Source of the DNA: Pseudomonas sp. B21-056
GTDB taxonomy: Bacteria > Pseudomonadota > Gammaproteobacteria > Pseudomonadales > Pseudomonadaceae
DNA length: 64,000 nt
Direction: 5' to 3'
Assembly: GCF_026016325.1 (NCBI RefSeq)
Contig: NZ_CP087203.1
Span: 2,604,001 to 2,668,000, forward strand
Shown here: one piece after another, positions 1 through 64,000 of the stretch
Position numbering within the stretch: position 1 is the first letter of the stretch
Layout of the letters: each line of letters opens with the position of its first letter
Position numbers and translations under genes: made by a program
Notes under the pieces: model-generated
Told to the model about the DNA's origin: nothing
Seen by the model: only the letters and a program-made list of their open reading frames with translations
Databases searched by the model: none

Positions 1-696
1 GGTGAAGCTGATCTTGGCGACATCCGGGTGCTCGCACAGGGCGCGGCCGACTTCCTTGCCGTAGCCGGTGACCACGTTGATCACACCGTCGGGAAAGCCC
101 GCTTCCTGGGCCAGGGCCGCCAGGTGCAGGGCCGACTGCGGTGTTTCTTCCGATGGCTTGATCACCACGGTGCAACCTGCCGCCAGCAACGCGGCGAGTT
201 TCCAGACCGTAATCATCAGCGGTGAATTCCAAGGCACGATGGCCCCGACCACCCCCACCGGCTCGCGTACCGTGTATGAAAGGGTCCTGGTGCCAAAGTA
301 GCCACCGGAGGGGATGGTGCGGCCTTCGAGCTGATTGGCCCAACCGGCGGCGGCACGCAGGTTGGCGAGCACGTTGGGGATATCCAGGCGACGCGGTTCG
401 ATCGGCGAGCGACCGATGGCGTCGGCATCCATGTCGGCGAGCAAGTCGGTGTCGCGCTCCACCAGGTCCGCCAGTTTCAGCAGCAACCGGCCACGCTGGG
501 CGCCGTCGAGCTGGCTCCAGGCGCCACGTTCAAGCTGATTGCGGGCGGCCGCCACGGCACGGCTCACGTCCTCGGCCGTGCCGCGCGCGGCGCTGCCGTA
601 GACCTGTTCCGTCACGGGGTTGATCAGGTTCGTTCGACGGCCGTCGGAGGCCTCGAAGGAGCCGCCTTCGATGAAGTGATTCAGATGCTGTGTCAT
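1..696 (-). CDS. Aldehyde dehydrogenase (NAD(P)+), N-terminal part, cut by window edge
   Basis: This is the first 232 residues of an ALDH-superfamily enzyme, about half of the usual 480-500; the frame runs off the left edge, so the catalytic Cys is not visible. It would oxidise an aldehyde to the acid using NAD(P)+. Visible family marks are the Rossmann stretch VGAIVPWNSPL (about residues 150-160) and VVIKPSE with the cofactor-binding Lys180. The ATG at 696 is the first Met before an N-terminus (MTQHLNHFIEGG) of normal ALDH form. It lies 43 bases after the aminotransferase stop on the same strand, so the two are probably one operon in which transamination of an amine gives the aldehyde. The substrate is not evident. 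Confidence 0.9.
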   Translation of the reverse strand, partial: MTQHLNHFIEGGSFEASDGRRTNLINPVTEQVYGSAARGTAEDVSRAVAAARNQLERGAWSQLDGAQRGRLLLKLADLVERDTDLLADMDADAIGRSPIEPRRLDIPNVLANLRAAAGWANQLEGRTIPSGGYFGTRTLSYTVREPVGVVGAIVPWNSPLMITVWKLAALLAAGCTVVIKPSEETPQSALHLAALAQEAGFPDGVINVVTGYGKEVGRALCEHPDVAKISFT

Positions 697-739
697 GTTT
701 GGATCCACGAATGTTGTGCAATGGTCAGGTAGACCCGTT

Positions 740-2116
740 TCATGCCTTGAGGGAGGCCAGGGCGTCGCCGAAGATGTCCAGCGCCTTGAAGAACAGCGAG
801 CGCGAGATCGTCAGCGAGGGCATGACACGCATCACGTTGCTGTAGCGACCGCAGGGAATCATCAGCACGCCGTGGTTCAGCAGGTAACCCATGAGTTGGC
901 CGATCCTGGCGCCTTCCAGAGGGGCCTTGGTGGCCGGGTCTTCCACCAGTTCGATGCCGATCATCAGGCCGCGCCCGCGCACTTCACCCACGAACGGGCT
1001 CTTGAAGCCACGGATCCGCTCTTGCGCCTCCAGCCCCAGGGTGTGCGCACGGTTGAGCAGGTCGAGCTCCGGATCCTGCAGGATGCTGATATTGGTCAGC
1101 GCCACGGCGGCGGACAACGAGTTGGCAGCGAAGGTATTGGGCACCGAGCCGTCAGGAATCGCGGCAGCCAGGTCCGAGCGCATGATCAGGCCCGCCATGG
1201 GCAGGTCGCTGCCGATACCTTTGCCAAAAGTGAGCATGTCAGGCTTCACGCCCGAGTGCTCGACCGCCCACATCTTGCCGGTACGCCCGGCGCCAGACTG
1301 CACTTCGTCGACGATCAGCAGCGCGCCGCTGCGGTCGCAGGCCTTGCGCAGGAGCTGCAGGAACTCAGGCGAGGGCGGCACGTAGCCGCCTTCGCCCTGC
1401 ACCGGCTCGACGATCACGGCGGCCACGTCATCGGCGGCGGTGTAGGGGGTGTTCAGCAGGTAGTCGACGTAGTCGCCGGCGATCTGCTCGGCGCTTTTAT
1501 GGGTGGTGTCGAAGGGGAAACGATAGGCGTAAGGGTAGGGCGCGTGAATGACACCGCCCATCATGGCGCCATAGCCCTTGCGGTAGGCCGTACCTGTCGT
1601 CAGCGCGCCCGATGCGTTCCACACGCCGTGGTAGCCTCCGTGGAAGGCAATGATCTGGTGTCGCCCGGTGATGCGCTTGGCGAACTTGACCGCGGCCTCC
1701 AATGCATCGCTGCCGCTTTGGGTAAAGAAGGTGGTGCAATCGCCGCGCAAGCCATCGGGCGCGATCTCGGATATCTTGGCTGCCAGCTCGGTGCGTCGGG
1801 TGCTGTTGACTTCCAGGGCGTGCATCAACACTTCGGACTGTTCACGGATGGCCTGCACCACTTTCGGGTGGCAGCGGCCTACGCTGCTGACGCCCACGCC
1901 GGCGGACAGGTCGATGTAGGTGTTGCCGTCCGGGTCCTTGAAGGTCGCGCCGAACGCCCGGTCCATGGCCACCGGCATGCGTCCACCGCCGCGGGCCATG
2001 GACTCGGTACGCGCCGACAGCGCCAGGGCCTCGCGGGTCATTGGACCGGGGAGGGTGCTCGAAATAATCCGCGGGGCATCCGCGAAGTGGAGGGATTCAA
2101 GTTTGGCTTCACTCAT
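740..2116 (-). CDS. Class III PLP-dependent aminotransferase
   Basis: This 458-residue fold-type I, class III (omega) aminotransferase moves an amino group from an amine or omega-amino acid to a keto acid. Visible features are the PLP-phosphate loop SGSDALEAA (about 134-142), the aromatic stacking motif FHGGYHG (158-164), Asp270 in LLIVDEVQSGAGRTG that contacts the PLP nitrogen, and the Schiff-base Lys299 in LTFGKGIG. An in-frame extension to 2296 exists, but the start at 2116 fits the family N-terminus and has a purine-rich AGAGAG upstream. It is divergent from the EutR-like AraC gene and followed by an aldehyde dehydrogenase, suggesting an inducible pathway from an amine through an aldehyde to an acid. 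Putrescine, GABA-like compounds or beta-alanine are possible substrates; none is proved. Confidence 0.9.
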   Translation of the reverse strand: MSEAKLESLHFADAPRIISSTLPGPMTREALALSARTESMARGGGRMPVAMDRAFGATFKDPDGNTYIDLSAGVGVSSVGRCHPKVVQAIREQSEVLMHALEVNSTRRTELAAKISEIAPDGLRGDCTTFFTQSGSDALEAAVKFAKRITGRHQIIAFHGGYHGVWNASGALTTGTAYRKGYGAMMGGVIHAPYPYAYRFPFDTTHKSAEQIAGDYVDYLLNTPYTAADDVAAVIVEPVQGEGGYVPPSPEFLQLLRKACDRSGALLIVDEVQSGAGRTGKMWAVEHSGVKPDMLTFGKGIGSDLPMAGLIMRSDLAAAIPDGSVPNTFAANSLSAAVALTNISILQDPELDLLNRAHTLGLEAQERIRGFKSPFVGEVRGRGLMIGIELVEDPATKAPLEGARIGQLMGYLLNHGVLMIPCGRYSNVMRVMPSLTISRSLFFKALDIFGDALASLKA

Positions 2117-2226
2117 GACGGTCTCTCTGGATGTCGGTTGGAGTGGGCCGATCATCTCTAGCGTGCGTCTCCAGGCGGTAGCCCGAATCGGCACATGGGT
2201 GAACCGCGCTGAAGGTGGCAAGTGAT

Positions 2227-2241
2227 ATTCCGTTATGGAAT
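2227..2241. promoter_or_regulatory. Inverted repeat in divergent aminotransferase/AraC promoter region
   Basis: ATTCC-GTTAT-GGAAT is an imperfect-spacer palindrome with two exact 5-base arms. It sits in the 206-base A+T-rich gap between the divergent aminotransferase and AraC genes and is a plausible operator. AraC proteins usually bind direct repeats, so the binder is uncertain. Confidence 0.3.
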
Positions 2242-2322
2242 TTTGCTTAATTCCTTTATTTTGCGAATATCGGCAAATAAGTAAGGATAAAAACAATAAT
2301 ATTTGAGAGGCTTTCTCATATT

Positions 2323-3285
2323 ATGAGAAATATCCATGTAAACCACTTTCGCGACGTTCAGCTCCATGCCGCTACCGTCCAGGAGTGGAGTCAAGACTAC
2401 AGTCAGCTCACCGCCGGTTCGGCCGAGAGTACGCTCATGCAGTTGACCACTGCCCATTGCCACATCTTTCGCGAGCAGATCAATCAGCGTGTCGTGCAGC
2501 ACGGCGTGGCCCCTCGGGGCAAAATGTGCTTCGCGGTGCCGATCAACGTCCCAGGTGCGATTCGGATGCAAGGGCGTGAGGTGGATGACAGCAGCCTGTT
2601 CTTTCTTCACGGTGGCGAAGAGTTCATGTTCCATATGCCGATGGGCATGGAACTGCTGTCCATTACCTTCGAGCGTGAATTGTTCGAGCAGGCGCTGGCG
2701 CAAACGGCTTCGGCAAAGGAAATCAGCCAGTTGCTGCGTCAACCGGTGATCAGGGTTTCCACCTCACACTTTGCACAGGCGCGTCGTCGATTGCTGGCGT
2801 TATTCTCCCAGGCCCTGGCGAGCGAAGAGCTCGACAATGTATGGGAACAGGAATTGGAACAGGCCATGCTCGGCGAAATGCTGCAGCTCATGACCGATCC
2901 GGCCTGCGACAAGTACCAGCGCACCACAAGCTCCACCCGCAGCTTTATCGTCGAGAAATGCCACCGCCTGACCACCGCTGAAATGAACAACGTGCCCAGC
3001 GTGGACGAATTGTGCCAGCGACTCCAGGTGAGTCGGCGTACCGTGCAGAACAGCTTTCGTGCGGTGGCCGAGACGACGCCGCTGAACTACCTGCGTTCCG
3101 TCAGGCTCAATGGCGTGCGCCGCACCTTGATGTCCACCCAGGCGTCGCATCTCTCGATCGGCGATGCCGCGGCCCAATGGGGCTTCTATCACCTCAGCCA
3201 CTTCGCGGCGCAATACCAGGAGCTGTTCGCAGAGCTGCCGTCCCATACCAAGCGCGCAACCATTCCCGATTGCGTCCTTGCCTGA
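2323..3285 (+). CDS. AraC-family transcriptional regulator, EutR-like
   Basis: This 320-residue regulator has a sensor-like N-terminal half and a C-terminal AraC DNA-binding domain with two helix-turn-helices. The first HTH is in VDELCQRLQVSRRTVQNSF and the second in LSIGDAAAQWGFYHLSHFA, near residues 227-310. The arrangement and wording of the C-terminus (SRRTVQN, then IRLN/VRLN, then AAAQWGF) recall EutR, the ethanolamine regulator. It is divergent from the aminotransferase/ALDH pair and followed by an APC permease, so it most likely senses the amine and activates both directions. The ATG at 2323 has only a distant GAGAGG, and a hairpin-like GAGAGGCTTTCTC lies just before it, so the exact start is less certain than the gene. 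Confidence 0.9.
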   Translation: MRNIHVNHFRDVQLHAATVQEWSQDYSQLTAGSAESTLMQLTTAHCHIFREQINQRVVQHGVAPRGKMCFAVPINVPGAIRMQGREVDDSSLFFLHGGEEFMFHMPMGMELLSITFERELFEQALAQTASAKEISQLLRQPVIRVSTSHFAQARRRLLALFSQALASEELDNVWEQELEQAMLGEMLQLMTDPACDKYQRTTSSTRSFIVEKCHRLTTAEMNNVPSVDELCQRLQVSRRTVQNSFRAVAETTPLNYLRSVRLNGVRRTLMSTQASHLSIGDAAAQWGFYHLSHFAAQYQELFAELPSHTKRATIPDCVLA

Positions 3286-3315
3286 GCGCGCATTCAAGTC
3301 CCACAACAACCCCTT

Positions 3316-3341
3316 TGGCGAGGAGATAAATTCCCTCGCCA
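3316..3341. repeat. Short hairpin repeat (TGGCGAGG...CCTCGCCA type)
   Basis: An inverted repeat with arms TGGCGAGG and CCTCGCCA around a short A+T-rich loop, 30 bases after the AraC stop. The same GGCGAGGG-type arm recurs in the long inverted repeat at 18755-18890, so it belongs to a dispersed intergenic family. It may also end transcription. Confidence 0.6.
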
Positions 3342-3525
3342 CAGTATTGAAAGGCATGTCCGGGATTTTCATGGGAAGCGCTGTCTGATGACCGATTTGG
3401 GTTAGTGGGACGTTGATGGGCAGGCATAGGATCGCTCCAGCATGTGAACACAAGCCATTCGGTGCCGGTGAGTGGATGACTGCATCGATCCTACAGCGAC
3501 TGCCTCATACAATAAGGTCAAGAAC

Positions 3526-4974
3526 ATGAGTGTACTTATGCCGGTCAACAGCTCCACGGAGCTCAAGCGTGGCGCCCTGGGTGTGGGCTTCATCATCTTC
3601 TTCGTGGTGTCGGCGGCGAGTCCGCTGAGTGTCATCGCCGGTGGCTTTCCCATCGGCATCATGCTGGGTAACGGCGCCGGTACGCCGGCGTTGCTGATTC
3701 TGGCCTTGGCGGTTTTGCTGATGTTCTCGGTGGGTTACACCACCATGTCCCGGCACGTCACCAATGCCGGTGGCTTCTATGCGTTCAGCTCCCGGGGCCT
3801 GGGTGGGCTGGCGGGTGGCGCGGCAGGGGTGTTGGCGATGTTTGCCTACAACATCCTCCAGGTGGGGCTGTACGGCATGTTCGGTGGTGTAGTCAGTGGG
3901 ACCATGGCCAGCGTCTTCGGTCTGGTGTTGCCTTGGTGGTCCTACTCGCTGATGGCGATGGCCAGCGTCGCGATTCTGGGTTATCGCAAAATCGATCTGT
4001 CCGCCCGGGTACTGTCGGTCATTGTGATTGCCGAGTACCTGGCGATTCTGGCGCTGGATTTCGCCATTCTGAAATCCGGTGGTGACAGCGGAATCAATCT
4101 CGACGCGTTTGATCGCAGCCATGTGCTCAGCGGCACACCCTCGATCGGCTTGCTGTTCTGCTTCGCGGCGTTCATCGGCTTCGAGGCCACCACTATTTAT
4201 GGCGAAGAGGCCAGGAACCCGCAACGGACCATCCCGGTTGCCACCTACTGCTCGGTATTGCTGATCGGTGGGTTCTACGCGCTGTCGGTCTGGTCGATGG
4301 TGGTGGGGGTGGGCGCGGACAAGATCGTGCCGATGCTGCAGGCGTTGCAGGACCCCACGACCTTTATCTACGGTATGTCCGATCACTTTGTCGGCCCGTA
4401 CCTGACCCAGATTATCCGGGTGCTGTTCATGGTCAGTATCTATGCCGGGCTGCTGGCCTTTCATAACGCAGCCGCCCGTTATTTCTATGCCATCGGACGT
4501 GACGGCTTGTTGCCGCGCCAGTTGGGGACGACTCATCGCGTCCACCAGAGCCCTCATATGGGGTCGGCGCTGCAAAGCCTGATCTCCGCCGTGGTCGTGT
4601 TGATTTTCGCCGCCATGGATGCCGATCCGATCCTGCAACTGTTTGCCTGGCTGTCCAACCTTGCGACGCTTTGCGTGATCTTGCTGATGGCGCTGACTTC
4701 CGCAGCGGTATGTGCCTTTTCCCGCCGCCACCCAGAGCTCAAGCTGGGAGTCTGGCGTGGCCGGATCTTCCCCGGTTTCTCTTGCCTTGCGCTATTGGCG
4801 GTCATGGTTATCGCGGTGATGCATTTCGATGTGCTGACAGGCGCCAGCCAGGCCTTGTCGTACGGTCTCTGCGCGATCATTCCCGCGGCCCTGCTGGCTG
4901 GCGTGTATCTGGCGGCTCGACTTCGCAAGGTATCGCCGGAGCGCTATCTGGCATTGGGGAGTCACAAGCTTTAG
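3526..4974 (+). CDS. APC-superfamily amino-acid/amine permease
   Basis: This 482-residue integral membrane carrier has about 12 hydrophobic segments and opens with the APC hallmark run LGVGFIIFFVVSAASPL followed by GGFPIG. A second conserved stretch is AAFIGFEATTIYGEEARNPQRTIP, typical of the APC transporter family in which E(E/S)xxNPxRxIP follows TM6. It should import an amine or amino acid across the inner membrane. A longer frame from 3472 exists, but the ATG at 3526 with AAGG nine bases upstream gives the normal APC N-terminus. Its place after the EutR-like regulator suggests it brings in the substrate of the aminotransferase/ALDH pair. Confidence 0.9.
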   Translation: MSVLMPVNSSTELKRGALGVGFIIFFVVSAASPLSVIAGGFPIGIMLGNGAGTPALLILALAVLLMFSVGYTTMSRHVTNAGGFYAFSSRGLGGLAGGAAGVLAMFAYNILQVGLYGMFGGVVSGTMASVFGLVLPWWSYSLMAMASVAILGYRKIDLSARVLSVIVIAEYLAILALDFAILKSGGDSGINLDAFDRSHVLSGTPSIGLLFCFAAFIGFEATTIYGEEARNPQRTIPVATYCSVLLIGGFYALSVWSMVVGVGADKIVPMLQALQDPTTFIYGMSDHFVGPYLTQIIRVLFMVSIYAGLLAFHNAAARYFYAIGRDGLLPRQLGTTHRVHQSPHMGSALQSLISAVVVLIFAAMDADPILQLFAWLSNLATLCVILLMALTSAAVCAFSRRHPELKLGVWRGRIFPGFSCLALLAVMVIAVMHFDVLTGASQALSYGLCAIIPAALLAGVYLAARLRKVSPERYLALGSHKL

Positions 4975-4999
4975 GCGTCGAGCCGTTGCATGGGGAACG

Positions 5000-5224
5000 G
5001 TGCCGTCGCCTTACCGTGATGGGAAACGTGCATCCGGTTTGGCTGAAGGCGCGGTCAATTCAGCTTATATCAATGCGCTAGCTGCCGGACGCAGCGTGAT
5101 GGAGGTCATGGACGGCATGCTCGTTGAGACGACTGCTGATGGTAACCACAAGGTTATTCGAGTGGCCAAGCCCAGGCATAAAGTGACCTCGGGCAGCATT
5201 ATCAAGGTGCATTGCAGCTCATGA
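5000..5224 (+). CDS. Possible small hypothetical protein (74 aa)
   Basis: The 329 bases between the permease and rtcR hold one open frame of 74 codons from a GTG at 5000. Its product has a plausible soluble composition, including VMEVMDGMLVETTADGNHKV and ending near SGSIIKVHCSS, and looks more like a real protein than a shadow frame. I do not recognise it. There is no convincing ribosome site before the GTG, so it may be a remnant of a longer gene. The rest of the gap shows nothing clear. Confidence 0.35.
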   Translation: MPSPYRDGKRASGLAEGAVNSAYINALAAGRSVMEVMDGMLVETTADGNHKVIRVAKPRHKVTSGSIIKVHCSS

Positions 5225-5303
5225 CCGTCCCTCGGTTGAGGATGTTTGCCGGTCCTCCTACTCGATGCGTGACGCTTTACTCGGCATTGAAAAAAGTGAC
5301 GTA

Positions 5304-6932
5304 TCAACTTCCCCCATGACGATGCACCAGAAGCTCCTGGATTTGGCTCCAGGTGATGTTGAACCTGGCCAGGAATTTTCGGATTCGATCGGAATCATTA
5401 CTCGAGGCCTTGGCTGATCGGCTCTGTGAAAAAAGCTTGCGACCGGCATCCGCCTGGCTTGACGCTGTGCTGCAGACCTTCAGGACCGACTCCAGTTGAA
5501 GGCGATCAAACAAGTCGATCTCAAGGCCGGCTTTTGCCAAGTGCTCGGACAGTGGGTCCGAGGTGGTTGGTATCCGCCAATCCAGGCGCAGTCGTTCCAG
5601 CTCGTCCTCCACCAGCGCCATGTCGATGCGGCCGCTATCAGCCAGTGTGGCCATGCGAGTGATCGAAGCAGAGAGCTGTCGGAAGTTTCCTGGCCAGGCG
5701 GCATTCCTGGTGGTAGCAAAGGACAGATATCGGCGCCGGGCTTCGGTGTTGAAGCGGACCATGTGGCCGTGGTCTCGGGCATACCGCTGCAGTTCGAAAT
5801 CGATGTTCGGCTCGATGTCCTCGCTCCGGCCGGCGAGCCCGGGCAGCACAAAAGTCCAGACGTTGATTCTGGCCAACAGGTCTTCGCGAAACCGGCCTTC
5901 AACAACGCGTTCGTGCAGGTCTCGATTGGTGCCCGCTATCAGCGTGAAGCCAGACTCGACCTCCTTGTCAGACCCCATCGGCAAGAACCTCTTCTCCTCA
6001 ATCGCTTTCAGGAGCATCGCCTGCTCGTCGAGCGGTAATTCTCCGATCTCGTCGAGGAACAAGACGCCCTTGTGAGCCGAGCGTAACAAGCCCTCACGAG
6101 CCTGTTGGGCGCCGGTGAACGCGCCTTTCGTATGGCCGAACAGCGTCGACATGGCAGTATCACCGCGCAACGTGGCGCAGTTCACTTCGACGAACGGCCC
6201 CTCGATCTGATGTCGACCCCGTTTGAGTTCGTAGATCTGTCGTGCGAGAAAAGACTTGCCTGCCCCGGTAGGGCCGCTGATCAGAATCGGCGCCCGGGAT
6301 CGCACGGCGACCCGTTCGATCTGTTCTATCGTCCGGTTGAACGCCGCGTTGCGGGTCGCAATGCCGGACTTGAGCAGTTCTGTACCTTCCAGTCGCTCCG
6401 CTTGGAATCGCTTTGCGATCTGGTCGTAGCGCTGAAGATCGAGGTCGGTGATAACGTGTTTGCCTGCCGGCGCCGAGTCATCATCCCGCAAGCCACTTGG
6501 CTGTGTCTGGATCAGCCTGGCGGGGATATGCCGGGATTCGGCCAGCAGGAACCATACGATTTGCTGGACGTGGGTACCCGTTGTGATGTGAACGAGATAA
6601 TCCTCACCCTCTGTGTCAAAGGGGTAGTCAGCTGCGAAGTCATGTAATGCGGCGTAAACCTCTTCGAAGTCCCAGGCGTTTCGCATCGCCATGGTGTGCA
6701 GGCGAACCTCGGTTTCTGGCGAGACTTGGGCAATATCAGCCGCCACTTTCAGGGCGAGATCGGTGTCCCGGCGCGCTTCACCGTGAATTAGTTCAAGGCG
6801 ATCAATCACCAGGTCGGGCTGTTGGCAAAGCGAGGGGGTGGGACGCCATTTGTTGCAGCGCTGCTCCCCCTTGCCGACGCGGTCGAGCTTTGATCCAAGG
6901 ATTCCAATGGCGACTGTCTTTTTGACCTGCAT
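5304..6932 (-). CDS. rtcR: Sigma-54-dependent activator of the RNA repair operon, RtcR
   Basis: This 542-residue enhancer-binding protein is divergent from rtcBA, the usual arrangement. Its N-terminal domain (about 1-180) has the RtcR pattern KTVAIGILG...KWRPTPSLCQQ...DRLELIH...WDFEEVYAALHDFA, known as a CARF-like ligand-sensing domain. The central AAA+ domain has Walker A GPTGAGKS (220-227), the sigma-54 contact loop GAFTGA (270-275) and Walker B LFLDEIGE (291-298). The C-terminus (last about 80 residues) should hold the DNA-binding helix-turn-helix. The ATG at 6932 gives the family N-terminus; a TTG five codons upstream is less likely. In E. coli the N-terminal domain restrains the ATPase until an RNA-derived signal is bound; the signal here is unknown. 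Confidence 0.96.
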   Translation of the reverse strand: MQVKKTVAIGILGSKLDRVGKGEQRCNKWRPTPSLCQQPDLVIDRLELIHGEARRDTDLALKVAADIAQVSPETEVRLHTMAMRNAWDFEEVYAALHDFAADYPFDTEGEDYLVHITTGTHVQQIVWFLLAESRHIPARLIQTQPSGLRDDDSAPAGKHVITDLDLQRYDQIAKRFQAERLEGTELLKSGIATRNAAFNRTIEQIERVAVRSRAPILISGPTGAGKSFLARQIYELKRGRHQIEGPFVEVNCATLRGDTAMSTLFGHTKGAFTGAQQAREGLLRSAHKGVLFLDEIGELPLDEQAMLLKAIEEKRFLPMGSDKEVESGFTLIAGTNRDLHERVVEGRFREDLLARINVWTFVLPGLAGRSEDIEPNIDFELQRYARDHGHMVRFNTEARRRYLSFATTRNAAWPGNFRQLSASITRMATLADSGRIDMALVEDELERLRLDWRIPTTSDPLSEHLAKAGLEIDLFDRLQLESVLKVCSTASSQADAGRKLFSQSRSAKASSNDSDRIRKFLARFNITWSQIQELLVHRHGGS

Positions 6933-7084
6933 TGCTGAATATCTCAAAAGATAGGTAACGATAACTGAGTATATTTATCCGGTCTGATAGTGGACAGTGT
7001 CAACCTCTCGGAATCAACAGGGCTTTAACTAAAATCCTTTAGTATCAACTGGATAGAAGAAAAATAATCCGCCAGTCGTAGCGT

Positions 7085-7100
7085 TGGCATGCCGCTCGCT
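7085..7100 (+). promoter_or_regulatory. Sigma-54 (-24/-12) promoter of rtcBA
   Basis: TTGGCATGCCGCTCGC-T contains GG at 7086-7087 and GC at 7098-7099, exactly the 12-base offset needed for sigma-54 holoenzyme. It lies about 40 bases before the rtcB ATG, with AGGAG at the ribosome site. The divergent RtcR is a GAFTGA-type sigma-54 activator, so the pieces agree. Confidence 0.8.
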
Positions 7101-7137
7101 ATAGGGCTCCAAACAGAAATCACAGGAGCGAAAAACA

Positions 7138-8364
7138 ATGACCACTCAAACCTTCGAGCTGCTTGAAGTTGAAAACGGCAAGCCCATCAAAATGTGGACC
7201 CGGGGCGTCCCTGTTGAGCCAGAGGCCAAGCAGCAACTGATGAACACTGCGCAGATGCCGTTCGTGTTCAAGCACATGGCTGTCATGCCCGACGTTCATT
7301 TAGGCAAGGGCTCGACTATCGGGAGCGTGATTCCTACCAAGGGCGCGATCATTCCCGCCGCCGTCGGGGTCGACCTCGGTTGCGGGATGTCGGCTGTCCG
7401 CACCTCGCTGCGCGCCAGCGACCTTCCCGATCATCTGTTCGGCCTGCGTTCTGCAATCGAGAAGGCTGTTCCGCACGGACGCACCTCGGGGCATAGTGGT
7501 CGTGACAAAGGGGCCTGGGAAACCGCACCGGCGATCGTTGATCAGGCCTGGTCAGCACTTGAAGGGCGTTTCGACCTCATTACCCAAAAGCATCCTGGCC
7601 TTGAAAAATCCAACAACCGCAAACACCTCGGAACGCTGGGTACAGGTAACCACTTCGTCGAGGTGTGCCTGGACGAAGCCGAGCATGTGTGGGTGATGCT
7701 GCATACCGGTTCCCGTGGCGTAGGGAACATGATCGGTACCTATTTCATCGAGAAGGCCCGCGAGGAAATGCGCAGCCACAGGGTGAACCTGCCTGACCGG
7801 GACCTGGCCTACCTGCGGGAAGGAACATCCAGCTTCGATGACTACGTTGAGGCTGTTGAATGGGCCCAGGATTTTGCCAGGCAGAACCGCGCGGTCATGA
7901 TGCTGGCGGTGCTGGATGCCGTGCGATCGGTTATCACCAAACCCTTTGAGTCGCGGCTGATCGCCGTCGACTGTCACCACAACTACGTGGAGCGGGGCAC
8001 CTACTTCGGGGAGGACATTCTTCTCACCCGTAAAGGCGCCGTCTCGGCGCAGAAGGGGCAGATGGGGATTATTCCCGGGTCGATGGGCGCAAAGAGTTTC
8101 ATCGTGCGCGGCCTGGGAAACGAGGAAGCCTTTTGCAGTTGTTCGCACGGTGCGGGTCGGGTGATGAGCCGTACCAAGGCGAAGGCGCTGTTCACGGTTG
8201 CGGACCAGGTGCGGGCGACCGCCCATGTCGAGTGCCGTAAGGATGCGGCGGTCATCGACGAGATCCCGATGGCTTACAAGGACATTGATGCGGTAATGGC
8301 GGCCCAGCGCGATCTGGTTGAAGTGGTCCATACCTTGCGCCAAGTCGTATGCGTGAAGGGGTGA
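7138..8364 (+). CDS. rtcB: RNA-splicing ligase RtcB
   Basis: A 408-residue RtcB ligase, the same length class as the E. coli enzyme. RtcB joins RNA 2',3'-cyclic phosphate or 3'-phosphate ends to 5'-OH ends using GTP and Mn2+. The metal-binding core GVDLGCGM (Cys82), the GTGNHFVEV stretch (168-176), HCH/HHNYVE (279-285) and the guanylylated His337 in SCSHGAGR are all present; His337 has the same number as in E. coli. It starts at an ATG with AGGAG 10 bases upstream, and four bases separate its stop from rtcA. Expression should depend on RtcR and sigma-54. RNA 3'-phosphate repair after nuclease damage is the likely role. Confidence 0.97.
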   Translation: MTTQTFELLEVENGKPIKMWTRGVPVEPEAKQQLMNTAQMPFVFKHMAVMPDVHLGKGSTIGSVIPTKGAIIPAAVGVDLGCGMSAVRTSLRASDLPDHLFGLRSAIEKAVPHGRTSGHSGRDKGAWETAPAIVDQAWSALEGRFDLITQKHPGLEKSNNRKHLGTLGTGNHFVEVCLDEAEHVWVMLHTGSRGVGNMIGTYFIEKAREEMRSHRVNLPDRDLAYLREGTSSFDDYVEAVEWAQDFARQNRAVMMLAVLDAVRSVITKPFESRLIAVDCHHNYVERGTYFGEDILLTRKGAVSAQKGQMGIIPGSMGAKSFIVRGLGNEEAFCSCSHGAGRVMSRTKAKALFTVADQVRATAHVECRKDAAVIDEIPMAYKDIDAVMAAQRDLVEVVHTLRQVVCVKG

Positions 8365-8368
8365 GCCG

Positions 8369-9400
8369 ATGAGCCAGGATCTGATTCTCATCGACGGCAC
8401 CCATGGAGGAGGGCAGGTGCTTCGTACCGCCCTCAGCCTCTCCATGATCACCGGCCAGGCGTTCCGGATGACAGGGATACGCGGCAAGCGCTCCCGTCCC
8501 GGTTTGTTGCGCCAGCACCTGACCGCAGTACGGGCGGCGGCTGAGATCTGCGGCGCTGAGATCCATGGAGCGGAACTCAATTCGACAGCTATTGAGTTCC
8601 GTCCTGGGGCCGTGAAGGCTGGGGAATATTCGTTCGCGATCGGTACGGCGGGTAGCACGATGCTGGTATTGCAGACGCTGTTACCCGCACTGTTGCAAGC
8701 TCATGGGCCGAGTACAGTCCGGATTACAGGCGGAACCCATAATCCAGCGGCTCCGCCTTTCGATTTCATAGAGCAGGCGTGGCTGCCTTTGATCCGGCGC
8801 ATGGGCGCACAAGTGGAGTTGGCGCTAATCAAGCATGGTTTTGTTCCCTGCGGAGGGGGGCAGATTGAAGCCACTATCCGACCTTCGACCCTCAAGCCAC
8901 TGGAGCTGGACGGGGGGCAAGACCCCGTCACAATCGTTTCGGCTGGAGCGCTGGTTTCAGGCATTCCTGTCTCGATTGGGAATCGAGAACTCGATCGACT
9001 CTCGGCAAGGCTGAAGCTTGAGCGGCGCGAACTGTCTGTAACCGATCTGGGTGACCAGGCGGGACCCGGTAATGTGGTGTCGATCATTGCCACGAAAGCT
9101 GGCGTTACCGAGGTGTTCGCGAGCATCGGGCAAGAGCGTGAGCGCGCGGAGCAGGTAGCTGACGTGGCGGTAGACGAATTCACTGCGTGGGCTCAATCGA
9201 ATGCAGCGGTTGGGCATCGCCTGGCGGATCAGTTGATGTTGCCGATGGCCATTGCCGGCGCTGGCAAACTGACAACGGAGCGCTTGAGCAATCACATCCG
9301 AATGAACGCCGCGGTGATCCAGCAGTTCATCGCTGTTGATGTGCGCCTCACTCAACTTTCCGAGCAGGGAAACGTTGCTGTCGAGCTTCATGCTCGCTAG
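8369..9400 (+). CDS. rtcA: RNA 3'-terminal phosphate cyclase RtcA
   Basis: A 343-residue cyclase that converts RNA 3'-phosphate to 2',3'-cyclic phosphate through an enzyme-AMP intermediate, feeding RtcB. The N-terminal IDGTHGGGQVLRTALSLS is the family signature. The nucleophile for adenylylation is His309 in LSNHIRMN, the same position as in E. coli RtcA. ATP-site residues GFVPCGGG (157-164) are also present. It follows rtcB by four bases and is the last gene of the operon before a hairpin terminator. Nothing suggests truncation. Confidence 0.96.
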   Translation: MSQDLILIDGTHGGGQVLRTALSLSMITGQAFRMTGIRGKRSRPGLLRQHLTAVRAAAEICGAEIHGAELNSTAIEFRPGAVKAGEYSFAIGTAGSTMLVLQTLLPALLQAHGPSTVRITGGTHNPAAPPFDFIEQAWLPLIRRMGAQVELALIKHGFVPCGGGQIEATIRPSTLKPLELDGGQDPVTIVSAGALVSGIPVSIGNRELDRLSARLKLERRELSVTDLGDQAGPGNVVSIIATKAGVTEVFASIGQERERAEQVADVAVDEFTAWAQSNAAVGHRLADQLMLPMAIAGAGKLTTERLSNHIRMNAAVIQQFIAVDVRLTQLSEQGNVAVELHAR

Positions 9401-9412
9401 GTTGTCAGGGCC

Positions 9413-9432
9413 GGCAAGCCTGGGCGCTTGCC
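9413..9432 (+). terminator. Hairpin terminator after rtcA
   Basis: GGCAAGC-CTGGGC-GCTTGCC forms a 7-bp stem with a 6-base loop 12 bases after the rtcA stop, followed by TGTTTC rather than a clean T run. It lies between the convergent rtcA and TetR genes. Confidence 0.55.
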
Positions 9433-9448
9433 TGTTTCACGGCCTCGC

Positions 9449-10072
9449 TCAGATGCGCATGCCATGGAATAGCAGGGTGGTGACGCGCCGCACCTGCAAC
9501 GAGTGAGACTCGATATCCGGTTTGTCCTGACTCACCAGGCGCAACAGTTGCAGATGCGAGTAATCATTGAGCAGGAAGGCTGTGAGGTCTACATCCAGGT
9601 CTGCGCGCAATTTGCCGGCCTTCTGGAGATCCAGCAGCAGGTCGGCGATTGCCCCGCGTAAGGCATCGTTCATGACCCTGTAGCGCTGGGGCAGTCCAGT
9701 ATCCCCACCGCTGAGAATCAGTGGCAGTAGTTCGCGCCATAAGCTTGCTGGCAGGACCTCCAGGGAATAGCCCGTCAACAGTTTTTCAAGGTGGCAAAGG
9801 GTGTCGACTGGATCCTCGATGTCGGGGATCAGTCTACGTGTGTCTCGCAGCGCGCGTTCGTCAGCTTCCTGGAGCATTTCCAGGAGTATCTCCTGCTTGC
9901 TGCCAAAGTACTTGAATACCGTGGGTGCCGAGACACCAGCCTGGCTGGCGATCTGCTCAATGGTGGTGTTCTGAAAGCCCTGTAGTTCGAACAGTTGAAC
10001 GGCTGCCTGGCTGATAGCTTGGCGGCGTTGGGCTTTCTGGCGTTCTCGAAGTCCGCTCACGGTCATCCTCAT
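9449..10072 (-). CDS. TetR-family transcriptional regulator
   Basis: A 207-residue one-domain repressor with the TetR N-terminal helix-turn-helix. The segment FQNTTIEQIASQAGVSAPTV followed by FKYFGSKQEIL (about 32-62) is diagnostic. The rest should form the ligand-binding dimerisation domain; no ligand can be read from it. It is divergent from the serine hydrolase/porin/binding-protein genes, whose promoter carries an inverted repeat, so it most likely represses them and itself. Two in-frame ATGs (10072 and 10066) are possible starts and neither has a strong ribosome site. Confidence 0.9.
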   Translation of the reverse strand: MRMTVSGLRERQKAQRRQAISQAAVQLFELQGFQNTTIEQIASQAGVSAPTVFKYFGSKQEILLEMLQEADERALRDTRRLIPDIEDPVDTLCHLEKLLTGYSLEVLPASLWRELLPLILSGGDTGLPQRYRVMNDALRGAIADLLLDLQKAGKLRADLDVDLTAFLLNDYSHLQLLRLVSQDKPDIESHSLQVRRVTTLLFHGMRI

Positions 10073-10136
10073 CCAGCGTCAAAGGCGCAATCGGCATAGA
10101 GTGCCGGACTGTGGTCTGTTTTTCCAGATTTAAAAA

Positions 10137-10170
10137 ATTTATTGACTAAAAAATAAATGAGGATTAATTA
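10137..10170 (+). promoter_or_regulatory. Sigma-70-like promoter overlapped by a TetR operator candidate
   Basis: TTGACT (10142-10147), 17 bases, then TAATTA (10165-10170) is a fair sigma-70 promoter for the hydrolase gene at 10221. An inverted repeat, ATTTATT-N8-AATAAAT (10137-10158), overlaps the -35 box and is well placed for repression by the divergent TetR protein. Confidence 0.45.
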
Positions 10171-10220
10171 TTTGCCTGCATCTGCTTTAACGCAGAGTCA
10201 TTTTTTCAGGGACCAACCTG

Positions 10221-11483
10221 ATGAATCAGAACACCGCGCCTTCACTGGCCAGTCTCTACGTGGAGACTCATGAGTCGTCCTCCGACACACGTACCGCACC
10301 CTCGCTGATGCAAGGTTTCCCACCTGAACCGCAATACAGAGTCACTTGGAAGAACTGGATGCAACCGCCGTTCAATCAATGGGGGTTTCGCAATCTGTCG
10401 CGTCTGCGGCCTTCCATCGATGTGCGGGCAGGAGGCGGAGCCGCCAGCCTGTTGAAACAGGCACCCCAAGCATTGGATGAGTTGCACTTCAACAGCGAGT
10501 GCGGCTTGAGCATCAGCGTGCTCGAGCATCTGGTGGCCAGCCAGACCGACGCCTTTGTGGTCCTGCAGGGCGACACCGTGCTGTTTGAGCGCTACTTCAA
10601 CGGCCAGGAGCCCCAGGACCGGCATGTCATGTTCTCGGTCACCAAATCGTTGATCGGCACCCTGGGCGAACAGTTGGTCAGCGACGGTGTGCTGGATCCA
10701 GCGCTCCCCGCCGCCCACTACGTGCCGGAATTCAAAGGCAGCGCATACGCGGACGCAACCGTGCGTCAGTTGTTCGACATGGCCGTGGGCATCCACTACA
10801 GCGAGGTGTACGAGGACCCGGACTCAGAGAGTTCCCAGTACGGTTATGCCTGCGGTTTTCAACCGGCACCCACGCAGTACGCCCAGTTCGAGTCGCTGTA
10901 CCAATTCCTGCCGTCGCTTCGAAAGCAGGGCGACCACGGCGGTTTCTTTCATTACGTGACGGCTACTACCGAAGCCCTGGCCTGGGTCATGGAGCGCGCC
11001 AGCGGCAAGGCCTGCCATCACCTGCTGGAAGATGTCTGGAGCCAACTGGGATGTGAGCGCGACGGCTACTTCATGGCCGACCCGTGGGGTCGCAGCGTGG
11101 CCGGTGCCGGTTTTAACGCCACCTTGCGCGACATGGCGCGTTTCGGGCGCCTGCTGGCCAATGACGGTTGTCACGACGGGCGCCAGTTGCTCTCGGCCGA
11201 GACGGTCGCTCGCATCGCCGCCGGCGCCGACCCGGCGATCTACGCCACATCCCCCGACTTTGAAGCCTGGACCCCCGGCGCCTCCTACCGCAGCCAGTGG
11301 TACGTCTTCAACGACCACAGCCAGGCGCTCATGGCCGGTGGCATTCACGGCCAATACCTGTTCATCGACAAGCCATCCGGCGTGGTGATCGTCAAGCAGT
11401 CTTCGCTGAATGAAGCCGTCGGCCCTTTCGATGCCGACAGCGTGCGCATGCTGCGTGCCATCGCGATGCATCTAAGCGACTGA
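10221..11483 (+). CDS. Serine hydrolase of the beta-lactamase / NylB (EstB) family
   Basis: A 420-residue class C beta-lactamase-fold hydrolase. The nucleophile and base are in HVMFSVTKSLIG: Ser139-x-x-Lys142. A Tyr in FHYVTATTEAL takes the place of the Y-x-N motif, and GGIHGQYLFID replaces the KTG motif, a pattern shared with 6-aminohexanoate-dimer hydrolase and related esterases. There is no signal peptide, so it acts in the cytoplasm on an imported amide or ester. AGGGA lies before the ATG. It heads a small unit with an outer-membrane barrel and a periplasmic binding protein under probable TetR control, suggesting uptake and hydrolysis of a conjugate. The substrate is unknown. Confidence 0.85.
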   Translation: MNQNTAPSLASLYVETHESSSDTRTAPSLMQGFPPEPQYRVTWKNWMQPPFNQWGFRNLSRLRPSIDVRAGGGAASLLKQAPQALDELHFNSECGLSISVLEHLVASQTDAFVVLQGDTVLFERYFNGQEPQDRHVMFSVTKSLIGTLGEQLVSDGVLDPALPAAHYVPEFKGSAYADATVRQLFDMAVGIHYSEVYEDPDSESSQYGYACGFQPAPTQYAQFESLYQFLPSLRKQGDHGGFFHYVTATTEALAWVMERASGKACHHLLEDVWSQLGCERDGYFMADPWGRSVAGAGFNATLRDMARFGRLLANDGCHDGRQLLSAETVARIAAGADPAIYATSPDFEAWTPGASYRSQWYVFNDHSQALMAGGIHGQYLFIDKPSGVVIVKQSSLNEAVGPFDADSVRMLRAIAMHLSD

Positions 11484-11598
11484 CGTCCTCCAACTACAAG
11501 AAATCGTGCGTTCCGTTCACCTGGCCCGGCCAGGTGTTGGCGACGCTTTGCGCCGCCATTCTGCCCTGTAACAACAATAACTCACACAGGAGCTTCAC

Positions 11599-12933
11599 AT
11601 GGTTACCAAGACGCGTCTGTCTCGTACGCTCTTAGCGTTCGGACTCCCCTTGACCACCCAGGCCGCGCTGGCGGGCTACACCTTCGAGGACGGCAACCTC
11701 AAGGGTGAAGTCAACGTCACCGCCGGCGGTGCGGCCATTTCCACGCGCAACGTCAACTTTGGCGCTGGCCGTGTCGACATGCGCAACCGCAAGAATGGCG
11801 GCAGCAAAATCGACTGGCAGGAGTTCTACGTCAAGCCCGGCGTCAAGCTGGAATACGCCCTGGAGCCGGACTTCAGCCTGCTGGCCGGCGGCTCGCTGGT
11901 CGGGGCGACGACCTTCGGTGATGGCGATGCCGGCGGTTTCACCCGCAGTTCCGATGGCGAGGTGGCCACCGAAGAACTCTACGGTGGTTTCCGGGCCGGA
12001 GAGTGGACATTCACCGCCGGCCGCCAGAACTACATGATCGGCACCGGCTTCATCGTCATGGACGGCAACCTCGACCAGCTCAAGGACGGCGCCTACTGGC
12101 TTGCGCCGAGAAGCGCCTTCAAGGATTCGGCGGTGCTGGCCTGGGAGCATGGCGCGCTGAAAACCCAGGCATTCACCTTGCGCACCGACGATGATCTGGG
12201 CGACTTCCGGATGACCGGGGCCAACCTGGATTACAACCTCGACGACCAGGTGACGCTGGGGGCCATGGCCATGAAGGTCAATTCCCTCGGCCCAAAGGGC
12301 GCCACGCCGCTGCGCCGGGACGGCATGCAGGTCTATAACCTGCGGGCGCTCAACGCCAAGGTGCCGGGCCTGCCGGCGCTGACACTCAATGCCGAATATG
12401 CGTTGCAACGCGGCAATGGCGAAGGCGTCGACTACGATGCCAAGGCCTGGTACGGGCAGGCGGACTACGCCTTCGATACCTTGCCGTTGACGCCGATCAT
12501 CGGTTACCGCTACACAAGTTTTTCCGGTGACGACAACCTCGCGGACAATCGCCAGAAGTCCTGGGACCCGCTCAGCAAAGGCTATGTCGACTGGGGAACC
12601 TGGTTGGTGGGCGATGTCGTCGGCAACTACCTGCTGTTCAACAGCAACGAAAACGTTCAGCAGTTTTCCCTCAGGACCCACCTCAACGAAGCACTGACCC
12701 TGGGGGCGATCCACTATCAATTCTGGCTGGACGAAAAAAACTACATGGGGACTGCGGTCAGTGCGCGGCGTTTTGCCGATGAGAGTGTCGTTTTCCTTGA
12801 TTGGGCACCTTCGAAAGCATTGTTGACGTCGCTGTCCTATAACTGGGTCAAGCCGATGGCAGCGGCCAAGCAGGTGTTTGGCGACGATCAGAAGTTCAGT
12901 GCGCTGGAATTCTCTTTTACCTATCGCTATTAA
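11599..12933 (+). CDS. Outer-membrane beta-barrel (porin-like)
   Basis: A 444-residue protein with a cleavable signal peptide (hydrophobic core FGLPLTTQAALA, cut near residue 25) and then alternating amphipathic strands rich in aromatic girdle residues. It ends in FSFTYRY with a terminal aromatic, the usual signal for Bam-dependent insertion. The size and layout match large Pseudomonas substrate-specific or export-type barrels. It lies 115 bases after the hydrolase and 39 bases before the PotF-like binding protein, so it probably admits the same compound into the periplasm. The exact porin family is not clear by eye. Confidence 0.8.
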   Translation: MVTKTRLSRTLLAFGLPLTTQAALAGYTFEDGNLKGEVNVTAGGAAISTRNVNFGAGRVDMRNRKNGGSKIDWQEFYVKPGVKLEYALEPDFSLLAGGSLVGATTFGDGDAGGFTRSSDGEVATEELYGGFRAGEWTFTAGRQNYMIGTGFIVMDGNLDQLKDGAYWLAPRSAFKDSAVLAWEHGALKTQAFTLRTDDDLGDFRMTGANLDYNLDDQVTLGAMAMKVNSLGPKGATPLRRDGMQVYNLRALNAKVPGLPALTLNAEYALQRGNGEGVDYDAKAWYGQADYAFDTLPLTPIIGYRYTSFSGDDNLADNRQKSWDPLSKGYVDWGTWLVGDVVGNYLLFNSNENVQQFSLRTHLNEALTLGAIHYQFWLDEKNYMGTAVSARRFADESVVFLDWAPSKALLTSLSYNWVKPMAAAKQVFGDDQKFSALEFSFTYRY

Positions 12934-12972
12934 GTGTCGCGAGCCTTCGCGGCCGCGCAGGAGTGTTTCCTC

Positions 12973-14076
12973 ATGAACAAGTTTTTGCGCAACACATTGC
13001 TGAGTGGCTTGGTTTCCTGCCTGGTCAGTGGCGCTGCCATGGCCGACGAGCGCACGGTGCGGATCTATAACTGGATCGAGTACTTGCCGCCGGAAATCCT
13101 GAAAAGCTTCCAGGAAGAGACCGGCATCCGCCCGATCTATGACGTTTTCGACAGTGTCGAGACCCTGCAGTCCAAGCTGCTGACCGGCAACTCCGGGTAT
13201 GACGTGGTGTATCCGAGCAGCTCCAACGTCAGCCACCTGATCGCCGCCGGTGCCGTCCAGCCCCTCGATCGCAGCCAGTTGCCCAACTGGCAGCACCTGG
13301 ACCCCGAGTTCATGAAGTCCCTGGAAGCCGTTGGTGACTCCGGTAACCGCTACGCCGTGCCGTATCTTTGGGGCACCACGTTGATTGGCTATAACGTCGA
13401 CAAGGTTCGCAACGTGCTCGGCGCCGATGTGCAGATGAATACCTGGGACATTATTTTCAACGAAGAGAACCTGTCCAAACTGGCCAGTTGCGGGGTCGGC
13501 TTCCTGGATGCGGCCAACGAGATTGTCCCCATCGCCTTGCATTACAAGGGGCTCGACCCCAATAGCCAGAAGCGTGAGGACTATCCGCAGGCCCAGGCGG
13601 CGATGCTGAAGATTCGCCCCTACATCAACTACTTCAGTTCATCGCGCTACGGCATGGACCTGGCCAACGGCGATGTCTGCGTAGCCGTGGGTTGGTCCGG
13701 CGGCGTGGCGTTGGCCAAGCAACTGGCCGATGCCGCTGGCAAGGGCGTCAAGGTCGCGATGGCGTTGCCCAAGGAGGGCGCGCCGGTGTGGTCGGACGTG
13801 ATGATGGTGCCGAGCAATGCTCCGCATACAAAAGAAGCCTATGAGTTCATCAACTACATCCTGCGCCCGGACGTGATCGCCCGGATCAGCAACAGGATCG
13901 GATACCCCAATCCGAACAAGGATGCCACCGCGCTGGTGGATGCCGAGATACGCAACAATCCCGCCATGTACATACCGGACGAGGCACGCAAGACGCTGTT
14001 CCCCCTGGAGCCGATGCCGGCGTCAGTTGAACGGATTCGCACGCGCACCTGGACCACAATCAAGACTCATCAGTAA
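12973..14076 (+). CDS. PotF/SpuD-like polyamine-type periplasmic binding protein
   Basis: A 367-residue extracytoplasmic binding protein of the spermidine/putrescine family. It has a signal peptide (about 1-24, cleaved after AAMA-D) and the family openings RIYNWIEYLPPEIL, YDVVYPSSSNV and YAVPYLWGTTLIGYN. The GTG at 12934 directly after the barrel stop is a poorer start than the ATG at 12973, which has AGGAG at about -10. No ATPase or permease gene adjoins it, so it either serves a transporter encoded elsewhere or acts as a sensor. Ligand-site aromatic residues (Trp in VGWSGG, Tyr in YLWG) suggest an amine ligand, perhaps linked to the hydrolase substrate. Confidence 0.88.
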   Translation: MNKFLRNTLLSGLVSCLVSGAAMADERTVRIYNWIEYLPPEILKSFQEETGIRPIYDVFDSVETLQSKLLTGNSGYDVVYPSSSNVSHLIAAGAVQPLDRSQLPNWQHLDPEFMKSLEAVGDSGNRYAVPYLWGTTLIGYNVDKVRNVLGADVQMNTWDIIFNEENLSKLASCGVGFLDAANEIVPIALHYKGLDPNSQKREDYPQAQAAMLKIRPYINYFSSSRYGMDLANGDVCVAVGWSGGVALAKQLADAAGKGVKVAMALPKEGAPVWSDVMMVPSNAPHTKEAYEFINYILRPDVIARISNRIGYPNPNKDATALVDAEIRNNPAMYIPDEARKTLFPLEPMPASVERIRTRTWTTIKTHQ

Positions 14077-14085
14077 CTATCGTGC

Positions 14086-14106
14086 CCCGGTGCTTTTAGT
14101 GCCGGG
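14086..14106 (+). terminator. Hairpin after the PotF-like gene
   Basis: CCCGGTGCT-TTT-AGTGCCGGG pairs over nine positions with two G-T wobbles, ten bases after the stop codon. There is no T run, so termination strength is doubtful. Confidence 0.45.
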
Positions 14107-14594
14107 TTACGGTTCGAGGGCGGGTTGCCCAGCAGTCCGCTCACCGACTGCCGGGTGCTCTATATCGACGAGCACTACTGGATAGGATGCCCTAGCTTGT
14201 ATCGTAATTATGGGTGAGTTAAATCTATATTTGCTTTATTTAACGTATTGAAAAGCTCACCCATTCCTAAACCCTTCCTTGATCCACGTCGGTGCTTTCG
14301 ACGGGTGTCTGCGGACGAATAACTGGCCATCGATATCGTCGTGCCCTGTTATCGAATGATTCTCGAAGACCGTAGGCCTACAGAAGGTACCCAAGCTCGC
14401 CATTCCAGCACAGACGGCGAGGGCATTGCCTTTTTCATTTCGACTGGAAGCTGCACCGGCTGCCCGGATGCTCTCCCACACCCCGCTGACCCTGCGCGGC
14501 ATCAATCTCTGTCTTCCCTGGTACCCGCCGAGCCAATCGATTCAACGGCTCGCCTTATCGTTAATCGGCCCTGAAAAAAGTTTTATCGAGCCTG

Positions 14595-14624
14595 TTGACA
14601 CCTTCTTTTCGCCGGTTCTAATCT
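14595..14624 (+). promoter_or_regulatory. Sigma-70-like promoter of the hydroxyproline-type operon
   Basis: A consensus TTGACA at 14595-14600, an 18-base spacer and TAATCT at 14619-14624 stand about 90 bases before the binding-protein ATG, which itself has GGAGAG upstream. Confidence 0.5.
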
Positions 14625-14715
14625 GTATGCAGCAATGCGCACAAACGAACACACATAAAAACATGCAGTGAAAACCTCTTCTGCCTAAAACAACAATGTT
14701 ACGGAGAGATTTAAA

Positions 14716-15558
14716 ATGACTCGGTTCCTTACTCGCTCCATCCGCAGTGCAATTCTCGGTGCCACGGCCCTGGGTGCCACGCTCGCCCTGACGTCTGTCC
14801 AGGCCGCTGAATCCCAGATCTGGAAAGATGTGCAGAAAGCCGGTGTGCTGCGTTGCGGCGCGGCGGTGGCGGCGCCTTATGTGATGCGCGATGCCGCATC
14901 GGCCCAGTACAGCGGTTATTTCGTGGACCTGTGCCGTGACTTCGGCGAGAAGGTGCTCAAGGTCAAGGTCGAGTTCGTCGATACGGTCTGGGACAACCAG
15001 GTGGCAGGGTTGCAGAGCGGCAAGTGGGATTTGTCCATGGCCCTGAACCAGACGCCGGAACGCGCCTTGGCGGTGGCCTTCACCGTGCCGGCTACCGACT
15101 ACCAGATCTCGCTGCTGGTCAACAAGGACAACCCCAAGCTGACCGGTGCCGGCACCGCGATTGCCGACTATGACAAGGCCGGCGTGACCATCGCCGTGAT
15201 GTCCGGCAGTGCCGCGGACAAAGCGGTTTCGGCCCTGATCAAGCAAGCGACCATCGTGCGTCTGCCGGGTTCGGATGAAACCCGCCTGGCCCTGATGTCC
15301 AAGCGTGCCGATGTGCTGGCCGACGCCAGCGATACCAACCATCTGTTTGCCTTGGCCAACCCCGACTGGTCCAAGGAAGTCATGCCCAAGCCGGCCATTG
15401 CCAAGCAAGGGGTTTCCTTCGCTATCCGTCGCGACGTTTCACCCGCCGACCTCCAGGTGCTGAACATCTACCTGAGTCAGCGCCGCGAGGCGGGCGAGAT
15501 CGATGCGCTGGTCGACAAGGCCTCCGCGCAGGTCAACGCCGCCAACAAAGCTCAGTAA
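14716..15558 (+). CDS. Polar amino-acid ABC transporter, periplasmic binding protein
   Basis: A 280-residue family 3 solute-binding protein with a signal peptide (hydrophobic core about 13-29, cleavage after VQA before AESQIW). The domain shows the typical VLRCGAAVAAPYV...SGYFVDLCRDFGEKVL...VDTVWDNQVAGLQSGKWDLSMA layout. It should capture an amino acid, here probably hydroxyproline or a related imino acid, for the ATPase and two permeases that follow. It is the first gene of the operon, with its own promoter and a strong hairpin directly after its stop, an arrangement that often gives more binding protein than membrane parts. Confidence 0.92.
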   Translation: MTRFLTRSIRSAILGATALGATLALTSVQAAESQIWKDVQKAGVLRCGAAVAAPYVMRDAASAQYSGYFVDLCRDFGEKVLKVKVEFVDTVWDNQVAGLQSGKWDLSMALNQTPERALAVAFTVPATDYQISLLVNKDNPKLTGAGTAIADYDKAGVTIAVMSGSAADKAVSALIKQATIVRLPGSDETRLALMSKRADVLADASDTNHLFALANPDWSKEVMPKPAIAKQGVSFAIRRDVSPADLQVLNIYLSQRREAGEIDALVDKASAQVNAANKAQ

Positions 15559-15572
15559 TCCCTGCTCAATCC

Positions 15573-15598
15573 GAGGGCTGCCCAGCGGGGCAGCTCTC
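15573..15598 (+). promoter_or_regulatory. Intercistronic stem-loop after the binding-protein gene
   Basis: GAGGGCTGCCC-AGCG-GGGCAGCTCTC is an 11-bp stem (one G-T pair) with a tetraloop between the binding-protein stop and the ATPase ribosome site GGAGG. There is no T run. Such stems usually stabilise the upstream message or cause partial termination. Confidence 0.65.
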
Positions 15599-15612
15599 CT
15601 GGAGGCACTTTC

Positions 15613-16434
15613 ATGAACACTCCTCATCTGGTGGCTGCCCAGCCACAGCCGGCGCACGCCAATAATGCGGCTTCTGTCGGCGACTTCATCCAGCTTCGCG
15701 GTGTCTGCAAGTCCTACGGCGAGCAGCTTGTGGTAATGGACAACCTCAATCTGAACATGCGTGCCGACGACAGGCTGGTGATCATTGGCCCGAGCGGCAG
15801 CGGCAAGAGTTCGCTATTGCGGGTGTTGATGGGGTTGGAGGGGATCCAGGACGGCACCATCGATTTCCAGGGCAAGCCCTACATTTGCGGCAGCAAGCGC
15901 CAAGGCAAACCGTTGGACGCGGCCTTGCATACCCAGATTGGCATGGTCTTCCAGCACTACACCTTGTTCCCGCATCTGTCGGTATTGAGCAACCTGACCC
16001 TGGCGCCGATGAAGGTCCATGGCCTGTCCAGGGCCCAGGCCACCGAGAAGGCCCGCGCCTATCTCGCGCGTCTTGGCCTGGAAAACAAACTCAACGCCTA
16101 TCCGAGCCAGTTGTCCGGTGGACAGAAACAGCGCGTGGCGATTGCCCGTGCGCTGATGCTCGAACCCAAGCTGATGTTGTTCGATGAAGTCACCTCGGCC
16201 CTCGATCCGGAAATGGTCATCGAAGTGCAGAACGTGATGCTGCAGCTGGCGGAGCAGAAGATGGCGATGATCATCGTCACTCACGACATGCATTTCGCCC
16301 GTCACATCGCGACCCGGGTGGTGTTCTGTGCCAACGGCAAGGTGGTGGAGCAGGGGCCGCCGGAGCAGATTTTCACCCAGCCCAAAGAAGCCCGTACCCG
16401 CGAATTCCTGGAAAAAGTCCTGCACCTGGACTGA
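15613..16434 (+). CDS. Polar amino-acid ABC transporter, ATP-binding protein
   Basis: A 273-residue ABC ATPase that powers the importer. Walker A is GPSGSGKS (59-66), the Q-loop is in GMVFQHYTLFPH, the signature is LSGGQKQRVAIARAL, Walker B is LMLFDEVTSALD and the switch His is in IIVTHDMHFA, all in order. The N-terminal 25 residues before the domain are unconserved. The start at 15613 follows a GGAGG site. The permease follows after 12 bases. FDEVTSALDPE is the form found in glutamine/polar amino-acid importers, in keeping with its neighbours. Confidence 0.95.
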   Translation: MNTPHLVAAQPQPAHANNAASVGDFIQLRGVCKSYGEQLVVMDNLNLNMRADDRLVIIGPSGSGKSSLLRVLMGLEGIQDGTIDFQGKPYICGSKRQGKPLDAALHTQIGMVFQHYTLFPHLSVLSNLTLAPMKVHGLSRAQATEKARAYLARLGLENKLNAYPSQLSGGQKQRVAIARALMLEPKLMLFDEVTSALDPEMVIEVQNVMLQLAEQKMAMIIVTHDMHFARHIATRVVFCANGKVVEQGPPEQIFTQPKEARTREFLEKVLHLD

Positions 16435-16446
16435 GGGGCTGACGCC

Positions 16447-17118
16447 ATGAACTATCAATTCGACTTTCATTTCCTCAACGGCAGTTTCGGCGCCTTGTGG
16501 GAGGGTTTGAAAGTAACCCTGGAGCTGGCGCTGGTCTCCAACCTCATCGGCATGGTGCTCGGTTTCGGCCTGTGCCTGTTGGCCATGAGCCGTTGGTTCT
16601 TCATCCGCTGGCCTGCGCAATTGTTCATCGAGTTTTTCCGTTGCACCCCGGCGTTGCTGCAGATTGTCTGGTTCTTCTACTGCGTGCCGATGCTGTTCAA
16701 CGTGTTCATCGATCCGGTTGCCATGGGCTTCCTGGCGCTGGGCCTGAACCTCACCGCCTTCAATGCCGAAGCCTATCGGGCCGGCGTCCAGGCGGTGCCT
16801 CGCGAACATCTGGATGCCTGCGTGGCCCTGGGTTTGCGACCGTTTCATCGAACCTTCTACGTGGTACTGCCCCAAGCCTTGCGCAGTGCGTTGCCGGTGC
16901 TGATGACCAACGGCATCGGCACGCTGCAACAGAGCGCCCTGGTCGCCATCGTCGCGGTCTCGGACCTGATGTACGTGGGCAAGAGCCTGGCCACCGAGGC
17001 GTACCGCCCGCTGGAGACCTACACCCTGATCGCCTTGATCTACTTCGTCCTGTCGCTGCCGATTGCCCAACTGGTGCAGTACGTCGAGCGTCGCCAGGAT
17101 GCAGCGACGGCACGCTGA
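16447..17118 (+). CDS. Polar amino-acid ABC transporter, permease 1
   Basis: A 223-residue HisM/GlnP-type inner-membrane permease with about five hydrophobic segments. It carries the early motif LWEGLKVTLELALVSNLIG, FIEFFRCTPALLQI in the second membrane helix region, and the cytoplasmic EAA loop YRAGVQAVPREHLDACVALG with the invariant Gly, which docks the ATPase. Together with the next gene it forms the heterodimeric channel. It is preceded by GAGGGG and overlaps nothing. Confidence 0.93.
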   Translation: MNYQFDFHFLNGSFGALWEGLKVTLELALVSNLIGMVLGFGLCLLAMSRWFFIRWPAQLFIEFFRCTPALLQIVWFFYCVPMLFNVFIDPVAMGFLALGLNLTAFNAEAYRAGVQAVPREHLDACVALGLRPFHRTFYVVLPQALRSALPVLMTNGIGTLQQSALVAIVAVSDLMYVGKSLATEAYRPLETYTLIALIYFVLSLPIAQLVQYVERRQDAATAR

Positions 17119-17128
17119 GGAGAACGCC

Positions 17129-17794
17129 ATGACGCTCGACTTTTCCATCGTTCTTTCCTATTGGCAGGTGCTGCTCAAGGGCCTCGCGCTGACCCTGGCT
17201 TTCACCCTCAGTTGCGCCATCATCGGCAGCCTGGGCGGGTTTGTCCTCAGCCTGCTGCGCAACAGCCGTGTCCGGGTGCTGACCCTGCCCACCACGCTGT
17301 TCGTGGAGTTCTTCCGTGGCACGCCGTTGCTGATCCAGCTGTTCTGGATTTTCTTCTGCCTGCCGGTGGTGTTCGGCCTGGACATTCCTCCCTATGTCTC
17401 GGTGCTGATCTCCCTGACCCTGTACATGGCGGCGATCACCTGCGAAACCTTTCGTGGCGCGCTGAAATCCATTGCCAGCGAGCAGCATGACGCCTGTACC
17501 GCCCTGGGGCTGACCCCGCGGGTGAAGGTGGTCTACGTGATTTTCCCCCAGGCCCTGTTGCGTGCGGTCCCGCCGTTGCTGTCGAACGTGGTCAGCCTGT
17601 TCAAGGAGAGTGCCTTGATCTCCTCGGTCGGCGTGGCGGACCTGATGTTCGTCGGCCAGAACATTTCCAACAGCACGGCCCGGCCGGTGGAGTTCCTCTC
17701 GGCCGTCGCGGTGATCTATTTCCTCGTGGCTTTCCCGCTGACGCGTCTGGTCGGTGTGGTCGAAGCCCGCATGCTCCGGCGTTATGCCTACTAA
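17129..17794 (+). CDS. Polar amino-acid ABC transporter, permease 2
   Basis: A 221-residue HisQ/GlnP-type permease, paralogous to the gene just upstream. Marks are LLKGLALTLAFTLSCAIIG, VEFFRGTPLLIQLFW and the EAA-type loop FRGALKSIASEQHDACTALG. The reading frame is open from 17063, but the ATG at 17129, preceded by GAGGAG and eleven bases after the previous stop, gives the usual short N-terminus. It completes the importer; the catabolic genes start 26 bases on. Confidence 0.93.
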   Translation: MTLDFSIVLSYWQVLLKGLALTLAFTLSCAIIGSLGGFVLSLLRNSRVRVLTLPTTLFVEFFRGTPLLIQLFWIFFCLPVVFGLDIPPYVSVLISLTLYMAAITCETFRGALKSIASEQHDACTALGLTPRVKVVYVIFPQALLRAVPPLLSNVVSLFKESALISSVGVADLMFVGQNISNSTARPVEFLSAVAVIYFLVAFPLTRLVGVVEARMLRRYAY

Positions 17795-17820
17795 CCCCAC
17801 TCTCTTTCAGGAGAATCAAC

Positions 17821-18702
17821 ATGCTTGAACTCAAAGGCATCCTGCCTGCGCTCGTGACCCCTTTCGATAAATCCGGTGCGGTCGACCACACGATGCTCGC
17901 CGACATCATCGAGCACCAGTTGAAAGCGGGCGTCCATGGTTTCGTACCGTTGGGCTCCACCGGTGAATACTACGCGCTGACCAACGAGGAACGTCGCCAG
18001 ATCCTGGCGACGGTCAAGGAAGTGGTTGGTGATCGCGGGACCCTGATTGCCGGTGCCAACGGCTCCTGCACCCGTGAAGTATTGGAGCAGGTCAAGCAGA
18101 CGGTGGACGCCGGCTACAACAACCTGCTGATTGCTCCGCCGTACTACGCGCTGCCTTCCCAGGAAGAGCTGCTCAGCCACTACAACGCGATTCTCGAAGC
18201 GTTCCCGCAGATCAACGTCGTGTTGTACAACTACCCGGTGCGCACCAACGTCGAGGTCGGTTTCGACGTGATGCAAGCGCTCAAGGATCATCCGCGTGTG
18301 GTCGGCATCAAGGAAAGCAGCGGCAACCTGCTGCGCGGTATCGAGATCGGCGAGAACTACAAAGGCAAAATTCAACTGTCCTGCGGTTCCGACGATCAGG
18401 CGCTGGACTTCTTCATCTGGGGCGCGACCAGCTGGATCTGTGGCCCGGCCAACGTCTTCCCGGAAAAAGTCGTCGACTTCTATCAGAAGTTCACCGCGGG
18501 CGACCTGGCCGGTGCGCAGAATGTCATGCGCAATCTGTTCCCGATCATGTCTAACCTGGAAAGTGGCAAGTTCGTGCAGAAGGTCAAGTACGGCACCGAG
18601 CTGGCAGGCTTCCAGGCCGGCAACGCCCGCGCGCCACTGCTGCCGCTGACCGACGCTGAAAAAGCCGAGTTCCGCCGGGTGTTTGAAGTGGCTCAGGGTT
18701 GA
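17821..18702 (+). CDS. DapA-family lyase; probable 1-pyrroline-4-hydroxy-2-carboxylate deaminase
   Basis: A 293-residue class I aldolase-fold enzyme of the dihydrodipicolinate synthase/N-acetylneuraminate lyase family. Schiff-base Lys164 is in VVGIKESSGN, catalytic Tyr136 in VVLYNYPVRTN, and the GSTGE carboxylate loop is at 45-49. In hydroxyproline pathways this family removes ammonia and water from pyrroline-4-hydroxy-2-carboxylate to give alpha-ketoglutarate semialdehyde. That fits here because the next genes are a D-amino-acid-type dehydrogenase, a semialdehyde dehydrogenase and a proline-racemase-family epimerase. True DHDPS is unlikely, since biosynthetic dapA would not sit in such an operon. 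The function is inferred from context. Confidence 0.85.
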   Translation: MLELKGILPALVTPFDKSGAVDHTMLADIIEHQLKAGVHGFVPLGSTGEYYALTNEERRQILATVKEVVGDRGTLIAGANGSCTREVLEQVKQTVDAGYNNLLIAPPYYALPSQEELLSHYNAILEAFPQINVVLYNYPVRTNVEVGFDVMQALKDHPRVVGIKESSGNLLRGIEIGENYKGKIQLSCGSDDQALDFFIWGATSWICGPANVFPEKVVDFYQKFTAGDLAGAQNVMRNLFPIMSNLESGKFVQKVKYGTELAGFQAGNARAPLLPLTDAEKAEFRRVFEVAQG

Positions 18703-18754
18703 GATGACTCCGGACTGGCGCGGCAGTCAAAGGAGGTAGGGTTGTGCTCCGCTC

Positions 18755-18890
18755 TTGTGGCGAGGGGATTTATCCCCGCTGGGCTGCGTAGCGGCCCCAA
18801 AACGGGCTTCCGCGGTGTGTCAGGTTGAACTGAGATCAGCCTCAATGGGGCTGCTACGCAGCCCAGCGGGGATGAATCCCCTCGCCACAA
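18755..18890. repeat. Long intergenic inverted repeat
   Basis: Two arms of about 45 bases (18755-18799 and 18846-18890) are inverted copies with only two or three differences, separated by 46 bases. Each arm begins TTGTGGCGAGGGGATT and contains GCTGGGCTGCGTAGC. The element lies within the 259-base gap between the DapA-like and dehydrogenase genes, inside one operon, and would fold into a very stable stem. It looks like a REP-doublet-type mobile repeat of fluorescent pseudomonads. Confidence 0.8.
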
Positions 18891-18961
18891 ATTGCTGCAC
18901 GACTTTTTATTCGCTCAACGGCGGCAAAGACTTAACGACACTTGCATCAAGAGAGCACTCT

Positions 18962-20245
18962 ATGAATTCTCCACAAACATCCACTCAACAACAGGCGGTC
19001 GTCATCGGCGGGGGCATCGTCGGGGTCTGTTGTGCTCTCTATCTGCAACGCGAGGGGCACCGGGTGATCCTCGTGGACCCTGCCGCTCCGGGGGACAGCA
19101 CGGCGAAATGGAGCTGCGGCCAGATGGCGGTCAGTGAAGTCATCCCGTTGTCCAAACCCGGTATTCTTAAAAAGATCCCTGGCTGGCTGATGGACCAGAA
19201 GGGACCATTGGCCTTGCGTCCCAGCGCACTGCCGGGGATCCTGCCCTGGTTCCTGCGTTTCCTGGCCTGCGCCCGCCATGCCAGGATCGTCGAGATCGCC
19301 GGCGACATGGCGACCCTGACCGAACATGTCTACGAAGACTACGCGCCGCTGCTGGAGGCTTGCCCAGACAAGACCCTGCTCGGCCAGCGTCCGATCATCG
19401 AGGTGTTCGACTCGGCGGATGGCGTTGCCCATGAGCGTCCCCATCTGGAATTGAGAAAAGCCTTGGGCTTCCAGTCCGAGGAATTGGGCGCGGACGAGAT
19501 TGCCGACCTGGAACCCAGCCTGGCCGGAAAATTCAAGCACGGCCTGCTGTTTCCCGATTGGCGCGCCGTCAGCGACACCGAAGGTTTCATCGCTGCCTTG
19601 ACCCAGAGCTTTATCGAACAAGGCGGCGCTCGGGTTCGTGAACTCGTCAAGCGCATCGACAGCGTGGACGATCGCGCCACCGGCGTGACCCTGGCCGACG
19701 GCGCACGAATTGCCGCGCAGCATGTCGTGGTCGCCGCAGGCACCGGTTCCCGGGAGTTCTTCAGCCAGTTGGGCGTCAGCGTGCCCCTGGCGGGCATCGC
19801 CGGCTACCAGGTGGTGCTGCCGCAGTCGGGCGTGGAGTTCCGCCATTCGGTGATCTATGCCGATGGCGGTTTCTGCTTCAGCCCCATGACCCGTGGACTG
19901 CAGATCGGCGGCACTATCGAGTTCGCCGCCGCCGGTGCCGAGCCCAACTTCAAGCGCGCCGATATCATCCTGGAGAAGGCCCGTCGCGTGCTGCCGCAAC
20001 TCAACACCGACAACCTGCAATACGGCGTCGGTTACCGGCCTTTCCTGCCAGACACCAAACCGATCATCGACCGTTCCGAGCGGCTGACCAACGTCTACAT
20101 GGCGTTCGGTCACGGCCAGCTTGGCCTGACCCTGGGGGCGACCACTGGCCGGCTGATCGCCGACATGGCCGCAGGCAGGCCCACCGCACAAAATCTGAAG
20201 CCCTTCAGTGCCAAGCGCTTCGCCCTGATTGGAGGACATGCATGA
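18962..20245 (+). CDS. FAD-dependent D-amino-acid dehydrogenase (probable D-hydroxyproline dehydrogenase)
   Basis: A 427-residue DadA-like flavoprotein. The FAD-binding beta-alpha-beta is VVIGGGIVGVCCALYL (13-28) with the acidic end at VILVDP. The C-terminal VGYRPFLPDTKPIIDR...GHGQLGLTLGATTG is typical of the DAO/DadA fold. It should oxidise a D-imino acid such as cis-4-hydroxy-D-proline to the pyrroline, with electrons passing to the respiratory chain. The frame is open back through the upstream inverted repeat, but the ATG at 18962, after AAGAGAG, is the sensible start. The stop overlaps the next ATG by four bases (ATGA). Confidence 0.88.
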   Translation: MNSPQTSTQQQAVVIGGGIVGVCCALYLQREGHRVILVDPAAPGDSTAKWSCGQMAVSEVIPLSKPGILKKIPGWLMDQKGPLALRPSALPGILPWFLRFLACARHARIVEIAGDMATLTEHVYEDYAPLLEACPDKTLLGQRPIIEVFDSADGVAHERPHLELRKALGFQSEELGADEIADLEPSLAGKFKHGLLFPDWRAVSDTEGFIAALTQSFIEQGGARVRELVKRIDSVDDRATGVTLADGARIAAQHVVVAAGTGSREFFSQLGVSVPLAGIAGYQVVLPQSGVEFRHSVIYADGGFCFSPMTRGLQIGGTIEFAAAGAEPNFKRADIILEKARRVLPQLNTDNLQYGVGYRPFLPDTKPIIDRSERLTNVYMAFGHGQLGLTLGATTGRLIADMAAGRPTAQNLKPFSAKRFALIGGHA

Positions 20246-21723
20246 ACACGTACAACCAGCTGTATATCAACGGCCAGTGGGTCACCCCGGTCCGCAAAGG
20301 CACCTTCCAGACCTTCGACCCCAGCAGCGAGGCCCTGATTGCCGAAGTGGCTGCCGCCACTGCCGAAGACATCGACCTGGCCGTCAAGGCCGCACGCCAG
20401 GCCTTCGATGCAGGTCCCTGGTCGCAGACCAGCGGTGCCCAGCGTGCCGTGGTGTTGCGGCGTATCGCCCAGGGCATCCGCGAGCGTCAGCAGGAGCTGG
20501 CCGAGCTGGAGGTGCGTGACAACGGCAAGCCGTTGCCGGAAGCCCTATGGGACATCGGCGACACCGCCGGCTGCTTCGATTTCTATGCCGATCTGGCCGA
20601 AGACCTCGACGGCCATGCCGAACAACCGGTGCCCTTGGCGGACGACCGCTTCAGCAGTGTGGCGCGCAAGGAGGCCATCGGCGTGGCGGGGGCTATCATC
20701 CCGTGGAACTTCCCGATGCTGATGGCCGCCTGGAAAGTCGCCCCGGCCCTGGCCGCCGGTTGCTGCATGGTGCTCAAGCCTTCGGAACTGACCCCGCTCA
20801 CAGCCCTGGAACTGGCGCGTATCGCCGACCAGGCCGGGCTGCCTGCGGGTGTGCTCAACATCGTGCCGGGCCTGGGTCCGGACGCCGGCGCGCCTCTGGC
20901 CGAGCATCCCGGTATCGACAAGCTGGCCTTCACCGGCAGTGTGCCTACCGGCAGCCGGATCATGCAGGCGGCGGCACGGGACATCAAGAACATCAGCCTG
21001 GAACTGGGGGGCAAGTCGCCGTTCATCATCTTCGATGACAGTGACCTCGAAGCGGCTGTCGAATGGATCATGTTCGGCATTTTCTGGAACCAGGGCCAGG
21101 TCTGCTCGGCTACTTCACGCGTGTTGGTACAGCGCGATCTCTACGAGCCGCTGCTGCATCGCCTCAAGGCCGAGGCGGCGAAAATCGTCATCGGCAATGG
21201 CCAACAGGACGGCGTGCTGCTTGGTCCGCTGGTCAGCCAGGGCCAGTACGACAAGGTCCGCGCGGCGATTTCCCGGGGCAAGGAGGAGGGCGCACGGCTG
21301 GTCTGTGGCGGCGAGCGCCCGGCCGGGTTCGACAAGGGCTTCTACCTGCAACCGACAGTCTTTGCCGATGTCGCCGAGGACAGCTGGATCTGGACCGAGG
21401 AAATCTTCGGCCCAGTGGTTTGCGTGCGGCCGTTCGACGATGAGCAGGAGGCCCTGCGTTCGGCCAACGACTCGCGCTTCGGCCTGGCGGCAGCGGTGAT
21501 GTCCAGGGACCTGGAACGTGCCGACCGCGTGGCCCGCAAACTGCGCGCCGGGATCGTCTGGATCAACTGCTCGCAGCCGACTTTCACCGAAGCGCCGTGG
21601 GGTGGCTACAAGCAGAGTGGCATCGGTCGCGAGCTGGGCGAGTGGGGGTTGAACAACTACCTGGAAACCAAGCAGATCACCCGCTTCGACAGCGATCAGC
21701 CCTGGGGCTGGTACATCAAGTAA
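20242..21723 (+). CDS. Aldehyde dehydrogenase (probable alpha-ketoglutarate semialdehyde dehydrogenase)
   Basis: A full-length 493-residue ALDH. The catalytic general base is Glu254 in ISLELGGKSP and the nucleophile Cys288 in NQGQVCSATSR; the NAD-site IIPWNFPML (152-160) and VLKPSE with Lys179 are present. It starts inside the dehydrogenase stop (ATGA overlap), so the two are translationally coupled. In context it should oxidise alpha-ketoglutarate semialdehyde to alpha-ketoglutarate, the last step before the TCA cycle. By sequence alone a betaine-aldehyde or aminoaldehyde dehydrogenase is also possible. Confidence 0.88.
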   Translation: MNTYNQLYINGQWVTPVRKGTFQTFDPSSEALIAEVAAATAEDIDLAVKAARQAFDAGPWSQTSGAQRAVVLRRIAQGIRERQQELAELEVRDNGKPLPEALWDIGDTAGCFDFYADLAEDLDGHAEQPVPLADDRFSSVARKEAIGVAGAIIPWNFPMLMAAWKVAPALAAGCCMVLKPSELTPLTALELARIADQAGLPAGVLNIVPGLGPDAGAPLAEHPGIDKLAFTGSVPTGSRIMQAAARDIKNISLELGGKSPFIIFDDSDLEAAVEWIMFGIFWNQGQVCSATSRVLVQRDLYEPLLHRLKAEAAKIVIGNGQQDGVLLGPLVSQGQYDKVRAAISRGKEEGARLVCGGERPAGFDKGFYLQPTVFADVAEDSWIWTEEIFGPVVCVRPFDDEQEALRSANDSRFGLAAAVMSRDLERADRVARKLRAGIVWINCSQPTFTEAPWGGYKQSGIGRELGEWGLNNYLETKQITRFDSDQPWGWYIK

Positions 21724-21733
21724 GGAGGCCGTC

Positions 21734-22756
21734 ATGCGCTGGAAAAAAACGCTGCAACTGGTGGATGTCCATTGCGAAGGCGAGATCGGCAAGGTCATCA
21801 CCGGCGGGGTGGTGGGCATCCCCGGTGAGACCATGCTGGACAAGATGAACTACATCAATGAAGTCGACGACAGCCTGCGGCGACTGGTGGTGCTGGAGCC
21901 CCGTGGCTGCCTGCAGATGTCGGTCAACCTGCTCCTGCCGCCCACACGGCCGGAAGCCCAGGCCGGTTTCATCGTGTTGCAGGCCGACAAGGCCCACCCC
22001 ATGTCCGGCAGCAACTGCATCTGCGTGGTCACCGCGCTGCTGGAGTTGGGCATGGTGCCGATGCAGGAGCCGGAAACCACCGTGGTGCTCGACACCCCGG
22101 CGGGGCTGGTCACCGCCAGGGCGCGCTGTGAGGACGGCCGTTGCCTGAGTGTGTCCCTGGACATGATCCCGGCTTTTGTCGAACACCTGGACGTCGCCAT
22201 CGAAACCGAAGCGTTCGGCACGATCAAGGCCGACATCGCGTTCGGCGGTGTCTACTACGCGCTGATCGATGTCGATCAGGTCGGCTTGAGCATCGCCCCG
22301 CAAAATGCCCGTGAACTGGCCAACGCCGGTGTCGCGCTCAGGGAGGTGATCAACCGCCAGGTCAGCGTGCGCCATCCGCTGTTCGAGACGGTCAATGAAG
22401 TGGCCTATGTGATGTTCCGCAATCGCCTGGACGCCAGCACCTACCAGACCTGCACCACGTTGCCGCCCGGACGGGTGGACCGTTCGCCGTGCGGCACCGG
22501 CAGCTCGGCGAACCTCGCCACCCTGGCCGCGCGTGGCCTGGTGGAAGTCGGTGACCGATTGACCTCTCGCTCGACCATCAACGGCGAGTTCCAGGTCCAG
22601 TTGCTGGGCCGCACCGACGTCGCCGGCCGGCCGGCGGTACTGCCACGGGTTACCGGGCGGGCCTGGGTGTATGGCATCCAGCAATTGGGTGTGGACCCGG
22701 ATGATCCATTGGCGGCCGGTTTCATGCTCAGCGACACCTGGGGCCCGGCTTTTTAA
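21734..22756 (+). CDS. Proline racemase-family protein, Ser/Cys variant (putative hydroxyproline 2-epimerase)
   Basis: A 340-residue proline racemase-fold enzyme. Members invert or dehydrate proline derivatives using two facing acid/base residues. The second, Cys253, is in VDRSPCGTGSSAN. The first is Ser91 in HPMSGSNCIC, where canonical racemases and 4-hydroxyproline epimerases have M-C-G-H; the following His is Ser93. This places it in the Ser/Cys subgroup, whose natural substrate is less settled. Next to the D-amino-acid dehydrogenase, deaminase and semialdehyde dehydrogenase, 4-hydroxyproline or a close derivative such as an N-methylated form is the best guess. GGAGG lies before the ATG. 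Confidence 0.85.
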   Translation: MRWKKTLQLVDVHCEGEIGKVITGGVVGIPGETMLDKMNYINEVDDSLRRLVVLEPRGCLQMSVNLLLPPTRPEAQAGFIVLQADKAHPMSGSNCICVVTALLELGMVPMQEPETTVVLDTPAGLVTARARCEDGRCLSVSLDMIPAFVEHLDVAIETEAFGTIKADIAFGGVYYALIDVDQVGLSIAPQNARELANAGVALREVINRQVSVRHPLFETVNEVAYVMFRNRLDASTYQTCTTLPPGRVDRSPCGTGSSANLATLAARGLVEVGDRLTSRSTINGEFQVQLLGRTDVAGRPAVLPRVTGRAWVYGIQQLGVDPDDPLAAGFMLSDTWGPAF

Positions 22757-22771
22757 GCAGAGATCAATGCA

Positions 22772-23485
22772 ATGGGCGTCATGACAATAAAAACAAAAAC
22801 AGTCGATAAAGTACGCCGGCATGGCGGCCGCCATGTCTATGAAGAGCTGCGCAAGCGGATCCTGACATTGCAGCTCAAGCCCGGTTCGCAATTGGATGAG
22901 GTGTCCCTGGCGGGGCACTTCGGCGTATCCCGTTCGCCGGTTCGCGATGCCCTGGCGCGCCTGATCAGCGAGGGGCTGGTGACGATCCTGCCGAACCGCA
23001 CGACCCTGGTGACGCCTTTCGAGATCGAGGAGTTTCCCAAGTACATCACCGCCCTGGACCTGACCCAGCGAGCGGTGACGCGCCTGGCCGCACTCCATCG
23101 TAGCGAGGAGGATCTGGCGCGCATCCACCAGGCCAACAACGTGTACGTTCAAGCGCTGGCCAAAGGCAGCTTCCAGCAGATGTCCGAGACCAACAAGGCG
23201 TTCCACATGGAGATCGCCAAGGCCGCTCGCAACCCCTACCTGACCAGCTACTACGAGCGCTTGCTGGGCGAGGGGCAACGGCTGTTGCACCTGCACTTCG
23301 ACTTCATCGTCAGCTCGCAGACCCTGACCAGCCCGGATCATGACCATGACTGCATCATCGAAGCCATTGAGCTGGGGCAAGCGGATGCCGCCGAAGCGGC
23401 TTCGCAGGAGCACACGCTGCTGTTCCGCGACCGCTTCCTGGATTACATGCGGCAAAACCTGACCAAGGGTATTTCCATCCGCTGA
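22772..23485 (+). CDS. GntR-family regulator (FadR/FCD type), distal gene of the operon
   Basis: A 237-residue regulator with an N-terminal winged helix (YEELRKRILTLQLKPGSQLDE, then VSRSPVRDALARLISEGLV, about 27-80) and an all-alpha FCD ligand domain rich in conserved Asp/His (LDLTQRAVTRLA, ETNKAFHMEIAKAA, HDHDCIIEAI). It follows the epimerase by 15 bases and is likely co-transcribed, giving feedback on the operon promoter. It is strikingly similar over its whole length to the convergent GntR gene at 23765-24472. ATG 22772 and ATG 22781 are both usable. Confidence 0.93.
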   Translation: MGVMTIKTKTVDKVRRHGGRHVYEELRKRILTLQLKPGSQLDEVSLAGHFGVSRSPVRDALARLISEGLVTILPNRTTLVTPFEIEEFPKYITALDLTQRAVTRLAALHRSEEDLARIHQANNVYVQALAKGSFQQMSETNKAFHMEIAKAARNPYLTSYYERLLGEGQRLLHLHFDFIVSSQTLTSPDHDHDCIIEAIELGQADAAEAASQEHTLLFRDRFLDYMRQNLTKGISIR

Positions 23486-23706
23486 GCCGTCCGGCCGCCG
23501 TGGATCATCACGCTTTTCGAAGCCTGTTCAACCTGTAAAGGCTGATGCGCAACCTGTATGAGCTGATCGGCCACTTCAAGATGTAGGGCATGACGCCTCC
23601 ATCGTCGTTGGCTCCCGAAGGTAGAAAGGGGAAAGACTGATTGCAATTCTGAGTGCAGTGTTGAGTGCAATTGCGGTGGGCTGTCGACAGGGTGTCTGCG
23701 TGCGTT

Positions 23707-23737
23707 ACCTATGGGAGCACGCTTTGCTCCCATAGGT
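23707..23737. terminator. Bidirectional hairpin between the two GntR genes
   Basis: ACCTATGGGAGCA-CGCTT-TGCTCCCATAGGT is a perfect 13-bp stem with a 5-base loop, midway between two convergent stop codons. It belongs to a hairpin type common between pseudomonad genes. A short TTTG follows on the plus strand. Confidence 0.75.
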
Positions 23738-23764
23738 TTGTGGCTTAACTGACTGACATTGGGG

Positions 23765-24472
23765 TTAAGCCACTGACATGCGTGCCGTGAGATTCTGCTG
23801 CATGTAGTCGAGGAAGCGGCGTTGAAACAGCATGGTGTGCTCATGCGCGGCGGCCTCCGCTGCCTCCGCGTCTCGCGCAGCGATGGCCTCGATGATTTCG
23901 TCGTGGTCCCGTCCCAGTCGGTGGGTACTGGCGGAGCTGACGACGTGATCAAAGTGCAGGTGCAGCAAGCGTTGCCCTTCACCCAGGAGGCGCTCGTAGT
24001 AGTTGATGAAATAAGGGTTGCGCCCGGCATGGGCAATGGCCATGTGGAAGGCTTTGTTCAGTTCGGACATGGCCTGGAAGTCACCGCTGGTGACGGCCTT
24101 GAGGTACGCCTCATCCGCTTTGCGAATCGCTTCCAGGTCCTCCGCGCGGTGCTGGAGGGCTGCCAGGCGGGTCACGGCCCGCTGAATCAGATCAAGCGCG
24201 GAAATGTAGTTGGGGAACTCTTCGATTTCGAAGGGTGTTACCAGCGTGGTGCGGTTCGGAAGAATGACTACCAGGCCTTCGGTGATCAAGCGTGCCAGAG
24301 CATCACGGACGGGGGAGCGGGACAACCCGAACTGTGCGGCCAGGGATACTTCATCGAGCTGTACCCCGGGCTTCAGCTTCAGGGTCAGGATCTGCTTGCG
24401 CAGTTCTTCATAGATATAGCGTCCGCTATGGCGACGAGGGCCGCTTTCGGTGTCGTTGTCTTTTGCCATCAT
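23765..24472 (-). CDS. GntR-family regulator (FadR/FCD type), paralogue
   Basis: A 235-residue regulator with the same domain order as its convergent neighbour and near-identical blocks: PNRTTLVTPFEIEEFP, YYERLLGEGQRLLHLHFD and LSRSPVRDALARLI. The FCD ligand His/Asp residues (LNKAFHMAIAHAG, GRDHDEIIEAI) are kept, so it probably binds a related ligand. ATG 24472 and the adjacent ATG 24469 share a GGGA site; an upstream ATG at 24553 lacks one. An inverted repeat, ATACAAG-N8-CTTGTAT, at 24500-24521 lies just upstream and may be its own operator. Which genes it controls cannot be read from its position. Confidence 0.92.
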   Translation of the reverse strand: MMAKDNDTESGPRRHSGRYIYEELRKQILTLKLKPGVQLDEVSLAAQFGLSRSPVRDALARLITEGLVVILPNRTTLVTPFEIEEFPNYISALDLIQRAVTRLAALQHRAEDLEAIRKADEAYLKAVTSGDFQAMSELNKAFHMAIAHAGRNPYFINYYERLLGEGQRLLHLHFDHVVSSASTHRLGRDHDEIIEAIAARDAEAAEAAAHEHTMLFQRRFLDYMQQNLTARMSVA

Positions 24473-24499
24473 CAGGTCCCGGTTGGTCTGGCCGGTATC

Positions 24500-24521
24500 A
24501 TACAAGCCAGCCTTCTTGTAT
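24500..24521. promoter_or_regulatory. Inverted repeat upstream of the second GntR gene
   Basis: ATACAAG-N8-CTTGTAT has exact 7-base arms and lies 28-49 bases upstream of the GntR start. GntR proteins of the FadR group often bind T(N)GT...AC(N)A palindromes, so an autoregulatory operator is plausible. Confidence 0.45.
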
Positions 24522-24629
24522 TTCAGCACAATCCGCTGTTCGACCCTCAGCATGGGAGGAAGACGCTTCCTGCGTCAATCCATAAGCAGCCGGAAGCTCA
24601 ATGGTTTGGCTGAGCCCGGGGCAGGCGGG

Positions 24630-25550
24630 TCAGCCGGTGCTGTCCGTCAGGTGCAGTTCATTGAGAAAACGCTCGATGATCAGGTTCTGTCTACGTCCCT
24701 TGCGCATGGCGATGGCGATCTTGGAGTCGAAGTGAAGCCTGTCGGGATCGAGGGCGGTCATGAGGCCTTTTTCTACCCAGGTCGCGGCGTAGTGGTCCGG
24801 CAGAAAGCCGATGTAGGCGCCGGTCAGAATCAGGAATGCAATGCCTTCCCGGTCGGTCGCCGAGGCCGCAAAGCTGAGCAATTGATGCAGGCCGATCGCT
24901 TCAGCGGTCATCCGGTAGGCGGGGATGACGGCGTCTGCCTGGGCCAGCTGGGTGTCGGTGACCGTCGCGGCCTCGGCGAACAACGGGTGCTCATGGCTGC
25001 AGTACAGGTTCGACCGCTCCTCGTAGAGCAGGTTGTAGTCCAGGCCCGACAGCGGTGTGATCAACGGCAAGGCCCCCACATGCAGACGCCCGTCGAGCAG
25101 CCCCCGCTCGATCTCCCCCGGCGTGCTCATGCTGAGATTGATTCGCACGCCGCTGCCTTCGGCCCGCACGGCCTTGAGCGCGTGGGTGATGCGCATCCTC
25201 GGTTGGGTGACCAGGTTATTGACGATGGCCACGTTCAGGTCGCCGCGCAACTGCTGGTGCATCTGGTTCACTTCACTGCGAAAACCCTCGATAGCCACCA
25301 GCACGGTTTCACCGGCGCGCAGCACTTCGCGGCCTTCATCGGTCAAGGCGAAACCGGCCCGGCCGCGTTGGCACAGGCGCATGCCCAAGCGCTTCTCCAG
25401 GTCGCCCATGTGCAGGCTGATGGCCGAACGGGTGATGCCCAGCGCGCTCTCGGCACCGGAAAAACTGCCGCACTCGGCCACGGTCTTGAATACGCGCAGC
25501 AATCGGAGATCGAAATCACTGACCTGATGCAGTGGCGTTTTCGTTTTCAT
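24630..25550 (-). CDS. LysR-family transcriptional regulator
   Basis: A 306-residue LysR regulator. The N-terminal winged helix-turn-helix is LLRVFKTVAECGSFSGAESA followed by LGITRSAISLHMGDLEKRLG (about 16-58). The rest is a two-lobed periplasmic-binding-protein-like sensor domain. RPQRGRAGFALTDEGREVL-type linker residues follow the HTH. It ends 157 bases from the GntR gene on the same strand and is divergent from the deaminase-like gene at 25713. The gap between those two starts is 162 bases, so it may control that gene, itself, or a distant target. No effector can be named. Confidence 0.92.
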   Translation of the reverse strand: MKTKTPLHQVSDFDLRLLRVFKTVAECGSFSGAESALGITRSAISLHMGDLEKRLGMRLCQRGRAGFALTDEGREVLRAGETVLVAIEGFRSEVNQMHQQLRGDLNVAIVNNLVTQPRMRITHALKAVRAEGSGVRINLSMSTPGEIERGLLDGRLHVGALPLITPLSGLDYNLLYEERSNLYCSHEHPLFAEAATVTDTQLAQADAVIPAYRMTAEAIGLHQLLSFAASATDREGIAFLILTGAYIGFLPDHYAATWVEKGLMTALDPDRLHFDSKIAIAMRKGRRQNLIIERFLNELHLTDSTG

Positions 25551-25712
25551 GTGAGAATTCCGATAACTGAGCGAAGGAAAAGATAGATTTAACGTAACTG
25601 ATGGTTCGATTCAAGCCAGGTGGCATTGTCAGCAACCAGGAAAGCCAATTCGCCGAAGCTCAACTATACCTTTACGAGGATGGACGCCGCGGGATCGACG
25701 AAGGACCGAATC

Positions 25713-26327
25713 ATGTTCAGACACACCTATACCTGCAATATTTGCCACTCAAACGTGATCATTGACCATACAGGTGCGATGAATCCTCTCACGGGAAGGC
25801 TGGTGACCCACCGGGATATCCAGCTTGGTGATCCCGAGCCTGGCATGCCCAAGATATCTACCATTTTGCAAGGGAAGAATGATCGTTGCTACGGCAGCCT
25901 CATCCATAAGAACATGGAGCCTTTAGCGCCTGCCGCCCCTGCTGCGCCCCGAGCCGTTACTTCTCAGTCCGTCTGCCTGGAGTTTTGTGGAGGTCAACAG
26001 CACGCGACCACGAACACCATCAGCGCCGCCGTCGACATCACCGACCCGGCAAGCAGAAAGAAGAAAGGGGTCAACGCTCATGGAAAAACACTGGCTGCAC
26101 TCCATGACACGTTAAAAAGGCTCCTTGGCAACAGCGATAGGCTGGAAGGTTGGAGCATCACCAATTGCGCAGAAGTCGATGCCGTCGACAAATTACTATG
26201 GGACGGTATTCAACCGACGAACATCAGGGTATCCACTTGCGATAGAGGCGGTCGCATAAAGCCTCCGTGCGAGAACTGTCAAAGCTGGCTGACGATGGTA
26301 GTGCCTGGGGTCTATAAAATTCGATGA
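25713..26327 (+). CDS. Orphan protein with cytidine-deaminase-like zinc motifs
   Basis: A 204-residue protein I cannot name. Its C-terminal third has Cys152-Ala-Glu154 (NCAEVDAVDKLLW) and Pro185-Cys186-x-x-Cys189 (KPPCENCQSW), spaced 31 residues apart. This is the C/HAE...PCxxC zinc signature of the deaminase superfamily, including the YwqJ-like and other toxin deaminases. The N-terminus has CNIC (8-11) and more Cys at 59, 88 and 92, perhaps a second metal site, then an Ala/Pro linker (about 70-81). No signal peptide or export marker is seen. The start at 25713 has GAAGGA at -12; an open GTG frame from 25620 lacks one. It stands alone, ends in a clear terminator, and has no visible immunity gene beside it. 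Confidence 0.7.
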   Translation: MFRHTYTCNICHSNVIIDHTGAMNPLTGRLVTHRDIQLGDPEPGMPKISTILQGKNDRCYGSLIHKNMEPLAPAAPAAPRAVTSQSVCLEFCGGQQHATTNTISAAVDITDPASRKKKGVNAHGKTLAALHDTLKRLLGNSDRLEGWSITNCAEVDAVDKLLWDGIQPTNIRVSTCDRGGRIKPPCENCQSWLTMVVPGVYKIR

Positions 26328-26388
26328 TCACTTTCAGTGCGGTGTCGAGCGCAGATACAGGTCTCGTCCCCCGCTCCAGAACTCAGAA

Positions 26389-26414
26389 AAAAGCCACCCG
26401 GATGAGTGGCTTTT
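26389..26414. terminator. Bidirectional Rho-independent terminator
   Basis: AAAAGCCAC-N8-GTGGCTTTT with T-rich flanks on both strands (TTTTCTT on plus, TTTTTT on minus) lies between the convergent deaminase-like gene and the last sox/mgd gene. Confidence 0.88.
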
Positions 26415-26505
26415 CTTGGCATACGCTCAAAAGCGCTGGGGTGCTGCCCTCCATTTTCAATGCCTTGGTTTGATTTACCCCGACAACCACAGCATAGGTC
26501 TATTG

Positions 26506-27078
26506 CTACGCTGAAAACTCCTCCAGCGCATCGAGCATCGCCTCGTGGAAGTAGGCCCGCGAAGCCCGGTCACAGAGAATCTGGAACGCCGGGCTGTCGT
26601 CGGTTCCGCAATGGATGACGATCACATTGATCCGCGCCGCCGAAGTCTGCGCCACCGCACCCGGGTCGAAGGCCTGTCGGCTCAGATCGACGCCGCACAG
26701 CTTGGCCATGACCTGGGCAATGGGGGCGCCGCTCAGCAGGAAGCAGGCATGGCTGTCCTGGCGTGGCAGCAGGTAGTTGGCCCGGTGGTCGAGTTCCCAG
26801 CGCGCTTCTTCGTCGGCGATCCGCTCGCCTTGATCCTCGACGCTGCCCAGCAGCAGGTATTCGGTCTGTGACAGACGTGCCACCTGGCTACCGTCAGCCT
26901 GGAGGACCGACCGATTGGGGGACTGCGGCAGGACAAAGCCGCGAGCCTCCAGGTAGTCGGCCGCTTGCGCTCCGCGAAAGCCCACCCGGGGCAGGTCGGT
27001 CAGGTCCACCAGTGTGCAGGCCTGCGGGTGGACGACCGGGCACGGCCTGATCATCTCTTGTGCATTCAGACTGGACAT
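26506..27078 (-). CDS. Sarcosine oxidase / N-methylglutamate dehydrogenase gamma subunit (SoxG/MgdD-like)
   Basis: A 190-residue SoxG-type subunit, a small GcvT-related fold lacking cofactor motifs of its own. Conserved features are the middle segment RLSQTEYLLLGS, the DSHACFLLSGAPIAQVMAKLCGVDL stretch near residues 107-131, and a C-terminus with YFHEAMLDALEEF. In heterotetrameric sarcosine oxidases gamma packs against alpha and beta. It is the last gene of the operon, three bases after the alpha gene, and followed by a bidirectional terminator. The order beta-delta-alpha-gamma is shared by soxBDAG and mgdABCD; the glutamate-synthase-type genes nearby favour mgdD. Confidence 0.9.
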   Translation of the reverse strand: MSSLNAQEMIRPCPVVHPQACTLVDLTDLPRVGFRGAQAADYLEARGFVLPQSPNRSVLQADGSQVARLSQTEYLLLGSVEDQGERIADEEARWELDHRANYLLPRQDSHACFLLSGAPIAQVMAKLCGVDLSRQAFDPGAVAQTSAARINVIVIHCGTDDSPAFQILCDRASRAYFHEAMLDALEEFSA

Positions 27079-27081
27079 GAC

Positions 27082-29979
27082 TTAAAGCTCCTGCCGTTGG
27101 TTTTCAGGATCGAAGAAGGGTAATTGCACCACCGTGGCCTGGACGACGATCCCGCCCTCGACGCGGATCGGAATCTGCTGCCCCGGCGCGCTCTGGTGGC
27201 TGGCGGCGTAGGCCAGCCCGATGATCTTGCCGAGGCTTGCGGAATATTCGCAGGAGGTGACGTTGCCGCTGATGTCCGGGCCGTTGAGCACCAGATGACC
27301 TTCCAGGGGTTGCGGGCTGCCCTTGGGCAGGGCGAAGCCCACCAGTTTGCGTTTCAGCGGCTGGGCTTCGAGGATGTCCACCGAGCGCCGGCCGACGAAG
27401 AACGGCTTGGTGCGACTGACCGCCCAGCCCATGTCGATTTCCGCCGGATGGGTCATGCCATCGGTGTCCTGGCTGATGATCACGTGGCCTTTTTCCAGGC
27501 GCAACAGGCGCTGGGTTTCGACGCCGAACGGGCGGATGTCGTGGGCCTTGCCGGCTTCCATGAGGGCGTCCCAGAGCTTGAGCCCGTGGCGCGCCGGCAC
27601 GTGGATTTCATAGCCCAGTTCACCGACAAAACCGACCCGCAGCAGTCGTGCCTTGATGCCGGCAACCGTCCCCTGACGCACAGCCAGATAAGGGAAGGCT
27701 TCGGCGCTCAGGTCCAGGTCGGTGCAGAGCTGCTCCAGCACTTTGCGCGAGTCCGGCCCGGCAACGTTGACCGCGCAAATCGCGGCGGTGACGTTGGCGA
27801 CGTCCACGTCGAGGCGCCATTGCGCGTTCCACTTGAGCATCTGCTGATAGATGCGGTCGACACCGCTGGTGGTGGCGGTGACGTAGAAGTGATTCTCGGC
27901 GAAACGCGCGCACACGCCGTCGTCGATCACCACTCCGTGTTCATTGGTCATCAACGCATAGCGGGAACGGCCGACCGGCTGCTTGAGAAAGGCAAAGGTG
28001 TACATCCGGTTGAGCAGTTCGGCGGCGTCCGGGCCACGCACATCCAGACCGCCGAGGGTCGAGACGTCGATGATGCCGACCTTGTTGCGCACATGCAGGG
28101 CTTCGGCTTGCATGCAGGCCTCGCGATCCTGGGCGCTGCCGTAGTAGGCCGGGCGTTGCCAGATGCCGGCGGGCATCATCTTGGCCCCTGCCTGGACATG
28201 CCGGGCATGCATCGGCGTTTGTCGGTACGGGTCGAAAGCCCTGCCGGCCACATGAGCGAGCTTCTCGGCCACGAACGGCGGCCGGGCCGTGGTGACACCG
28301 GTTTCGCTGATGTTGCGCTGGGTGGCCCAGGCCACCAACCGCGCGGTTGGCAATGCCGAATGACGACCCTGGGACGGGCCCATGCCGACGGTGGAGTAGC
28401 GCTTGACCAGTTGTACGTCGCGGTAGCCGATTTTGGTGGCGTTGACGATGTCGGCGACTTGCAGGTCCTCGTCGAAGTCGACGAAGTCCTTGCCCTTGGG
28501 ATGGGGAAAGATCGGCCAGTTGAAGTTGACTTGAACCTCGCCGCTGTATGGCGAGCGCTGTGCGCCAACCACCAGGCCCAGTGCGAGCGCGGCATCCGTC
28601 CCGGCATTCACGCCGTCGACGAGCACGTTGTCCAGACGGTGACGACCATTGACCGAGCCAGCCACCGCGAGGTTGTGCGGCAAGCCACTGAGGGTGAACT
28701 CGGCACGCTGATCGTCATAGGCCAGTTTGCCGCCGGCCTGGCACAACAGTTGATAGACCGGCATGTAGCCGGCGGACATGCACAGCAGGTCGCAGTCGAT
28801 GCGTTGTCCGTTTTCGGCCACCTGGCCCTGGGCGGTGATCTTGCGCACGTCGACGCCGTTGACGTGGCGCAGGCCTTTTTCATGCAGCGCCTCATACACC
28901 GTGCTGTCGCGCTGGCAAGGAATGTTGCGCCGGGACAATGCCTGCAACAGGTCTTCATCGCTGGGGCCATGACGCAGATCCACCACGGCGGCGACTTCCA
29001 CGCCCTGGTCATGCAAGTCGAGCGCGGCGAGGTAACCGTCGTCGTTGCCCGTCAGCACCACGGCGCGCTTGCCGGGTTTGACCGCATACAGCTTCATCAG
29101 CCGTTGCGCGGCACTGGTCAGCATGATTCCGGGCAAGTCGTTGTTGCGAAACACCACCGGTTGATCGAAGGCGCCGCTGCACACCAGGCATTGGTTGGCG
29201 CGGACCTTGTACAGGCGCTTGCCCTGGATCACCGGCAAGTAGTTGTCGGTGAACCAGGCGTTGCAGGTGGCCTCGGTGAGGACCCGGATATTGGCGTGCT
29301 GCTCCACCGCCGACAGCAGTTCGCGGCGCAGGGTTGCGGCCCGGGTGCCTTCGATGTCGAAGCGGGCATAGGTCAGCGAACCGCCGAGGATCGGTTGTTG
29401 CTCGATCAGCAACACCTGGGCTCCGGCATTGGCCGCCGTCAGGGCCGCTTGCAGGCCCGCCGGTCCGGCGCCGATCACCGCGACGTCAGTGAACAGGTAA
29501 GCCTTGTCGTAATACTCGGGCTGGAAAGTCAGGTCGAGCACACCAAGGCCGGCTTTTTTGCGAATGATCGGCTCCCAGAGCTTCCACATGCCCTTGGGCT
29601 TGTAGAAGGAGCGGTAGTAGAAACCCACTGGCATGAACTTCGAGAACTTGCCCAGGTAGGCGTCACGGTCGTTGTCCAGCGAGCCGTTGACGTTCTGCGC
29701 CGTGACCTTCAACCCGGCAGACAGTGCCTGGGCATCGGCCAGCACATTTGGTTCGCGAGGCAGCTGCACCAGGCTGTTGGCGTCCTGGCCGGCCATGGTC
29801 AGCGGGCCGCGCGGGCGGTGGTATTTGAACGAGCGGGAGATCAGGAAGCGGCCGTTCGCCAACAAGGCGCTGGCAATGCTGTCGCCTTGCAGGCCTTGAT
29901 AGTGTTGTCCGTCGAAGCTGAAATCCAGTGGCCGATCACGGTCGATCAGCAGGCCCATGGGGGCGGGTAGGCGGTTCAT
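27082..29979 (-). CDS. Sarcosine oxidase / N-methylglutamate dehydrogenase alpha subunit (SoxA/MgdC-like)
   Basis: A 965-residue alpha subunit of a heterotetrameric amine-oxidising flavoprotein. The N-terminal 2Fe-2S-like fold region (DSIASALLANGRFLISRSFK, about 33-52) is followed by an NAD/FAD-binding domain with GAGPAG at 170-175. A C-terminal GcvT-type tetrahydrofolate domain (about 590-950) contains VTATTSGVDRIYQQMLKWN and a GFVGELGYEIHVPARHG stretch. The complex removes an N-methyl group as methylene-tetrahydrofolate. The frame is open back to 30264, but the ATG at 29979 overlaps the delta stop by four bases and gives the family N-terminus MNRLP. Substrate is sarcosine or N-methylglutamate; local genes favour the latter. 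Confidence 0.93.
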   Translation of the reverse strand: MNRLPAPMGLLIDRDRPLDFSFDGQHYQGLQGDSIASALLANGRFLISRSFKYHRPRGPLTMAGQDANSLVQLPREPNVLADAQALSAGLKVTAQNVNGSLDNDRDAYLGKFSKFMPVGFYYRSFYKPKGMWKLWEPIIRKKAGLGVLDLTFQPEYYDKAYLFTDVAVIGAGPAGLQAALTAANAGAQVLLIEQQPILGGSLTYARFDIEGTRAATLRRELLSAVEQHANIRVLTEATCNAWFTDNYLPVIQGKRLYKVRANQCLVCSGAFDQPVVFRNNDLPGIMLTSAAQRLMKLYAVKPGKRAVVLTGNDDGYLAALDLHDQGVEVAAVVDLRHGPSDEDLLQALSRRNIPCQRDSTVYEALHEKGLRHVNGVDVRKITAQGQVAENGQRIDCDLLCMSAGYMPVYQLLCQAGGKLAYDDQRAEFTLSGLPHNLAVAGSVNGRHRLDNVLVDGVNAGTDAALALGLVVGAQRSPYSGEVQVNFNWPIFPHPKGKDFVDFDEDLQVADIVNATKIGYRDVQLVKRYSTVGMGPSQGRHSALPTARLVAWATQRNISETGVTTARPPFVAEKLAHVAGRAFDPYRQTPMHARHVQAGAKMMPAGIWQRPAYYGSAQDREACMQAEALHVRNKVGIIDVSTLGGLDVRGPDAAELLNRMYTFAFLKQPVGRSRYALMTNEHGVVIDDGVCARFAENHFYVTATTSGVDRIYQQMLKWNAQWRLDVDVANVTAAICAVNVAGPDSRKVLEQLCTDLDLSAEAFPYLAVRQGTVAGIKARLLRVGFVGELGYEIHVPARHGLKLWDALMEAGKAHDIRPFGVETQRLLRLEKGHVIISQDTDGMTHPAEIDMGWAVSRTKPFFVGRRSVDILEAQPLKRKLVGFALPKGSPQPLEGHLVLNGPDISGNVTSCEYSASLGKIIGLAYAASHQSAPGQQIPIRVEGGIVVQATVVQLPFFDPENQRQEL

Positions 29980-30278
29980 CCGGCAATCTCCTGGGTGGCT
30001 GCACTGAATTCGACACGGCTGCTGAACAGCTCCTTGGGGTCGAAGGTGCGCAGGATTTCGTCGCTGACGGTATGACGTTCCGCCAGGAACCAGTAGCTGG
30101 ACGGGGTGTGCATCCACCATTCGCGCACTACACCGGCGAGGTTGGCGCTGTTGAACACATAGTCGGCCCATTCGGCGTCGCTGCAGTTGACCGGATCGGG
30201 CATTGGCTTGAACTCGCCGCCATAGGTGAATTCGCTGATGTTGCGCGGCCCGTTGAGCGGGCAAATCATGATTTTCAT
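29976..30278 (-). CDS. Sarcosine oxidase / N-methylglutamate dehydrogenase delta subunit (SoxD/MgdB-like)
   Basis: A 100-residue delta subunit. Canonical SoxD begins with a zinc-binding CPxCGxR; here the start reads ICPLNGPRNISEF, with Cys6 kept and the second Cys replaced by Asn, so the usual zinc knuckle is incomplete. Downstream features WADYVFNSANLAGVVREWWMH and SYWFLAERHT fit the family. It follows the beta gene by 13 bases and overlaps the alpha gene start by four. The changed N-terminus is one reason to place this complex with the N-methylglutamate dehydrogenases rather than the choline-pathway sarcosine oxidases of Pseudomonas. Confidence 0.92.
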   Translation of the reverse strand: MKIMICPLNGPRNISEFTYGGEFKPMPDPVNCSDAEWADYVFNSANLAGVVREWWMHTPSSYWFLAERHTVSDEILRTFDPKELFSSRVEFSAATQEIAG

Positions 30279-30291
30279 AGTCCGCTCTCCG

Positions 30292-31533
30292 TCAGTGACT
30301 GGCCGCCGTGGCGCCCATTTCGTTGACTTGCTGGAAGGTCGAGAACCGCTCCAGGCCGAAGGGTCTGATCAGCTCCGGCACCTTACCGCCGCTGGCGACC
30401 AGCTCGGCCATGGTCTTGCCGCAGATCGGCGTGGCCTTGAAGCCCCAGGTGCCCCAGCCGGCATCGAGGTAATAATTCTTCACTGGCGACAGGCCCATGA
30501 TCGGGCTGTAGTCCGGGGTCATGTCGGTGATGCCGGCCCATTGACGCATCAGTTTGGCGTTCGCCAAAAACGGGAACATCTCGATGGCGTGGGCCAACAG
30601 GCTTTCCTTCAAGTCCAGCGTGGAGCGGGTGTTGAACAGCGGATACGGATCGGAGCCGCCGCCGAACACCACTTCGCCACGACTGGTCTGCTGCACGTAA
30701 CAGTGCAGCGCGGAGGAACTCACCAGTGGATCGAGGAAAGGTTTGAACGGCTGGGTGACCATCGCTTGCAGCGGGAAGGTCTGGATCGGCGAACGGATCC
30801 CGGCTTTCGCCATCAGCAAGGAGCTGTGCCCGGCAATCGCCTGCACCGCGCAACCGCATTTGATGGTGCCGCGATTGGTCTTGACGGCGGTGATGGCGCC
30901 GTTCTCGATGATCAGGTCCTGGACGTCGGTGAGCTGATGGATTTCCACGCCGCGCTTGGCCGCCTGCTTGGCATAGCCCCAGGCGACGGCGTCGTGGCGG
31001 GCGGTGGCACCGTCGATGTGCCAGAGCCCGGCGATGACCGGCAAGTGACCTGGATCGAGGTTCAAGGTGGGCACCAGCTCGCGGATCTGCTGGCGATCGA
31101 TCATCTCGGTACGCCCGCCGAAGTGCTTGTTGACCTCGGCTCGCTGGCGGAACGAACGCACGGTGGCATCGGTATGGGCCAGGGTCAGTTGGCCGCGCTC
31201 GGAGTACATGATGTTGAAATCGAATTCGTTGGACAGCCCCTGGAACATCCGCACCGACTCGGCGTAGAAACGCACCCCTTCGCTGGTCAGGTAGTTGGAG
31301 CGGATCACTGCGGTGTTGCGCGCGGTATTGCCGCCGCCCAGATAGGATTTTTCCAGCACCGCGATGTTCGTGATGCCGTGGTACCTGGACAGGTAATAAG
31401 CGGTGGCCAGGCCGTGGCCGCCGGCGCCGATGATCACCACGTCATAGCTCGGCTTGAGTTCTCGGGGTGGCGGCAGGTCGACCTCCACCGGGTATTCCGA
31501 ACTCAGCCCGTACTTCAATAGATTGAACGGCAT
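30292..31533 (-). CDS. Sarcosine oxidase / N-methylglutamate dehydrogenase beta subunit (SoxB/MgdA-like)
   Basis: A 413-residue flavoprotein subunit that carries the amine-oxidising site. The FAD-binding motif is [17 protein letters not shown] (31-47), and [17 protein letters not shown] (about 66-82) is the family hallmark containing the covalent-flavin region. The C-terminal [20 protein letters not shown] closes the FAD site. Compared from memory with the choline-pathway SoxB of Pseudomonas, the N-terminus and the [13 protein letters not shown] / [21 protein letters not shown] region differ clearly. It starts 19 bases inside the end of folD, so the two are tightly coupled. The reaction is oxidation of an N-methylamino acid to the imine, with methylene transfer at alpha. 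Confidence 0.93.
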
Positions 31534-32420
31534 AGGGCCTCCGATTGGCTGCGTTGAGCCTGCTGCTGCATAAGTGCGGCGGTCACGGTGTTTTTCATCA
31601 GGAAGGCGATGGTCATCGGGCCGACGCCGCCGGGTACCGGAGTAATCGCCGAGACATGGGGCAGGGCATTGTCGAAGTCCACATCGCCCACCAGGCGGCT
31701 ACGGCCATCGTCGTCGATGCGATTGATGCCGACATCGATCACCACGGCGCCGGGCTTGAGCCAACTGGCGTCGATCAACCGTGGGCGTCCCACGGCGGCA
31801 ATGACAATGTCCGCCTGCCGGCACAGCGCCTGTGGATCGGGGCTGCGCGAATGCAGCACGGTCACCGAACAGTCGGCCTTGAGCAGCAAGGCGGCCATGG
31901 GCTTGCCGACGATGTTCGAGCGGCCGATCACCACCGCGTGTTTACCGCGTAGATCGCCACAGGTCTGCTCCAGCAGGTACAGGCAACCGCTGGGGGTGCA
32001 GGGGGCGAGCACCGTGCGGCCCTGGCTGAGCCCGCCGACGTTTTCACTGTGGAATCCGTCGACATCCTTGCCCGGGGCAATGGCCTCCAGGGCGCGTAAC
32101 TCGTCGATGTGCGCCGGCAATGGCAACTGCAGGAGAATGCCATTGATCGAGCGGTCGGCATTGAGCGTGGCGATCAGGTTGAGCAGTTGTTCCGTGCTGG
32201 TGTCGGGGCAAAGCCGATGCTCAACGGAGCGAATGCCCACCTCTTCGGCACGCAGGATCTTGTTGCGCACATAGACCTGGCTGGCCGGGTCGCTGCCCAC
32301 CAGAATCACCGCCAGCGCCGGTTGAATGTCTTGTTCGCGCAGGTTCTCCACGTCCTTGCGAACCTGGATCAGCACCTGGGCGGCGGCAGCCTTGCCGTCA
32401 ATCAGTCGGGGCGCGCTCAC
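31515..32420 (-). CDS. folD: Methylene-tetrahydrofolate dehydrogenase / methenyl-tetrahydrofolate cyclohydrolase FolD (copy 1)
   Basis: A 301-residue bifunctional folate enzyme that oxidises methylene-THF to methenyl-THF with NADP+ and hydrolyses it to 10-formyl-THF. Visible marks are [15 protein letters not shown] (about 41-55, with the YxxxK catalytic Lys), [22 protein letters not shown], and the NADP loop [14 protein letters not shown], with [13 protein letters not shown] near the C-terminus. It overlaps purU by four bases and soxB/mgdA by 19. It is therefore an operon copy that drains methylene-THF made by the demethylase, rather than the housekeeping gene. Confidence 0.95.
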
Positions 32421-33283
32421 CGGAAAATCACCGTTCTGTCCTGGTTGAGGAAGACCCGATGTTCCAGGTGGTACTTGACCGCCTTGGACAGGGCCACGGT
32501 TTCGGTGTCACGGCCAATGGCGACCAGGTCGTCAGGCAAATAGGCGTGGTCGACACGCTGCACTTCCTGCTCGATGATCGGCCCTTCGTCGAGGTCGCTG
32601 GTGACGTAATGGGCGGTGGCGCCGATCAGTTTCACCCCGCGCTGATAGGCCTGGTGATAGGGCTTGGCGCCCTTGAAACCGGGCAGGAACGAATGGTGGA
32701 TGTTGATTGCGCGGCCCGACAACTGCTTGCACAGATCGTCGGAGAGAATCTGCATGTAGCGCGCCAGCACCACCAGTTCGGTGCCGGTCTCGTCGACGAC
32801 TTTCATCAGTTCGGCTTCCTGCTGCGCCTTGGTCTCTTTGGTCACCGGCAGGTAGATGAAACGGATGCCTTCACGTTCGACCATGGGCCGCAGGTCGAGG
32901 TGGTTGGACACGATGGCGGTGATGGTCATGTCCATCTCGCCCTTGTGATAGCGATAGAGCAGGTCGGTCAGGCAGTGGTCGAATTTGCTGACCATCAACA
33001 GCACGCGCATCGGCTCGCGGGTGTCGTGCAGTTCCCAGTTCATGTCGAAGGCGTTGGCGACATCGCTGAAACCGTTCTTGATCTGCTGGATATCACCGGG
33101 ATGACCGTCGTTGAAGCGGAACACCGCACGCATGAAGAACCGGCCGCTGAACTCGTCGTCGAATTGCGCCATCTCCCCGATGTAGCAACCGTTGTCCGCC
33201 AGGTAGGTGGTGACGGCGGCGACGATGCCGGACACCGCCGGACAGGTGATCTTGATAATGAAATGATTTTTTTCGTGTTGCAT
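32417..33283 (-). CDS. purU: Formyltetrahydrofolate deformylase PurU (copy 1)
   Basis: A 288-residue hydrolase that releases formate from 10-formyl-THF and so recycles free THF. It has an N-terminal ACT domain ([21 protein letters not shown], about 8-28) and a C-terminal formyl-transferase-fold hydrolase domain with [14 protein letters not shown] and [20 protein letters not shown] holding the catalytic Asn/His; the Asp is in [12 protein letters not shown]. The ATG at 33283 has GAGGAC at -12; an in-frame extension to 33352 runs into promoter sequence. It is the first gene of the leftward operon, with two inverted repeats upstream. Confidence 0.95.
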
Positions 33284-33344
33284 GACACGTCCTCGGGAAG
33301 ATGGCGGCAGCTCATCGCAGGGCGAAAAAACCAGGGCAGACAGC

Positions 33345-33362
33345 AATCTCATGCATGAGATT
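33345..33362. promoter_or_regulatory. 18-bp perfect palindrome upstream of purU
   Basis: AATCTCATGCATGAGATT is a perfect palindrome about 60-80 bases upstream of the purU ATG. It lies beside the shared operator-like motif at 33366-33389 and is likely a regulatory site or part of the leader. Confidence 0.5.
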
Positions 33363-33365
33363 ATT

Positions 33366-33389
33366 TTCTTCTGAGGAATAAAATATTCC
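33366..33389. promoter_or_regulatory. Operator-like motif, copy a (purU-folD-sox/mgd promoter)
   Basis: The core TTCTTCTGAGGAA (33366-33378) runs into GGAAT-AAAAT-ATTCC. It matches three sites in front of the divergent glutamine-synthetase-like operon. The likely binder is the XRE-cupin regulator coded between the two operons. Confidence 0.6.
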
Positions 33390-33461
33390 TTGTGGTGACT
33401 TTATAGGGGAATGCCCGCAGCGCGTCCAGACTTTCGAGAAAGTTTTTTACTGTCGGAAAAT

Positions 33462-33491
33462 GACCGGGGCCGATGAAAATCGGCCCCGGTC
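33462..33491 (-). terminator. Terminator after the XRE-cupin regulator
   Basis: GACCGGGGCCGAT-GAAA-ATCGGCCCCGGTC is a perfect 13-bp stem with a tetraloop, 30 bases beyond the regulator stop. On the minus strand it is followed by ATTTTCC, a usable though short T run. Confidence 0.85.
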
Positions 33492-33521
33492 AGGAGTAAG
33501 GCGGGAAGGGCGGGGAAGGCT

Positions 33522-34127
33522 TTAGCCCTTGTCGTTGCCGTAGTTCATGATCGACAGCAAGCGAATCGGCACTTGCACCAGTTGCTCGGGGCCATGGGGG
33601 ATTTCGCCCTCGAAAGTGAGGCTGTCGCCGGCCTCCATGCGGTATAGCTGGTTGCCGTGGCGATAGATCAGTTCGCCCTGGAGCAGGTGCAGGAATTCGG
33701 TGCCGGGGTGGGAGAACGTCGGGAACTCCTCGCTGGCGTCATCCATGCTGACCATGTAGGCCTCGAAGCTTTTCTTTGGCCCGCGGGTGTGGTTGAGCAA
33801 ATGGTAGGTGTGGCCTTTTTCAGTGCCACGGCGCACCACCTCCATGCCCTGATCGGCCTTCACCAGCAGCGCACTGCCGCCTTGCTGGTCGTATTCGCCG
33901 AACAGCTTGGACAGTGGCAGGCCCAGCACGTCGCACAAGCGGCTCAGGGTGTCCAGGCTGGTGGAAACCTGGGCGTTTTCGATCTTGCTCAACATGCCCT
34001 GGCTGATATCGGCCATCTTGGCCACATCGGACAATTTCAGATCCTGCTCCTGGCGCTGACGCTTGATCTGCAAGCCCAGGTATTGCTCCAGCTTGAGGCG
34101 CGGGGCGGTTTCGGTCGGCATAGTCAT
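33522..34127 (-). CDS. XRE-family regulator with C-terminal cupin domain
   Basis: A 201-residue regulator of the HTH-cupin type found with amine and amino-acid catabolic genes (PuuR-like layout). The helix-turn-helix is at about 16-72 (KLSDVAKMADISQGMLSKIE), and a small cupin barrel fills about 110-197, with HPGTEFLHLLQGEL and MEAGDSLTFEGEIPHGPEQ. The cupin should bind a small amine-derived ligand. ATG 34127 has AGGA at about -9; a GTG at 34139 is the alternative. It sits alone between the two divergent operons, with its own terminator, and the four copies of a TTCY-N5-GRAA motif around it are its most likely targets. It may repress, since two copies lie downstream of the sigma-54 start. Confidence 0.92.
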   Translation of the reverse strand: MTMPTETAPRLKLEQYLGLQIKRQRQEQDLKLSDVAKMADISQGMLSKIENAQVSTSLDTLSRLCDVLGLPLSKLFGEYDQQGGSALLVKADQGMEVVRRGTEKGHTYHLLNHTRGPKKSFEAYMVSMDDASEEFPTFSHPGTEFLHLLQGELIYRHGNQLYRMEAGDSLTFEGEIPHGPEQLVQVPIRLLSIMNYGNDKG

Positions 34128-34165
34128 CAGGTCCTGCACACTTTCTATTCGGTAATATTAGTTTC

Positions 34166-34180
34166 GCACCAGGAAAGTGC
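34166..34180 (+). promoter_or_regulatory. NtrC-like enhancer site
   Basis: GCACCAGGAAAGTGC matches the NtrC consensus GCACC-N5-GGTGC in all but one position and lies inside a longer TTCGCAC-N7-GTGCGAA inverted repeat. It is about 125 bases upstream of the sigma-54 promoter at 34293, a normal distance for an enhancer. Confidence 0.55.
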
Positions 34181-34213
34181 GAATCAGGTGTGCCGTCCAT
34201 GCACCGTGCAACA

Positions 34214-34237
34214 TTCCTTTAGGGAAAAGAATATTCC
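34214..34237. promoter_or_regulatory. Operator-like motif, copy b
   Basis: The core TTCCTTTAGGGAA (34214-34226) continues as GGAAA-AGAAT-ATTCC, the same double-palindrome form as copy a at 33366. It lies between the NtrC-like site and the sigma-54 promoter. Confidence 0.6.
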
Positions 34238-34292
34238 CATATAACCCGCACGAAAGCGCTTTCTACGGCAATTCGACCCCCTCTGGCGAATC

Positions 34293-34308
34293 TGGCAAGG
34301 CCCTTGCA
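34293..34308 (+). promoter_or_regulatory. Sigma-54 promoter of the glutamine-synthetase-like operon
   Basis: TGGCAAGGCCCTTGCA has GG (34294-34295) and GC (34306-34307) at the exact sigma-54 spacing and a near-consensus TTGCA -12 box. Transcription should start near 34320, leaving a leader of about 100 bases that carries operator-like copies c and d. Confidence 0.8.
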
Positions 34309-34328
34309 TTCCTGCTGAGAAAATATCT

Positions 34329-34379
34329 TTCCTTTTAGGAATAAAACGTCTAGCTTTCTTTTTAGAAATAAAAAGAGCC
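34329..34379. promoter_or_regulatory. Operator-like motif, copies c and d (tandem, in the leader)
   Basis: Copy c has the core TTCCTTTTAGGAA (34329-34341) followed by TAAAAC; copy d has TTCTTTTTAGAAA (34356-34368) followed by TAAAAAG. They are 27 bases apart and lie just after the predicted sigma-54 start, as expected for a repressor roadblock. Confidence 0.6.
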
Positions 34380-34421
34380 AGCAGCCACCCACCGTTTTGC
34401 ATTCGCAAGGAGTGACGAGCA

Positions 34422-35756
34422 ATGTTGCCAGCAGAAACACAGCGCATTATCGACAAGCACGGCATCAAGTACGTGCTTGCACAGTTTGTCGATATTCATG
34501 GTGCAGCCAAGACCAAATCGGTACCGGTATGCGGGCTCAAGACGGTAGCCGAGGAGGGCGCCGGTTTTGCCGGGTTCGCCATCAGCGGCATGGGGATGGA
34601 GCCCCACGGTCCGGACTTCATGGCTCGGGGGGACCTGTCTACGCTGACGCCCGTCCCATGGCAGCCGGGTTATGGCCGGGTCGTGTGCATCGGCCATGTC
34701 GATGGCAAGCCGCATCCCTACGACAGCCGTTATGTGTTGCAGCAGCAGATCCAGCGTTTGCAGGAGAAGGGCTGGACCCTCAACACCGGCCTGGAACCGG
34801 AATTCAACCTGATGCGGCGCGACGAGCAGGGCAAGTTGCAACTGGTCGATGCCAGCGACAACCTGGACAAGCCTTGCTACGACTACAAGGGCCTGTCCCG
34901 TTCCCGGGTGTTCCTCGAGCGCTTGACCGAAGCCTTGCAGCAAGTGGATTTCGAGATCTATCAGATCGATCACGAGGACGCCAACGGCCAGTTCGAGATC
35001 AACTACACCTACAGCGATGCCATGACTTCGGCGGATCGCTTCACGTTCTTCCGCATGGCCGCCGGCGAGATCGCCAACGACCTGGGCATGATCTGCTCGT
35101 TCATGCCCAAGCCGGACCCCAAGCGGGCCGGCAATGGCATGCACTTTCACCTGTCGATCAGCAGCGCCGAGAACAAGAACCTGTTCCATGACGCCAGCGA
35201 CCCGAATGGCATGGGCCTGTCGAAACTGGCCTATCACTTCGCCGCCGGGCTGTTGGCTCACGGCCCGGCGCTCTGCGCTTTCGCCGCACCGACGGTCAAT
35301 TCCTACAAGCGCCTGGTGGTGGGTAACTCCTTGTCCGGCGCCACCTGGGCACCGGCCTTCATCGCCTTCGGCGCCAACAACCGTTCCGCCATGGTGCGGG
35401 TGCCCTACGGCCGTCTGGAGTTCCGCCTGCCGGACGCCGGCTGCAATCCTTATCTGGTCAGCGCGGCGATCATCGCGGCAGGCCTCGATGGCATCGACCG
35501 TCAGTTGGAAATCGACAACGTCTGCAATGAAAACCTCTACAGCCTGAGCCTGGAGCAGATTGCCGCCCGGGGCATCAAGACCTTGCCGCAATCGCTCAAG
35601 GAAGCCTGTGACGCGCTGGAAGCCGACCCGCTGTTCAGCGAAGTGCTGGGGCCGCAGATTGTCGGCGAGTTCATCAAGCTCAAGCGCATGGAGTGGGTGG
35701 AGTACAGCCGCCACGTCTCCGATTGGGAGATCCAGCGCTACACCGAATTCTTCTGA
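34422..35756 (+). CDS. Glutamine-synthetase-family ligase (type III; GmaS/GlnT-like)
   Basis: A 444-residue enzyme of the glutamine synthetase fold. Family marks are [15 protein letters not shown] at the N-terminus, the metal-site GLEPEFNLM (about 125-133), the [18 protein letters not shown] stretch, and the ATP-site [10 protein letters not shown] and [11 protein letters not shown]. Such enzymes join glutamate and an amine with ATP: ammonia in GlnT, methylamine (giving gamma-glutamylmethylamide) in GmaS. The [10 protein letters not shown] wording and the three glutamate-synthase-domain genes that follow favour GmaS. AAGGAG precedes the ATG. It heads an operon with a sigma-54 promoter and an NtrC-like site, so nitrogen status should control it. 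Confidence 0.9.
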
Positions 35757-35827
35757 CTGTTCCCTCAACAACCATTCGGGCATCCGGCACTGCGTCGGCT
35801 GTTCACTGCCTCCGAAGGAGACTTGAT

Positions 35828-36733
35828 ATGTGTGGAATCGTAGGCCTTTACCTGAAAAACCCGCAGCTGGAATCCCAGCTCGGCAAGCTGTTCGAACCCA
35901 TGTTGCAGGCCATGACCGACCGTGGCCCGGACAGCGCCGGCTTCGCCATTTATGGCGATGAAGTCGCCGATGGCTGGGTCAAGCTGACCTTGCAGGCGAC
36001 CACCGAAGGCTTTGACTGGAACGCCTTGATGGGTGCATTGGAAGGCCGTCTCGGCTGTTCCCTGGACTGGTTTCAGAACGCCAGCGCCGCGGTGTTGAAA
36101 ATCCAGGCGCAAGAAGCGCCGGTGCGCCAGGCGCTGGCCGAACTGGCGCCGAGCGTGCGCATCATGAGTGCCGGGCAGAGCATCGAAATCCTCAAGGGCA
36201 TGGGCTTGCCGCAGGAAATTTCCCAACGCTTCGGCCTCGCCGGAATGAAGGGCAGCCACATCATCGGTCATACCCGCATGGCCACCGAAAGCGCTGTGAC
36301 CATGGAAGGCAGCCACCCGTTTTCCACCGGTGCCGATCTGTGCCTGGTGCACAACGGTTCGCTGTCCAATCACTTCCGCCTGCGCCAGGAGCTCAAGCGC
36401 GAAGGCATTCAGTTCGAGACCGAGAACGACACGGAAGTGGCCGCCGGTTACCTGACCTGGCGCCTGCAACAAGGCGACTCGCTGAAAGAGGCGCTGGACC
36501 ATTCCCTGGAAGACCTGGACGGTTTCTTCACGTTCGCCATCGGCACCCGCAATGGCTTCGCGGTGATCCGCGATCCGATTGCCTGCAAGCCGGCGATCCT
36601 CGCCGAGACTGACGACTACGTGGCCATGGCTTCCGAGTACCAGGCCCTGTCGAGCCTGCCGGGTATCGAGCACGCCAAGGTCTGGGAGCCGGCACCGGCC
36701 ACCATGTACATCTGGGAACGCGAGTCTGCCTAA
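35828..36733 (+). CDS. GltB-type glutamine amidotransferase domain protein (GlxB/MgsA-like)
   Basis: A 301-residue stand-alone class II (Ntn) amidotransferase. After Met removal the nucleophile is Cys2 in MCGIVGLYLK; TRMATESAVTMEGSHPF, LVHNGSLSNHFRLR and ETENDTEVAAGYL are the usual glutamine-site segments. In N-methylglutamate synthase the equivalent subunit splits gamma-glutamylmethylamide and hands methylamine to the FMN subunit; in a GlxBCD complex it would release ammonia. The open frame extends back to 35693, but only the ATG at 35828, with AAGGAG upstream, exposes the catalytic Cys. Confidence 0.92.
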   Translation: MCGIVGLYLKNPQLESQLGKLFEPMLQAMTDRGPDSAGFAIYGDEVADGWVKLTLQATTEGFDWNALMGALEGRLGCSLDWFQNASAAVLKIQAQEAPVRQALAELAPSVRIMSAGQSIEILKGMGLPQEISQRFGLAGMKGSHIIGHTRMATESAVTMEGSHPFSTGADLCLVHNGSLSNHFRLRQELKREGIQFETENDTEVAAGYLTWRLQQGDSLKEALDHSLEDLDGFFTFAIGTRNGFAVIRDPIACKPAILAETDDYVAMASEYQALSSLPGIEHAKVWEPAPATMYIWERESA

Positions 36734-36743
36734 AGGAGCACAC

Positions 36744-37427
36744 ATGAAAACCATCGATCTTTCCACTGCCACCGTGCGTGATCTCAATCAGGCGCTGCAC
36801 AACCAGGTCGACCACCTGGAAGAACCCGAGTGGGTAGTGACCCATTCCAATGGCAAGCACAACCTCGCGGTCGGGGTGAACCAGGCCCTGAGCATCGATA
36901 TCCAGGGGCACGCCGGTTACTACTGTGCCGGCATGAACCAGAAAGCCAACATTACCGTGCACGGCAACGCCGGCGTCGGCGTTGCGGAAAACATGATGTC
37001 CGGCAGCGTGCGGATCAAGGGCAGCGCGTCCCAGGCCGCCGGTGCCACTGCCCATGGCGGGTTGCTGGTGATCGAAGGCGATGCCGGTGCCCGTTGCGGC
37101 ATTTCCATGAAAGGCATCGACATCGTGGTCGGCGGCAGCATCGGCCACATGAGTTGCTTCATGGGCCAGGCCGGTCGCCTGGTGGTGTGCGGCGATGCCG
37201 GCGATGCGCTGGGCGATTCGCTGTATGAAACCCGTATCTACGTGCAGGGCAGCGTGCAGTCCCTGGGCTCCGACTGCATCGAGAAAGAGATGCGCGCCGA
37301 GCACCTGGAAGAGTTGCAGGAGCTGCTCAACCAGGCCGGTTTCAGCGCCGACCCGGCGAATTTCAAGCGTTACGGTTCGGCCCGCCAGCTGTACAACTTC
37401 AAAGTCGATAACGCCTCCGCGTACTGA
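36744..37427 (+). CDS. GltB C-terminal (GXGXG) domain protein (GlxC/MgsB-like)
   Basis: A 227-residue protein made of the right-handed beta-helix found at the C-terminus of glutamate synthase. Repeating Gly-rich turns run through GHAGYYCAGMNQKANITVHG, GNAGVGVAENMMSGSV, GDAGARCGISMKGIDIVVGG and GDAGDALGDSLYETRIYVQG. It has no catalytic residues of its own and structurally links the amidotransferase and FMN subunits. The true start is the ATG at 36744 after AAGGAG, ten bases from the upstream stop; the frame is open further upstream only as overlap. Confidence 0.92.
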   Translation: MKTIDLSTATVRDLNQALHNQVDHLEEPEWVVTHSNGKHNLAVGVNQALSIDIQGHAGYYCAGMNQKANITVHGNAGVGVAENMMSGSVRIKGSASQAAGATAHGGLLVIEGDAGARCGISMKGIDIVVGGSIGHMSCFMGQAGRLVVCGDAGDALGDSLYETRIYVQGSVQSLGSDCIEKEMRAEHLEELQELLNQAGFSADPANFKRYGSARQLYNFKVDNASAY

Positions 37428-37441
37428 TCCAGGAGATTCAC

Positions 37442-38776
37442 ATGAGCGACCCTACTAGCCAAAAAGCCCCTCCAGTGCTGCGCGAGTCCGCGACCTTCGA
37501 CCGCCTGACCATCCAGGAAATCCAGCGTGCCGCCGAAACCGGCATCTACGACATCCGCGGCGGTGGCACCAAGCGCAAGGTGCCGCATTTCGATGACTTG
37601 CTGCTGCTCGGCGCCAGCGTGTCGCGCTATCCGCTGGAAGGCTACCGGGAGAAGTGCGGCACCGATGTGATCCTCGGTAACCGTTTTGCCAAGAAGCCGA
37701 TCCACCTGAAGATCCCGGTGACCATCGCCGGCATGAGTTTCGGCGCGTTGTCGGCTAATGCCAAGGAAGCCCTGGGTCGTGGCGCCACCATCGCCGGCAC
37801 CAGCACCACCACCGGTGACGGCGGCATGACCCCGGAAGAGCGAGGTCAGTCGCAGCATCTGGTCTACCAGTATCTGCCGTCGCGCTATGGCATGAATCCG
37901 GACGACCTGCGCAAGGCCGACGCCATCGAAATCGTGCTGGGGCAGGGCGCCAAACCCGGTGGCGGCGGCATGCTGCTAGGCATGAAAGTCACCGAGCGCG
38001 TCGCCGGCATGCGTACCTTGCCGATTGGCGTCGATCAGCGCAGCGCCTGCCGTCACCCGGACTGGACCGGCCCGGATGACCTGGCGATCAAGATCGCTGA
38101 ACTGCGTGAAATCACCGATTGGGAAAAACCGATCTACGTGAAGATCGGCGCCAGCCGACCGTACTACGACGTCAAGCTGGCGGTGAAGGCGGGCGCCGAC
38201 GTGATCGTGCTTGACGGCATGCAGGGCGGCACCGCGGCCACCCAGGAAGTGTTTATCGAACACGTGGGCATCCCGATCCTGCCGGCCATCCCGCAAGCGG
38301 TCCAGGCGTTGCAAGAGATGGGCATGCATCGCAAGGTGCAGTTGATTGTCTCCGGCGGTATTCGCAACGGGGCCGACGTCGCCAAGGCCATGGCGCTGGG
38401 CGCGGATGCGGTCGCCATCGGCACCGCGGCGTTGATCGCCCTGGGCGACAACCATCCACACCTGGACGAGGAGCTGAAGAAGATCGGCTCGGCCGCCGGT
38501 TTCTACGACGACTGGCAAAACGGCCGTGACCCGGCCGGGATCACCACCCAGGACCCGGAGCTGTCCAAGCGCCTGGACCCGGTGGAAGGCGGGCGCCGGC
38601 TGGCCAACTACCTGCGGGTGTTGGTGCTGGAGGCGCAGACCATGGCCCGTGCCTGCGGTAAATCGCACCTGCACAACCTCGACCCCGAGGACCTGGTGGC
38701 ACTGACCGTCGAGTCGGCGGCCATGGCCCGGGTGCCGTTGGCGGGAACCAACTGGGTGCCTGGATCGGGTTACTGA
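37442..38776 (+). CDS. FMN-binding glutamate synthase domain protein (GlxD/MgsC-like)
   Basis: A 444-residue protein equal to the central and FMN domains of GltB. It has VTIAGMSFGALSANAKEALGRG, the EDGGMTPEER-like GDGGMTPEERG, the glutamate synthase barrel segments KIGASRPYYDVKLAVKAGAD and VLDGMQGGTAATQEV, and the FMN-phosphate loop SGGIRNGADVAKAMALGADA. Together with the two preceding proteins it should condense 2-oxoglutarate with methylamine (or ammonia) and reduce the imine, giving N-methylglutamate (or glutamate). AGGAGA lies before the ATG. A double hairpin follows the gene. Confidence 0.93.
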   Translation: MSDPTSQKAPPVLRESATFDRLTIQEIQRAAETGIYDIRGGGTKRKVPHFDDLLLLGASVSRYPLEGYREKCGTDVILGNRFAKKPIHLKIPVTIAGMSFGALSANAKEALGRGATIAGTSTTTGDGGMTPEERGQSQHLVYQYLPSRYGMNPDDLRKADAIEIVLGQGAKPGGGGMLLGMKVTERVAGMRTLPIGVDQRSACRHPDWTGPDDLAIKIAELREITDWEKPIYVKIGASRPYYDVKLAVKAGADVIVLDGMQGGTAATQEVFIEHVGIPILPAIPQAVQALQEMGMHRKVQLIVSGGIRNGADVAKAMALGADAVAIGTAALIALGDNHPHLDEELKKIGSAAGFYDDWQNGRDPAGITTQDPELSKRLDPVEGGRRLANYLRVLVLEAQTMARACGKSHLHNLDPEDLVALTVESAAMARVPLAGTNWVPGSGY

Positions 38777-38783
38777 AGATCGT

Positions 38784-38829
38784 CCCCACGCTCTGGCGTG
38801 GGGATGCCTCACGGGACGCTCTGCGTCCC
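38784..38829 (+). terminator. Double hairpin between the mgsC-like and amt genes
   Basis: Two adjacent stems, CCCCACGC-TCTG-GCGTGGGG (38784-38803) and GGGACGC-TCT-GCGTCCC (38813-38829), the second followed by TTT. This pair is a recurrent pseudomonad intergenic element and may partly separate amt expression from the upstream genes. Confidence 0.7.
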
Positions 38830-38911
38830 TTTATTCGAAGAGGCCTTCAAGGCCCATTATTTGTCACTTGCTCACTGCCGAAACATCCCTTTCTTTGCAG
38901 GAGCTTTGAAC

Positions 38912-40237
38912 ATGGTCAATCGTCTTCTCAGCAAATTCCTCCTTGGTCTGTTATCCGTCGGCGCAATCGCGCCGATGGTCCAGGCCGCCGAAGCGCCCAC
39001 CCTCAATACCGGCAGCACCGCCTGGATGGTCACTGCCGCGGTGCTGGTGTTGTTCATGTGCCTGCCGGGCCTCGCGTTGTTCTACGGTGGTCTGGTGCGG
39101 GCGAAAAACATGCTCTCGCTGTTCACTCAATGCTTCGGCATCGCCGGCCTGGTGGGTGTGCTATGGGTGATTTACGGCTACAGCCTGGTGGTCGACAGCA
39201 GCGGCATGATCGAAGGGCAGGTGACCTTCAACAGTTTTGTCGGCGGTTTGAGTCGGGTCTTTTTGGTGGGCATGACCGCAGAAAGCCTGGTGGGGGATAT
39301 TCCTGAAGGGGTGTTCGTGACCTTCCAGATGACCTTCGCCATCATCACTCCTGCGCTGATCGCCGGGGCGTTCGCCGAGCGCATGAAGTTCTCGGCGGCG
39401 CTGCTGTTCATGGCTCTCTGGTTCACTCTGGTGTACGCCCCTGTGGCGCACATGGTCTGGGGTGGCGCCGGTGCCTTGATGCACAACTGGGGCGTGCTCG
39501 ATTTTGCCGGCGGCACCGCCGTGCATATCAATGCTGGCGTCGCCGCGTTGGCCGCCTGCCTGGTCCTCGGCAAGCGCAAGGGCTACCAGAACGCGCCAAT
39601 GCCGGCCCACAACCTGAGCCTGACCATGACTGGCGCGGGCATGCTCTGGGTCGGCTGGTTCGGTTTCAACATCGGCTCCGGCGGCGGCCTCAATGGCACC
39701 TCCGGCATTGTCATGCTCAACACCCAACTGGGTGCCTGCGCCGGCATTCTCGGCTGGATGTTCACCGAATGGTTCAAGGTTGGCAAACCCAGCGCCTTGG
39801 GCCTGGCCAGCGGTGCCCTGGCAGGCCTGGTCGGAATCACCCCGGCCTGCGCCTATGTCGGCGTCGGTGGCGCCTTGGCCATCGGCCTGTTGTGTGGCGT
39901 GTTTTGCTACTTGAGCGTTACGGTGCTGAAACGTCGTTTCGGCTACGACGACAGCCTCGACGTGTTTGGCTTGCATGGCATCGGAGGAATGATCGGTGCG
40001 GTACTCACCGGCGTGTTCTGCGTGCCGTCGCTGGGCGGGCTGGTCGACGGCGTGACCTTGGGAGGGCAGGTCATGGCGCAGGTCAAAGGCGTGGCACTGA
40101 CGACCGTTTACTGTTTCGCCGTCAGCTGGATCATTCTCAAAGTGGTCAAGGCGCTGGTGGGCTTGCGTGCGCAGGAATCGGTGGAAGAAATGGGATTGGA
40201 CCTGGCCGAGCATAACGAGCGTGCCTATAACCATTGA
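38912..40237 (+). CDS. amt: Ammonium / methylammonium transporter, Amt family
   Basis: A 441-residue Amt/Mep/Rh channel. A cleavable signal peptide (core LLGLLSVGAIAPM, cut near VQAA-E) is followed by eleven membrane segments. The twin-His residues are in FAGGTAVHINAGVAAL and FGLHGIGGMIGAVLTG, and LFYGGLVRAKNMLS is the family N-terminal motif. Amt proteins also carry methylammonium, which fits an operon with a GmaS-like ligase. The ATG at 38912 has AGGAG at -12; the open frame upstream of it crosses the hairpin repeat and is not coding. No glnK gene is beside it, which is usual only for an operon-specific Amt. Confidence 0.95.
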   Translation: MVNRLLSKFLLGLLSVGAIAPMVQAAEAPTLNTGSTAWMVTAAVLVLFMCLPGLALFYGGLVRAKNMLSLFTQCFGIAGLVGVLWVIYGYSLVVDSSGMIEGQVTFNSFVGGLSRVFLVGMTAESLVGDIPEGVFVTFQMTFAIITPALIAGAFAERMKFSAALLFMALWFTLVYAPVAHMVWGGAGALMHNWGVLDFAGGTAVHINAGVAALAACLVLGKRKGYQNAPMPAHNLSLTMTGAGMLWVGWFGFNIGSGGGLNGTSGIVMLNTQLGACAGILGWMFTEWFKVGKPSALGLASGALAGLVGITPACAYVGVGGALAIGLLCGVFCYLSVTVLKRRFGYDDSLDVFGLHGIGGMIGAVLTGVFCVPSLGGLVDGVTLGGQVMAQVKGVALTTVYCFAVSWIILKVVKALVGLRAQESVEEMGLDLAEHNERAYNH

Positions 40238-40326
40238 GCTGATGCCATCTGATCCTTGGCGTAGGCAAGCGGCAGATTGGGACTGGGCGCGTTTGCCGGG
40301 GCAGGTCTTGGTGTCGAGCAGCGCGG

Positions 40327-40449
40327 ACCAGTCCTGCGGCTTGCCGGTGGGATCAGGCCGATGCCGAAGTGGCGCGGCTCGGCATTATCCACTTGCCCAA
40401 GGAGGAGCTCGCACCACACATCAAGGCCGGGCGCCGCCTCAGCAGGTAG
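40327..40449 (+). pseudogene. Remnant of a LysR-type regulator C-terminus
   Basis: A 40-codon open stretch ending in TAG encodes ADAEVARLGIIHLPKEELA followed by PHIKAGRRLSR, which resembles the last part of LysR ligand domains (G-I-xx-LP then I-x-x-G-x-L). No start, HTH or upstream body is found, so it looks like a decayed tail. The surrounding 220 bases show nothing else. Confidence 0.3.
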
Positions 40450-40458
40450 CGCAGGCCT

Positions 40459-41376
40459 TCAGAACCGAACAGCCGCATCGCTTTCGATGGCTTCTGCCGC
40501 CGCCAGTGTATTTTTCATCAAGCAGGCGACAGTCATCGGGCCGACACCGCCTGGAACGGGTGTAATGGCTGCTGCGACATTCCTGGCAGAGTTGAAGTCG
40601 ACGTCGCCCACCAGAAGCGGTGCGCCATTTTTCTCGACCCTGTTGATGCCTACATCAACCACGATGGCTCCCGGCTTGATCGCCGTTGCGTCGATGAATT
40701 CCGCCCGACCGATGGCGACCACCAGGATGTCGGCCTGGCGACATTCGTTGTTCAGATCCCGCGTGCGGGAGTGGACAATCGTGACGGTGCAGTTTTCCTG
40801 CAGCAGCAGATTCGCCATTGGCTTTCCAACGATGTTTGACCTGCCGACAATTACCGCCTTTTTGCCGCCAAGGTCGCCAAGCTGATCTTTCAGCATCATC
40901 AGGCATCCCAGCGGCGTGCATGGAATCAATTTGGCTCTGCCCTGACCCAGCAGACCCACATTCACCGGATGGAAACCGTCGACATCCTTGGCCGGGTCGA
41001 TGGCCGCGATGACCTTTGACTCATCGATATGCTCAGGTAACGGAAGTTGAACGAGAATCCCATGTACGTAACGGTCATTGTTGAGCTTGTCGATCAAGCT
41101 CAACAGCTGCGTTTCGGAGGTGTCCCTCTCCAGCAGATGCGGAAACGAATCGATTCCGGACTCCAGGGCATTTTTCATCTTGGTTCTCACATAGACCTGG
41201 CTCGCAGGATCGCTGCCTACGAGTACGACAGCCAGCCCGGGCGCCCGGCCGCGTTTCTCCCGGAAGGCCCTTGCGCCGATGGCGACATCCTTGCGCAATG
41301 TTTCGGCAAATGCTTTCCCATCAATGATGGTGGCCTGCGCGTTGGGCGCGTTATCCAAAGCGTGTGTCACGGTCAT
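40459..41376 (-). CDS. folD: Methylene-tetrahydrofolate dehydrogenase / cyclohydrolase FolD (copy 2)
   Basis: A 305-residue FolD with the same motifs as copy 1: [60 protein letters not shown] and [16 protein letters not shown]. The two window copies are clearly paralogous but not near-identical. ATG 41376 has AGGA at about -9; an ATG at 41391 is a weaker option. It follows the dimethylglycine-dehydrogenase-like gene by 61 bases on the same strand and should oxidise the methylene-THF which that enzyme makes. Confidence 0.95.
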
Positions 41377-41437
41377 TTTCGTCCTACCCATTAACAGTCA
41401 GATAGCTGCCTCCATCTGCATGAAGGCAGTCGCATAA

Positions 41438-43867
41438 TCAGGATTTCAAGCGTTTGCCTTCAGGGTCGTAAAGGCACCCACGGACAACCTTCGCGGAGCG
41501 CTCTTCACCCAGGATCCACAGGGTGAGTTCAGTACCCGGGAGCGAAAAATCGCGCTTGATAAAGCCCATTGCCAGGCTTTTCTGCACACGGTAGCCGTAG
41601 CCTCCCGATGTCGTCAGGCCCACGGGACGCCCCTGATGGAAAACCGGCTCGCTGCCCAACGCGTCGGCGGCGCCACTTTGTACCTCCATGAGGACCAGAC
41701 GGTGCGTACCGGGCTGCTCTTTTTCAGCAAGCACCGCAGCGCGTCCTTCGAATTCACCCTTATCGGTCTTTATGAAGTGGCCCAGATTGGCAGCCAGCGC
41801 CGAGTACTCGGTGCTCAACTCACGCCCCCAGATCTGGTAACCCTTTTCGAGACGCATCGAGTCCATTGCCCGGAGCCCGAAGTCGACAATTCCATGGGGC
41901 TCTCCTGCCCAGGCGAGGGCTTCATAAAGTGCCTGCTGATGCTGAATGGGGTGGTGCAGTTCCCATCCCAACTCCCCGACAAAATTCATCCGCAGTGCGC
42001 GCACCGGCGCCCCCACAATCTGGATCTCCTGTCCGGTAAACCAGGGGAATGCTTCATTGCCCAGATCGGCGTCGGTCAGTTTCGACAGCACCGTTCGGGC
42101 TTCGGGGCCCGCCAGGACAAGCGTGCCGTAGGCCCTTGTGATGTTCGCAATCGATACATCAGTGTATTTGGTCGCTCGTTGTCGTAACCAGTCTTCAATC
42201 AACAGTTCGCAAGCTGCCGGGCACATCAGGTAAAACGTGCCATTCTCCAGCAACGTCATGGAGAACTCCCAGGCGATACTACCCGACGGCGTGAGGACAT
42301 GGGCGAGCGCTACATCCCCGGGGTGAGCGGGGACCCGATTGGGACTGATTCGATCCAGGAACAGACGAGCGTCTTCCCCGGAGATTTCGAATTTCGTGAA
42401 GGCACTCAGGTCGAGGATGCCTACGCGATGCTGCACGGCTTCGCATTCCGCTCGTACCGCCGCGTCCCAATTACCACGGCGATAGGTGAATTGCTCGGCC
42501 GGCTCTTCGGTAGTGCGTGCGAACCAACTGGCACGCTCCCAACCGTAATAGGCTCCGAACACCGCGCTCTTGTGCTTGAGCAACTCGTATATCGGCGTGG
42601 TCTTGATTTCACGGCACGCTGGGCGCATCGCATACTCATTCGGGCAGCTCAACTGATACTCGTTGGCGTACAGCTCCAGCGATTTGGTGACGGTATAGGC
42701 AAGGTCGGCATAGGTGCCGAAGCGACGGGAGTCCAGCTCCCAGAGATCGACCTCCGGGTGGCCGTCGATGATCCACTGGGCGAGGTAACGCCCCGCGCCT
42801 CCGCCCTGGGTAATCCCGAAACTGAAACCCACGCAGGCGAAGTAGTTGTCATAGCCGTGTACCGGGCCAAGCAAGGGAAGGCCATCTGGCGTGTACACGA
42901 TCGGACCGTTGATCACGGTCTTGATACCGCCGTCACCGATGATACCCACCTGTTCCATTGCCGCACCGATGATGTCTTCGAGTCGGGACAGTTCCGGTTG
43001 CAGCAGTTCCTGGCCGAATGTCGCGGGGACGCCATCTACTCCCCAGGCCACTGGCTCATGTTCGTAAGGGCCGAGTATCAGACCCTTTCCTTCCTGGCGA
43101 AGGTAGTAGGAAATGTCCGGGTCGCGCAGCAGGGGGAGGTGGTCGGGTCTATCCAACAGGGCCGGAATATTGTCGGTCACCAGATACTGGTGCTCCAGGG
43201 AGCAAATGGGAAACTGGTGGCCGATCATCGCCGCGATTTCGTTCGCCCTGAAGCCTGCGGCGTTGACGATGATGTCAGCATGGATCACGCCTTGCTCGGT
43301 CGTCACTTTCCATTTTTTGTCCGCGAGCTGTGTAATCGCGGTGACGGGGTTGTGCCGAATGATCGTCGCGCCATAACCGCGCGCCAGTTGGGCCATGGCG
43401 TTGGTGATACTGGTGGGGTCAATATGGCCGTCGTAAGGATCCCAAAGACCGCCCAACAACCCGGTGGTGTCCAGGAAGGGATGTAGTTCCTTCAAGCGTT
43501 CATTGGTGACGACCTCGACGCCCTCCAGCCCAGCAAGTGCGGCGAGGCCGACCACGCGCTTGAACTCGTCCAGGCGTTCCTGGGTATGGGCAAGACGGAT
43601 TGACCCTGTCTGGTGGTGACCGACCGATTGCCCGGTCTGCTCGGCGAGTTGCCGGTACAGTTCAATGCTGTTTTTCTGAAGCTTCATGATGTTCAGGCTG
43701 GTGCTGAACGAAGGAAGGTTGCCCGCCGCGTGCCAGGTCGAACCCGACGTCAGCTCCAGCTTCTCCACCAGCATGACATCGGTCCAGCCGGACTTGGCCA
43801 GATGATAAAGCGTGCTCACACCGGTAATACCACCACCTACCACCAGAACTCTGGCTTCCGATTTCAT
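41438..43867 (-). CDS. FAD-dependent demethylase with GcvT domain, dimethylglycine dehydrogenase-like
   Basis: An 809-residue flavoprotein with an N-terminal DAO-type FAD domain (VLVVGGGITGVSTLYHL, 7-23) and a C-terminal GcvT-type tetrahydrofolate domain (about 430-800). GSTWHAAG holds His46, the residue that covalently carries FAD in mitochondrial dimethylglycine dehydrogenase. Other stretches recall that enzyme from memory: GHHQTGSIRLA, DGHIDPTSIT, YYLRQEGKGLILGPYE, INGPIVYTPDGLPLLGP and ALRMNFVGELGWELHHP. It should remove an N-methyl group as methylene-THF and pass electrons to ETF. It is divergent from a LysR gene, with ATAAG-N5-CTTAT between them, and followed by folD. The substrate is not proved. 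Confidence 0.9.
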   Translation of the reverse strand: MKSEARVLVVGGGITGVSTLYHLAKSGWTDVMLVEKLELTSGSTWHAAGNLPSFSTSLNIMKLQKNSIELYRQLAEQTGQSVGHHQTGSIRLAHTQERLDEFKRVVGLAALAGLEGVEVVTNERLKELHPFLDTTGLLGGLWDPYDGHIDPTSITNAMAQLARGYGATIIRHNPVTAITQLADKKWKVTTEQGVIHADIIVNAAGFRANEIAAMIGHQFPICSLEHQYLVTDNIPALLDRPDHLPLLRDPDISYYLRQEGKGLILGPYEHEPVAWGVDGVPATFGQELLQPELSRLEDIIGAAMEQVGIIGDGGIKTVINGPIVYTPDGLPLLGPVHGYDNYFACVGFSFGITQGGGAGRYLAQWIIDGHPEVDLWELDSRRFGTYADLAYTVTKSLELYANEYQLSCPNEYAMRPACREIKTTPIYELLKHKSAVFGAYYGWERASWFARTTEEPAEQFTYRRGNWDAAVRAECEAVQHRVGILDLSAFTKFEISGEDARLFLDRISPNRVPAHPGDVALAHVLTPSGSIAWEFSMTLLENGTFYLMCPAACELLIEDWLRQRATKYTDVSIANITRAYGTLVLAGPEARTVLSKLTDADLGNEAFPWFTGQEIQIVGAPVRALRMNFVGELGWELHHPIQHQQALYEALAWAGEPHGIVDFGLRAMDSMRLEKGYQIWGRELSTEYSALAANLGHFIKTDKGEFEGRAAVLAEKEQPGTHRLVLMEVQSGAADALGSEPVFHQGRPVGLTTSGGYGYRVQKSLAMGFIKRDFSLPGTELTLWILGEERSAKVVRGCLYDPEGKRLKS

Positions 43868-43982
43868 TTCGGGGGGATCCTTGACGGGCTGTTGGGGAGT
43901 GTGTGGCCGGGACTCCGGGCCTCTGGATGGGATGCTAAGACGCTTGAGAAGGCACTACAAACGATGTATACCAGTCTCATTT

Positions 43983-43997
43983 ATAAGTAGAGCTTAT
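43983..43997. promoter_or_regulatory. LysR-type site ATAAG-N5-CTTAT, copy 1
   Basis: ATAAGTAGAGCTTAT lies 15 bases before the LysR ATG, in the gap shared with the divergent demethylase gene. It fits the T-N11-A rule for LysR sites, and identical arms occur at 44959 and 46865. Confidence 0.7.
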
Positions 43998-44011
43998 GCC
44001 AAGGTGCCGCA

Positions 44012-44887
44012 ATGTCATTGACCAATCTTCAGCTCAACTGGCTTCGGACTTTTGAATCGGTCGGGCGACATTTGAGCTTCTCGGCGGCGGCGATTGAATT
44101 GAACATGAGCCAGTCTGCGGTCAGTCAGCAGATAAAATTGCTTGAGCACAAACTTGGCAAAGCGCTATTCCTGAGGCAAACCCGTTCCATCCAACTGACC
44201 GTGTCGGGGCGCGCTTACCTGGCAGTCGTGCGGGAAGGTCTTTGGCATATGCACCAAGGGATGAACAACATCTTCAGTTCGGTTGCCCAGGGTGTTCTCG
44301 AGTTGAGTGTGAACAACTCCTTTGCACAACTGTGGCTGGCCCCGCGCATGGAGCGGTTTGCAGCGCTGTATCCGCAAATATCCCTGCGTATGTACGGTGT
44401 CAACTGGGAAGCCGATGCTCCACCTACCAGTGCAGAACTGGAGATTCGTTATGGTGCGGGTAACTGGCAGCAATACGATATTCAGCAGCTTCTCTCGACC
44501 GAGCTGAAGCCGTACTGCTCACTCGACGTTGCCGCCAAACTGCGTAACGCAGGAGGGTTGCTCAGCCTGCCTTTGATCGATGTTCTGGGTACCCCCAATG
44601 GCTGGAGCGACTGGTTGGCTACTTATCCGCAAGGGGAGGCGGAGAACTACCAGCGATTCTACGTCGACAGTTACGCGATTTCGGCAAGCATGGCCATTGA
44701 AAACGCGGGCGTGTGCCTGCTCAACGAAGAACTCGTGGAGAAATCCAGGCTGCGTGGGCAGCTTGTTTCACCCCTCGATCAAAGCATCGAATGCCTCGCC
44801 GGCTTCTACCTGTTGAAGCCGCATAACAAACCGCTGTCAGGGGCTGCTCAAGCTTTTTGCACCTGGTTGGAGTCGGAGCTTCGTTAA
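44012..44887 (+). CDS. LysR-family regulator, GcvA-like
   Basis: A 291-residue LysR protein. The HTH reads LRTFESVGRHLSFSAAAIEL followed by NMSQSAVSQQIKLLEHKLGK (about 11-50), a GcvA-like form. The sensor domain carries LSVNNSFAQLWLAPRMERFA and ends near 291. AAGG is before the ATG. It is divergent from one demethylase and upstream of the ETF-QO and ETF genes. Three identical-arm inverted repeats, ATAAG-N5-CTTAT, stand at its own promoter and at those two units, so it is the likely master regulator of the N-demethylation island. An N-methylated amino acid or glycine is a plausible effector. Confidence 0.93.
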   Translation: MSLTNLQLNWLRTFESVGRHLSFSAAAIELNMSQSAVSQQIKLLEHKLGKALFLRQTRSIQLTVSGRAYLAVVREGLWHMHQGMNNIFSSVAQGVLELSVNNSFAQLWLAPRMERFAALYPQISLRMYGVNWEADAPPTSAELEIRYGAGNWQQYDIQQLLSTELKPYCSLDVAAKLRNAGGLLSLPLIDVLGTPNGWSDWLATYPQGEAENYQRFYVDSYAISASMAIENAGVCLLNEELVEKSRLRGQLVSPLDQSIECLAGFYLLKPHNKPLSGAAQAFCTWLESELR

Positions 44888-44922
44888 TGTATCGGACTGA
44901 TTGACCGAGTTTGAAAAGAACA

Positions 44923-44944
44923 GGGGCCCGTCAGAGACGGCCCC
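44923..44944 (+). terminator. Hairpin after the LysR gene
   Basis: GGGGCCCGTC-AGA-GACGGCCCC pairs with one bulged C and is followed by TTG. It lies 35 bases after the LysR stop and just before the next LysR-type site. Confidence 0.55.
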
Positions 44945-44958
44945 TTGCGTATTCACGA

Positions 44959-44973
44959 ATAAGCGCAACTTAT
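44959..44973. promoter_or_regulatory. LysR-type site ATAAG-N5-CTTAT, copy 2
   Basis: ATAAGCGCAACTTAT stands 92 bases before the ETF-QO ATG, with an extra CTTAT half-site at 44984-44988. A recognition site plus a nearby half-site is the usual LysR activation layout. Confidence 0.7.
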
Positions 44974-45064
44974 TAATTAGTGGCTTATACATTGTTTGTT
45001 GTGGGCACGAAGTCGCTCGTACTCTGGGCTCCAAAGGCTATTTCTGATGCCTGTGGAGGTTTTG

Positions 45065-46717
45065 ATGCAACGCGAAGCCATGGAGTTTGATGTCGTCGTC
45101 GTGGGTGGAGGGCCCGCCGGATTGTCTGCCGCGATTCGCCTGCGTCAGTTGGCGATAGCAGAAGGACGGGAGCTGAGTGTATGTCTCGTCGAAAAAGGTG
45201 CAGAGGTTGGCGCGCACATCATGTCCGGCGCTGTTTTTGAACCTGGAGCGCTGAACGAGTTATTTCCCGACTGGCAAAGCATGGGGGCCCCGTTGAACAC
45301 CCCGGTGCAGTCTGACGAAATCTTCTATCTGTCGTCTTCGAGACTGTCCATCAGGGTGCCTGGGGTATTCGTACCCCGCACGATGCACAACGATGGGAAC
45401 TACATTGTCAGTCTCGGTAACCTGTGCCGTTGGTTGGGACAACAAGCGGAGGCCCTGGGCGTCGATGTGTTCCCGGGGTTTCCTGCGTCCGATGTCCTGT
45501 ATGACGAAGAGGGCAGGGTCAGAGGCGTTGTGACCGCCGATATGGGGGCTGGTCGCACCGGCGAGCAGAAGATGGGCTTCACCCCAGGTATCGAGCTGAT
45601 CGGTAAGCAGACTGTTTTTGCCGAAGGCTGTCGCGGACACCTGGGGAAACAGCTGATAAGCAAGTACCACCTCGACGTCGACTCAGACCCTCAACACTAT
45701 GGGTTAGGCATCAAGGAAGTCTGGGACATTCCTGCGCAGCAGCATGTTCCCGGCCTTGTGATCCATAGCACCGGATGGCCTTTGACCGGATCGGATACTC
45801 AGGGTGGCGCGTTCATGTATCACCTGGAAGATGGCACGGTGGTAATCGGGCAGGTGGTGGACCTCAACTATCACAATCCTCACCTGTCGCCATTTGATGA
45901 GTTCCAGCAACTTAAACATCACCCGCTTTACGAGCAGTATCTGCGTGGTGGTTCTCGGATCAGCTACGGTGCGCGAGCCATTGCCAAAGGCGGTTTGCAG
46001 TCGTTGCCTAGAATGCACTTCCCGGGGGGGCTGCTGATCGGGTGTGATGCCGGCACGCTGAATTTTGCCAAGATCAAAGGCTCCCACACCGCGATGAAGT
46101 CTGGAATGCTGGCGGCGGAGACGATCTATGAAGCGTTTGCTGTCGATGAGTCGGCAGGGCAGGACTTGTCTGCGTATGCGCGTAAATTCAGGGCCTCATC
46201 GATTTATGAGGAGCTTCACCAGCAACGTAACTTCGGGCCTGCCATGCACCGGTTCGGGAACTTGCTAGGCGCAGCATACGCCTGGATTGACTTGAATCTT
46301 TTCAACGGGACATTGCCCTGGACTTTGCGCGACAGTCGTCCCGACCACTCAACCCTGGACCTTGCAGGCAGCGCTTCGGTTATTCAGTACCCGAGACCGG
46401 ACAACGTGCTGAGTTTCGATAAGTCCTCTTCGGTCTACTTGTCGAATACCAACCATGAAGAAGACCAGCCTTGTCATCTGACCCTCAGGGACGCCTCGAT
46501 ACCCATCGGTTTCAACCTGCCCAACTATGCCGAGCCTGCGCAACGATATTGCCCTGCCGGTGTGTATGAAGTTGTGCAGGAGGCATCGCAGAGTCGACTC
46601 CAGATAAATGCGCAGAACTGCCTGCACTGCAAAACCTGTGACATCAAGGATCCGAGTCAAAACATTGTCTGGCGTGCACCCGAGGGCGGCGGGGGCCCCA
46701 ATTACACCAGCATGTAG
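45065..46717 (+). CDS. Electron transfer flavoprotein-ubiquinone oxidoreductase (ETF-QO)
   Basis: A 550-residue membrane-associated flavo-iron-sulfur protein that passes electrons from reduced ETF to ubiquinone. The FAD site is VVVVGGGPAGLSAAIRL (10-26), GCRGHLGKQL is a family segment, and one 4Fe-4S cluster is held by Cys496 (YCPAGVYE) and Cys519, 522 and 525 (NCLHCKTCDIKDP). The ubiquinone-site region KGGLQSLPRMHFPGG is present. The frame opens at 44996, but the ATG at 45065 has GGAGG six bases upstream. It is placed between the LysR gene and etfBA, so it looks dedicated to this pathway rather than general. Confidence 0.93.
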   Translation: MQREAMEFDVVVVGGGPAGLSAAIRLRQLAIAEGRELSVCLVEKGAEVGAHIMSGAVFEPGALNELFPDWQSMGAPLNTPVQSDEIFYLSSSRLSIRVPGVFVPRTMHNDGNYIVSLGNLCRWLGQQAEALGVDVFPGFPASDVLYDEEGRVRGVVTADMGAGRTGEQKMGFTPGIELIGKQTVFAEGCRGHLGKQLISKYHLDVDSDPQHYGLGIKEVWDIPAQQHVPGLVIHSTGWPLTGSDTQGGAFMYHLEDGTVVIGQVVDLNYHNPHLSPFDEFQQLKHHPLYEQYLRGGSRISYGARAIAKGGLQSLPRMHFPGGLLIGCDAGTLNFAKIKGSHTAMKSGMLAAETIYEAFAVDESAGQDLSAYARKFRASSIYEELHQQRNFGPAMHRFGNLLGAAYAWIDLNLFNGTLPWTLRDSRPDHSTLDLAGSASVIQYPRPDNVLSFDKSSSVYLSNTNHEEDQPCHLTLRDASIPIGFNLPNYAEPAQRYCPAGVYEVVQEASQSRLQINAQNCLHCKTCDIKDPSQNIVWRAPEGGGGPNYTSM

Positions 46718-46807
46718 GGGAGGAAGAGTCGCTATGCGATTGAGGCCGGATTTGGGCCGCACAAGCGAAAGAAAAAAACAGCCCTGTCCTCTGCCTGGTG
46801 CGCTTTT

Positions 46808-46833
46808 ACCCGACGCTTGCGTCGGGTTTTTTT
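46808..46833 (+). terminator. Rho-independent terminator after ETF-QO
   Basis: ACCCGACG-CTTG-CGTCGGGT forms an 8-bp stem followed by seven T residues, 90 bases after the ETF-QO stop. It separates ETF-QO from the etfBA unit. Confidence 0.92.
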
Positions 46834-46864
46834 CGTTCTGGGGGAGCGTCAGGTATTTCCATGG

Positions 46865-46879
46865 ATAAGTGCTACTTAT
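46865..46879. promoter_or_regulatory. LysR-type site ATAAG-N5-CTTAT, copy 3
   Basis: ATAAGTGCTACTTAT lies 89 bases before the etfB ATG. Directly after it is a second inverted repeat, ATCTATATG-CCT-CATATAGAT (46879-46899), and a lone CTTAT at 46921, so this promoter may hold several contacts. Confidence 0.7.
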
Positions 46880-46967
46880 CTATATGCCTCATATAGATCG
46901 TTTGTAGGCGGCCATAGGGGCTTATAGCATCGGACTCCAGAGGTTCTGAACCTGTTTGGAGATAGCT

Positions 46968-47717
46968 ATGAAGGTGCTGGTGGCGGTGAAGCGCGTCGTA
47001 GATGCCAACGTCAAAGTCCGGGTCAAGGCGGACGAATCCGACGTTGAGTTAAGCAACGTGAAAATGTCGATCAATCCCTTTTGCGAGATCGCTGTAGAGG
47101 CGGCTCTGCAATTAAAGGAAAGCGGCCAGGCGAGTGAAGTCATTGCGGTTTCCGTGGGGCCTGACGCTTGTCAGGAGCAGTTGCGAACCGCGCTTGCAAT
47201 GGGGGCGGACCGGGCGATTCTGATCAAGGCGGGCGGTGATCTCGAACCCCTTGCGATTGCCAGGCTTCTCCACGTAGTCACCCAGCGTGAGGCTCCAGGC
47301 ATTGTGTTGCTGGGCAAGCAATCCATTGATGGTGACAACAACCAGACCGGCCAGATGCTTTCCGGGTTGATGGGCAGCGCTCAAGGTACCTTCGCTTCAC
47401 GAATCGACATAACCGGTGAGTGGGTCAACGTAACCCGCGAAGTAGACGGTGGGCTGGAAGCCAGAAGCCTGCGCCTGCCGGCCGTGATCACTGCGGATCT
47501 GCGCTTGAATGAACCGCGCTACGCCTCGCTTCCCAACATCATGAAAGCGAAGAAAAAACCCCTGGAGATCATTGACGCTGGCGAGTTGGGCGTCGATATC
47601 GCCCCTCGCTTGAAAGTCATCAAGGTTACCGCGCCTCCTGAGCGCAAGGCAGGTATTCGCGTGGGTAGCGTCGAGGAACTGGTCGAGAAACTGAAGAACG
47701 AAGCGGGGTTGATCTGA
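46968..47717 (+). CDS. etfB: Electron transfer flavoprotein beta subunit
   Basis: A 249-residue ETF beta chain, which binds AMP and docks the dehydrogenase. [39 protein letters not shown] (seen as [12 protein letters not shown]) and the recognition loop region [20 protein letters not shown] followed by [11 protein letters not shown] are all diagnostic. GGAGA sits before the ATG at 46968; an open frame starts four codons upstream. It shares one base with the etfA start. In this operon it should accept electrons from the two demethylases. Confidence 0.95.
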
Positions 47718-48655
47718 TGAGCGTTTTATTGATTGCCGAGCATCACGAAGGGGTTCTCAAATCAGGCACCTTGAACGCGCTCTCGGCTGCATCGAGCCTG
47801 GGAACGGAAGTCGAGATCCTGGTGGTGGGGCAGGGCGCGGGCAGCGTTGCAGAGGAACTGGCCGCTTTTGCAGGCGTAAGCCGCATCCTCATTGCCGATG
47901 CTCGCGCATATGCAGACCATGGGGTGGAGAATACCGCTGCCCTGGTCACTGAACGGGTGAAAACCTGCGCCTATGGTCATGTCGTTGCAGCCTCCACGGC
48001 GTATGGCAAGAACCTGCTGCCCCGCGTTGCCGCGTTGCTCGACGTGGCCCAGATCAGTGATGTTGTGGAAATTCTTTCCGCGAACACCTTCGTTCGGCCT
48101 TACTACGCCGGCAATGCCCTGGCGACGGTTGAAAGTTCTGACGCCGTGAAAGTAATGACCGTGCGCACCACTGCGTTCGCAGCCGCCGAAAAGGCCATGC
48201 AACTGGCCCCCATCGAGACCACTTCCGTTGCTCACGATACCGGTCTGTCCAAATTCCTGAGCGCCGATTTCGGCGTGTCCGACCGGGTCGAACTGACTTG
48301 CGCCAAGGTCATCATCTCAGGCGGCCGCGGAATGGGCAGTGGTGAGAATTTCGCGATGCTGGAAAAAGTTGCCGACAAGCTGGGGGGCGCTGTGGGTGCC
48401 TCTCGTGCGGCCGTCGATGCAGGGTTCGTCTCCAACGACCTGCAGGTGGGTCAGACCGGCAAGATCGTTGCGCCCGACTTGTACATCGCGGTCGGCATCT
48501 CCGGCGCCATTCAGCACCTGGCTGGCATGAAGGATTCAAAAATCATCGTCGCGATCAACAAGGACGAGGACGCACCCATCTTCCGGGTAGCGGACTACGG
48601 TCTGGTTGCCGATTTGTTCGAAGCCGTTCCAGCGCTTGAAGCCGCGCTGTCTTGA
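47717..48655 (+). CDS. etfA: Electron transfer flavoprotein alpha subunit
   Basis: A 312-residue ETF alpha chain that binds FAD. The C-terminal FAD domain is clear: VIISGGRGMGSGENF, ASRAAVDAGFVSNDLQVGQTG, APDLYIAVGISGAIQHLAGM and IVAINKDEDAPIFRVADYGLVAD, in order. The start codon shares one base with the etfB stop. Together with EtfB and ETF-QO it forms the chain from flavoprotein demethylase to ubiquinone. purU follows ten bases after the stop. Confidence 0.95.
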   Translation: MSVLLIAEHHEGVLKSGTLNALSAASSLGTEVEILVVGQGAGSVAEELAAFAGVSRILIADARAYADHGVENTAALVTERVKTCAYGHVVAASTAYGKNLLPRVAALLDVAQISDVVEILSANTFVRPYYAGNALATVESSDAVKVMTVRTTAFAAAEKAMQLAPIETTSVAHDTGLSKFLSADFGVSDRVELTCAKVIISGGRGMGSGENFAMLEKVADKLGGAVGASRAAVDAGFVSNDLQVGQTGKIVAPDLYIAVGISGAIQHLAGMKDSKIIVAINKDEDAPIFRVADYGLVADLFEAVPALEAALS

Positions 48656-48665
48656 GGAGTCTGAA

Positions 48666-49523
48666 ATGACCACCAGGCGTACCTATACATTTGCATTCGA
48701 CTGTCCTGACCGGGTGGGAATCATCACTCGCACGGCGGGCTTGTTCGCCAGTCATGGCGGGTGGGTCGAGGAAGCCTCGCAGTTCTCGGACGAGGAGAGC
48801 AATCGTTTCTTCAGCCGCATGGTGGTGCGTGCCGAGTCCCTGCCGTTTGACATCGATGTGCTGAGGCGCAAGGTCGAACCTCTCGCGCAGGAAATGGCGA
48901 TGAACTGGCGTCTTGTCGACAGTGACCAGCGTAAGCGAGTGGTGTTGATGTGCAGCAAGGGCTCGCACTGCATGACTGATTTGCTGGATCGCTGGAAAAC
49001 CGGCGACCTGGTCTGTGATATCGCCTGCGTGATCTCCAACCACGAGGATCTGCGCAGTCTGGTCGAGTGGTATGGCATTCCGTTTGAATACGTACCGGTC
49101 GACAAGGACAACAAAGCCGCAGGGTTCGCAAAGACCGAGCAACTGATCGACGAGTACCGTGCAGACTGCATCGTTCTCGCGCGTTACATGCAAATTCTTC
49201 CGCAGAACCTGTGCGAAAAATATCGCCACAAAGTGATCAATATCCATCACAGCTTCCTGCCTTCGTTCATTGGCGCCAAGCCTTATCACCAGGCATCCAG
49301 GCGCGGGGTGAAGCTGATCGGCGCAACCTGTCACTACGTGACCGAGGACCTCGACGAAGGGCCGATCATTGAGCAGGACGTCGCGCGAGTCAGCCACGAA
49401 CAGAACGTCGATGATCTCGTCCGATTGGGCAAAGACGTTGAAAAAACCGTATTGGCTCGTGGGCTTCGAAACCATCTTGAAGATCGTGTGCTCGTGTACG
49501 GCAACAAAACCATCGTGTTCTAA
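48666..49523 (+). CDS. purU: Formyltetrahydrofolate deformylase PurU (copy 2)
   Basis: A 285-residue PurU with an N-terminal ACT domain (YTFAFDCPDRVGIITRTAGL, about 7-26) and the hydrolase domain [37 protein letters not shown] and [14 protein letters not shown]. It is distinct from copy 1 at 32417-33283. GAGGAG precedes the ATG, ten bases after etfA. It converts 10-formyl-THF to formate and THF, which keeps THF free for the demethylases. The island thus has its own complete route from methyl group to formate. Confidence 0.95.
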   Translation: MTTRRTYTFAFDCPDRVGIITRTAGLFASHGGWVEEASQFSDEESNRFFSRMVVRAESLPFDIDVLRRKVEPLAQEMAMNWRLVDSDQRKRVVLMCSKGSHCMTDLLDRWKTGDLVCDIACVISNHEDLRSLVEWYGIPFEYVPVDKDNKAAGFAKTEQLIDEYRADCIVLARYMQILPQNLCEKYRHKVINIHHSFLPSFIGAKPYHQASRRGVKLIGATCHYVTEDLDEGPIIEQDVARVSHEQNVDDLVRLGKDVEKTVLARGLRNHLEDRVLVYGNKTIVF

Positions 49524-49580
49524 GGACACCCCAATCGTCGAGCCAGCGGCCCTGCGTGGGGGCTGGCCCTGGAGTTTTAT

Positions 49581-52031
49581 ATGAGCAATACCGTTCCGAG
49601 TTCGGCTCGAGTCGTCATCGTCGGTGGTGGGGTTATCGGCTGCAGCGTTGCCTATCATTTGACCAAACTGGGCATCAAGGATGTTGTACTGCTGGAGCGC
49701 AAGACGTTGACCTGCGGTACGACCTGGCATGCTGCCGGCCTGGTGCCGACCTTGCGCGCCACTTACAACATGAGCATGTTGGCGAAATACAGCGCCGGGC
49801 TGTATGAAGGCCTTGAGGCCGAAACGGGCCAGGCCACGGGGTTCGTTCGCAACGGTTCGTTGAGCGTCGCAACTCACCAGGAACGTTTCACTGAGCTCAA
49901 GCGTGGTGCGTCAATGGCCAAACTGTGTGGGTTTCCGTGCGAAGTGGTTAACCCTGAGCAGGCACTCGAGCTTTGGCCACTGCTGAACATCGAGGACATC
50001 GTCGGTGGCGTGTACCTGCCGTTGGATGGTGTGGTCAATCCGGTCGATGTCACCCAGGCGCTCGCCAAGGGGGCTCGGATGGGCGGCGCAAGAATCATTG
50101 AAAACACCCAGGTCCTGGATATCAAGATCAAGGATGGCAAGGCGGCCGGCGTTGTCACGGCACAGGGCGATATCGACGCTGAGTTCGTCGTCAACTGTGC
50201 GGGCATGTGGGCGCGTAATTTCGGCAAGAAGGCGGGCGTCAATATTCCGCTGCATGCTGCCGAACACTATTACGTGGTTACGGAACCCATGGAGCAGATC
50301 AACGGCATCATGCTGCCGACCCTGCGTGACCTGGATTACTACAACTACTTCAAGACCGACGCCGGCAAGTTGCTGATCGGCACCTTCGAACCCAATGCCA
50401 AGCCGTGGGGACATGAAGGTATTCCCGATAGCTTCAGCTTTGATGAGTTGCCGCCTGATTTCGACCATTTGGAACCCTATCTGGAAGCGGCAATCCGTCG
50501 TATCCCGGCGCTGGAAAAAACCGGATTGCAGGTCTTCTTCAATGGTCCGGAAAGCTTTACCCCCGATGACCGCTATCACCTGGGCGAAGCACCTGAGCTA
50601 CGTAACTATTTTGTCGCCGCGGGCTTCAATTCCGTGGGTATCCAATCTGCGGGTGGCGCTGGAAAGGTGTTGGCCGAATGGATTGCCAAAGGTCACGCCC
50701 CTATGGATCTGTGGGACGTGGACATCAAGCGCAATCTTCCCTTCCAGGGTAACTCCCAGTACCTGTATGACCGCACCACTGAGGGGCTGGGCCTGCTGTA
50801 CGCCATGCATTGGCCGTTCCGTCAGTTCGAGACGGCGCGTAACGCTCGCAAAAGTATCCTCCATGATCGTCTGGTGGCCGCCAATGCCTGCTACGGCGAG
50901 GTTGTCGGTTGGGAGCGGGCCAACTTCTTTGCACCCGAGGGCGAGAAGCCGGAATACGGCTACAGCTGGGGCAAGCAGAACTGGTTCGCGTGGTCGGCCG
51001 CCGAACACAATGCGGTGCGTAATGCGGTCGGGCTGTTCGATCAGAGTTCCTTTGCAAAAATCCTCGTCCAGGGGCGCGATGCAATGCCGGTGCTGAACCG
51101 CATCTGCAGCAATAACATCGATGTCGAGCCGGGGCGGATCGTGTACACCCAGTGGCTCAATGAGCGCGGTGGTATCGAGGCGGACCTGACCGTCACGCGC
51201 CTTGAGAAAGACTCCTTTCTCATCGTCACGGGACCATGGACCCAGGCCCGTGAGCTTGCCTGGCTGCGTCGCAACACGCTGGCAGAAGCGAATGTGGTGT
51301 TCACCGATGTGACTTCGTCGATGGCGGTGATCAGCGTGATGGGCCCCAATGCCCGAAGTTTGCTGCAACCGCTGACCACGGACGATCTTTCCAACGAAGG
51401 TTTCCCGTTTGCTACGTCCAGGGAGATCGAACTGGGTTACGCCCGTGTACGTGCCTCGCGCATCACTTATGTTGGGGAGTTGGGTTGGGAGTTATACATC
51501 CCTACCGAATTCGCCCCGGATGTCTTCGACCGGATCGTCGCCGCCGGTGAGCCCCATGGCCTGAAGTTGTGCGGCTACCACGCGCTCAACTCCCTGCGGA
51601 TCGAGAAGGGCTATCGCCATTTTGGTCACGATGTCATGGAAGAAGACACACCTCTGGAAGCCGGGTTGTCGTTTGCTTCCGACTTCAGTAAAGCGGGCGG
51701 TTTCATTGGCAAAGAGGCACTGCTCAAGCAGAAAGCCGCAGGCGTCAGGAAACGCATGGTGCTGTTCAAGTTCCTTGATCCCGAGGCCACCAACTATCAC
51801 GAGGAGCCGATCTATCGGAACGGAGAAATTGTTGGTCGCACCACCTCGGGCATGTACGGCCACTACATCGGCGGCAACGTTGCCATGGGTTACGTTTGCA
51901 ACGATGAAGGCGCAACGACCGATTGGGTAAAGGAAGGCAAATACGAGATTGAAGTAGCCACGAAACGGTATGAGGTCGAGGCCAGCCTTCGTGCCTTCTA
52001 CGACCCGGAAATGAGTCGGATCAAGTGCTGA
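49581..52031 (+). CDS. FAD-dependent demethylase with GcvT domain, sarcosine dehydrogenase-like
   Basis: An 816-residue flavoprotein of the same fold as the gene at 41438 but of another branch. The FAD motif is VVIVGGGVIGCSVAYHL (11-27), with His50 in TTWHAAGLVPTLRA, the covalent-flavin position in this family. GPESFTPDDRYHLGEAPELR, AAGFNSVGIQSAGGAGKVLA, NSLRIEKGYRHFGHD and DTPLEAGLSFASDF recall mitochondrial sarcosine dehydrogenase from memory. The C-terminal GcvT domain (about 430-810) includes RITYVGELGWELYIP. It should demethylate a secondary N-methylamine, such as sarcosine, to methylene-THF with ETF as acceptor. GGAG lies before the ATG. Confidence 0.9.
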   Translation: MSNTVPSSARVVIVGGGVIGCSVAYHLTKLGIKDVVLLERKTLTCGTTWHAAGLVPTLRATYNMSMLAKYSAGLYEGLEAETGQATGFVRNGSLSVATHQERFTELKRGASMAKLCGFPCEVVNPEQALELWPLLNIEDIVGGVYLPLDGVVNPVDVTQALAKGARMGGARIIENTQVLDIKIKDGKAAGVVTAQGDIDAEFVVNCAGMWARNFGKKAGVNIPLHAAEHYYVVTEPMEQINGIMLPTLRDLDYYNYFKTDAGKLLIGTFEPNAKPWGHEGIPDSFSFDELPPDFDHLEPYLEAAIRRIPALEKTGLQVFFNGPESFTPDDRYHLGEAPELRNYFVAAGFNSVGIQSAGGAGKVLAEWIAKGHAPMDLWDVDIKRNLPFQGNSQYLYDRTTEGLGLLYAMHWPFRQFETARNARKSILHDRLVAANACYGEVVGWERANFFAPEGEKPEYGYSWGKQNWFAWSAAEHNAVRNAVGLFDQSSFAKILVQGRDAMPVLNRICSNNIDVEPGRIVYTQWLNERGGIEADLTVTRLEKDSFLIVTGPWTQARELAWLRRNTLAEANVVFTDVTSSMAVISVMGPNARSLLQPLTTDDLSNEGFPFATSREIELGYARVRASRITYVGELGWELYIPTEFAPDVFDRIVAAGEPHGLKLCGYHALNSLRIEKGYRHFGHDVMEEDTPLEAGLSFASDFSKAGGFIGKEALLKQKAAGVRKRMVLFKFLDPEATNYHEEPIYRNGEIVGRTTSGMYGHYIGGNVAMGYVCNDEGATTDWVKEGKYEIEVATKRYEVEASLRAFYDPEMSRIKC

Positions 52032-52423
52032 ATCAGCTGGGCCGGCGCTGAGTAGACCCGGTTCGAAAATCTCATAACAACAAGTCGATTGAGTCGTGCA
52101 GAGCCCGGAGATCCTGCTCCGGGCCAGGCAAGAAATCGCGGAGACAACAATGAATGCAAAATGCATCGCCAGGGCGAAGTCGTCGACAACCCGGTCGGGT
52201 TCGCAGCTTTGTGCCGTTCCATCACACCCTATCGACTTCGGGTTCGCACTGAGCCCTTTCTGCCGAAAGATTCCTCTTGAGCTTGCCGTGCCGACGATCA
52301 GCTGCGGGCGTCCATACGCCTGATTGATTCCGTCTCACGATATCGCGAGCAAGAGAAACGTACGAGTGCCGTTCACGACGACTTCGTACATAGCCGATCA
52401 GAGAGTTGCAGAAAGGTGGTCAC
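52032..52423. other. 392-base intergenic region before the ABC importer
   Basis: It holds a hairpin, GCCCGGAG-N6-CTCCGGGC (52103-52124), with no T run, probably ending the demethylase transcript. A 57-codon open frame (52150-52323) follows a good GGAG site but gives an unremarkable Ser/Pro/Cys-rich product, so I do not call it a gene. A near-palindrome, CTCACGATATCGCGAG (52334-52349), could be an operator for the importer. Confidence 0.5.
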
Positions 52424-53518
52424 ATGCAAGCAGAATCCTTTGTGAGTTTTCGCAATGTCCAGAAGAGCTACGACGGTGAAAACCTCGTGGTCAAGAACTT
52501 CAATCTGGATATTCAGCGCGGCGAATTCATCACCATGCTTGGCCCTTCGGGCTCGGGTAAGACAACGTGCCTCATGATGCTGGCGGGTTTTGAAACCGTT
52601 ACCCATGGAGAAATCTCCATCGACCGCCAACCGGTCAACGATATTTCGCCACAGAAGCGCGGTATCGGCATGGTTTTTCAGAACTATGCATTGTTCCCGC
52701 ACATGACGATTGCGGAGAACCTGGCTTTCCCCCTCAAGGTTCGAGGACTGTCTTCGAGCGATATCCAGGACAAGGTCAAGATGTCCCTGGAGATGGTTGC
52801 CATGGGCGCCTTGGGCAATCGCATGCCCGCACAACTTTCAGGCGGTCAGAAACAGCGTGTAGCGCTGGCCCGGGCACTGATCTTCGAGCCTCACCTGGTG
52901 CTCATGGACGAACCGCTGGGTGCGCTCGACAAGCAATTGCGTGAACAGATGCAATACGAGATCAAGCGTCTTTCAAAACAGTTGGGGATCACCGTCGTCT
53001 ATGTGACCCACGATCAAAGCGAAGCGCTCACCATGTCTGACCGCATTGCGGTCTTCAACGACGGAGTGGTCCAGCAACTGGCCAATCCATCCGACCTTTA
53101 TGAGAAGCCTGAAACGGCATTCGTGGCGAGCTTCATCGGAGAGAACAACAAGTTGATGGGGGAGGTCGTCGAGCGTGATGGCGACTATTGCCAGGTACAG
53201 GTCGGGAACCTGCGGGTAAAGGCTGTGGCAGCCAAGTCCGCGAGCACTGCCCGAGGAACGAAAACCACCTTGTCGATTCGCCCCGAGCGCGTGTATCTCG
53301 ATCCGGCCGATGGCCAATGCGATAACCGGCTGCCAGCGAAAATCCAGGAGTTGATCTATCACGGGGATCACCTGCGCCTGCGCCTCAGCGTCGCCGACCA
53401 AAATGATTTCGTCGTGAAAGTCGTCAACGGCGTCAATCAGCTCCGGCCGACTCCCGGCTCTCACGTGACTGTCGGTTGGCGCGCAGATGATTGTCGAGCG
53501 CTCAACACGGTTATCTAA
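52424..53518 (+). CDS. Spermidine/putrescine-type ABC transporter, ATP-binding protein (PotA-like)
   Basis: A 364-residue ATPase with a C-terminal TOBE-type regulatory domain (about 285-360). Walker A is GPSGSGKT (40-47), the Q-loop GMVFQNYALFPHM, the signature LSGGQKQRVALARAL, Walker B LVLMDEPLGALD and the switch VTHDQSEALTMSDR. AAAGGTGG precedes the ATG at 52424; an ATG-less extension of six codons exists. It energises the two permeases that follow. The transporter class handles polyamines, betaines and opine-like amines, consistent with import of an N-methylated substrate for this island. Confidence 0.93.
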   Translation: MQAESFVSFRNVQKSYDGENLVVKNFNLDIQRGEFITMLGPSGSGKTTCLMMLAGFETVTHGEISIDRQPVNDISPQKRGIGMVFQNYALFPHMTIAENLAFPLKVRGLSSSDIQDKVKMSLEMVAMGALGNRMPAQLSGGQKQRVALARALIFEPHLVLMDEPLGALDKQLREQMQYEIKRLSKQLGITVVYVTHDQSEALTMSDRIAVFNDGVVQQLANPSDLYEKPETAFVASFIGENNKLMGEVVERDGDYCQVQVGNLRVKAVAAKSASTARGTKTTLSIRPERVYLDPADGQCDNRLPAKIQELIYHGDHLRLRLSVADQNDFVVKVVNGVNQLRPTPGSHVTVGWRADDCRALNTVI

Positions 53519-53549
53519 CTTTCGTCACCGCCTGCACGGAGATCACTCC

Positions 53550-54830
53550 ATGAATCGCCCTGTAATTTCTGAAGGGCCTGCGGATCGGCTGTATGTGCCG
53601 CCGAAGGTGGGTCAATCAATAAAGGAAAGCCTGGATAAGGCCGAGCGTCGCAACAAATTCAAATCCGTGCTCCTGGTTTTGCCATTGCTGGCGTTTATCG
53701 CCGTCTTCTTTCTCATGCCTATCGGCGACATGCTGATGCGCAGCGTGCAGAACGCAACGCTCGCCACCTACATGCCGAAAAGTGCAGTCGAGTTGAAACA
53801 GTGGGATCGGCAGGCACTGCCCGAGGAAAAGATGTTTGCGATCGTCGGCAGCGAGATCCTCGGTCTTCTCAGCTCCCAGGAGCTGGATCGGGTCGGTACC
53901 GATTTGAACCGTGTCCAGAGCGGTATGAAGCTGCTCTTGAACAAGACGGCGAGGGGGCTGGAGAAACAGGGCCCGGCCGGTATCGTCGAGTTCAAGCCGC
54001 TGATGATCGGCATCGACAAGCGGTGGGGAGAGACGGCGACCTGGTCCCAGCTCAAAGTGATGGCACCTTCGATTTCCGCGGTGCATTACCTGGCCGCGCT
54101 GGATCGCCAGTTCGACGACAACGGTGACGTCGTCAAGCAGCCCGAAAGCCGGCAGATCTATGTCGACAATCTGCTGAGAACACTCGCCGTCAGTGCTGCA
54201 ATCACGGTGATCTGTTTTCTGCTGGGCTATCCGCTGGCGTACTTCCTGGCGTGCCTGCCGGATCGCCTCAGCAACCTCTTGATGATCCTGGTATTGCTTC
54301 CCTTCTGGACATCGTTGCTGGTGAGGACGAGCGCCTGGATCGTGATTCTCCAGTCCAACGGGGTTTTCAATGAGGTCCTGCGCAGCCTGGGCATCATCGA
54401 TCAGCCCCTGGATCTGATGTACAACCTGTACGGCACGATCATCGCCATGACGCATATCCTGCTGCCCTTCATGGTGCTTCCCCTCTATAGCGTCATGAGA
54501 GGGATCGATCAGACCTACATCCGTGCGGCGCACTCGATGGGTGCCAGCTCGATGCGCACATTTTTCAGAATCTACTTCCCGCTTTCCCTGCCCGGGGTCA
54601 GTGCTGGAGGCATTCTCGTGTTCATTCTTGCGGTGGGTTACTACATCACGCCTGCGCTGGTGGGGGGCCGGACCGGCCAGATGGTCAGCAATTTCATCGC
54701 CTATCACATGCAGACGTCATTGAACTGGGGCCTGGCGTGCGCAATCGCCAGCCTGCTTCTGGTGGTGGTGTTGCTGATGTACTGGGTCTACGACCGATTC
54801 GTAGGCATTACCAATATGAAGTTGGGGTGA
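53550..54830 (+). CDS. ABC transporter permease (PotB-like) with a large periplasmic insert
   Basis: A 426-residue permease, much longer than the usual PotB (about 280-310). After the first membrane segment (VLLVLPLLAFIAVFFLMPIG, about 35-54) comes a polar region of about 140 residues, rich in charged residues and without a membrane segment, before the normal five-helix block starting at VDNLLRTLAVSAAITVICF. The EAA loop is in RAAHSMGASSMRTFFRIYFP. The insert should lie in the periplasm and may contact the binding protein. ATG 53550 follows GGAGATCACTCC; an open frame upstream overlaps the ATPase gene. Confidence 0.92.
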   Translation: MNRPVISEGPADRLYVPPKVGQSIKESLDKAERRNKFKSVLLVLPLLAFIAVFFLMPIGDMLMRSVQNATLATYMPKSAVELKQWDRQALPEEKMFAIVGSEILGLLSSQELDRVGTDLNRVQSGMKLLLNKTARGLEKQGPAGIVEFKPLMIGIDKRWGETATWSQLKVMAPSISAVHYLAALDRQFDDNGDVVKQPESRQIYVDNLLRTLAVSAAITVICFLLGYPLAYFLACLPDRLSNLLMILVLLPFWTSLLVRTSAWIVILQSNGVFNEVLRSLGIIDQPLDLMYNLYGTIIAMTHILLPFMVLPLYSVMRGIDQTYIRAAHSMGASSMRTFFRIYFPLSLPGVSAGGILVFILAVGYYITPALVGGRTGQMVSNFIAYHMQTSLNWGLACAIASLLLVVVLLMYWVYDRFVGITNMKLG

Positions 54831-54833
54831 TTC

Positions 54834-55682
54834 ATGAGCCTTCCAAACTACATCGGGCCTGTCGAGCGCTGCTGGTTTTTCACCGTGCGTGGGTTTGCCT
54901 TGCTCGTATTGCTTTTCCTGGTCGTGCCGATTCTGGTGATCATCCCCTTGTCCTTTAACGTGGAACCCTACTTCAGTTTCACCACGGACATGCTGCACCT
55001 GGATCCTGAGGCGTTTTCCCTGCGCTGGTATCGGCAGTTGGTCAACGACCCGCTTTGGATACTGTCAATCAAGAACAGCTTCCTGGTGGCGGCGGGTGCA
55101 ACGGTGATTGCAACAGCGCTGGGGACACTTGCCTCTATCGGGCTGAGTCGCTCCGACCTGCCCTGCAAGCGCCTGCTCACCGGCATCCTGATTTCCCCGA
55201 TGATCGTTCCAGTGATCATTTCAGCCGCCGGCATGTACTTTTTCTACAGCAAACTGGGGATCGGCCAGAGCCTGTTCGCGTTGATTCTCTCGCATGCCGT
55301 CCTGGGTACGCCCTTCGTCATTCTGACCGTCACCGCGACGCTCGTTGGGTTTGATCATTCCCTGACTCGCGCCGCCGCCAGCATGGGGGCCTCCACCACC
55401 TACACGTTTTTCAGGGTGACGTTCCCGCTCATCCGTCCCGGGATCATTTCAGGGGGGCTGTTCGCCTTTATCACTTCGTTCGACGAGGCCGTAGTCGTTC
55501 AGTTTCTAGGGGGCGTCGAGCAACGCACCATCCCTCGTCAGATGTGGTCCGGGATGCGTGAGCAGATCAGCCCCACGATTCTCGCTGCTGCAACGTTGTT
55601 GATCGCTTTGTCTGTCCTGCTGTTGTTGTCCATCGAAGTCCTGCGTCGCCGTTCGCTCCGCATCCGCGGAATCAATCACTGA
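54834..55682 (+). CDS. ABC transporter permease (PotC-like)
   Basis: A 282-residue inner-membrane permease with six predicted segments, the first being GFALLVLLFLVVPILVIIPL. The ATPase-docking EAA loop is RAAASMGASTTYTFFRVTFP followed by LIRPGI. Size and motif positions are those of PotC. Its ATG is three bases past the stop of the partner permease, so the two are translationally coupled. The binding-protein gene follows after 21 bases. Confidence 0.94.
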   Translation: MSLPNYIGPVERCWFFTVRGFALLVLLFLVVPILVIIPLSFNVEPYFSFTTDMLHLDPEAFSLRWYRQLVNDPLWILSIKNSFLVAAGATVIATALGTLASIGLSRSDLPCKRLLTGILISPMIVPVIISAAGMYFFYSKLGIGQSLFALILSHAVLGTPFVILTVTATLVGFDHSLTRAAASMGASTTYTFFRVTFPLIRPGIISGGLFAFITSFDEAVVVQFLGGVEQRTIPRQMWSGMREQISPTILAAATLLIALSVLLLLSIEVLRRRSLRIRGINH

Positions 55683-55703
55683 TCTGAACTCTGAGAAAAC
55701 ACT

Positions 55704-56762
55704 ATGAAAAAGATGTTGATGTGCGCGCTGACAAGCCTCGCCTGCGTATCGGCGATGGCACAAGATAACTTGACGATTGTCACCTACGGTGGCTCGTTGG
55801 CGGCCGCTCAAACCAAGGCGGCTATCAAACCATTCAGCGAGAAGACCGGCGTGAAGACCACGCTGGAAGATTACTCCGGTGGCATCGCCCAGCTTAAGTC
55901 CCAGGTCGAGACCAAAAGCGTCACGTGGGACGTTGTCGATATGGAGCTGCCGGACGCAGTACGAGCCTGTAACGCGGGGCTGTTCGAACGCATCAATCCG
56001 AGCAAGGATCTGGAGCCGGGAGCGAACGGGGCCCCTGCCGATGTGGACTTCATCTCGGGGGCTGTGACCGATTGTGCCGTGGCGAGCATCATCTGGTCGA
56101 CAGTCGTTGCCTACAACGTAAACGCCTTCAAGGGTGAGCAGCCTGTCGCCCTGAAGGATTTCTTCGACATCAATAAATTTCCTGGCAAACGTGGCCTGCG
56201 CAAGTCTCCCCAGGGGACGTTGGAGTGGGCACTGTTGGCCGACGGGGTACCTCGCAAGGAAGTCTATTCGGTGCTGGAAACCGAGGCCGGGATCGAGCGT
56301 GCTTTTGCAAAACTGGACACGATCAAGAGCCAGGTGATCTGGTGGGAAGCGGGCGCACAGCCGCCACAACTGCTTGCTGACGGGCAAGTCGTGATGACCT
56401 CGGCATGGAATGGACGTATCTGGGCTGCCCAGACTCAAGAGAAACAGCCGTTCAAGATTATCTGGGATGGACAACTGTACGACATGGACGTCTGGGCCGT
56501 GCCGGCAGGCAGCAAGAACAAGGCACGGGCAATGGAGTTCCTGAAGTTCGCCACCAGCACACCGGTTCTGGCGCAGCAAAGCCAATACATCGCCTATGGG
56601 CCGACGCGTAAATCCTCACAGGCATTGGTCAGTGCCGAGATGCAGCCACATCTGCCGACCTCTGCGGAAAACTTCAAGACGGCCGTGCAAATGAATGCCG
56701 AATGGTGGGGAGATCACGCTGATGAACTCAATGAGCGCTTCAATGCCTGGCTGACCAAGTAA
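55704..56762 (+). CDS. ABC transporter periplasmic binding protein (PotD/PotF-like)
   Basis: A 352-residue solute-binding protein with a short signal peptide (MKKMLMCALTSLACVSAMAQ, cut near AMA-Q). LTIVTYGGSLAAAQTKAAIK, WDVVDMELPDAVRACNAG, WWEAGAQPPQLLADGQVVMTSAW and KARAMEFLKFAT are typical of the family. Several Trp residues (as in SAWNGRIWAAQ) could form an aromatic cage for a methylated ammonium group. It closes the importer operon, and a strong hairpin follows. The ligand is inferred only from the demethylase genes beside it. Confidence 0.93.
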   Translation: MKKMLMCALTSLACVSAMAQDNLTIVTYGGSLAAAQTKAAIKPFSEKTGVKTTLEDYSGGIAQLKSQVETKSVTWDVVDMELPDAVRACNAGLFERINPSKDLEPGANGAPADVDFISGAVTDCAVASIIWSTVVAYNVNAFKGEQPVALKDFFDINKFPGKRGLRKSPQGTLEWALLADGVPRKEVYSVLETEAGIERAFAKLDTIKSQVIWWEAGAQPPQLLADGQVVMTSAWNGRIWAAQTQEKQPFKIIWDGQLYDMDVWAVPAGSKNKARAMEFLKFATSTPVLAQQSQYIAYGPTRKSSQALVSAEMQPHLPTSAENFKTAVQMNAEWWGDHADELNERFNAWLTK

Positions 56763-56782
56763 TCCCTTTCCCGATAGCACAT

Positions 56783-56805
56783 GCCCAGGCGTTCGACGCC
56801 TGGGC
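56783..56805 (+). terminator. Hairpin terminator after the importer operon
   Basis: GCCCAGGCG-TTCGA-CGCCTGGGC is a perfect 9-bp stem 20 bases after the binding-protein stop, followed by GACTTCG. The stem is strong; the T run is missing. Confidence 0.7.
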
Positions 56806-56906
56806 GACTTCGATTGATGCCGGCCCGGGCTGTGAGCTGGCCTGGGTTCATGGGTGAGGCATCTGAACCCGGTTGTTTGCAGACATCAACTTTGAGGTGA
56901 AGACAA

Positions 56907-57332
56907 ATGAAAATGGTACCCCGACTGACATTGGCCGATGCTCATCACATCATGCAGGCTTGCCTGGCTAAAGCCCGGGAACTGGCCGTTGATATGGACA
57001 TTGCCATTACCGATGATGCCGGTCATCTGATCATGTTCCAGCGCATGGACGGCGCGCGCGTCACCAGTATCGATATCGCCATCAGCAAATCCTTCACGGC
57101 CGCTGCTGCCCGCAAGTCGACGCGTTCCTATGGCGACATCAGCGTGCCGGGTAAACCGGCGTTCGGCATCAACACCAGCAACCAAGGGCGATTTTCCATC
57201 GTCGCTGGCGGGCTGCCGCTGTTCATGCAGGAGTTCATCGTCGGTGGCGTCGGCTGCAGCTCCGGTACCCCTGATCAGGATGAGATGGTGGCGCAGGCCG
57301 GTGTCAATGCTTTTACTGCCTATCTCAACTGA
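56907..57332 (+). CDS. GlcG/HbpS-like (DUF336) protein
   Basis: A 141-residue cytoplasmic protein of the GlcG/HbpS family (haem-degrading domain family). The core is LADAHHIMQACLAKARELAV, DIAITDDAGHLIMFQRMDGA, then SKSFTAAAARKSTRSYG and GGLPLFMQEFIVGGVGCSSGTPDQDEMVAQAG. Family members have been linked to haem or small-ligand binding, but their role in metabolic operons is poorly known. It has a ribosome site (GAGGTGAAG) and precedes glyA by 113 bases. A second family member, GlcG, is at 61051-61452. Confidence 0.85.
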   Translation: MKMVPRLTLADAHHIMQACLAKARELAVDMDIAITDDAGHLIMFQRMDGARVTSIDIAISKSFTAAAARKSTRSYGDISVPGKPAFGINTSNQGRFSIVAGGLPLFMQEFIVGGVGCSSGTPDQDEMVAQAGVNAFTAYLN

Positions 57333-57445
57333 TCGCATCCTCCCTTTCCGATCTTCCAGACATTAGTGGTCTTCCTCGACCCGCTCCGGCGTGTTCGATT
57401 CCTGGACCCGACAACAACAAGAAAAAGTAGTAGGAGAAACCCGCT

Positions 57446-58702
57446 ATGTTCAGCCAGCACGATCAAATCCAGGGTTACGACGACGCACTGTGCAGGGCCA
57501 TCGACGCCGAGGAACGCCGTCAGGAGCTGCATATCGAGCTGATTGCGTCGGAGAACTACACCAGCCGGCGAGTCATGGAAGCCCAGGGCAGCGGCCTGAC
57601 CAACAAGTACGCTGAGGGTTATCCTGGCAAGCGCTACTACGGCGGTTGCGAGCATGTCGACCAGGTCGAGCAACTGGCCATCGATCGGGCAAAGACGCTT
57701 TTTGGTGCTGATTACGCCAATGTCCAACCGCATTCCGGTAGCCAGGCCAACGCGGCTGTCTACCTCGCACTCCTTCAGGCGGGGGACACGGTGTTGGGCA
57801 TGAGCCTGGCTCACGGCGGACATCTTACCCATGGCGCCAGCGTCAGTTTTTCCGGGAGGCTTTACCATTCGGTGCAGTACGGTATCGATACGGTGACTGG
57901 CGTGATTGATTACGACGAAGTCGAACGGCTGGCGTTAGAGCATCAGCCGAAGATGATCATTGCCGGCTTCTCAGCCTATTCGAAAACCCTGGATTTCCCG
58001 CGCTTTCGTGCGATTGCCGATAAGGTCGGGGCATATCTGTTCGTTGACATGGCTCATGTTGCCGGACTGGTCGCGGCTGGTCTGTATCCGAATCCGCTGC
58101 CCCATGCTCATGTGGTTACCACGACGACGCACAAGACGCTGCGCGGACCTCGTGGCGGTTTGATCCTCGCCAAGGGGCATGAAGACCTGTGGAAAAAACT
58201 CAACGCCGCGGTCTTTCCCGGCGGTCAGGGTGGCCCGCTGATGCATGTGATTGCAGCCAAGGCGGTGTGCTTCAAGGAGGCCCTGGAGCCGGGTTTCAGA
58301 ACGTATCAGGAGCAGGTCATCAAGAACGCCAGGACGATGGCGGACATATTCATCCAGCGTGGTTATGACGTGGTTTCCGGTGGCACCGATAACCATCTGT
58401 TCCTGGTGAGTCTGATCCGCCAATGCCTGACGGGCAAGGATGCCGATGCTGCCTTGGGCCGGGCTCATATCACGGTAAACAAGAACGCCGTTCCGAACGA
58501 TCCACAATCGCCGTTCGTAACCTCCGGCCTGCGGATCGGAACGCCTGCGGTGACCACCCGTGGGTTTCGGGAACTCGAATGCGGCGCTCTTGCGAACTGG
58601 ATCTGCGACATCCTCGACAGCCTTGGCGATAGCGACGTAGAGGCTCGTATCGCTCGCCAGGTTGCAGCGCTGTGCGAGCGATATCCGGTCTATAGCGCCT
58701 GA
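57446..58702 (+). CDS. glyA: Serine hydroxymethyltransferase
   Basis: A 418-residue PLP enzyme that converts glycine plus methylene-THF to serine and back. [19 protein letters not shown] opens the fold, the PLP Lys is K230 in [16 protein letters not shown], and [17 protein letters not shown] is the diagnostic stretch. Length is normal. AGGAG precedes the ATG. Placed at the end of an N-demethylation island it can use both products of dimethylglycine/sarcosine breakdown, glycine and methylene-THF. It is likely a specialised copy beside a housekeeping glyA elsewhere. The convergent malate synthase gene follows. Confidence 0.96.
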
Positions 58703-58826
58703 CAGGGCGTGAAGCTGTCATCCTGGAAGGGTTAGTCCTGGCAGTCCTGATGCGGGCACTAGGTACCGTCTGATATTGCCATGGGGGCATCGGGCTTGCG
58801 CTTGAGCGCGCTGGCCAAGATCCGGA

Positions 58827-61001
58827 TTACAACCCCTTGAACGTCTGCCTGAACCTGTGCAGGAGCGGCTCGGTGTACCCGTTGGGCTGGTCGCAGCCTT
58901 CGAATACCAAGGCGCAGGCGGCCTGGAACGCGAGTGATTGTGTGAACTCGGGCGCCATCGGCTTGTAGAGACGGTCGCCCTTGTTTTGCTCATCCACCAC
59001 CCGTGCCATGCGTTGCAGGATGTCCAGGGTCTCATCCCGGCTGATCACCCCGTGACGCAGCCAGTTCGCCATGTGCTGGCTGGAAATGCGCAGCGTTGCC
59101 CGATCCTCCATCAGTCCCACGTCATGGATATCCGGCACCTTCGAACAGCCGATGCCGTGTTCGACCCAGCGCACCACATAGCCCAGCAGGCCTTGGGCAT
59201 TGTTCTCGACTTCCTGGCGGATTTCTTCCGCTGTCCACGGCCTGTCGGCGCTAACCGGGACACTCAGCAGGCCTTCCAGCAACGCCTGGCTGATCCCATC
59301 CAGATCGACGTCTTCCAGTGCCGTTTGCACCTGCCGCACATTGACCTGATGGTAATGCAGCGCGTGCAGTGTCGCGGCCGTGGGCGAGGGCACCCAGGCG
59401 GTGTTTGCGCCTGCTTGCGGATGGGCGATCTTCTGTTCGAGCATGTCGCTCATGCGATCCGGCATCGCCCACATGCCCTTGCCGATCTGCGCCCGGCCGC
59501 GCAGGTTGCAGTCGAGGCCGACGAGGACGTTGTTGCGCTCGTAGGCGCTGATCCACGGCGTGCTTTTCATGTCACCCTTGCGCAGCATCGCGCCGGCTTG
59601 CATGGCGGTGTGCATCTCATCGCCGGTGCGATCCAGGAAACCGGTGTTGATGAAGGCCACCCGTTCGGCTGCGGCCGCAATGCAGGCCTTGAGGTTGACG
59701 CTGGTGCGGCGTTCTTCGTCCATGATGCCCATTTTCAGGGTGTGACGTTGGAGCTTGAGCAGGTCCTCGATGCGGCTGAACAACTGGTCGGCGAAGGACA
59801 CTTCGGCGGGGCCGTGCATTTTCGGCTTGACGATGTAGACGCGGCCGGTGCGGGAATTGCCGCGGCGTTGCAGGTCATGCAGGGCGATCAGGCTGGTGAT
59901 GACGCCGTCGAGAATCCCTTCCGGGATTTCCAGTCCGTCATTGTCGAGGATGGCGGGGCTGGTCATCAGGTGGCCGACGTTGCGAATGAACAGCAACGAA
60001 CGTCCGTGCAACGTCAGCGTGCGGCCATCGGCCGTGGTGTACTCGCGGTCCGGGTTCAGGGAACGGGTGAGGGTGCGGCCGTTTTTCTCCAGGTCTTCCT
60101 TGAGATCACCTTTCATCAGGCCCAGCCAGTTGCGGTACACCTGGACCTTGTCATCGGCGTCGACCGCCGCCACCGAGTCTTCGCAATCGATGATGGTCGA
60201 GAGGGCCGCTTCGATCAGCAGGTCCTTGACGCCGGCGGTGTCGGTCTTGCCGATGACGCTCTGCCGATCGATCTGGATCTCTACGTGCAGGTCGTTATTC
60301 TTCAGCAAAATGGCCGCAGGGTCAGTGAGCGAGCCTTGGTAGCCGATGTACTGCCTGGGGTCCGACAGGCCGATCTGGCGGCCGTCTTCCAACGTGGCCT
60401 GCAATGTTCCGGCTTCGATCTGGTAACGCGTCACGTCGGCATGGGAGCCGCTGCTCAAAGGGAACGCCTGATCGAGGAAGTCGCTGGCGAAGGCGATGAC
60501 CTTTGCACCGCGCACAGGGTTGTAGGTCGGTCCCGGCTCGGCACCGCCGTCGTTGGCGATCACATCGGTGCCATAGAGCGCGTCGTACAGCGACCCCCAG
60601 CGGGCATTGGCCGCATTCAGCGCATAGCGGGCGTTGGCGGCCGGTACCACCAGTTGTGGTCCTGCCTGCACGCTGATTTCCGTGTCGACAGGGTCGCTGC
60701 CGACCTTGACGCTGTCAGGTTGCGGTTGCAGGTAACCGATGCGGGTCAGGAAGTCGCGGTACGCCGACATGTCCGTCACCGGCCCCGGATGAGCGCGATG
60801 CCAGGTGTCCAGTTCGGCTTGCAGGCGATCACGTTCAGCCAGCAGCGCGCGGTTGATCGGCGCCAGTTCATGCACCAGCGCGGCGAAGCCGCTCCAGAAC
60901 GCTTGCGGGTCCAGGCCGGTGCCAGGCAGCACGTCGCAATCAACGAAGCGTTGCAGGGCAGGGGCCACCTTCAGGCCTTGGCAGTTGACGAAATCGGTCA
61001 C
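58827..61001 (-). CDS. glcB: Malate synthase G
   Basis: A 724-residue glyoxylate-condensing enzyme, the same size as E. coli GlcB. It makes malate from glyoxylate and acetyl-CoA. Marks include [75 protein letters not shown], and [14 protein letters not shown], which gives the catalytic region; the C-terminal catalytic Asp lies in [20 protein letters not shown]. It is the last gene of the leftward glc locus, 49 bases after glcG. Confidence 0.97.
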
Positions 61002-61050
61002 TTGGCTATCTCCATCACACAGTGTCTATCGGGCGCTGACTGCGCCCTCT

Positions 61051-61452
<402 letters not shown>

Positions 61453-61471
61453 GGGTGACTCCAGGGGGCGG

Positions 61472-62689
61472 TTAAGGCAATGCGGCTTCGACCCACTCGA
61501 TCCAGTGCCGGACCGGGGTCCGACCCGCACCGTCGAGGTGGGACTGGCAGCCGATATTGGCGGTGACAATCACGTCGGGGCGCCCGCTTTCCAGGGCGTT
61601 GAGTTTGTTGTCGCGCAGTTGTCGGGACAGTTCGGGTTGGGTGATCGAATAGGTGCCCGCCGAGCCGCAGCACAGGTGGCCGTCGGGCACGGGCGTGAGG
61701 TTGAAGCCCAGTTTCGTCAGCACCGCCTCAACGGCGCCGCCCAGTTTCTGCGCGTGCTGCAAGGTGCAGGGGCAGTGGAAGGCCAGGCGCTGGTCGCTGT
61801 GGATGCTCAGTGGTTCCAGCGGTTCTTCGCGCAGCACTTCAACCAGGTCCTTGGCCAGGGCGCTGACTTTTTTCGCCTTCTCGGCATAGGCCGGATCGCT
61901 GCCGAGCAAGTGCCCGTAGTCCTTGATGAACGCGCCGCAACCGCTAGCGGTTTGCACGATGGCTTCGGCACCGTTCTCGATGTCCGGCCACCACGCATCG
62001 ATGTTGCGACGGGCACGATCCAGGCCCACGGCCTGGGCGTCCAGGTGATAGTCCACGGCGCCGCAGCAGCCGGCCTCGGCAACGGGGGTCACACTGATCC
62101 CCAGTCGATCCAGGACCCGGGCGGCGGCCGCGTTGGTATTGGGCGACAGGCTTGGTTGCACGCAGCCTTCGAGCATGAGCACCTGCCGGGCATGGCGGGT
62201 CACCGGTCGTGGTTTGGCGGCAGGTACCTGGCGAGGCACCTTTTCGCGCAGGGTGTCGGGCAGCCATGGCCGAAACACCCGGCCACCACCCACTAGCCCT
62301 TTGAACACGCCTGGGTTGGGCACGATCGCACGCAGCCCCTCGCGCAACAGGCGTTGGCCGAGAGGGCGTCCGACCGCCGCATCGACCACGGCGCGGCCAA
62401 TGTCCAGCAGGTTGTGGTAGTCGACCCCGGAAGGGCAGGTGGTTTCGCAGTTGCGGCACGACAGGCACCGATCCAGGTGCTGCTGGGTCTTCGCCGTGGC
62501 CGGGTTGCCTTCGAGCACTTGCTTGATCAGGTAGATGCGCCCTCGCGGGCCATCCAGTTCATCGCCGAGCAACTGGTAGGTCGGGCACGTGGCATTACAG
62601 AAACCGCAGTGCACGCAGGTGCGCAGGATACTTTCGGCCTCTTCGGCGCGGGGCAGTTGGCGGGCCTCTTCACTCAAGGTGGTCTGCAT
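61472..62689 (-). CDS. glcF: Glycolate oxidase iron-sulfur subunit GlcF
   Basis: A 405-residue subunit carrying two 4Fe-4S clusters: CVHCGFCNATCPTY (about 26-39) and CLSCRNCETTCPSG (about 75-88). The C-terminal half has CCG-type motifs (LEGCVQPSLSP, EAGCCGAVDYH, LCCGSAGTYSI), as in the heterodisulfide-reductase-like domain of GlcF. It passes electrons from the flavin subunits GlcD/GlcE to the membrane quinone pool during oxidation of glycolate to glyoxylate. It starts three bases after the glcE stop. Confidence 0.96.
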   Translation of the reverse strand: MQTTLSEEARQLPRAEEAESILRTCVHCGFCNATCPTYQLLGDELDGPRGRIYLIKQVLEGNPATAKTQQHLDRCLSCRNCETTCPSGVDYHNLLDIGRAVVDAAVGRPLGQRLLREGLRAIVPNPGVFKGLVGGGRVFRPWLPDTLREKVPRQVPAAKPRPVTRHARQVLMLEGCVQPSLSPNTNAAAARVLDRLGISVTPVAEAGCCGAVDYHLDAQAVGLDRARRNIDAWWPDIENGAEAIVQTASGCGAFIKDYGHLLGSDPAYAEKAKKVSALAKDLVEVLREEPLEPLSIHSDQRLAFHCPCTLQHAQKLGGAVEAVLTKLGFNLTPVPDGHLCCGSAGTYSITQPELSRQLRDNKLNALESGRPDVIVTANIGCQSHLDGAGRTPVRHWIEWVEAALP

Positions 62690-62692
62690 GGT

Positions 62693-63754
62693 TCAAAGCT
62701 CCGCGTAGAGGCGACCGGGGTTGAAGATCCCCTGTGGGTCGAGCCGTTGCTTCAGGTTCCGGTGATAACGCATCAGCGCATCAGGCAGCGGTTGGAATGG
62801 ACTGTCGATCAGGCCATGGCCGTAACAGGTCACATGGCCGCCGACGCCTTCGACGATCTGGCGAATGAACGTGGCTTCGGCGCCGGACTTGAGCCAGCGC
62901 TGGGCCCCACCCCAGTCGATCAGTTGCTTGCCGGGCAAGGGCAGCCACGCTGTGTTGTGCGGCACGGACAAGCGCCACAGTGGCAAGTCCTCAGCGAAGA
63001 AGCTCAAGCGATGTTCGTTGAGATCATCCCAATACGCGGCGTCCAGTAACTCGCCGCCCAATCGGTCATGGGCCGCCGCCACCGAGCCTTCGCCACCCTC
63101 GAGCCGCAGGTGCAGGCGTTGGCCATCGTGGCAGGCGGCACTGATCGGCAGCGGCTGCTGGCCCCATTCCGCCAGGCGCAGCAAGGCGCGATCGCGGTCC
63201 ATTTCCAGGCTGATACTCAAGGCTTGCCGAGGTTTGGGCAGGACTTTGAGCGACACCTCGGTGATCACCCCAAGGGTGCCGAAGCTGCCGGCCATCAGGC
63301 GTGACAGGTCGTAACCGGCGACGTTCTTCATGACTTCGCCACCGAAGCGCAGGAGCTTGCCCTGGCCGGTGATAACCCGCGAACCGAGGACGAAGTCCCG
63401 CACCGAACCGGCCCACGGGCGGCGCGGCCCGGAGAGTCCGCTGGCAATCATGCCGCCCACCGTGGCGTCGCCGAAGGAGGGCGGTTCGCAGGGCAGCATT
63501 TGCTGCGAGGCGTCCAGCACGTCGGACAATTCCTGTAGGGGCGTACCGCAACGAGCGGTAATCACCAGTTCCGTCGGGTCGTAGCTGACGATGCCCCGGT
63601 GGGCGCGGGTGTCGAGTTTTTCACCTGCCATCGGACGTCCCAGGAAGGCCTTGCTATCACCTCCCTGGATCCGTAGCGGCGTGGCGTTTTCCAAGGCCTG
63701 GTTGACCTGTTCGAGCAACGTATCGCTGGCGTCCCTATCGAGTGCGCTGTGCAT
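62693..63754 (-). CDS. glcE: Glycolate oxidase FAD-binding subunit GlcE
   Basis: A 353-residue FAD-binding type 4 (PCMH-fold) protein. PLRIQGGDSKAFLGRPM opens the domain, and LPCEPPSFGDATVGGMIASG, GPRRPWAGSVRDFVLGSRVI and GGEVMKNVAGYDLSRLMAGS are the flavin-contact stretches. It shares one base with the glcD stop (TGATG), so translation is coupled. It forms the glycolate oxidase core with GlcD and GlcF. Length is typical. Confidence 0.96.
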   Translation of the reverse strand: MHSALDRDASDTLLEQVNQALENATPLRIQGGDSKAFLGRPMAGEKLDTRAHRGIVSYDPTELVITARCGTPLQELSDVLDASQQMLPCEPPSFGDATVGGMIASGLSGPRRPWAGSVRDFVLGSRVITGQGKLLRFGGEVMKNVAGYDLSRLMAGSFGTLGVITEVSLKVLPKPRQALSISLEMDRDRALLRLAEWGQQPLPISAACHDGQRLHLRLEGGEGSVAAAHDRLGGELLDAAYWDDLNEHRLSFFAEDLPLWRLSVPHNTAWLPLPGKQLIDWGGAQRWLKSGAEATFIRQIVEGVGGHVTCYGHGLIDSPFQPLPDALMRYHRNLKQRLDPQGIFNPGRLYAEL

Positions 63755-64000
63755 CAGAAACGCTCCAGTTCAGGGAAGGGCAGTTGCCCCAGGTGCACAT
63801 GCATGGCGCCAAACTCGGCGCAGCGGTGCAGCGTCGGAATGTTCTTGCCGGGGTTGAGCAGGCCGCTCGGATCGAAGGCCGCTTTGACGGCGTGGAACAC
63901 GGTCAACTCATCGCTGTTGAACTGGGCGCACATCTGATTGATTTTCTCGCGGCCCACCCCGTGCTCACCGGTGATGCTGCCGCCGACTTTCACGCACAGC
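63754..64000 (-). CDS. glcD: Glycolate oxidase subunit GlcD, C-terminal part, cut by window edge
   Basis: The last 81 residues of the catalytic flavin subunit are visible; the gene runs off the right edge. KVGGSITGEHGVGREK is the strongly conserved metal/substrate-site block of GlcD and D-lactate dehydrogenases (with EHG), followed by VKAAFDPSGLLNPGKNIP, the standard C-terminal motif. It should oxidise glycolate with FAD. The stop overlaps the glcE start. Confidence 0.95.
   Translation of the reverse strand, partial: LCVKVGGSITGEHGVGREKINQMCAQFNSDELTVFHAVKAAFDPSGLLNPGKNIPTLHRCAEFGAMHVHLGQLPFPELERF

Follow-up and report, generated by a model that had tools for sequence, protein, structure and literature searches.

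Bacterial relatives of the mitochondrial dimethylglycine dehydrogenase (DMGDH) and sarcosine dehydrogenase (SARDH) carry names given by analogy. Bacterial dmgdh and sardh genes were earlier described in SAR11 and Roseobacter (PMC3160333, PMC4744692). A further source gives a His225/Tyr259 dyad for dimethylglycine oxidase (DMGO) and Ala/Ile gatekeepers for human DMGDH (PMC5082570). Here, we characterize in silico an N-demethylation cassette located at positions 40459-58702 of a 64,000-nucleotide stretch of the Pseudomonas sp. B21-056 genome, hereafter the window.

The cassette encodes two demethylases, named A and B, together with an ETF, an ETF-ubiquinone oxidoreductase (ETF-QO), FolD, PurU, serine hydroxymethyltransferase (SHMT), a LysR regulator and a Pot-type ABC importer. 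All named genes are full-length open frames and, together with profile matches, they confirm the gene set that the earlier note had read from the DNA. Two genes lie on the reverse strand: demethylase A (41438-43867; 809 aa), a DMGDH-like protein with the Pfam domains DAO, FAO_M, GCV_T and GCV_T_C, and, downstream of it, folD, encoding a methylene-THF dehydrogenase / methenyl-THF cyclohydrolase (40459-41391; NF010785, 435.6 bits, cut-off 396). The remaining genes are on the forward strand. Divergent from A is a gene for a GcvA-like LysR regulator (44012-44887; PRK11139 GcvA, 201.6 bits, below the cut-off of 288), which is 84% identical to the LysR protein encoded beside B in another genome (G380). 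The A-LysR intergenic gap was scanned for an operator palindrome and contained no inverted repeat. Then come the genes for a dedicated ETF-QO (44996-46717; PF05187, PF21162), one of two in the genome, dedicated ETF beta (46956-47717; PF01012) and ETF alpha (47717-48655; PF01012, PF00766) subunits, the formyl-THF deformylase PurU (48666-49523; NF004684, 410 bits, cut-off 223) and demethylase B (49581-52031; 816 aa), with the same four Pfam domains as A. The start of purU was re-placed, being most likely the ATG at 48666 that follows GAGGAG, over the mechanically chosen TTG at 48606. The importer consists of a PotA-type ATPase (52406-53518; TIGR01187, 372.3 bits, cut-off 355.6), a first permease with a long N-terminus (53487-54830; PF00528), a second permease (54834-55682; PF00528) and a periplasmic binding protein (55704-56762; PF13416), which is the probable substrate gatekeeper of the cassette. 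The last gene is glyA, encoding SHMT (57446-58702; NF000586, 651.7 bits, cut-off 335). It is preceded by a small ORF (56907-57332), presumably GlcG/HbpS-like as judged by eye, for which an NCBIfam profile search gave no match at 1e-30; we count it in the cassette because an 83% identical counterpart (over 140 aa; locus L093) lies next to SHMT in the related cassette of genome G060.

Homology already fixes the predicted fold of A and B (E 1e-149 and 1e-192), and DMGDH is the best solved relative of both. A matches the DMGDH structures 4pab and 5l46 with 645 and 637 bits over query residues 2-800, and B matches 4pab with 502 bits and DMGO (1pj5) with 369 bits. The covalent-flavin His of the TWHAAG motif, noticed earlier in both proteins, is indeed present in the alignment (H46 in A, H50 in B), as are the His/Tyr dyad (H226/Y255 in A, H229/Y256 in B) and the Ala/Ile gatekeepers of dehydrogenase type (A48/I352 in A, A52/I354 in B); the Pro/Val pair of oxidases is found in neither. 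A thus combines the architecture, covalent-flavin His, dyad and gatekeepers expected of DMGDH (EC 1.5.8.4), and B has the flavin His, dyad and gatekeepers that would be expected of a SARDH (EC 1.5.8.3). At two flavin-loop positions A departs from human DMGDH, having Asn50 in place of Leu and Gln354 in place of His. Because of this difference, and because bacterial dmgdh and sardh genes had already been described in SAR11 and Roseobacter, the special likeness to mitochondria that the earlier note had suggested does not hold.

Since the covalent-flavin His, dyad and gatekeepers are kept in both enzymes, a two-step, THF-coupled and ETF-linked N-demethylation is the best mechanism for the cassette. 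We give a probability of roughly 0.6 to the reading, drawn from gene content and homology, that it serves the catabolic import and two-step flavin-dependent demethylation of an N-methylated amino-acid-like compound. Such a compound would be imported by the cassette's own ABC transporter, A would take its N,N-dimethyl form, a tertiary amine, to the N-methyl form, and B would oxidise this secondary amine to the free amine. The GcvT-like half of each enzyme would hand the carbon to THF, giving methylene-THF, and electrons would pass from A and B to the dedicated ETF, then to the dedicated ETF-QO and the quinone. FolD and PurU could convert methylene-THF to formate and free THF, and SHMT would be able to divert it to serine. 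The genes would be expected to be co-regulated. The earlier proposal of a self-contained, THF-linked N-demethylation route with its own ETF and ETF-QO, unlike DgcAB/SoxBDAG, is supported.

To place A among its relatives, we sorted them according to the amino acid at position 50 (and, for the L-type, also the loop), leaving out the window's own A, which is N-type (N50/Q354). N-type relatives have B within 13 kb in 28/36 rows and SoxA in 5/36, in a count that scores three genomes entering by short loci (G388, G445 and G465) as lacking B although it lies about 4.4 kb off; in G060, B is 14.2 kb from A. L-type relatives, the glycine-betaine-linked bacterial proteins with Leu50 and SFG[IV]TA flavin loops, have B in 2/38 rows and SoxA within 13 kb in 13/38. 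Gln354 is present in all aligned N rows except the early-branching L078, which carries Asn50, so that Asn50 may be ancestral. In a quick tree of 180 rows (A/B ORFs shorter than 750 aa and identical rows excluded), in which the long branch of human DMGDH has an unsure placement, the window's A falls in a clade of 17 rows (100% support) outside the 38-row glycine-betaine-linked clade (100%). The phylogeny suggested as a check by the earlier note separates A from the clade tied to glycine betaine genes, and its loop residues differ too. The active site of A belongs to a class that differs from those of glycine-betaine-linked bacterial DMGDHs and of human DMGDH. Both kinds can occur in one locus, as a B-paired A of N-type (L017) or Q-type (L161) accompanied by a separate L-type A. 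These relatives thus divide, according to their residues at the two flavin-loop positions, their partner gene (B or SoxBDAG) and their kind of importer, into classes that predict different substrates.

The pairing of A with B is recurrent. A B ORF of at least 600 aa was also found at 28 of the best 80 of 596 confirmed A loci, and a mirror-tree comparison of A and B gave r 0.842 over 41 paired loci, a value reached in 0 of 10,000 permutations and reflecting in part shared species history. This linkage and correlation led us to reject chance adjacency. Within the genus the two genes are rare, each being found at E 1e-200 in 2/199 sampled genomes, B21-056 included. GC3 is 0.64-0.76 in cassette genes and 0.79-0.83 in six flanking genes; this is weak evidence of foreign origin, because the GC content is just as low in 29.5% of the 61 windows taken from the ±160 kb flanks. 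A search for near-identical DNA copies on plasmids found none, the top match spanning 6% of the query. We infer that the cassette has probably spread by horizontal transfer.

Sister cassettes in other genomes differ in their importers and neighbours. A nearly identical gene set, without a detected SHMT, is present on four rhizobial plasmids (L098, L099, L106 and L107). On the R. leguminosarum plasmid, A-B is followed by a gene for an AptA-type omega-aminotransferase (beta-alanine:pyruvate-type; 715 bits, cut-off 500), with counterparts 86-89% identical on the three others. The window and the DNA flanking it also encode class III aminotransferases, with 26-38% identity to the rhizobial and taurine-linked ones (best 38%, L178). 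G060, G388, G445 and G465 have nearly the same set with a TauA-like importer. The G060 cassette shares SHMT and the GlcG-like ORF with B21-056 and adds an L-serine ammonia-lyase (694 bits); from 9 kb past A, it is accompanied by genes for an aminotransferase, MocR, alanine dehydrogenase, Xsc (1028 bits, cut-off 676) and Pta. In L022, about 13 kb join A, a TauABC-like importer, an MttB-like methyltransferase, Xsc (80% identical to S. meliloti Xsc), a MocR-type regulator and B, which runs off the sequence end. The B cassette of G553 adjoins SafD (858 bits, cut-off 700), an aminotransferase 71% like that of G060 and a TMAO-demethylase-like gene (1053.6 bits, under the cut-off of 1100). S. meliloti has a more remote relative of B whose neighbours are tauA, xsc and pta but also phosphonate genes.

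These neighbours, from L022, G060 and G553 to the S. meliloti relative and the rhizobial AptA-type genes, point to an N-methylated omega-amino acid (beta-alanine- or taurine-like), our tentative first candidate for the substrate. In the form in which the cassette demethylates N-methylated taurine (dimethyltaurine, N-methyltaurine) or N-methyl-beta-alanine, the proposal is rather doubtful. The window's importer is Pot-type and not TauA-like, and within about 160 kb around the window no Xsc (best TPP-enzyme match 24%), TauA-like binding protein or MttB was found; a TauA-like importer together with Xsc is thus seen in L022 and G060 and was found neither in the window nor in the 160 kb of DNA on its sides. 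Moreover, Xsc occurs at only 2/7 TauA-importer loci, an association spotted post hoc, and the G060 TauA-like binding protein scores 199 bits, below the cut-off of 304. A search of open-licence PMC literature found no paper on bacterial demethylation of methylated taurines, and none by title on THF-linked N-methyl-aminoethylphosphonate demethylation. It is conceivable, if somewhat unlikely, that B-partnered N-type A marks a module, spread between Alpha- and Gammaproteobacteria, that demethylates N-methylated omega-amino acids (N,N-dimethyltaurine/taurobetaine, N-methyl-beta-alanines) with importer swapping, the window being its Pot-importer form. Dimethylglycine plus sarcosine, the pathway first suggested for the locus, is a serious competitor that still falls short of being probable; judged from sequence, the omega-amino acid may rank level with it or slightly above. 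In that case A would possibly serve as the dimethylglycine dehydrogenase and B as the sarcosine dehydrogenase, with SHMT turning glycine and one methylene-THF into serine; such a route might handle imported dimethylglycine and sarcosine alongside the housekeeping DgcAB/SoxBDAG. It is in line with DMGDH being the top solved relative of A and B, with the GcvA-like regulator and with SHMT, whose presence points toward glycine. Glycine suits as a product because the G060 cassette holds the L-serine ammonia-lyase with the SHMT/GlcG-like pair; in Azoarcus (L101), glyA and an L-serine ammonia-lyase gene also lie beside soxBDAG and an L-type A. In Neorhizobium (L164), A-B lies in a glycine-betaine-like setting, beside carnitine 3-dehydrogenase and a Rieske protein only 33% identical to GbcA. 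Also in its favour, R. pomeroyi SPO3400 and SPO3396 are termed DMG and sarcosine dehydrogenase (PMC4744692), and "predicted dimethylglycine and sarcosine" demethylation proteins are up on glycine betaine (PMC12478193). What weakens dimethylglycine and sarcosine as substrates is that GbcA, DgcA and SoxA are also present in 5/5 genomes examined that combine B with an A of the window clade, B21-056 included, where the canonical glycine betaine genes lie apart from the cassette at 5.89-5.92 Mb, and that sister cassettes lie beside taurine/beta-alanine-type genes. This redundancy is shown only for the window's clade, since six further B-bearing genomes with a distant A-like gene (40-46%) have best DgcA and GbcA matches of 43% and 36%. 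The Leu50 loops of glycine-betaine-linked A relatives, their rare proximity to B and the separate L-type A of L017 and L161 also argue against it.

Other compounds, N-methyl imino acids for example, are less likely substrates. Specifically, the cassette could break down a member of the proline betaine/hydroxyproline betaine series, tied to a hydroxyproline-type cluster at 14.7-23.5 kb of the same window. Proline betaine stays among the candidates because the best plasmid-borne relatives of the binding protein lie in a hydroxyproline-like cluster read by eye (Vibrio, L167; 55%) and with putA/pruA (Paraburkholderia, L165; 52%). We consider this improbable: one flavin demethylation would be enough after the quaternary-to-tertiary step, yet two enzymes are encoded, and no Rieske or MttB gene for the first step was found in the window or within the 160 kb that flank it. 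Binding proteins 48-55% like that of the window, with their importers, are likewise encoded next to L-type A genes (L054, L059). The best solved relative of the binding protein is 8jv1 (234 bits), which we dropped as a pointer to its ligand, as a literature search found no mention of it. Lower still ranks the demethylation of tri- or dimethylamine by A and B to methylamine, which would feed the apparently complete N-methylglutamate (methylamine) pathway adjoining the cassette at 26.5-40.2 kb. That region has its own second folD-purU pair, a soxD-like ORF called by eye and a soxG-like gene named by position only, for which profile searches gave no family match. Besides this adjacency, the TMAO-demethylase-like gene at the G553 cassette border would fit this very unlikely option. 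As a general association, the methylamine link was rejected, since gmaS occurs in 1/19 B-bearing genomes (B21-056 only) versus 46/371 others in the order sample, to which G060 does not belong; gmaS is also absent from G388, G445 and G465, all of which have A and B. Open-licence PMC literature linking DMGDH, N-methylglutamate and ETF was not found. If the omega-amino-acid reading is true, the cassette would represent a degradation pathway for methylated taurines and beta-alanines, and many "dimethylglycine dehydrogenase" labels would need revising.

Compared with known systems, the cassette shares with mitochondrial DMGDH (4pab, 5l46) the domain order, covalent-flavin His, dyad, Ala/Ile gatekeepers, THF domain and, as predicted, ETF/ETF-QO partners, and differs from it by Asn50/Gln354 in place of Leu/His and by its organization as a bacterial operon with an importer. 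The SAR11- and MttB/corrinoid-linked bacterial DMGDHs belong to the same superfamily and some lie beside ETF and ETF-QO (L035, L037, L049, L051, L072), but they have L-type loops, form a separate clade with 100% support and neighbour SoxA (13/38) rather than B (2/38). Arthrobacter dimethylglycine oxidase (1pj5) has the domains and the His225/Tyr259 dyad seen in A and B, with Pro/Val gatekeepers instead of Ala/Ile. On an Arthrobacter plasmid, a homologue of B (44% identical) lies between purU and folD, in a region that is 4-methylaminobutanoate oxidase (mabO)-like. That actinobacterial region differs in having a single demethylase and, over the part covered, no annotated ETF. Finally, the overall chemistry would equal that of the Pseudomonas GbcAB-DgcAB-SoxBDAG route if the substrate of the cassette is dimethylglycine, although DgcA, which performs the dimethylglycine step there, is an OYE-type enzyme unrelated to A.

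The source genome is a single 6.45 Mb contig. Demethylase A (41438-43867) and folD (40459-41391) run leftward on the reverse strand. The other genes run rightward on the forward strand: LysR (from 44012), ETF-QO (from 44996), ETF beta (from 46956), ETF alpha (from 47717), purU (from 48666), demethylase B (from 49581), the four genes of a Pot-type ABC importer (52406-56762), a small GlcG/HbpS-like ORF (56907-57332) and SHMT (57446-58702). The set of A, B, ETF, ETF-QO, folD, purU, SHMT and importer proposed in the earlier note is real and complete. Domains and full-length matches assign A and B to the DMGDH/DMGO superfamily. PMC5082570 describes a covalent FAD-His in human DMGDH, a His/Tyr dyad common to the bacterial oxidase, and Ala/Ile where the oxidase has Pro/Val. 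In alignments to human and DMGO chains, the corresponding residues are H46, H226/Y255 and A48/I352 in A and H50, H229/Y256 and A52/I354 in B, the gatekeeper positions being those where human DMGDH and DMGO align Ala with Pro and Ile with Val. Because the catalytic and Ala/Ile residues align, both enzymes look like dehydrogenases, which fits the dedicated ETF and ETF-QO; a second ETF/ETF-QO set lies at 4.54 Mb. Electrons would pass from A and B to the dedicated ETF and on to its ETF-QO, and methylene-THF would have two exits, via FolD and PurU and via SHMT.

With the source genome counted, A occurred in 2 of the 199 genomes sampled from the genus (E 1e-200) and in 4 of the 390 from the order (E 1e-250), and B in 2 and 19 of them, respectively. 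A genome-contig scan for A, keeping the best 80 of more than 596 loci, showed a B ORF of at least 600 aa at 28 of these 80. Distances of A and B were correlated across the 41 loci with both (r 0.842; none of 10,000 permutations reached this value, the highest giving 0.238). Four rhizobial plasmids (Agrobacterium, R. leguminosarum, S. fredii and A. vitis) carry a related cassette with ETF-QO, folD, purU, a cupin-type regulator, Pot-type ABC, ETF, A and B, followed by an aminotransferase; SHMT was not detected in these four cassettes. A TauA-like importer accompanies the enzymes in genomes G060, G388, G445 and G465, and the window and G060 cassettes have SHMT (74-80%) and the GlcG-like ORF (83%) in common.

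In a tree built by a quick method with SH-aLRT support only, the clade of the window's A (17 rows, 100%) fell outside a 38-row clade (one that includes Pelagibacteraceae and MttB/corrinoid-linked enzymes); human DMGDH is on a long branch and its placement is unsure. Two flavin-loop positions divide the A relatives into classes. N-type enzymes, including the window's A, have N50, with Gln354 in every row but L078; B lies within 13 kb in 28/36 rows and SoxA in 5/36. For L-type enzymes (L50, SFG[IV]TA), the counts are 2/38 and 13/38. The two L-type rows near B come from L017 and L161, loci where A occurs as paralogues from two active-site classes: the L-type one and another that adjoins B. Asn50 may be ancestral, as it also occurs in the early-branching row L078.

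As cassette substrate, dimethylglycine/sarcosine is given a probability of about a third. A plain dimethylglycine-sarcosine route is disfavored by the canonical GbcA (63-100% identity), DgcA (78-100%) and SoxA (63-100%) already present in all five genomes examined with B and a window-clade A (the source genome, G060, G388, G445 and G465); in the source genome, they lie at 5905582, 5919624 and 5895361. Such redundancy of the dimethylglycine step was not seen in six more B-bearing genomes of the 20 examined (G206, G273, G360, G434, G472 and G541), where an A-like gene of 40-46% adjoins B, because the best DgcA match is 43% and the best GbcA 36% (SoxA 35-63%). The estimate is kept up by SHMT in the window cassette, by the G060 SHMT (called at only 280 aa and possibly incomplete) with L-serine ammonia-lyase (694 bits), and by Azoarcus glyA and L-serine ammonia-lyase adjoining soxBDAG and an L-type A. 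Such sets fit glycine conversion to serine and pyruvate; PMC12478193 reports serine ammonia-lyase increased in R. pomeroyi on glycine betaine. It is also kept up by Neorhizobium locus L164, which combines LysR, A, B, a Rieske protein (33% to GbcA) and carnitine 3-dehydrogenase. Rieske alpha subunits in the whole source genome are GbcA and one other at 3.21 Mb. The importer seems to point to no single substrate: the nearest solved relatives of its binding protein are 8jv1, then GABA-sensor, polyamine- and opine-binding proteins. On plasmids, its closest relatives come from a Vibrio cluster of hydroxyproline-like type and from a proline cluster in Paraburkholderia. L-type A genes in L054 and L059 have comparable importers next to them.

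Other clues concern taurine and omega-amino acids. A Rhizobiaceae MAG locus (L022, 9356-22424, ~13 kb) carries A, a TauABC-like importer, an MttB-like methyltransferase, Xsc (80% to its S. meliloti counterpart) and a MocR-type regulator; it also has B, truncated where the stretch ends, and is a candidate trimethyltaurine pathway. Starting 9 kb past A, G060 encodes an aminotransferase, MocR, alanine dehydrogenase, Xsc (1028 bits, cut-off 676) and Pta. Xsc occurs in 2/7 TauA-importer loci, an association noticed post hoc. The R. leguminosarum cassette aminotransferase exceeds the AptA equivalog cut-off (715 bits vs 500), and among solved proteins it is closest to omega-amino-acid/beta-alanine:pyruvate aminotransferases. 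Searches of the window and its 160 kb flanks turned up class III aminotransferases (38% at best) but neither Xsc (best 24%) nor a TauA-like SBP, an MttB or a Rieske gene. The B cassette of G553 borders a TMAO-demethylase-like gene (L154, 10841-13171; 1053.6 bits, under the cut-off of 1100), and an aminotransferase with SafD; G553 had no A at E 1e-250 and no gmaS match.

Several N-methylated amines are probable substrates of the B family, because B relatives adjoin aminoethylphosphonate genes in Sinorhizobium (with taurine genes on the other side), Phyllobacterium and Aminobacter, and in an Arthrobacter plasmid from tobacco one is flanked by purU and folD. B homologues of ~53-55% near phnW, phnA and phnY (L169, L170 and L104, each 12001-14478) are possible N-methyl-aminoethylphosphonate demethylases.

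An apparently complete N-methylglutamate (methylamine) pathway (26506-40237) adjoins the cassette yet is apparently independent. It includes soxA/soxB-like genes, a second folD and purU, mgsABC-like genes, amt, gmaS (TIGR03105, 658 bits) and, by eye, a soxD-like ORF of 100 aa (29976-30278); the gene at the soxG position had no family match. The window also holds a hydroxyproline-type catabolic cluster (14716-23485; SBP, ABC ATPase, DapA-family, DAO, aldehyde dehydrogenase, GntR regulator and a trans-3-hydroxyproline dehydratase-like protein below its own cut-off) and tandem RtcB and RNA 3'-terminal phosphate cyclase genes (7138-9400).

Among the matches listed from open-licence PMC papers, none described this importer-swapping cassette or a split of A classes by partner and loop residues. 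The bacterial DMGDH/SARDH pair as such is not new, since PMC3160333 and PMC4744692 describe dmgdh and sardh genes for SAR11 and Roseobacter.
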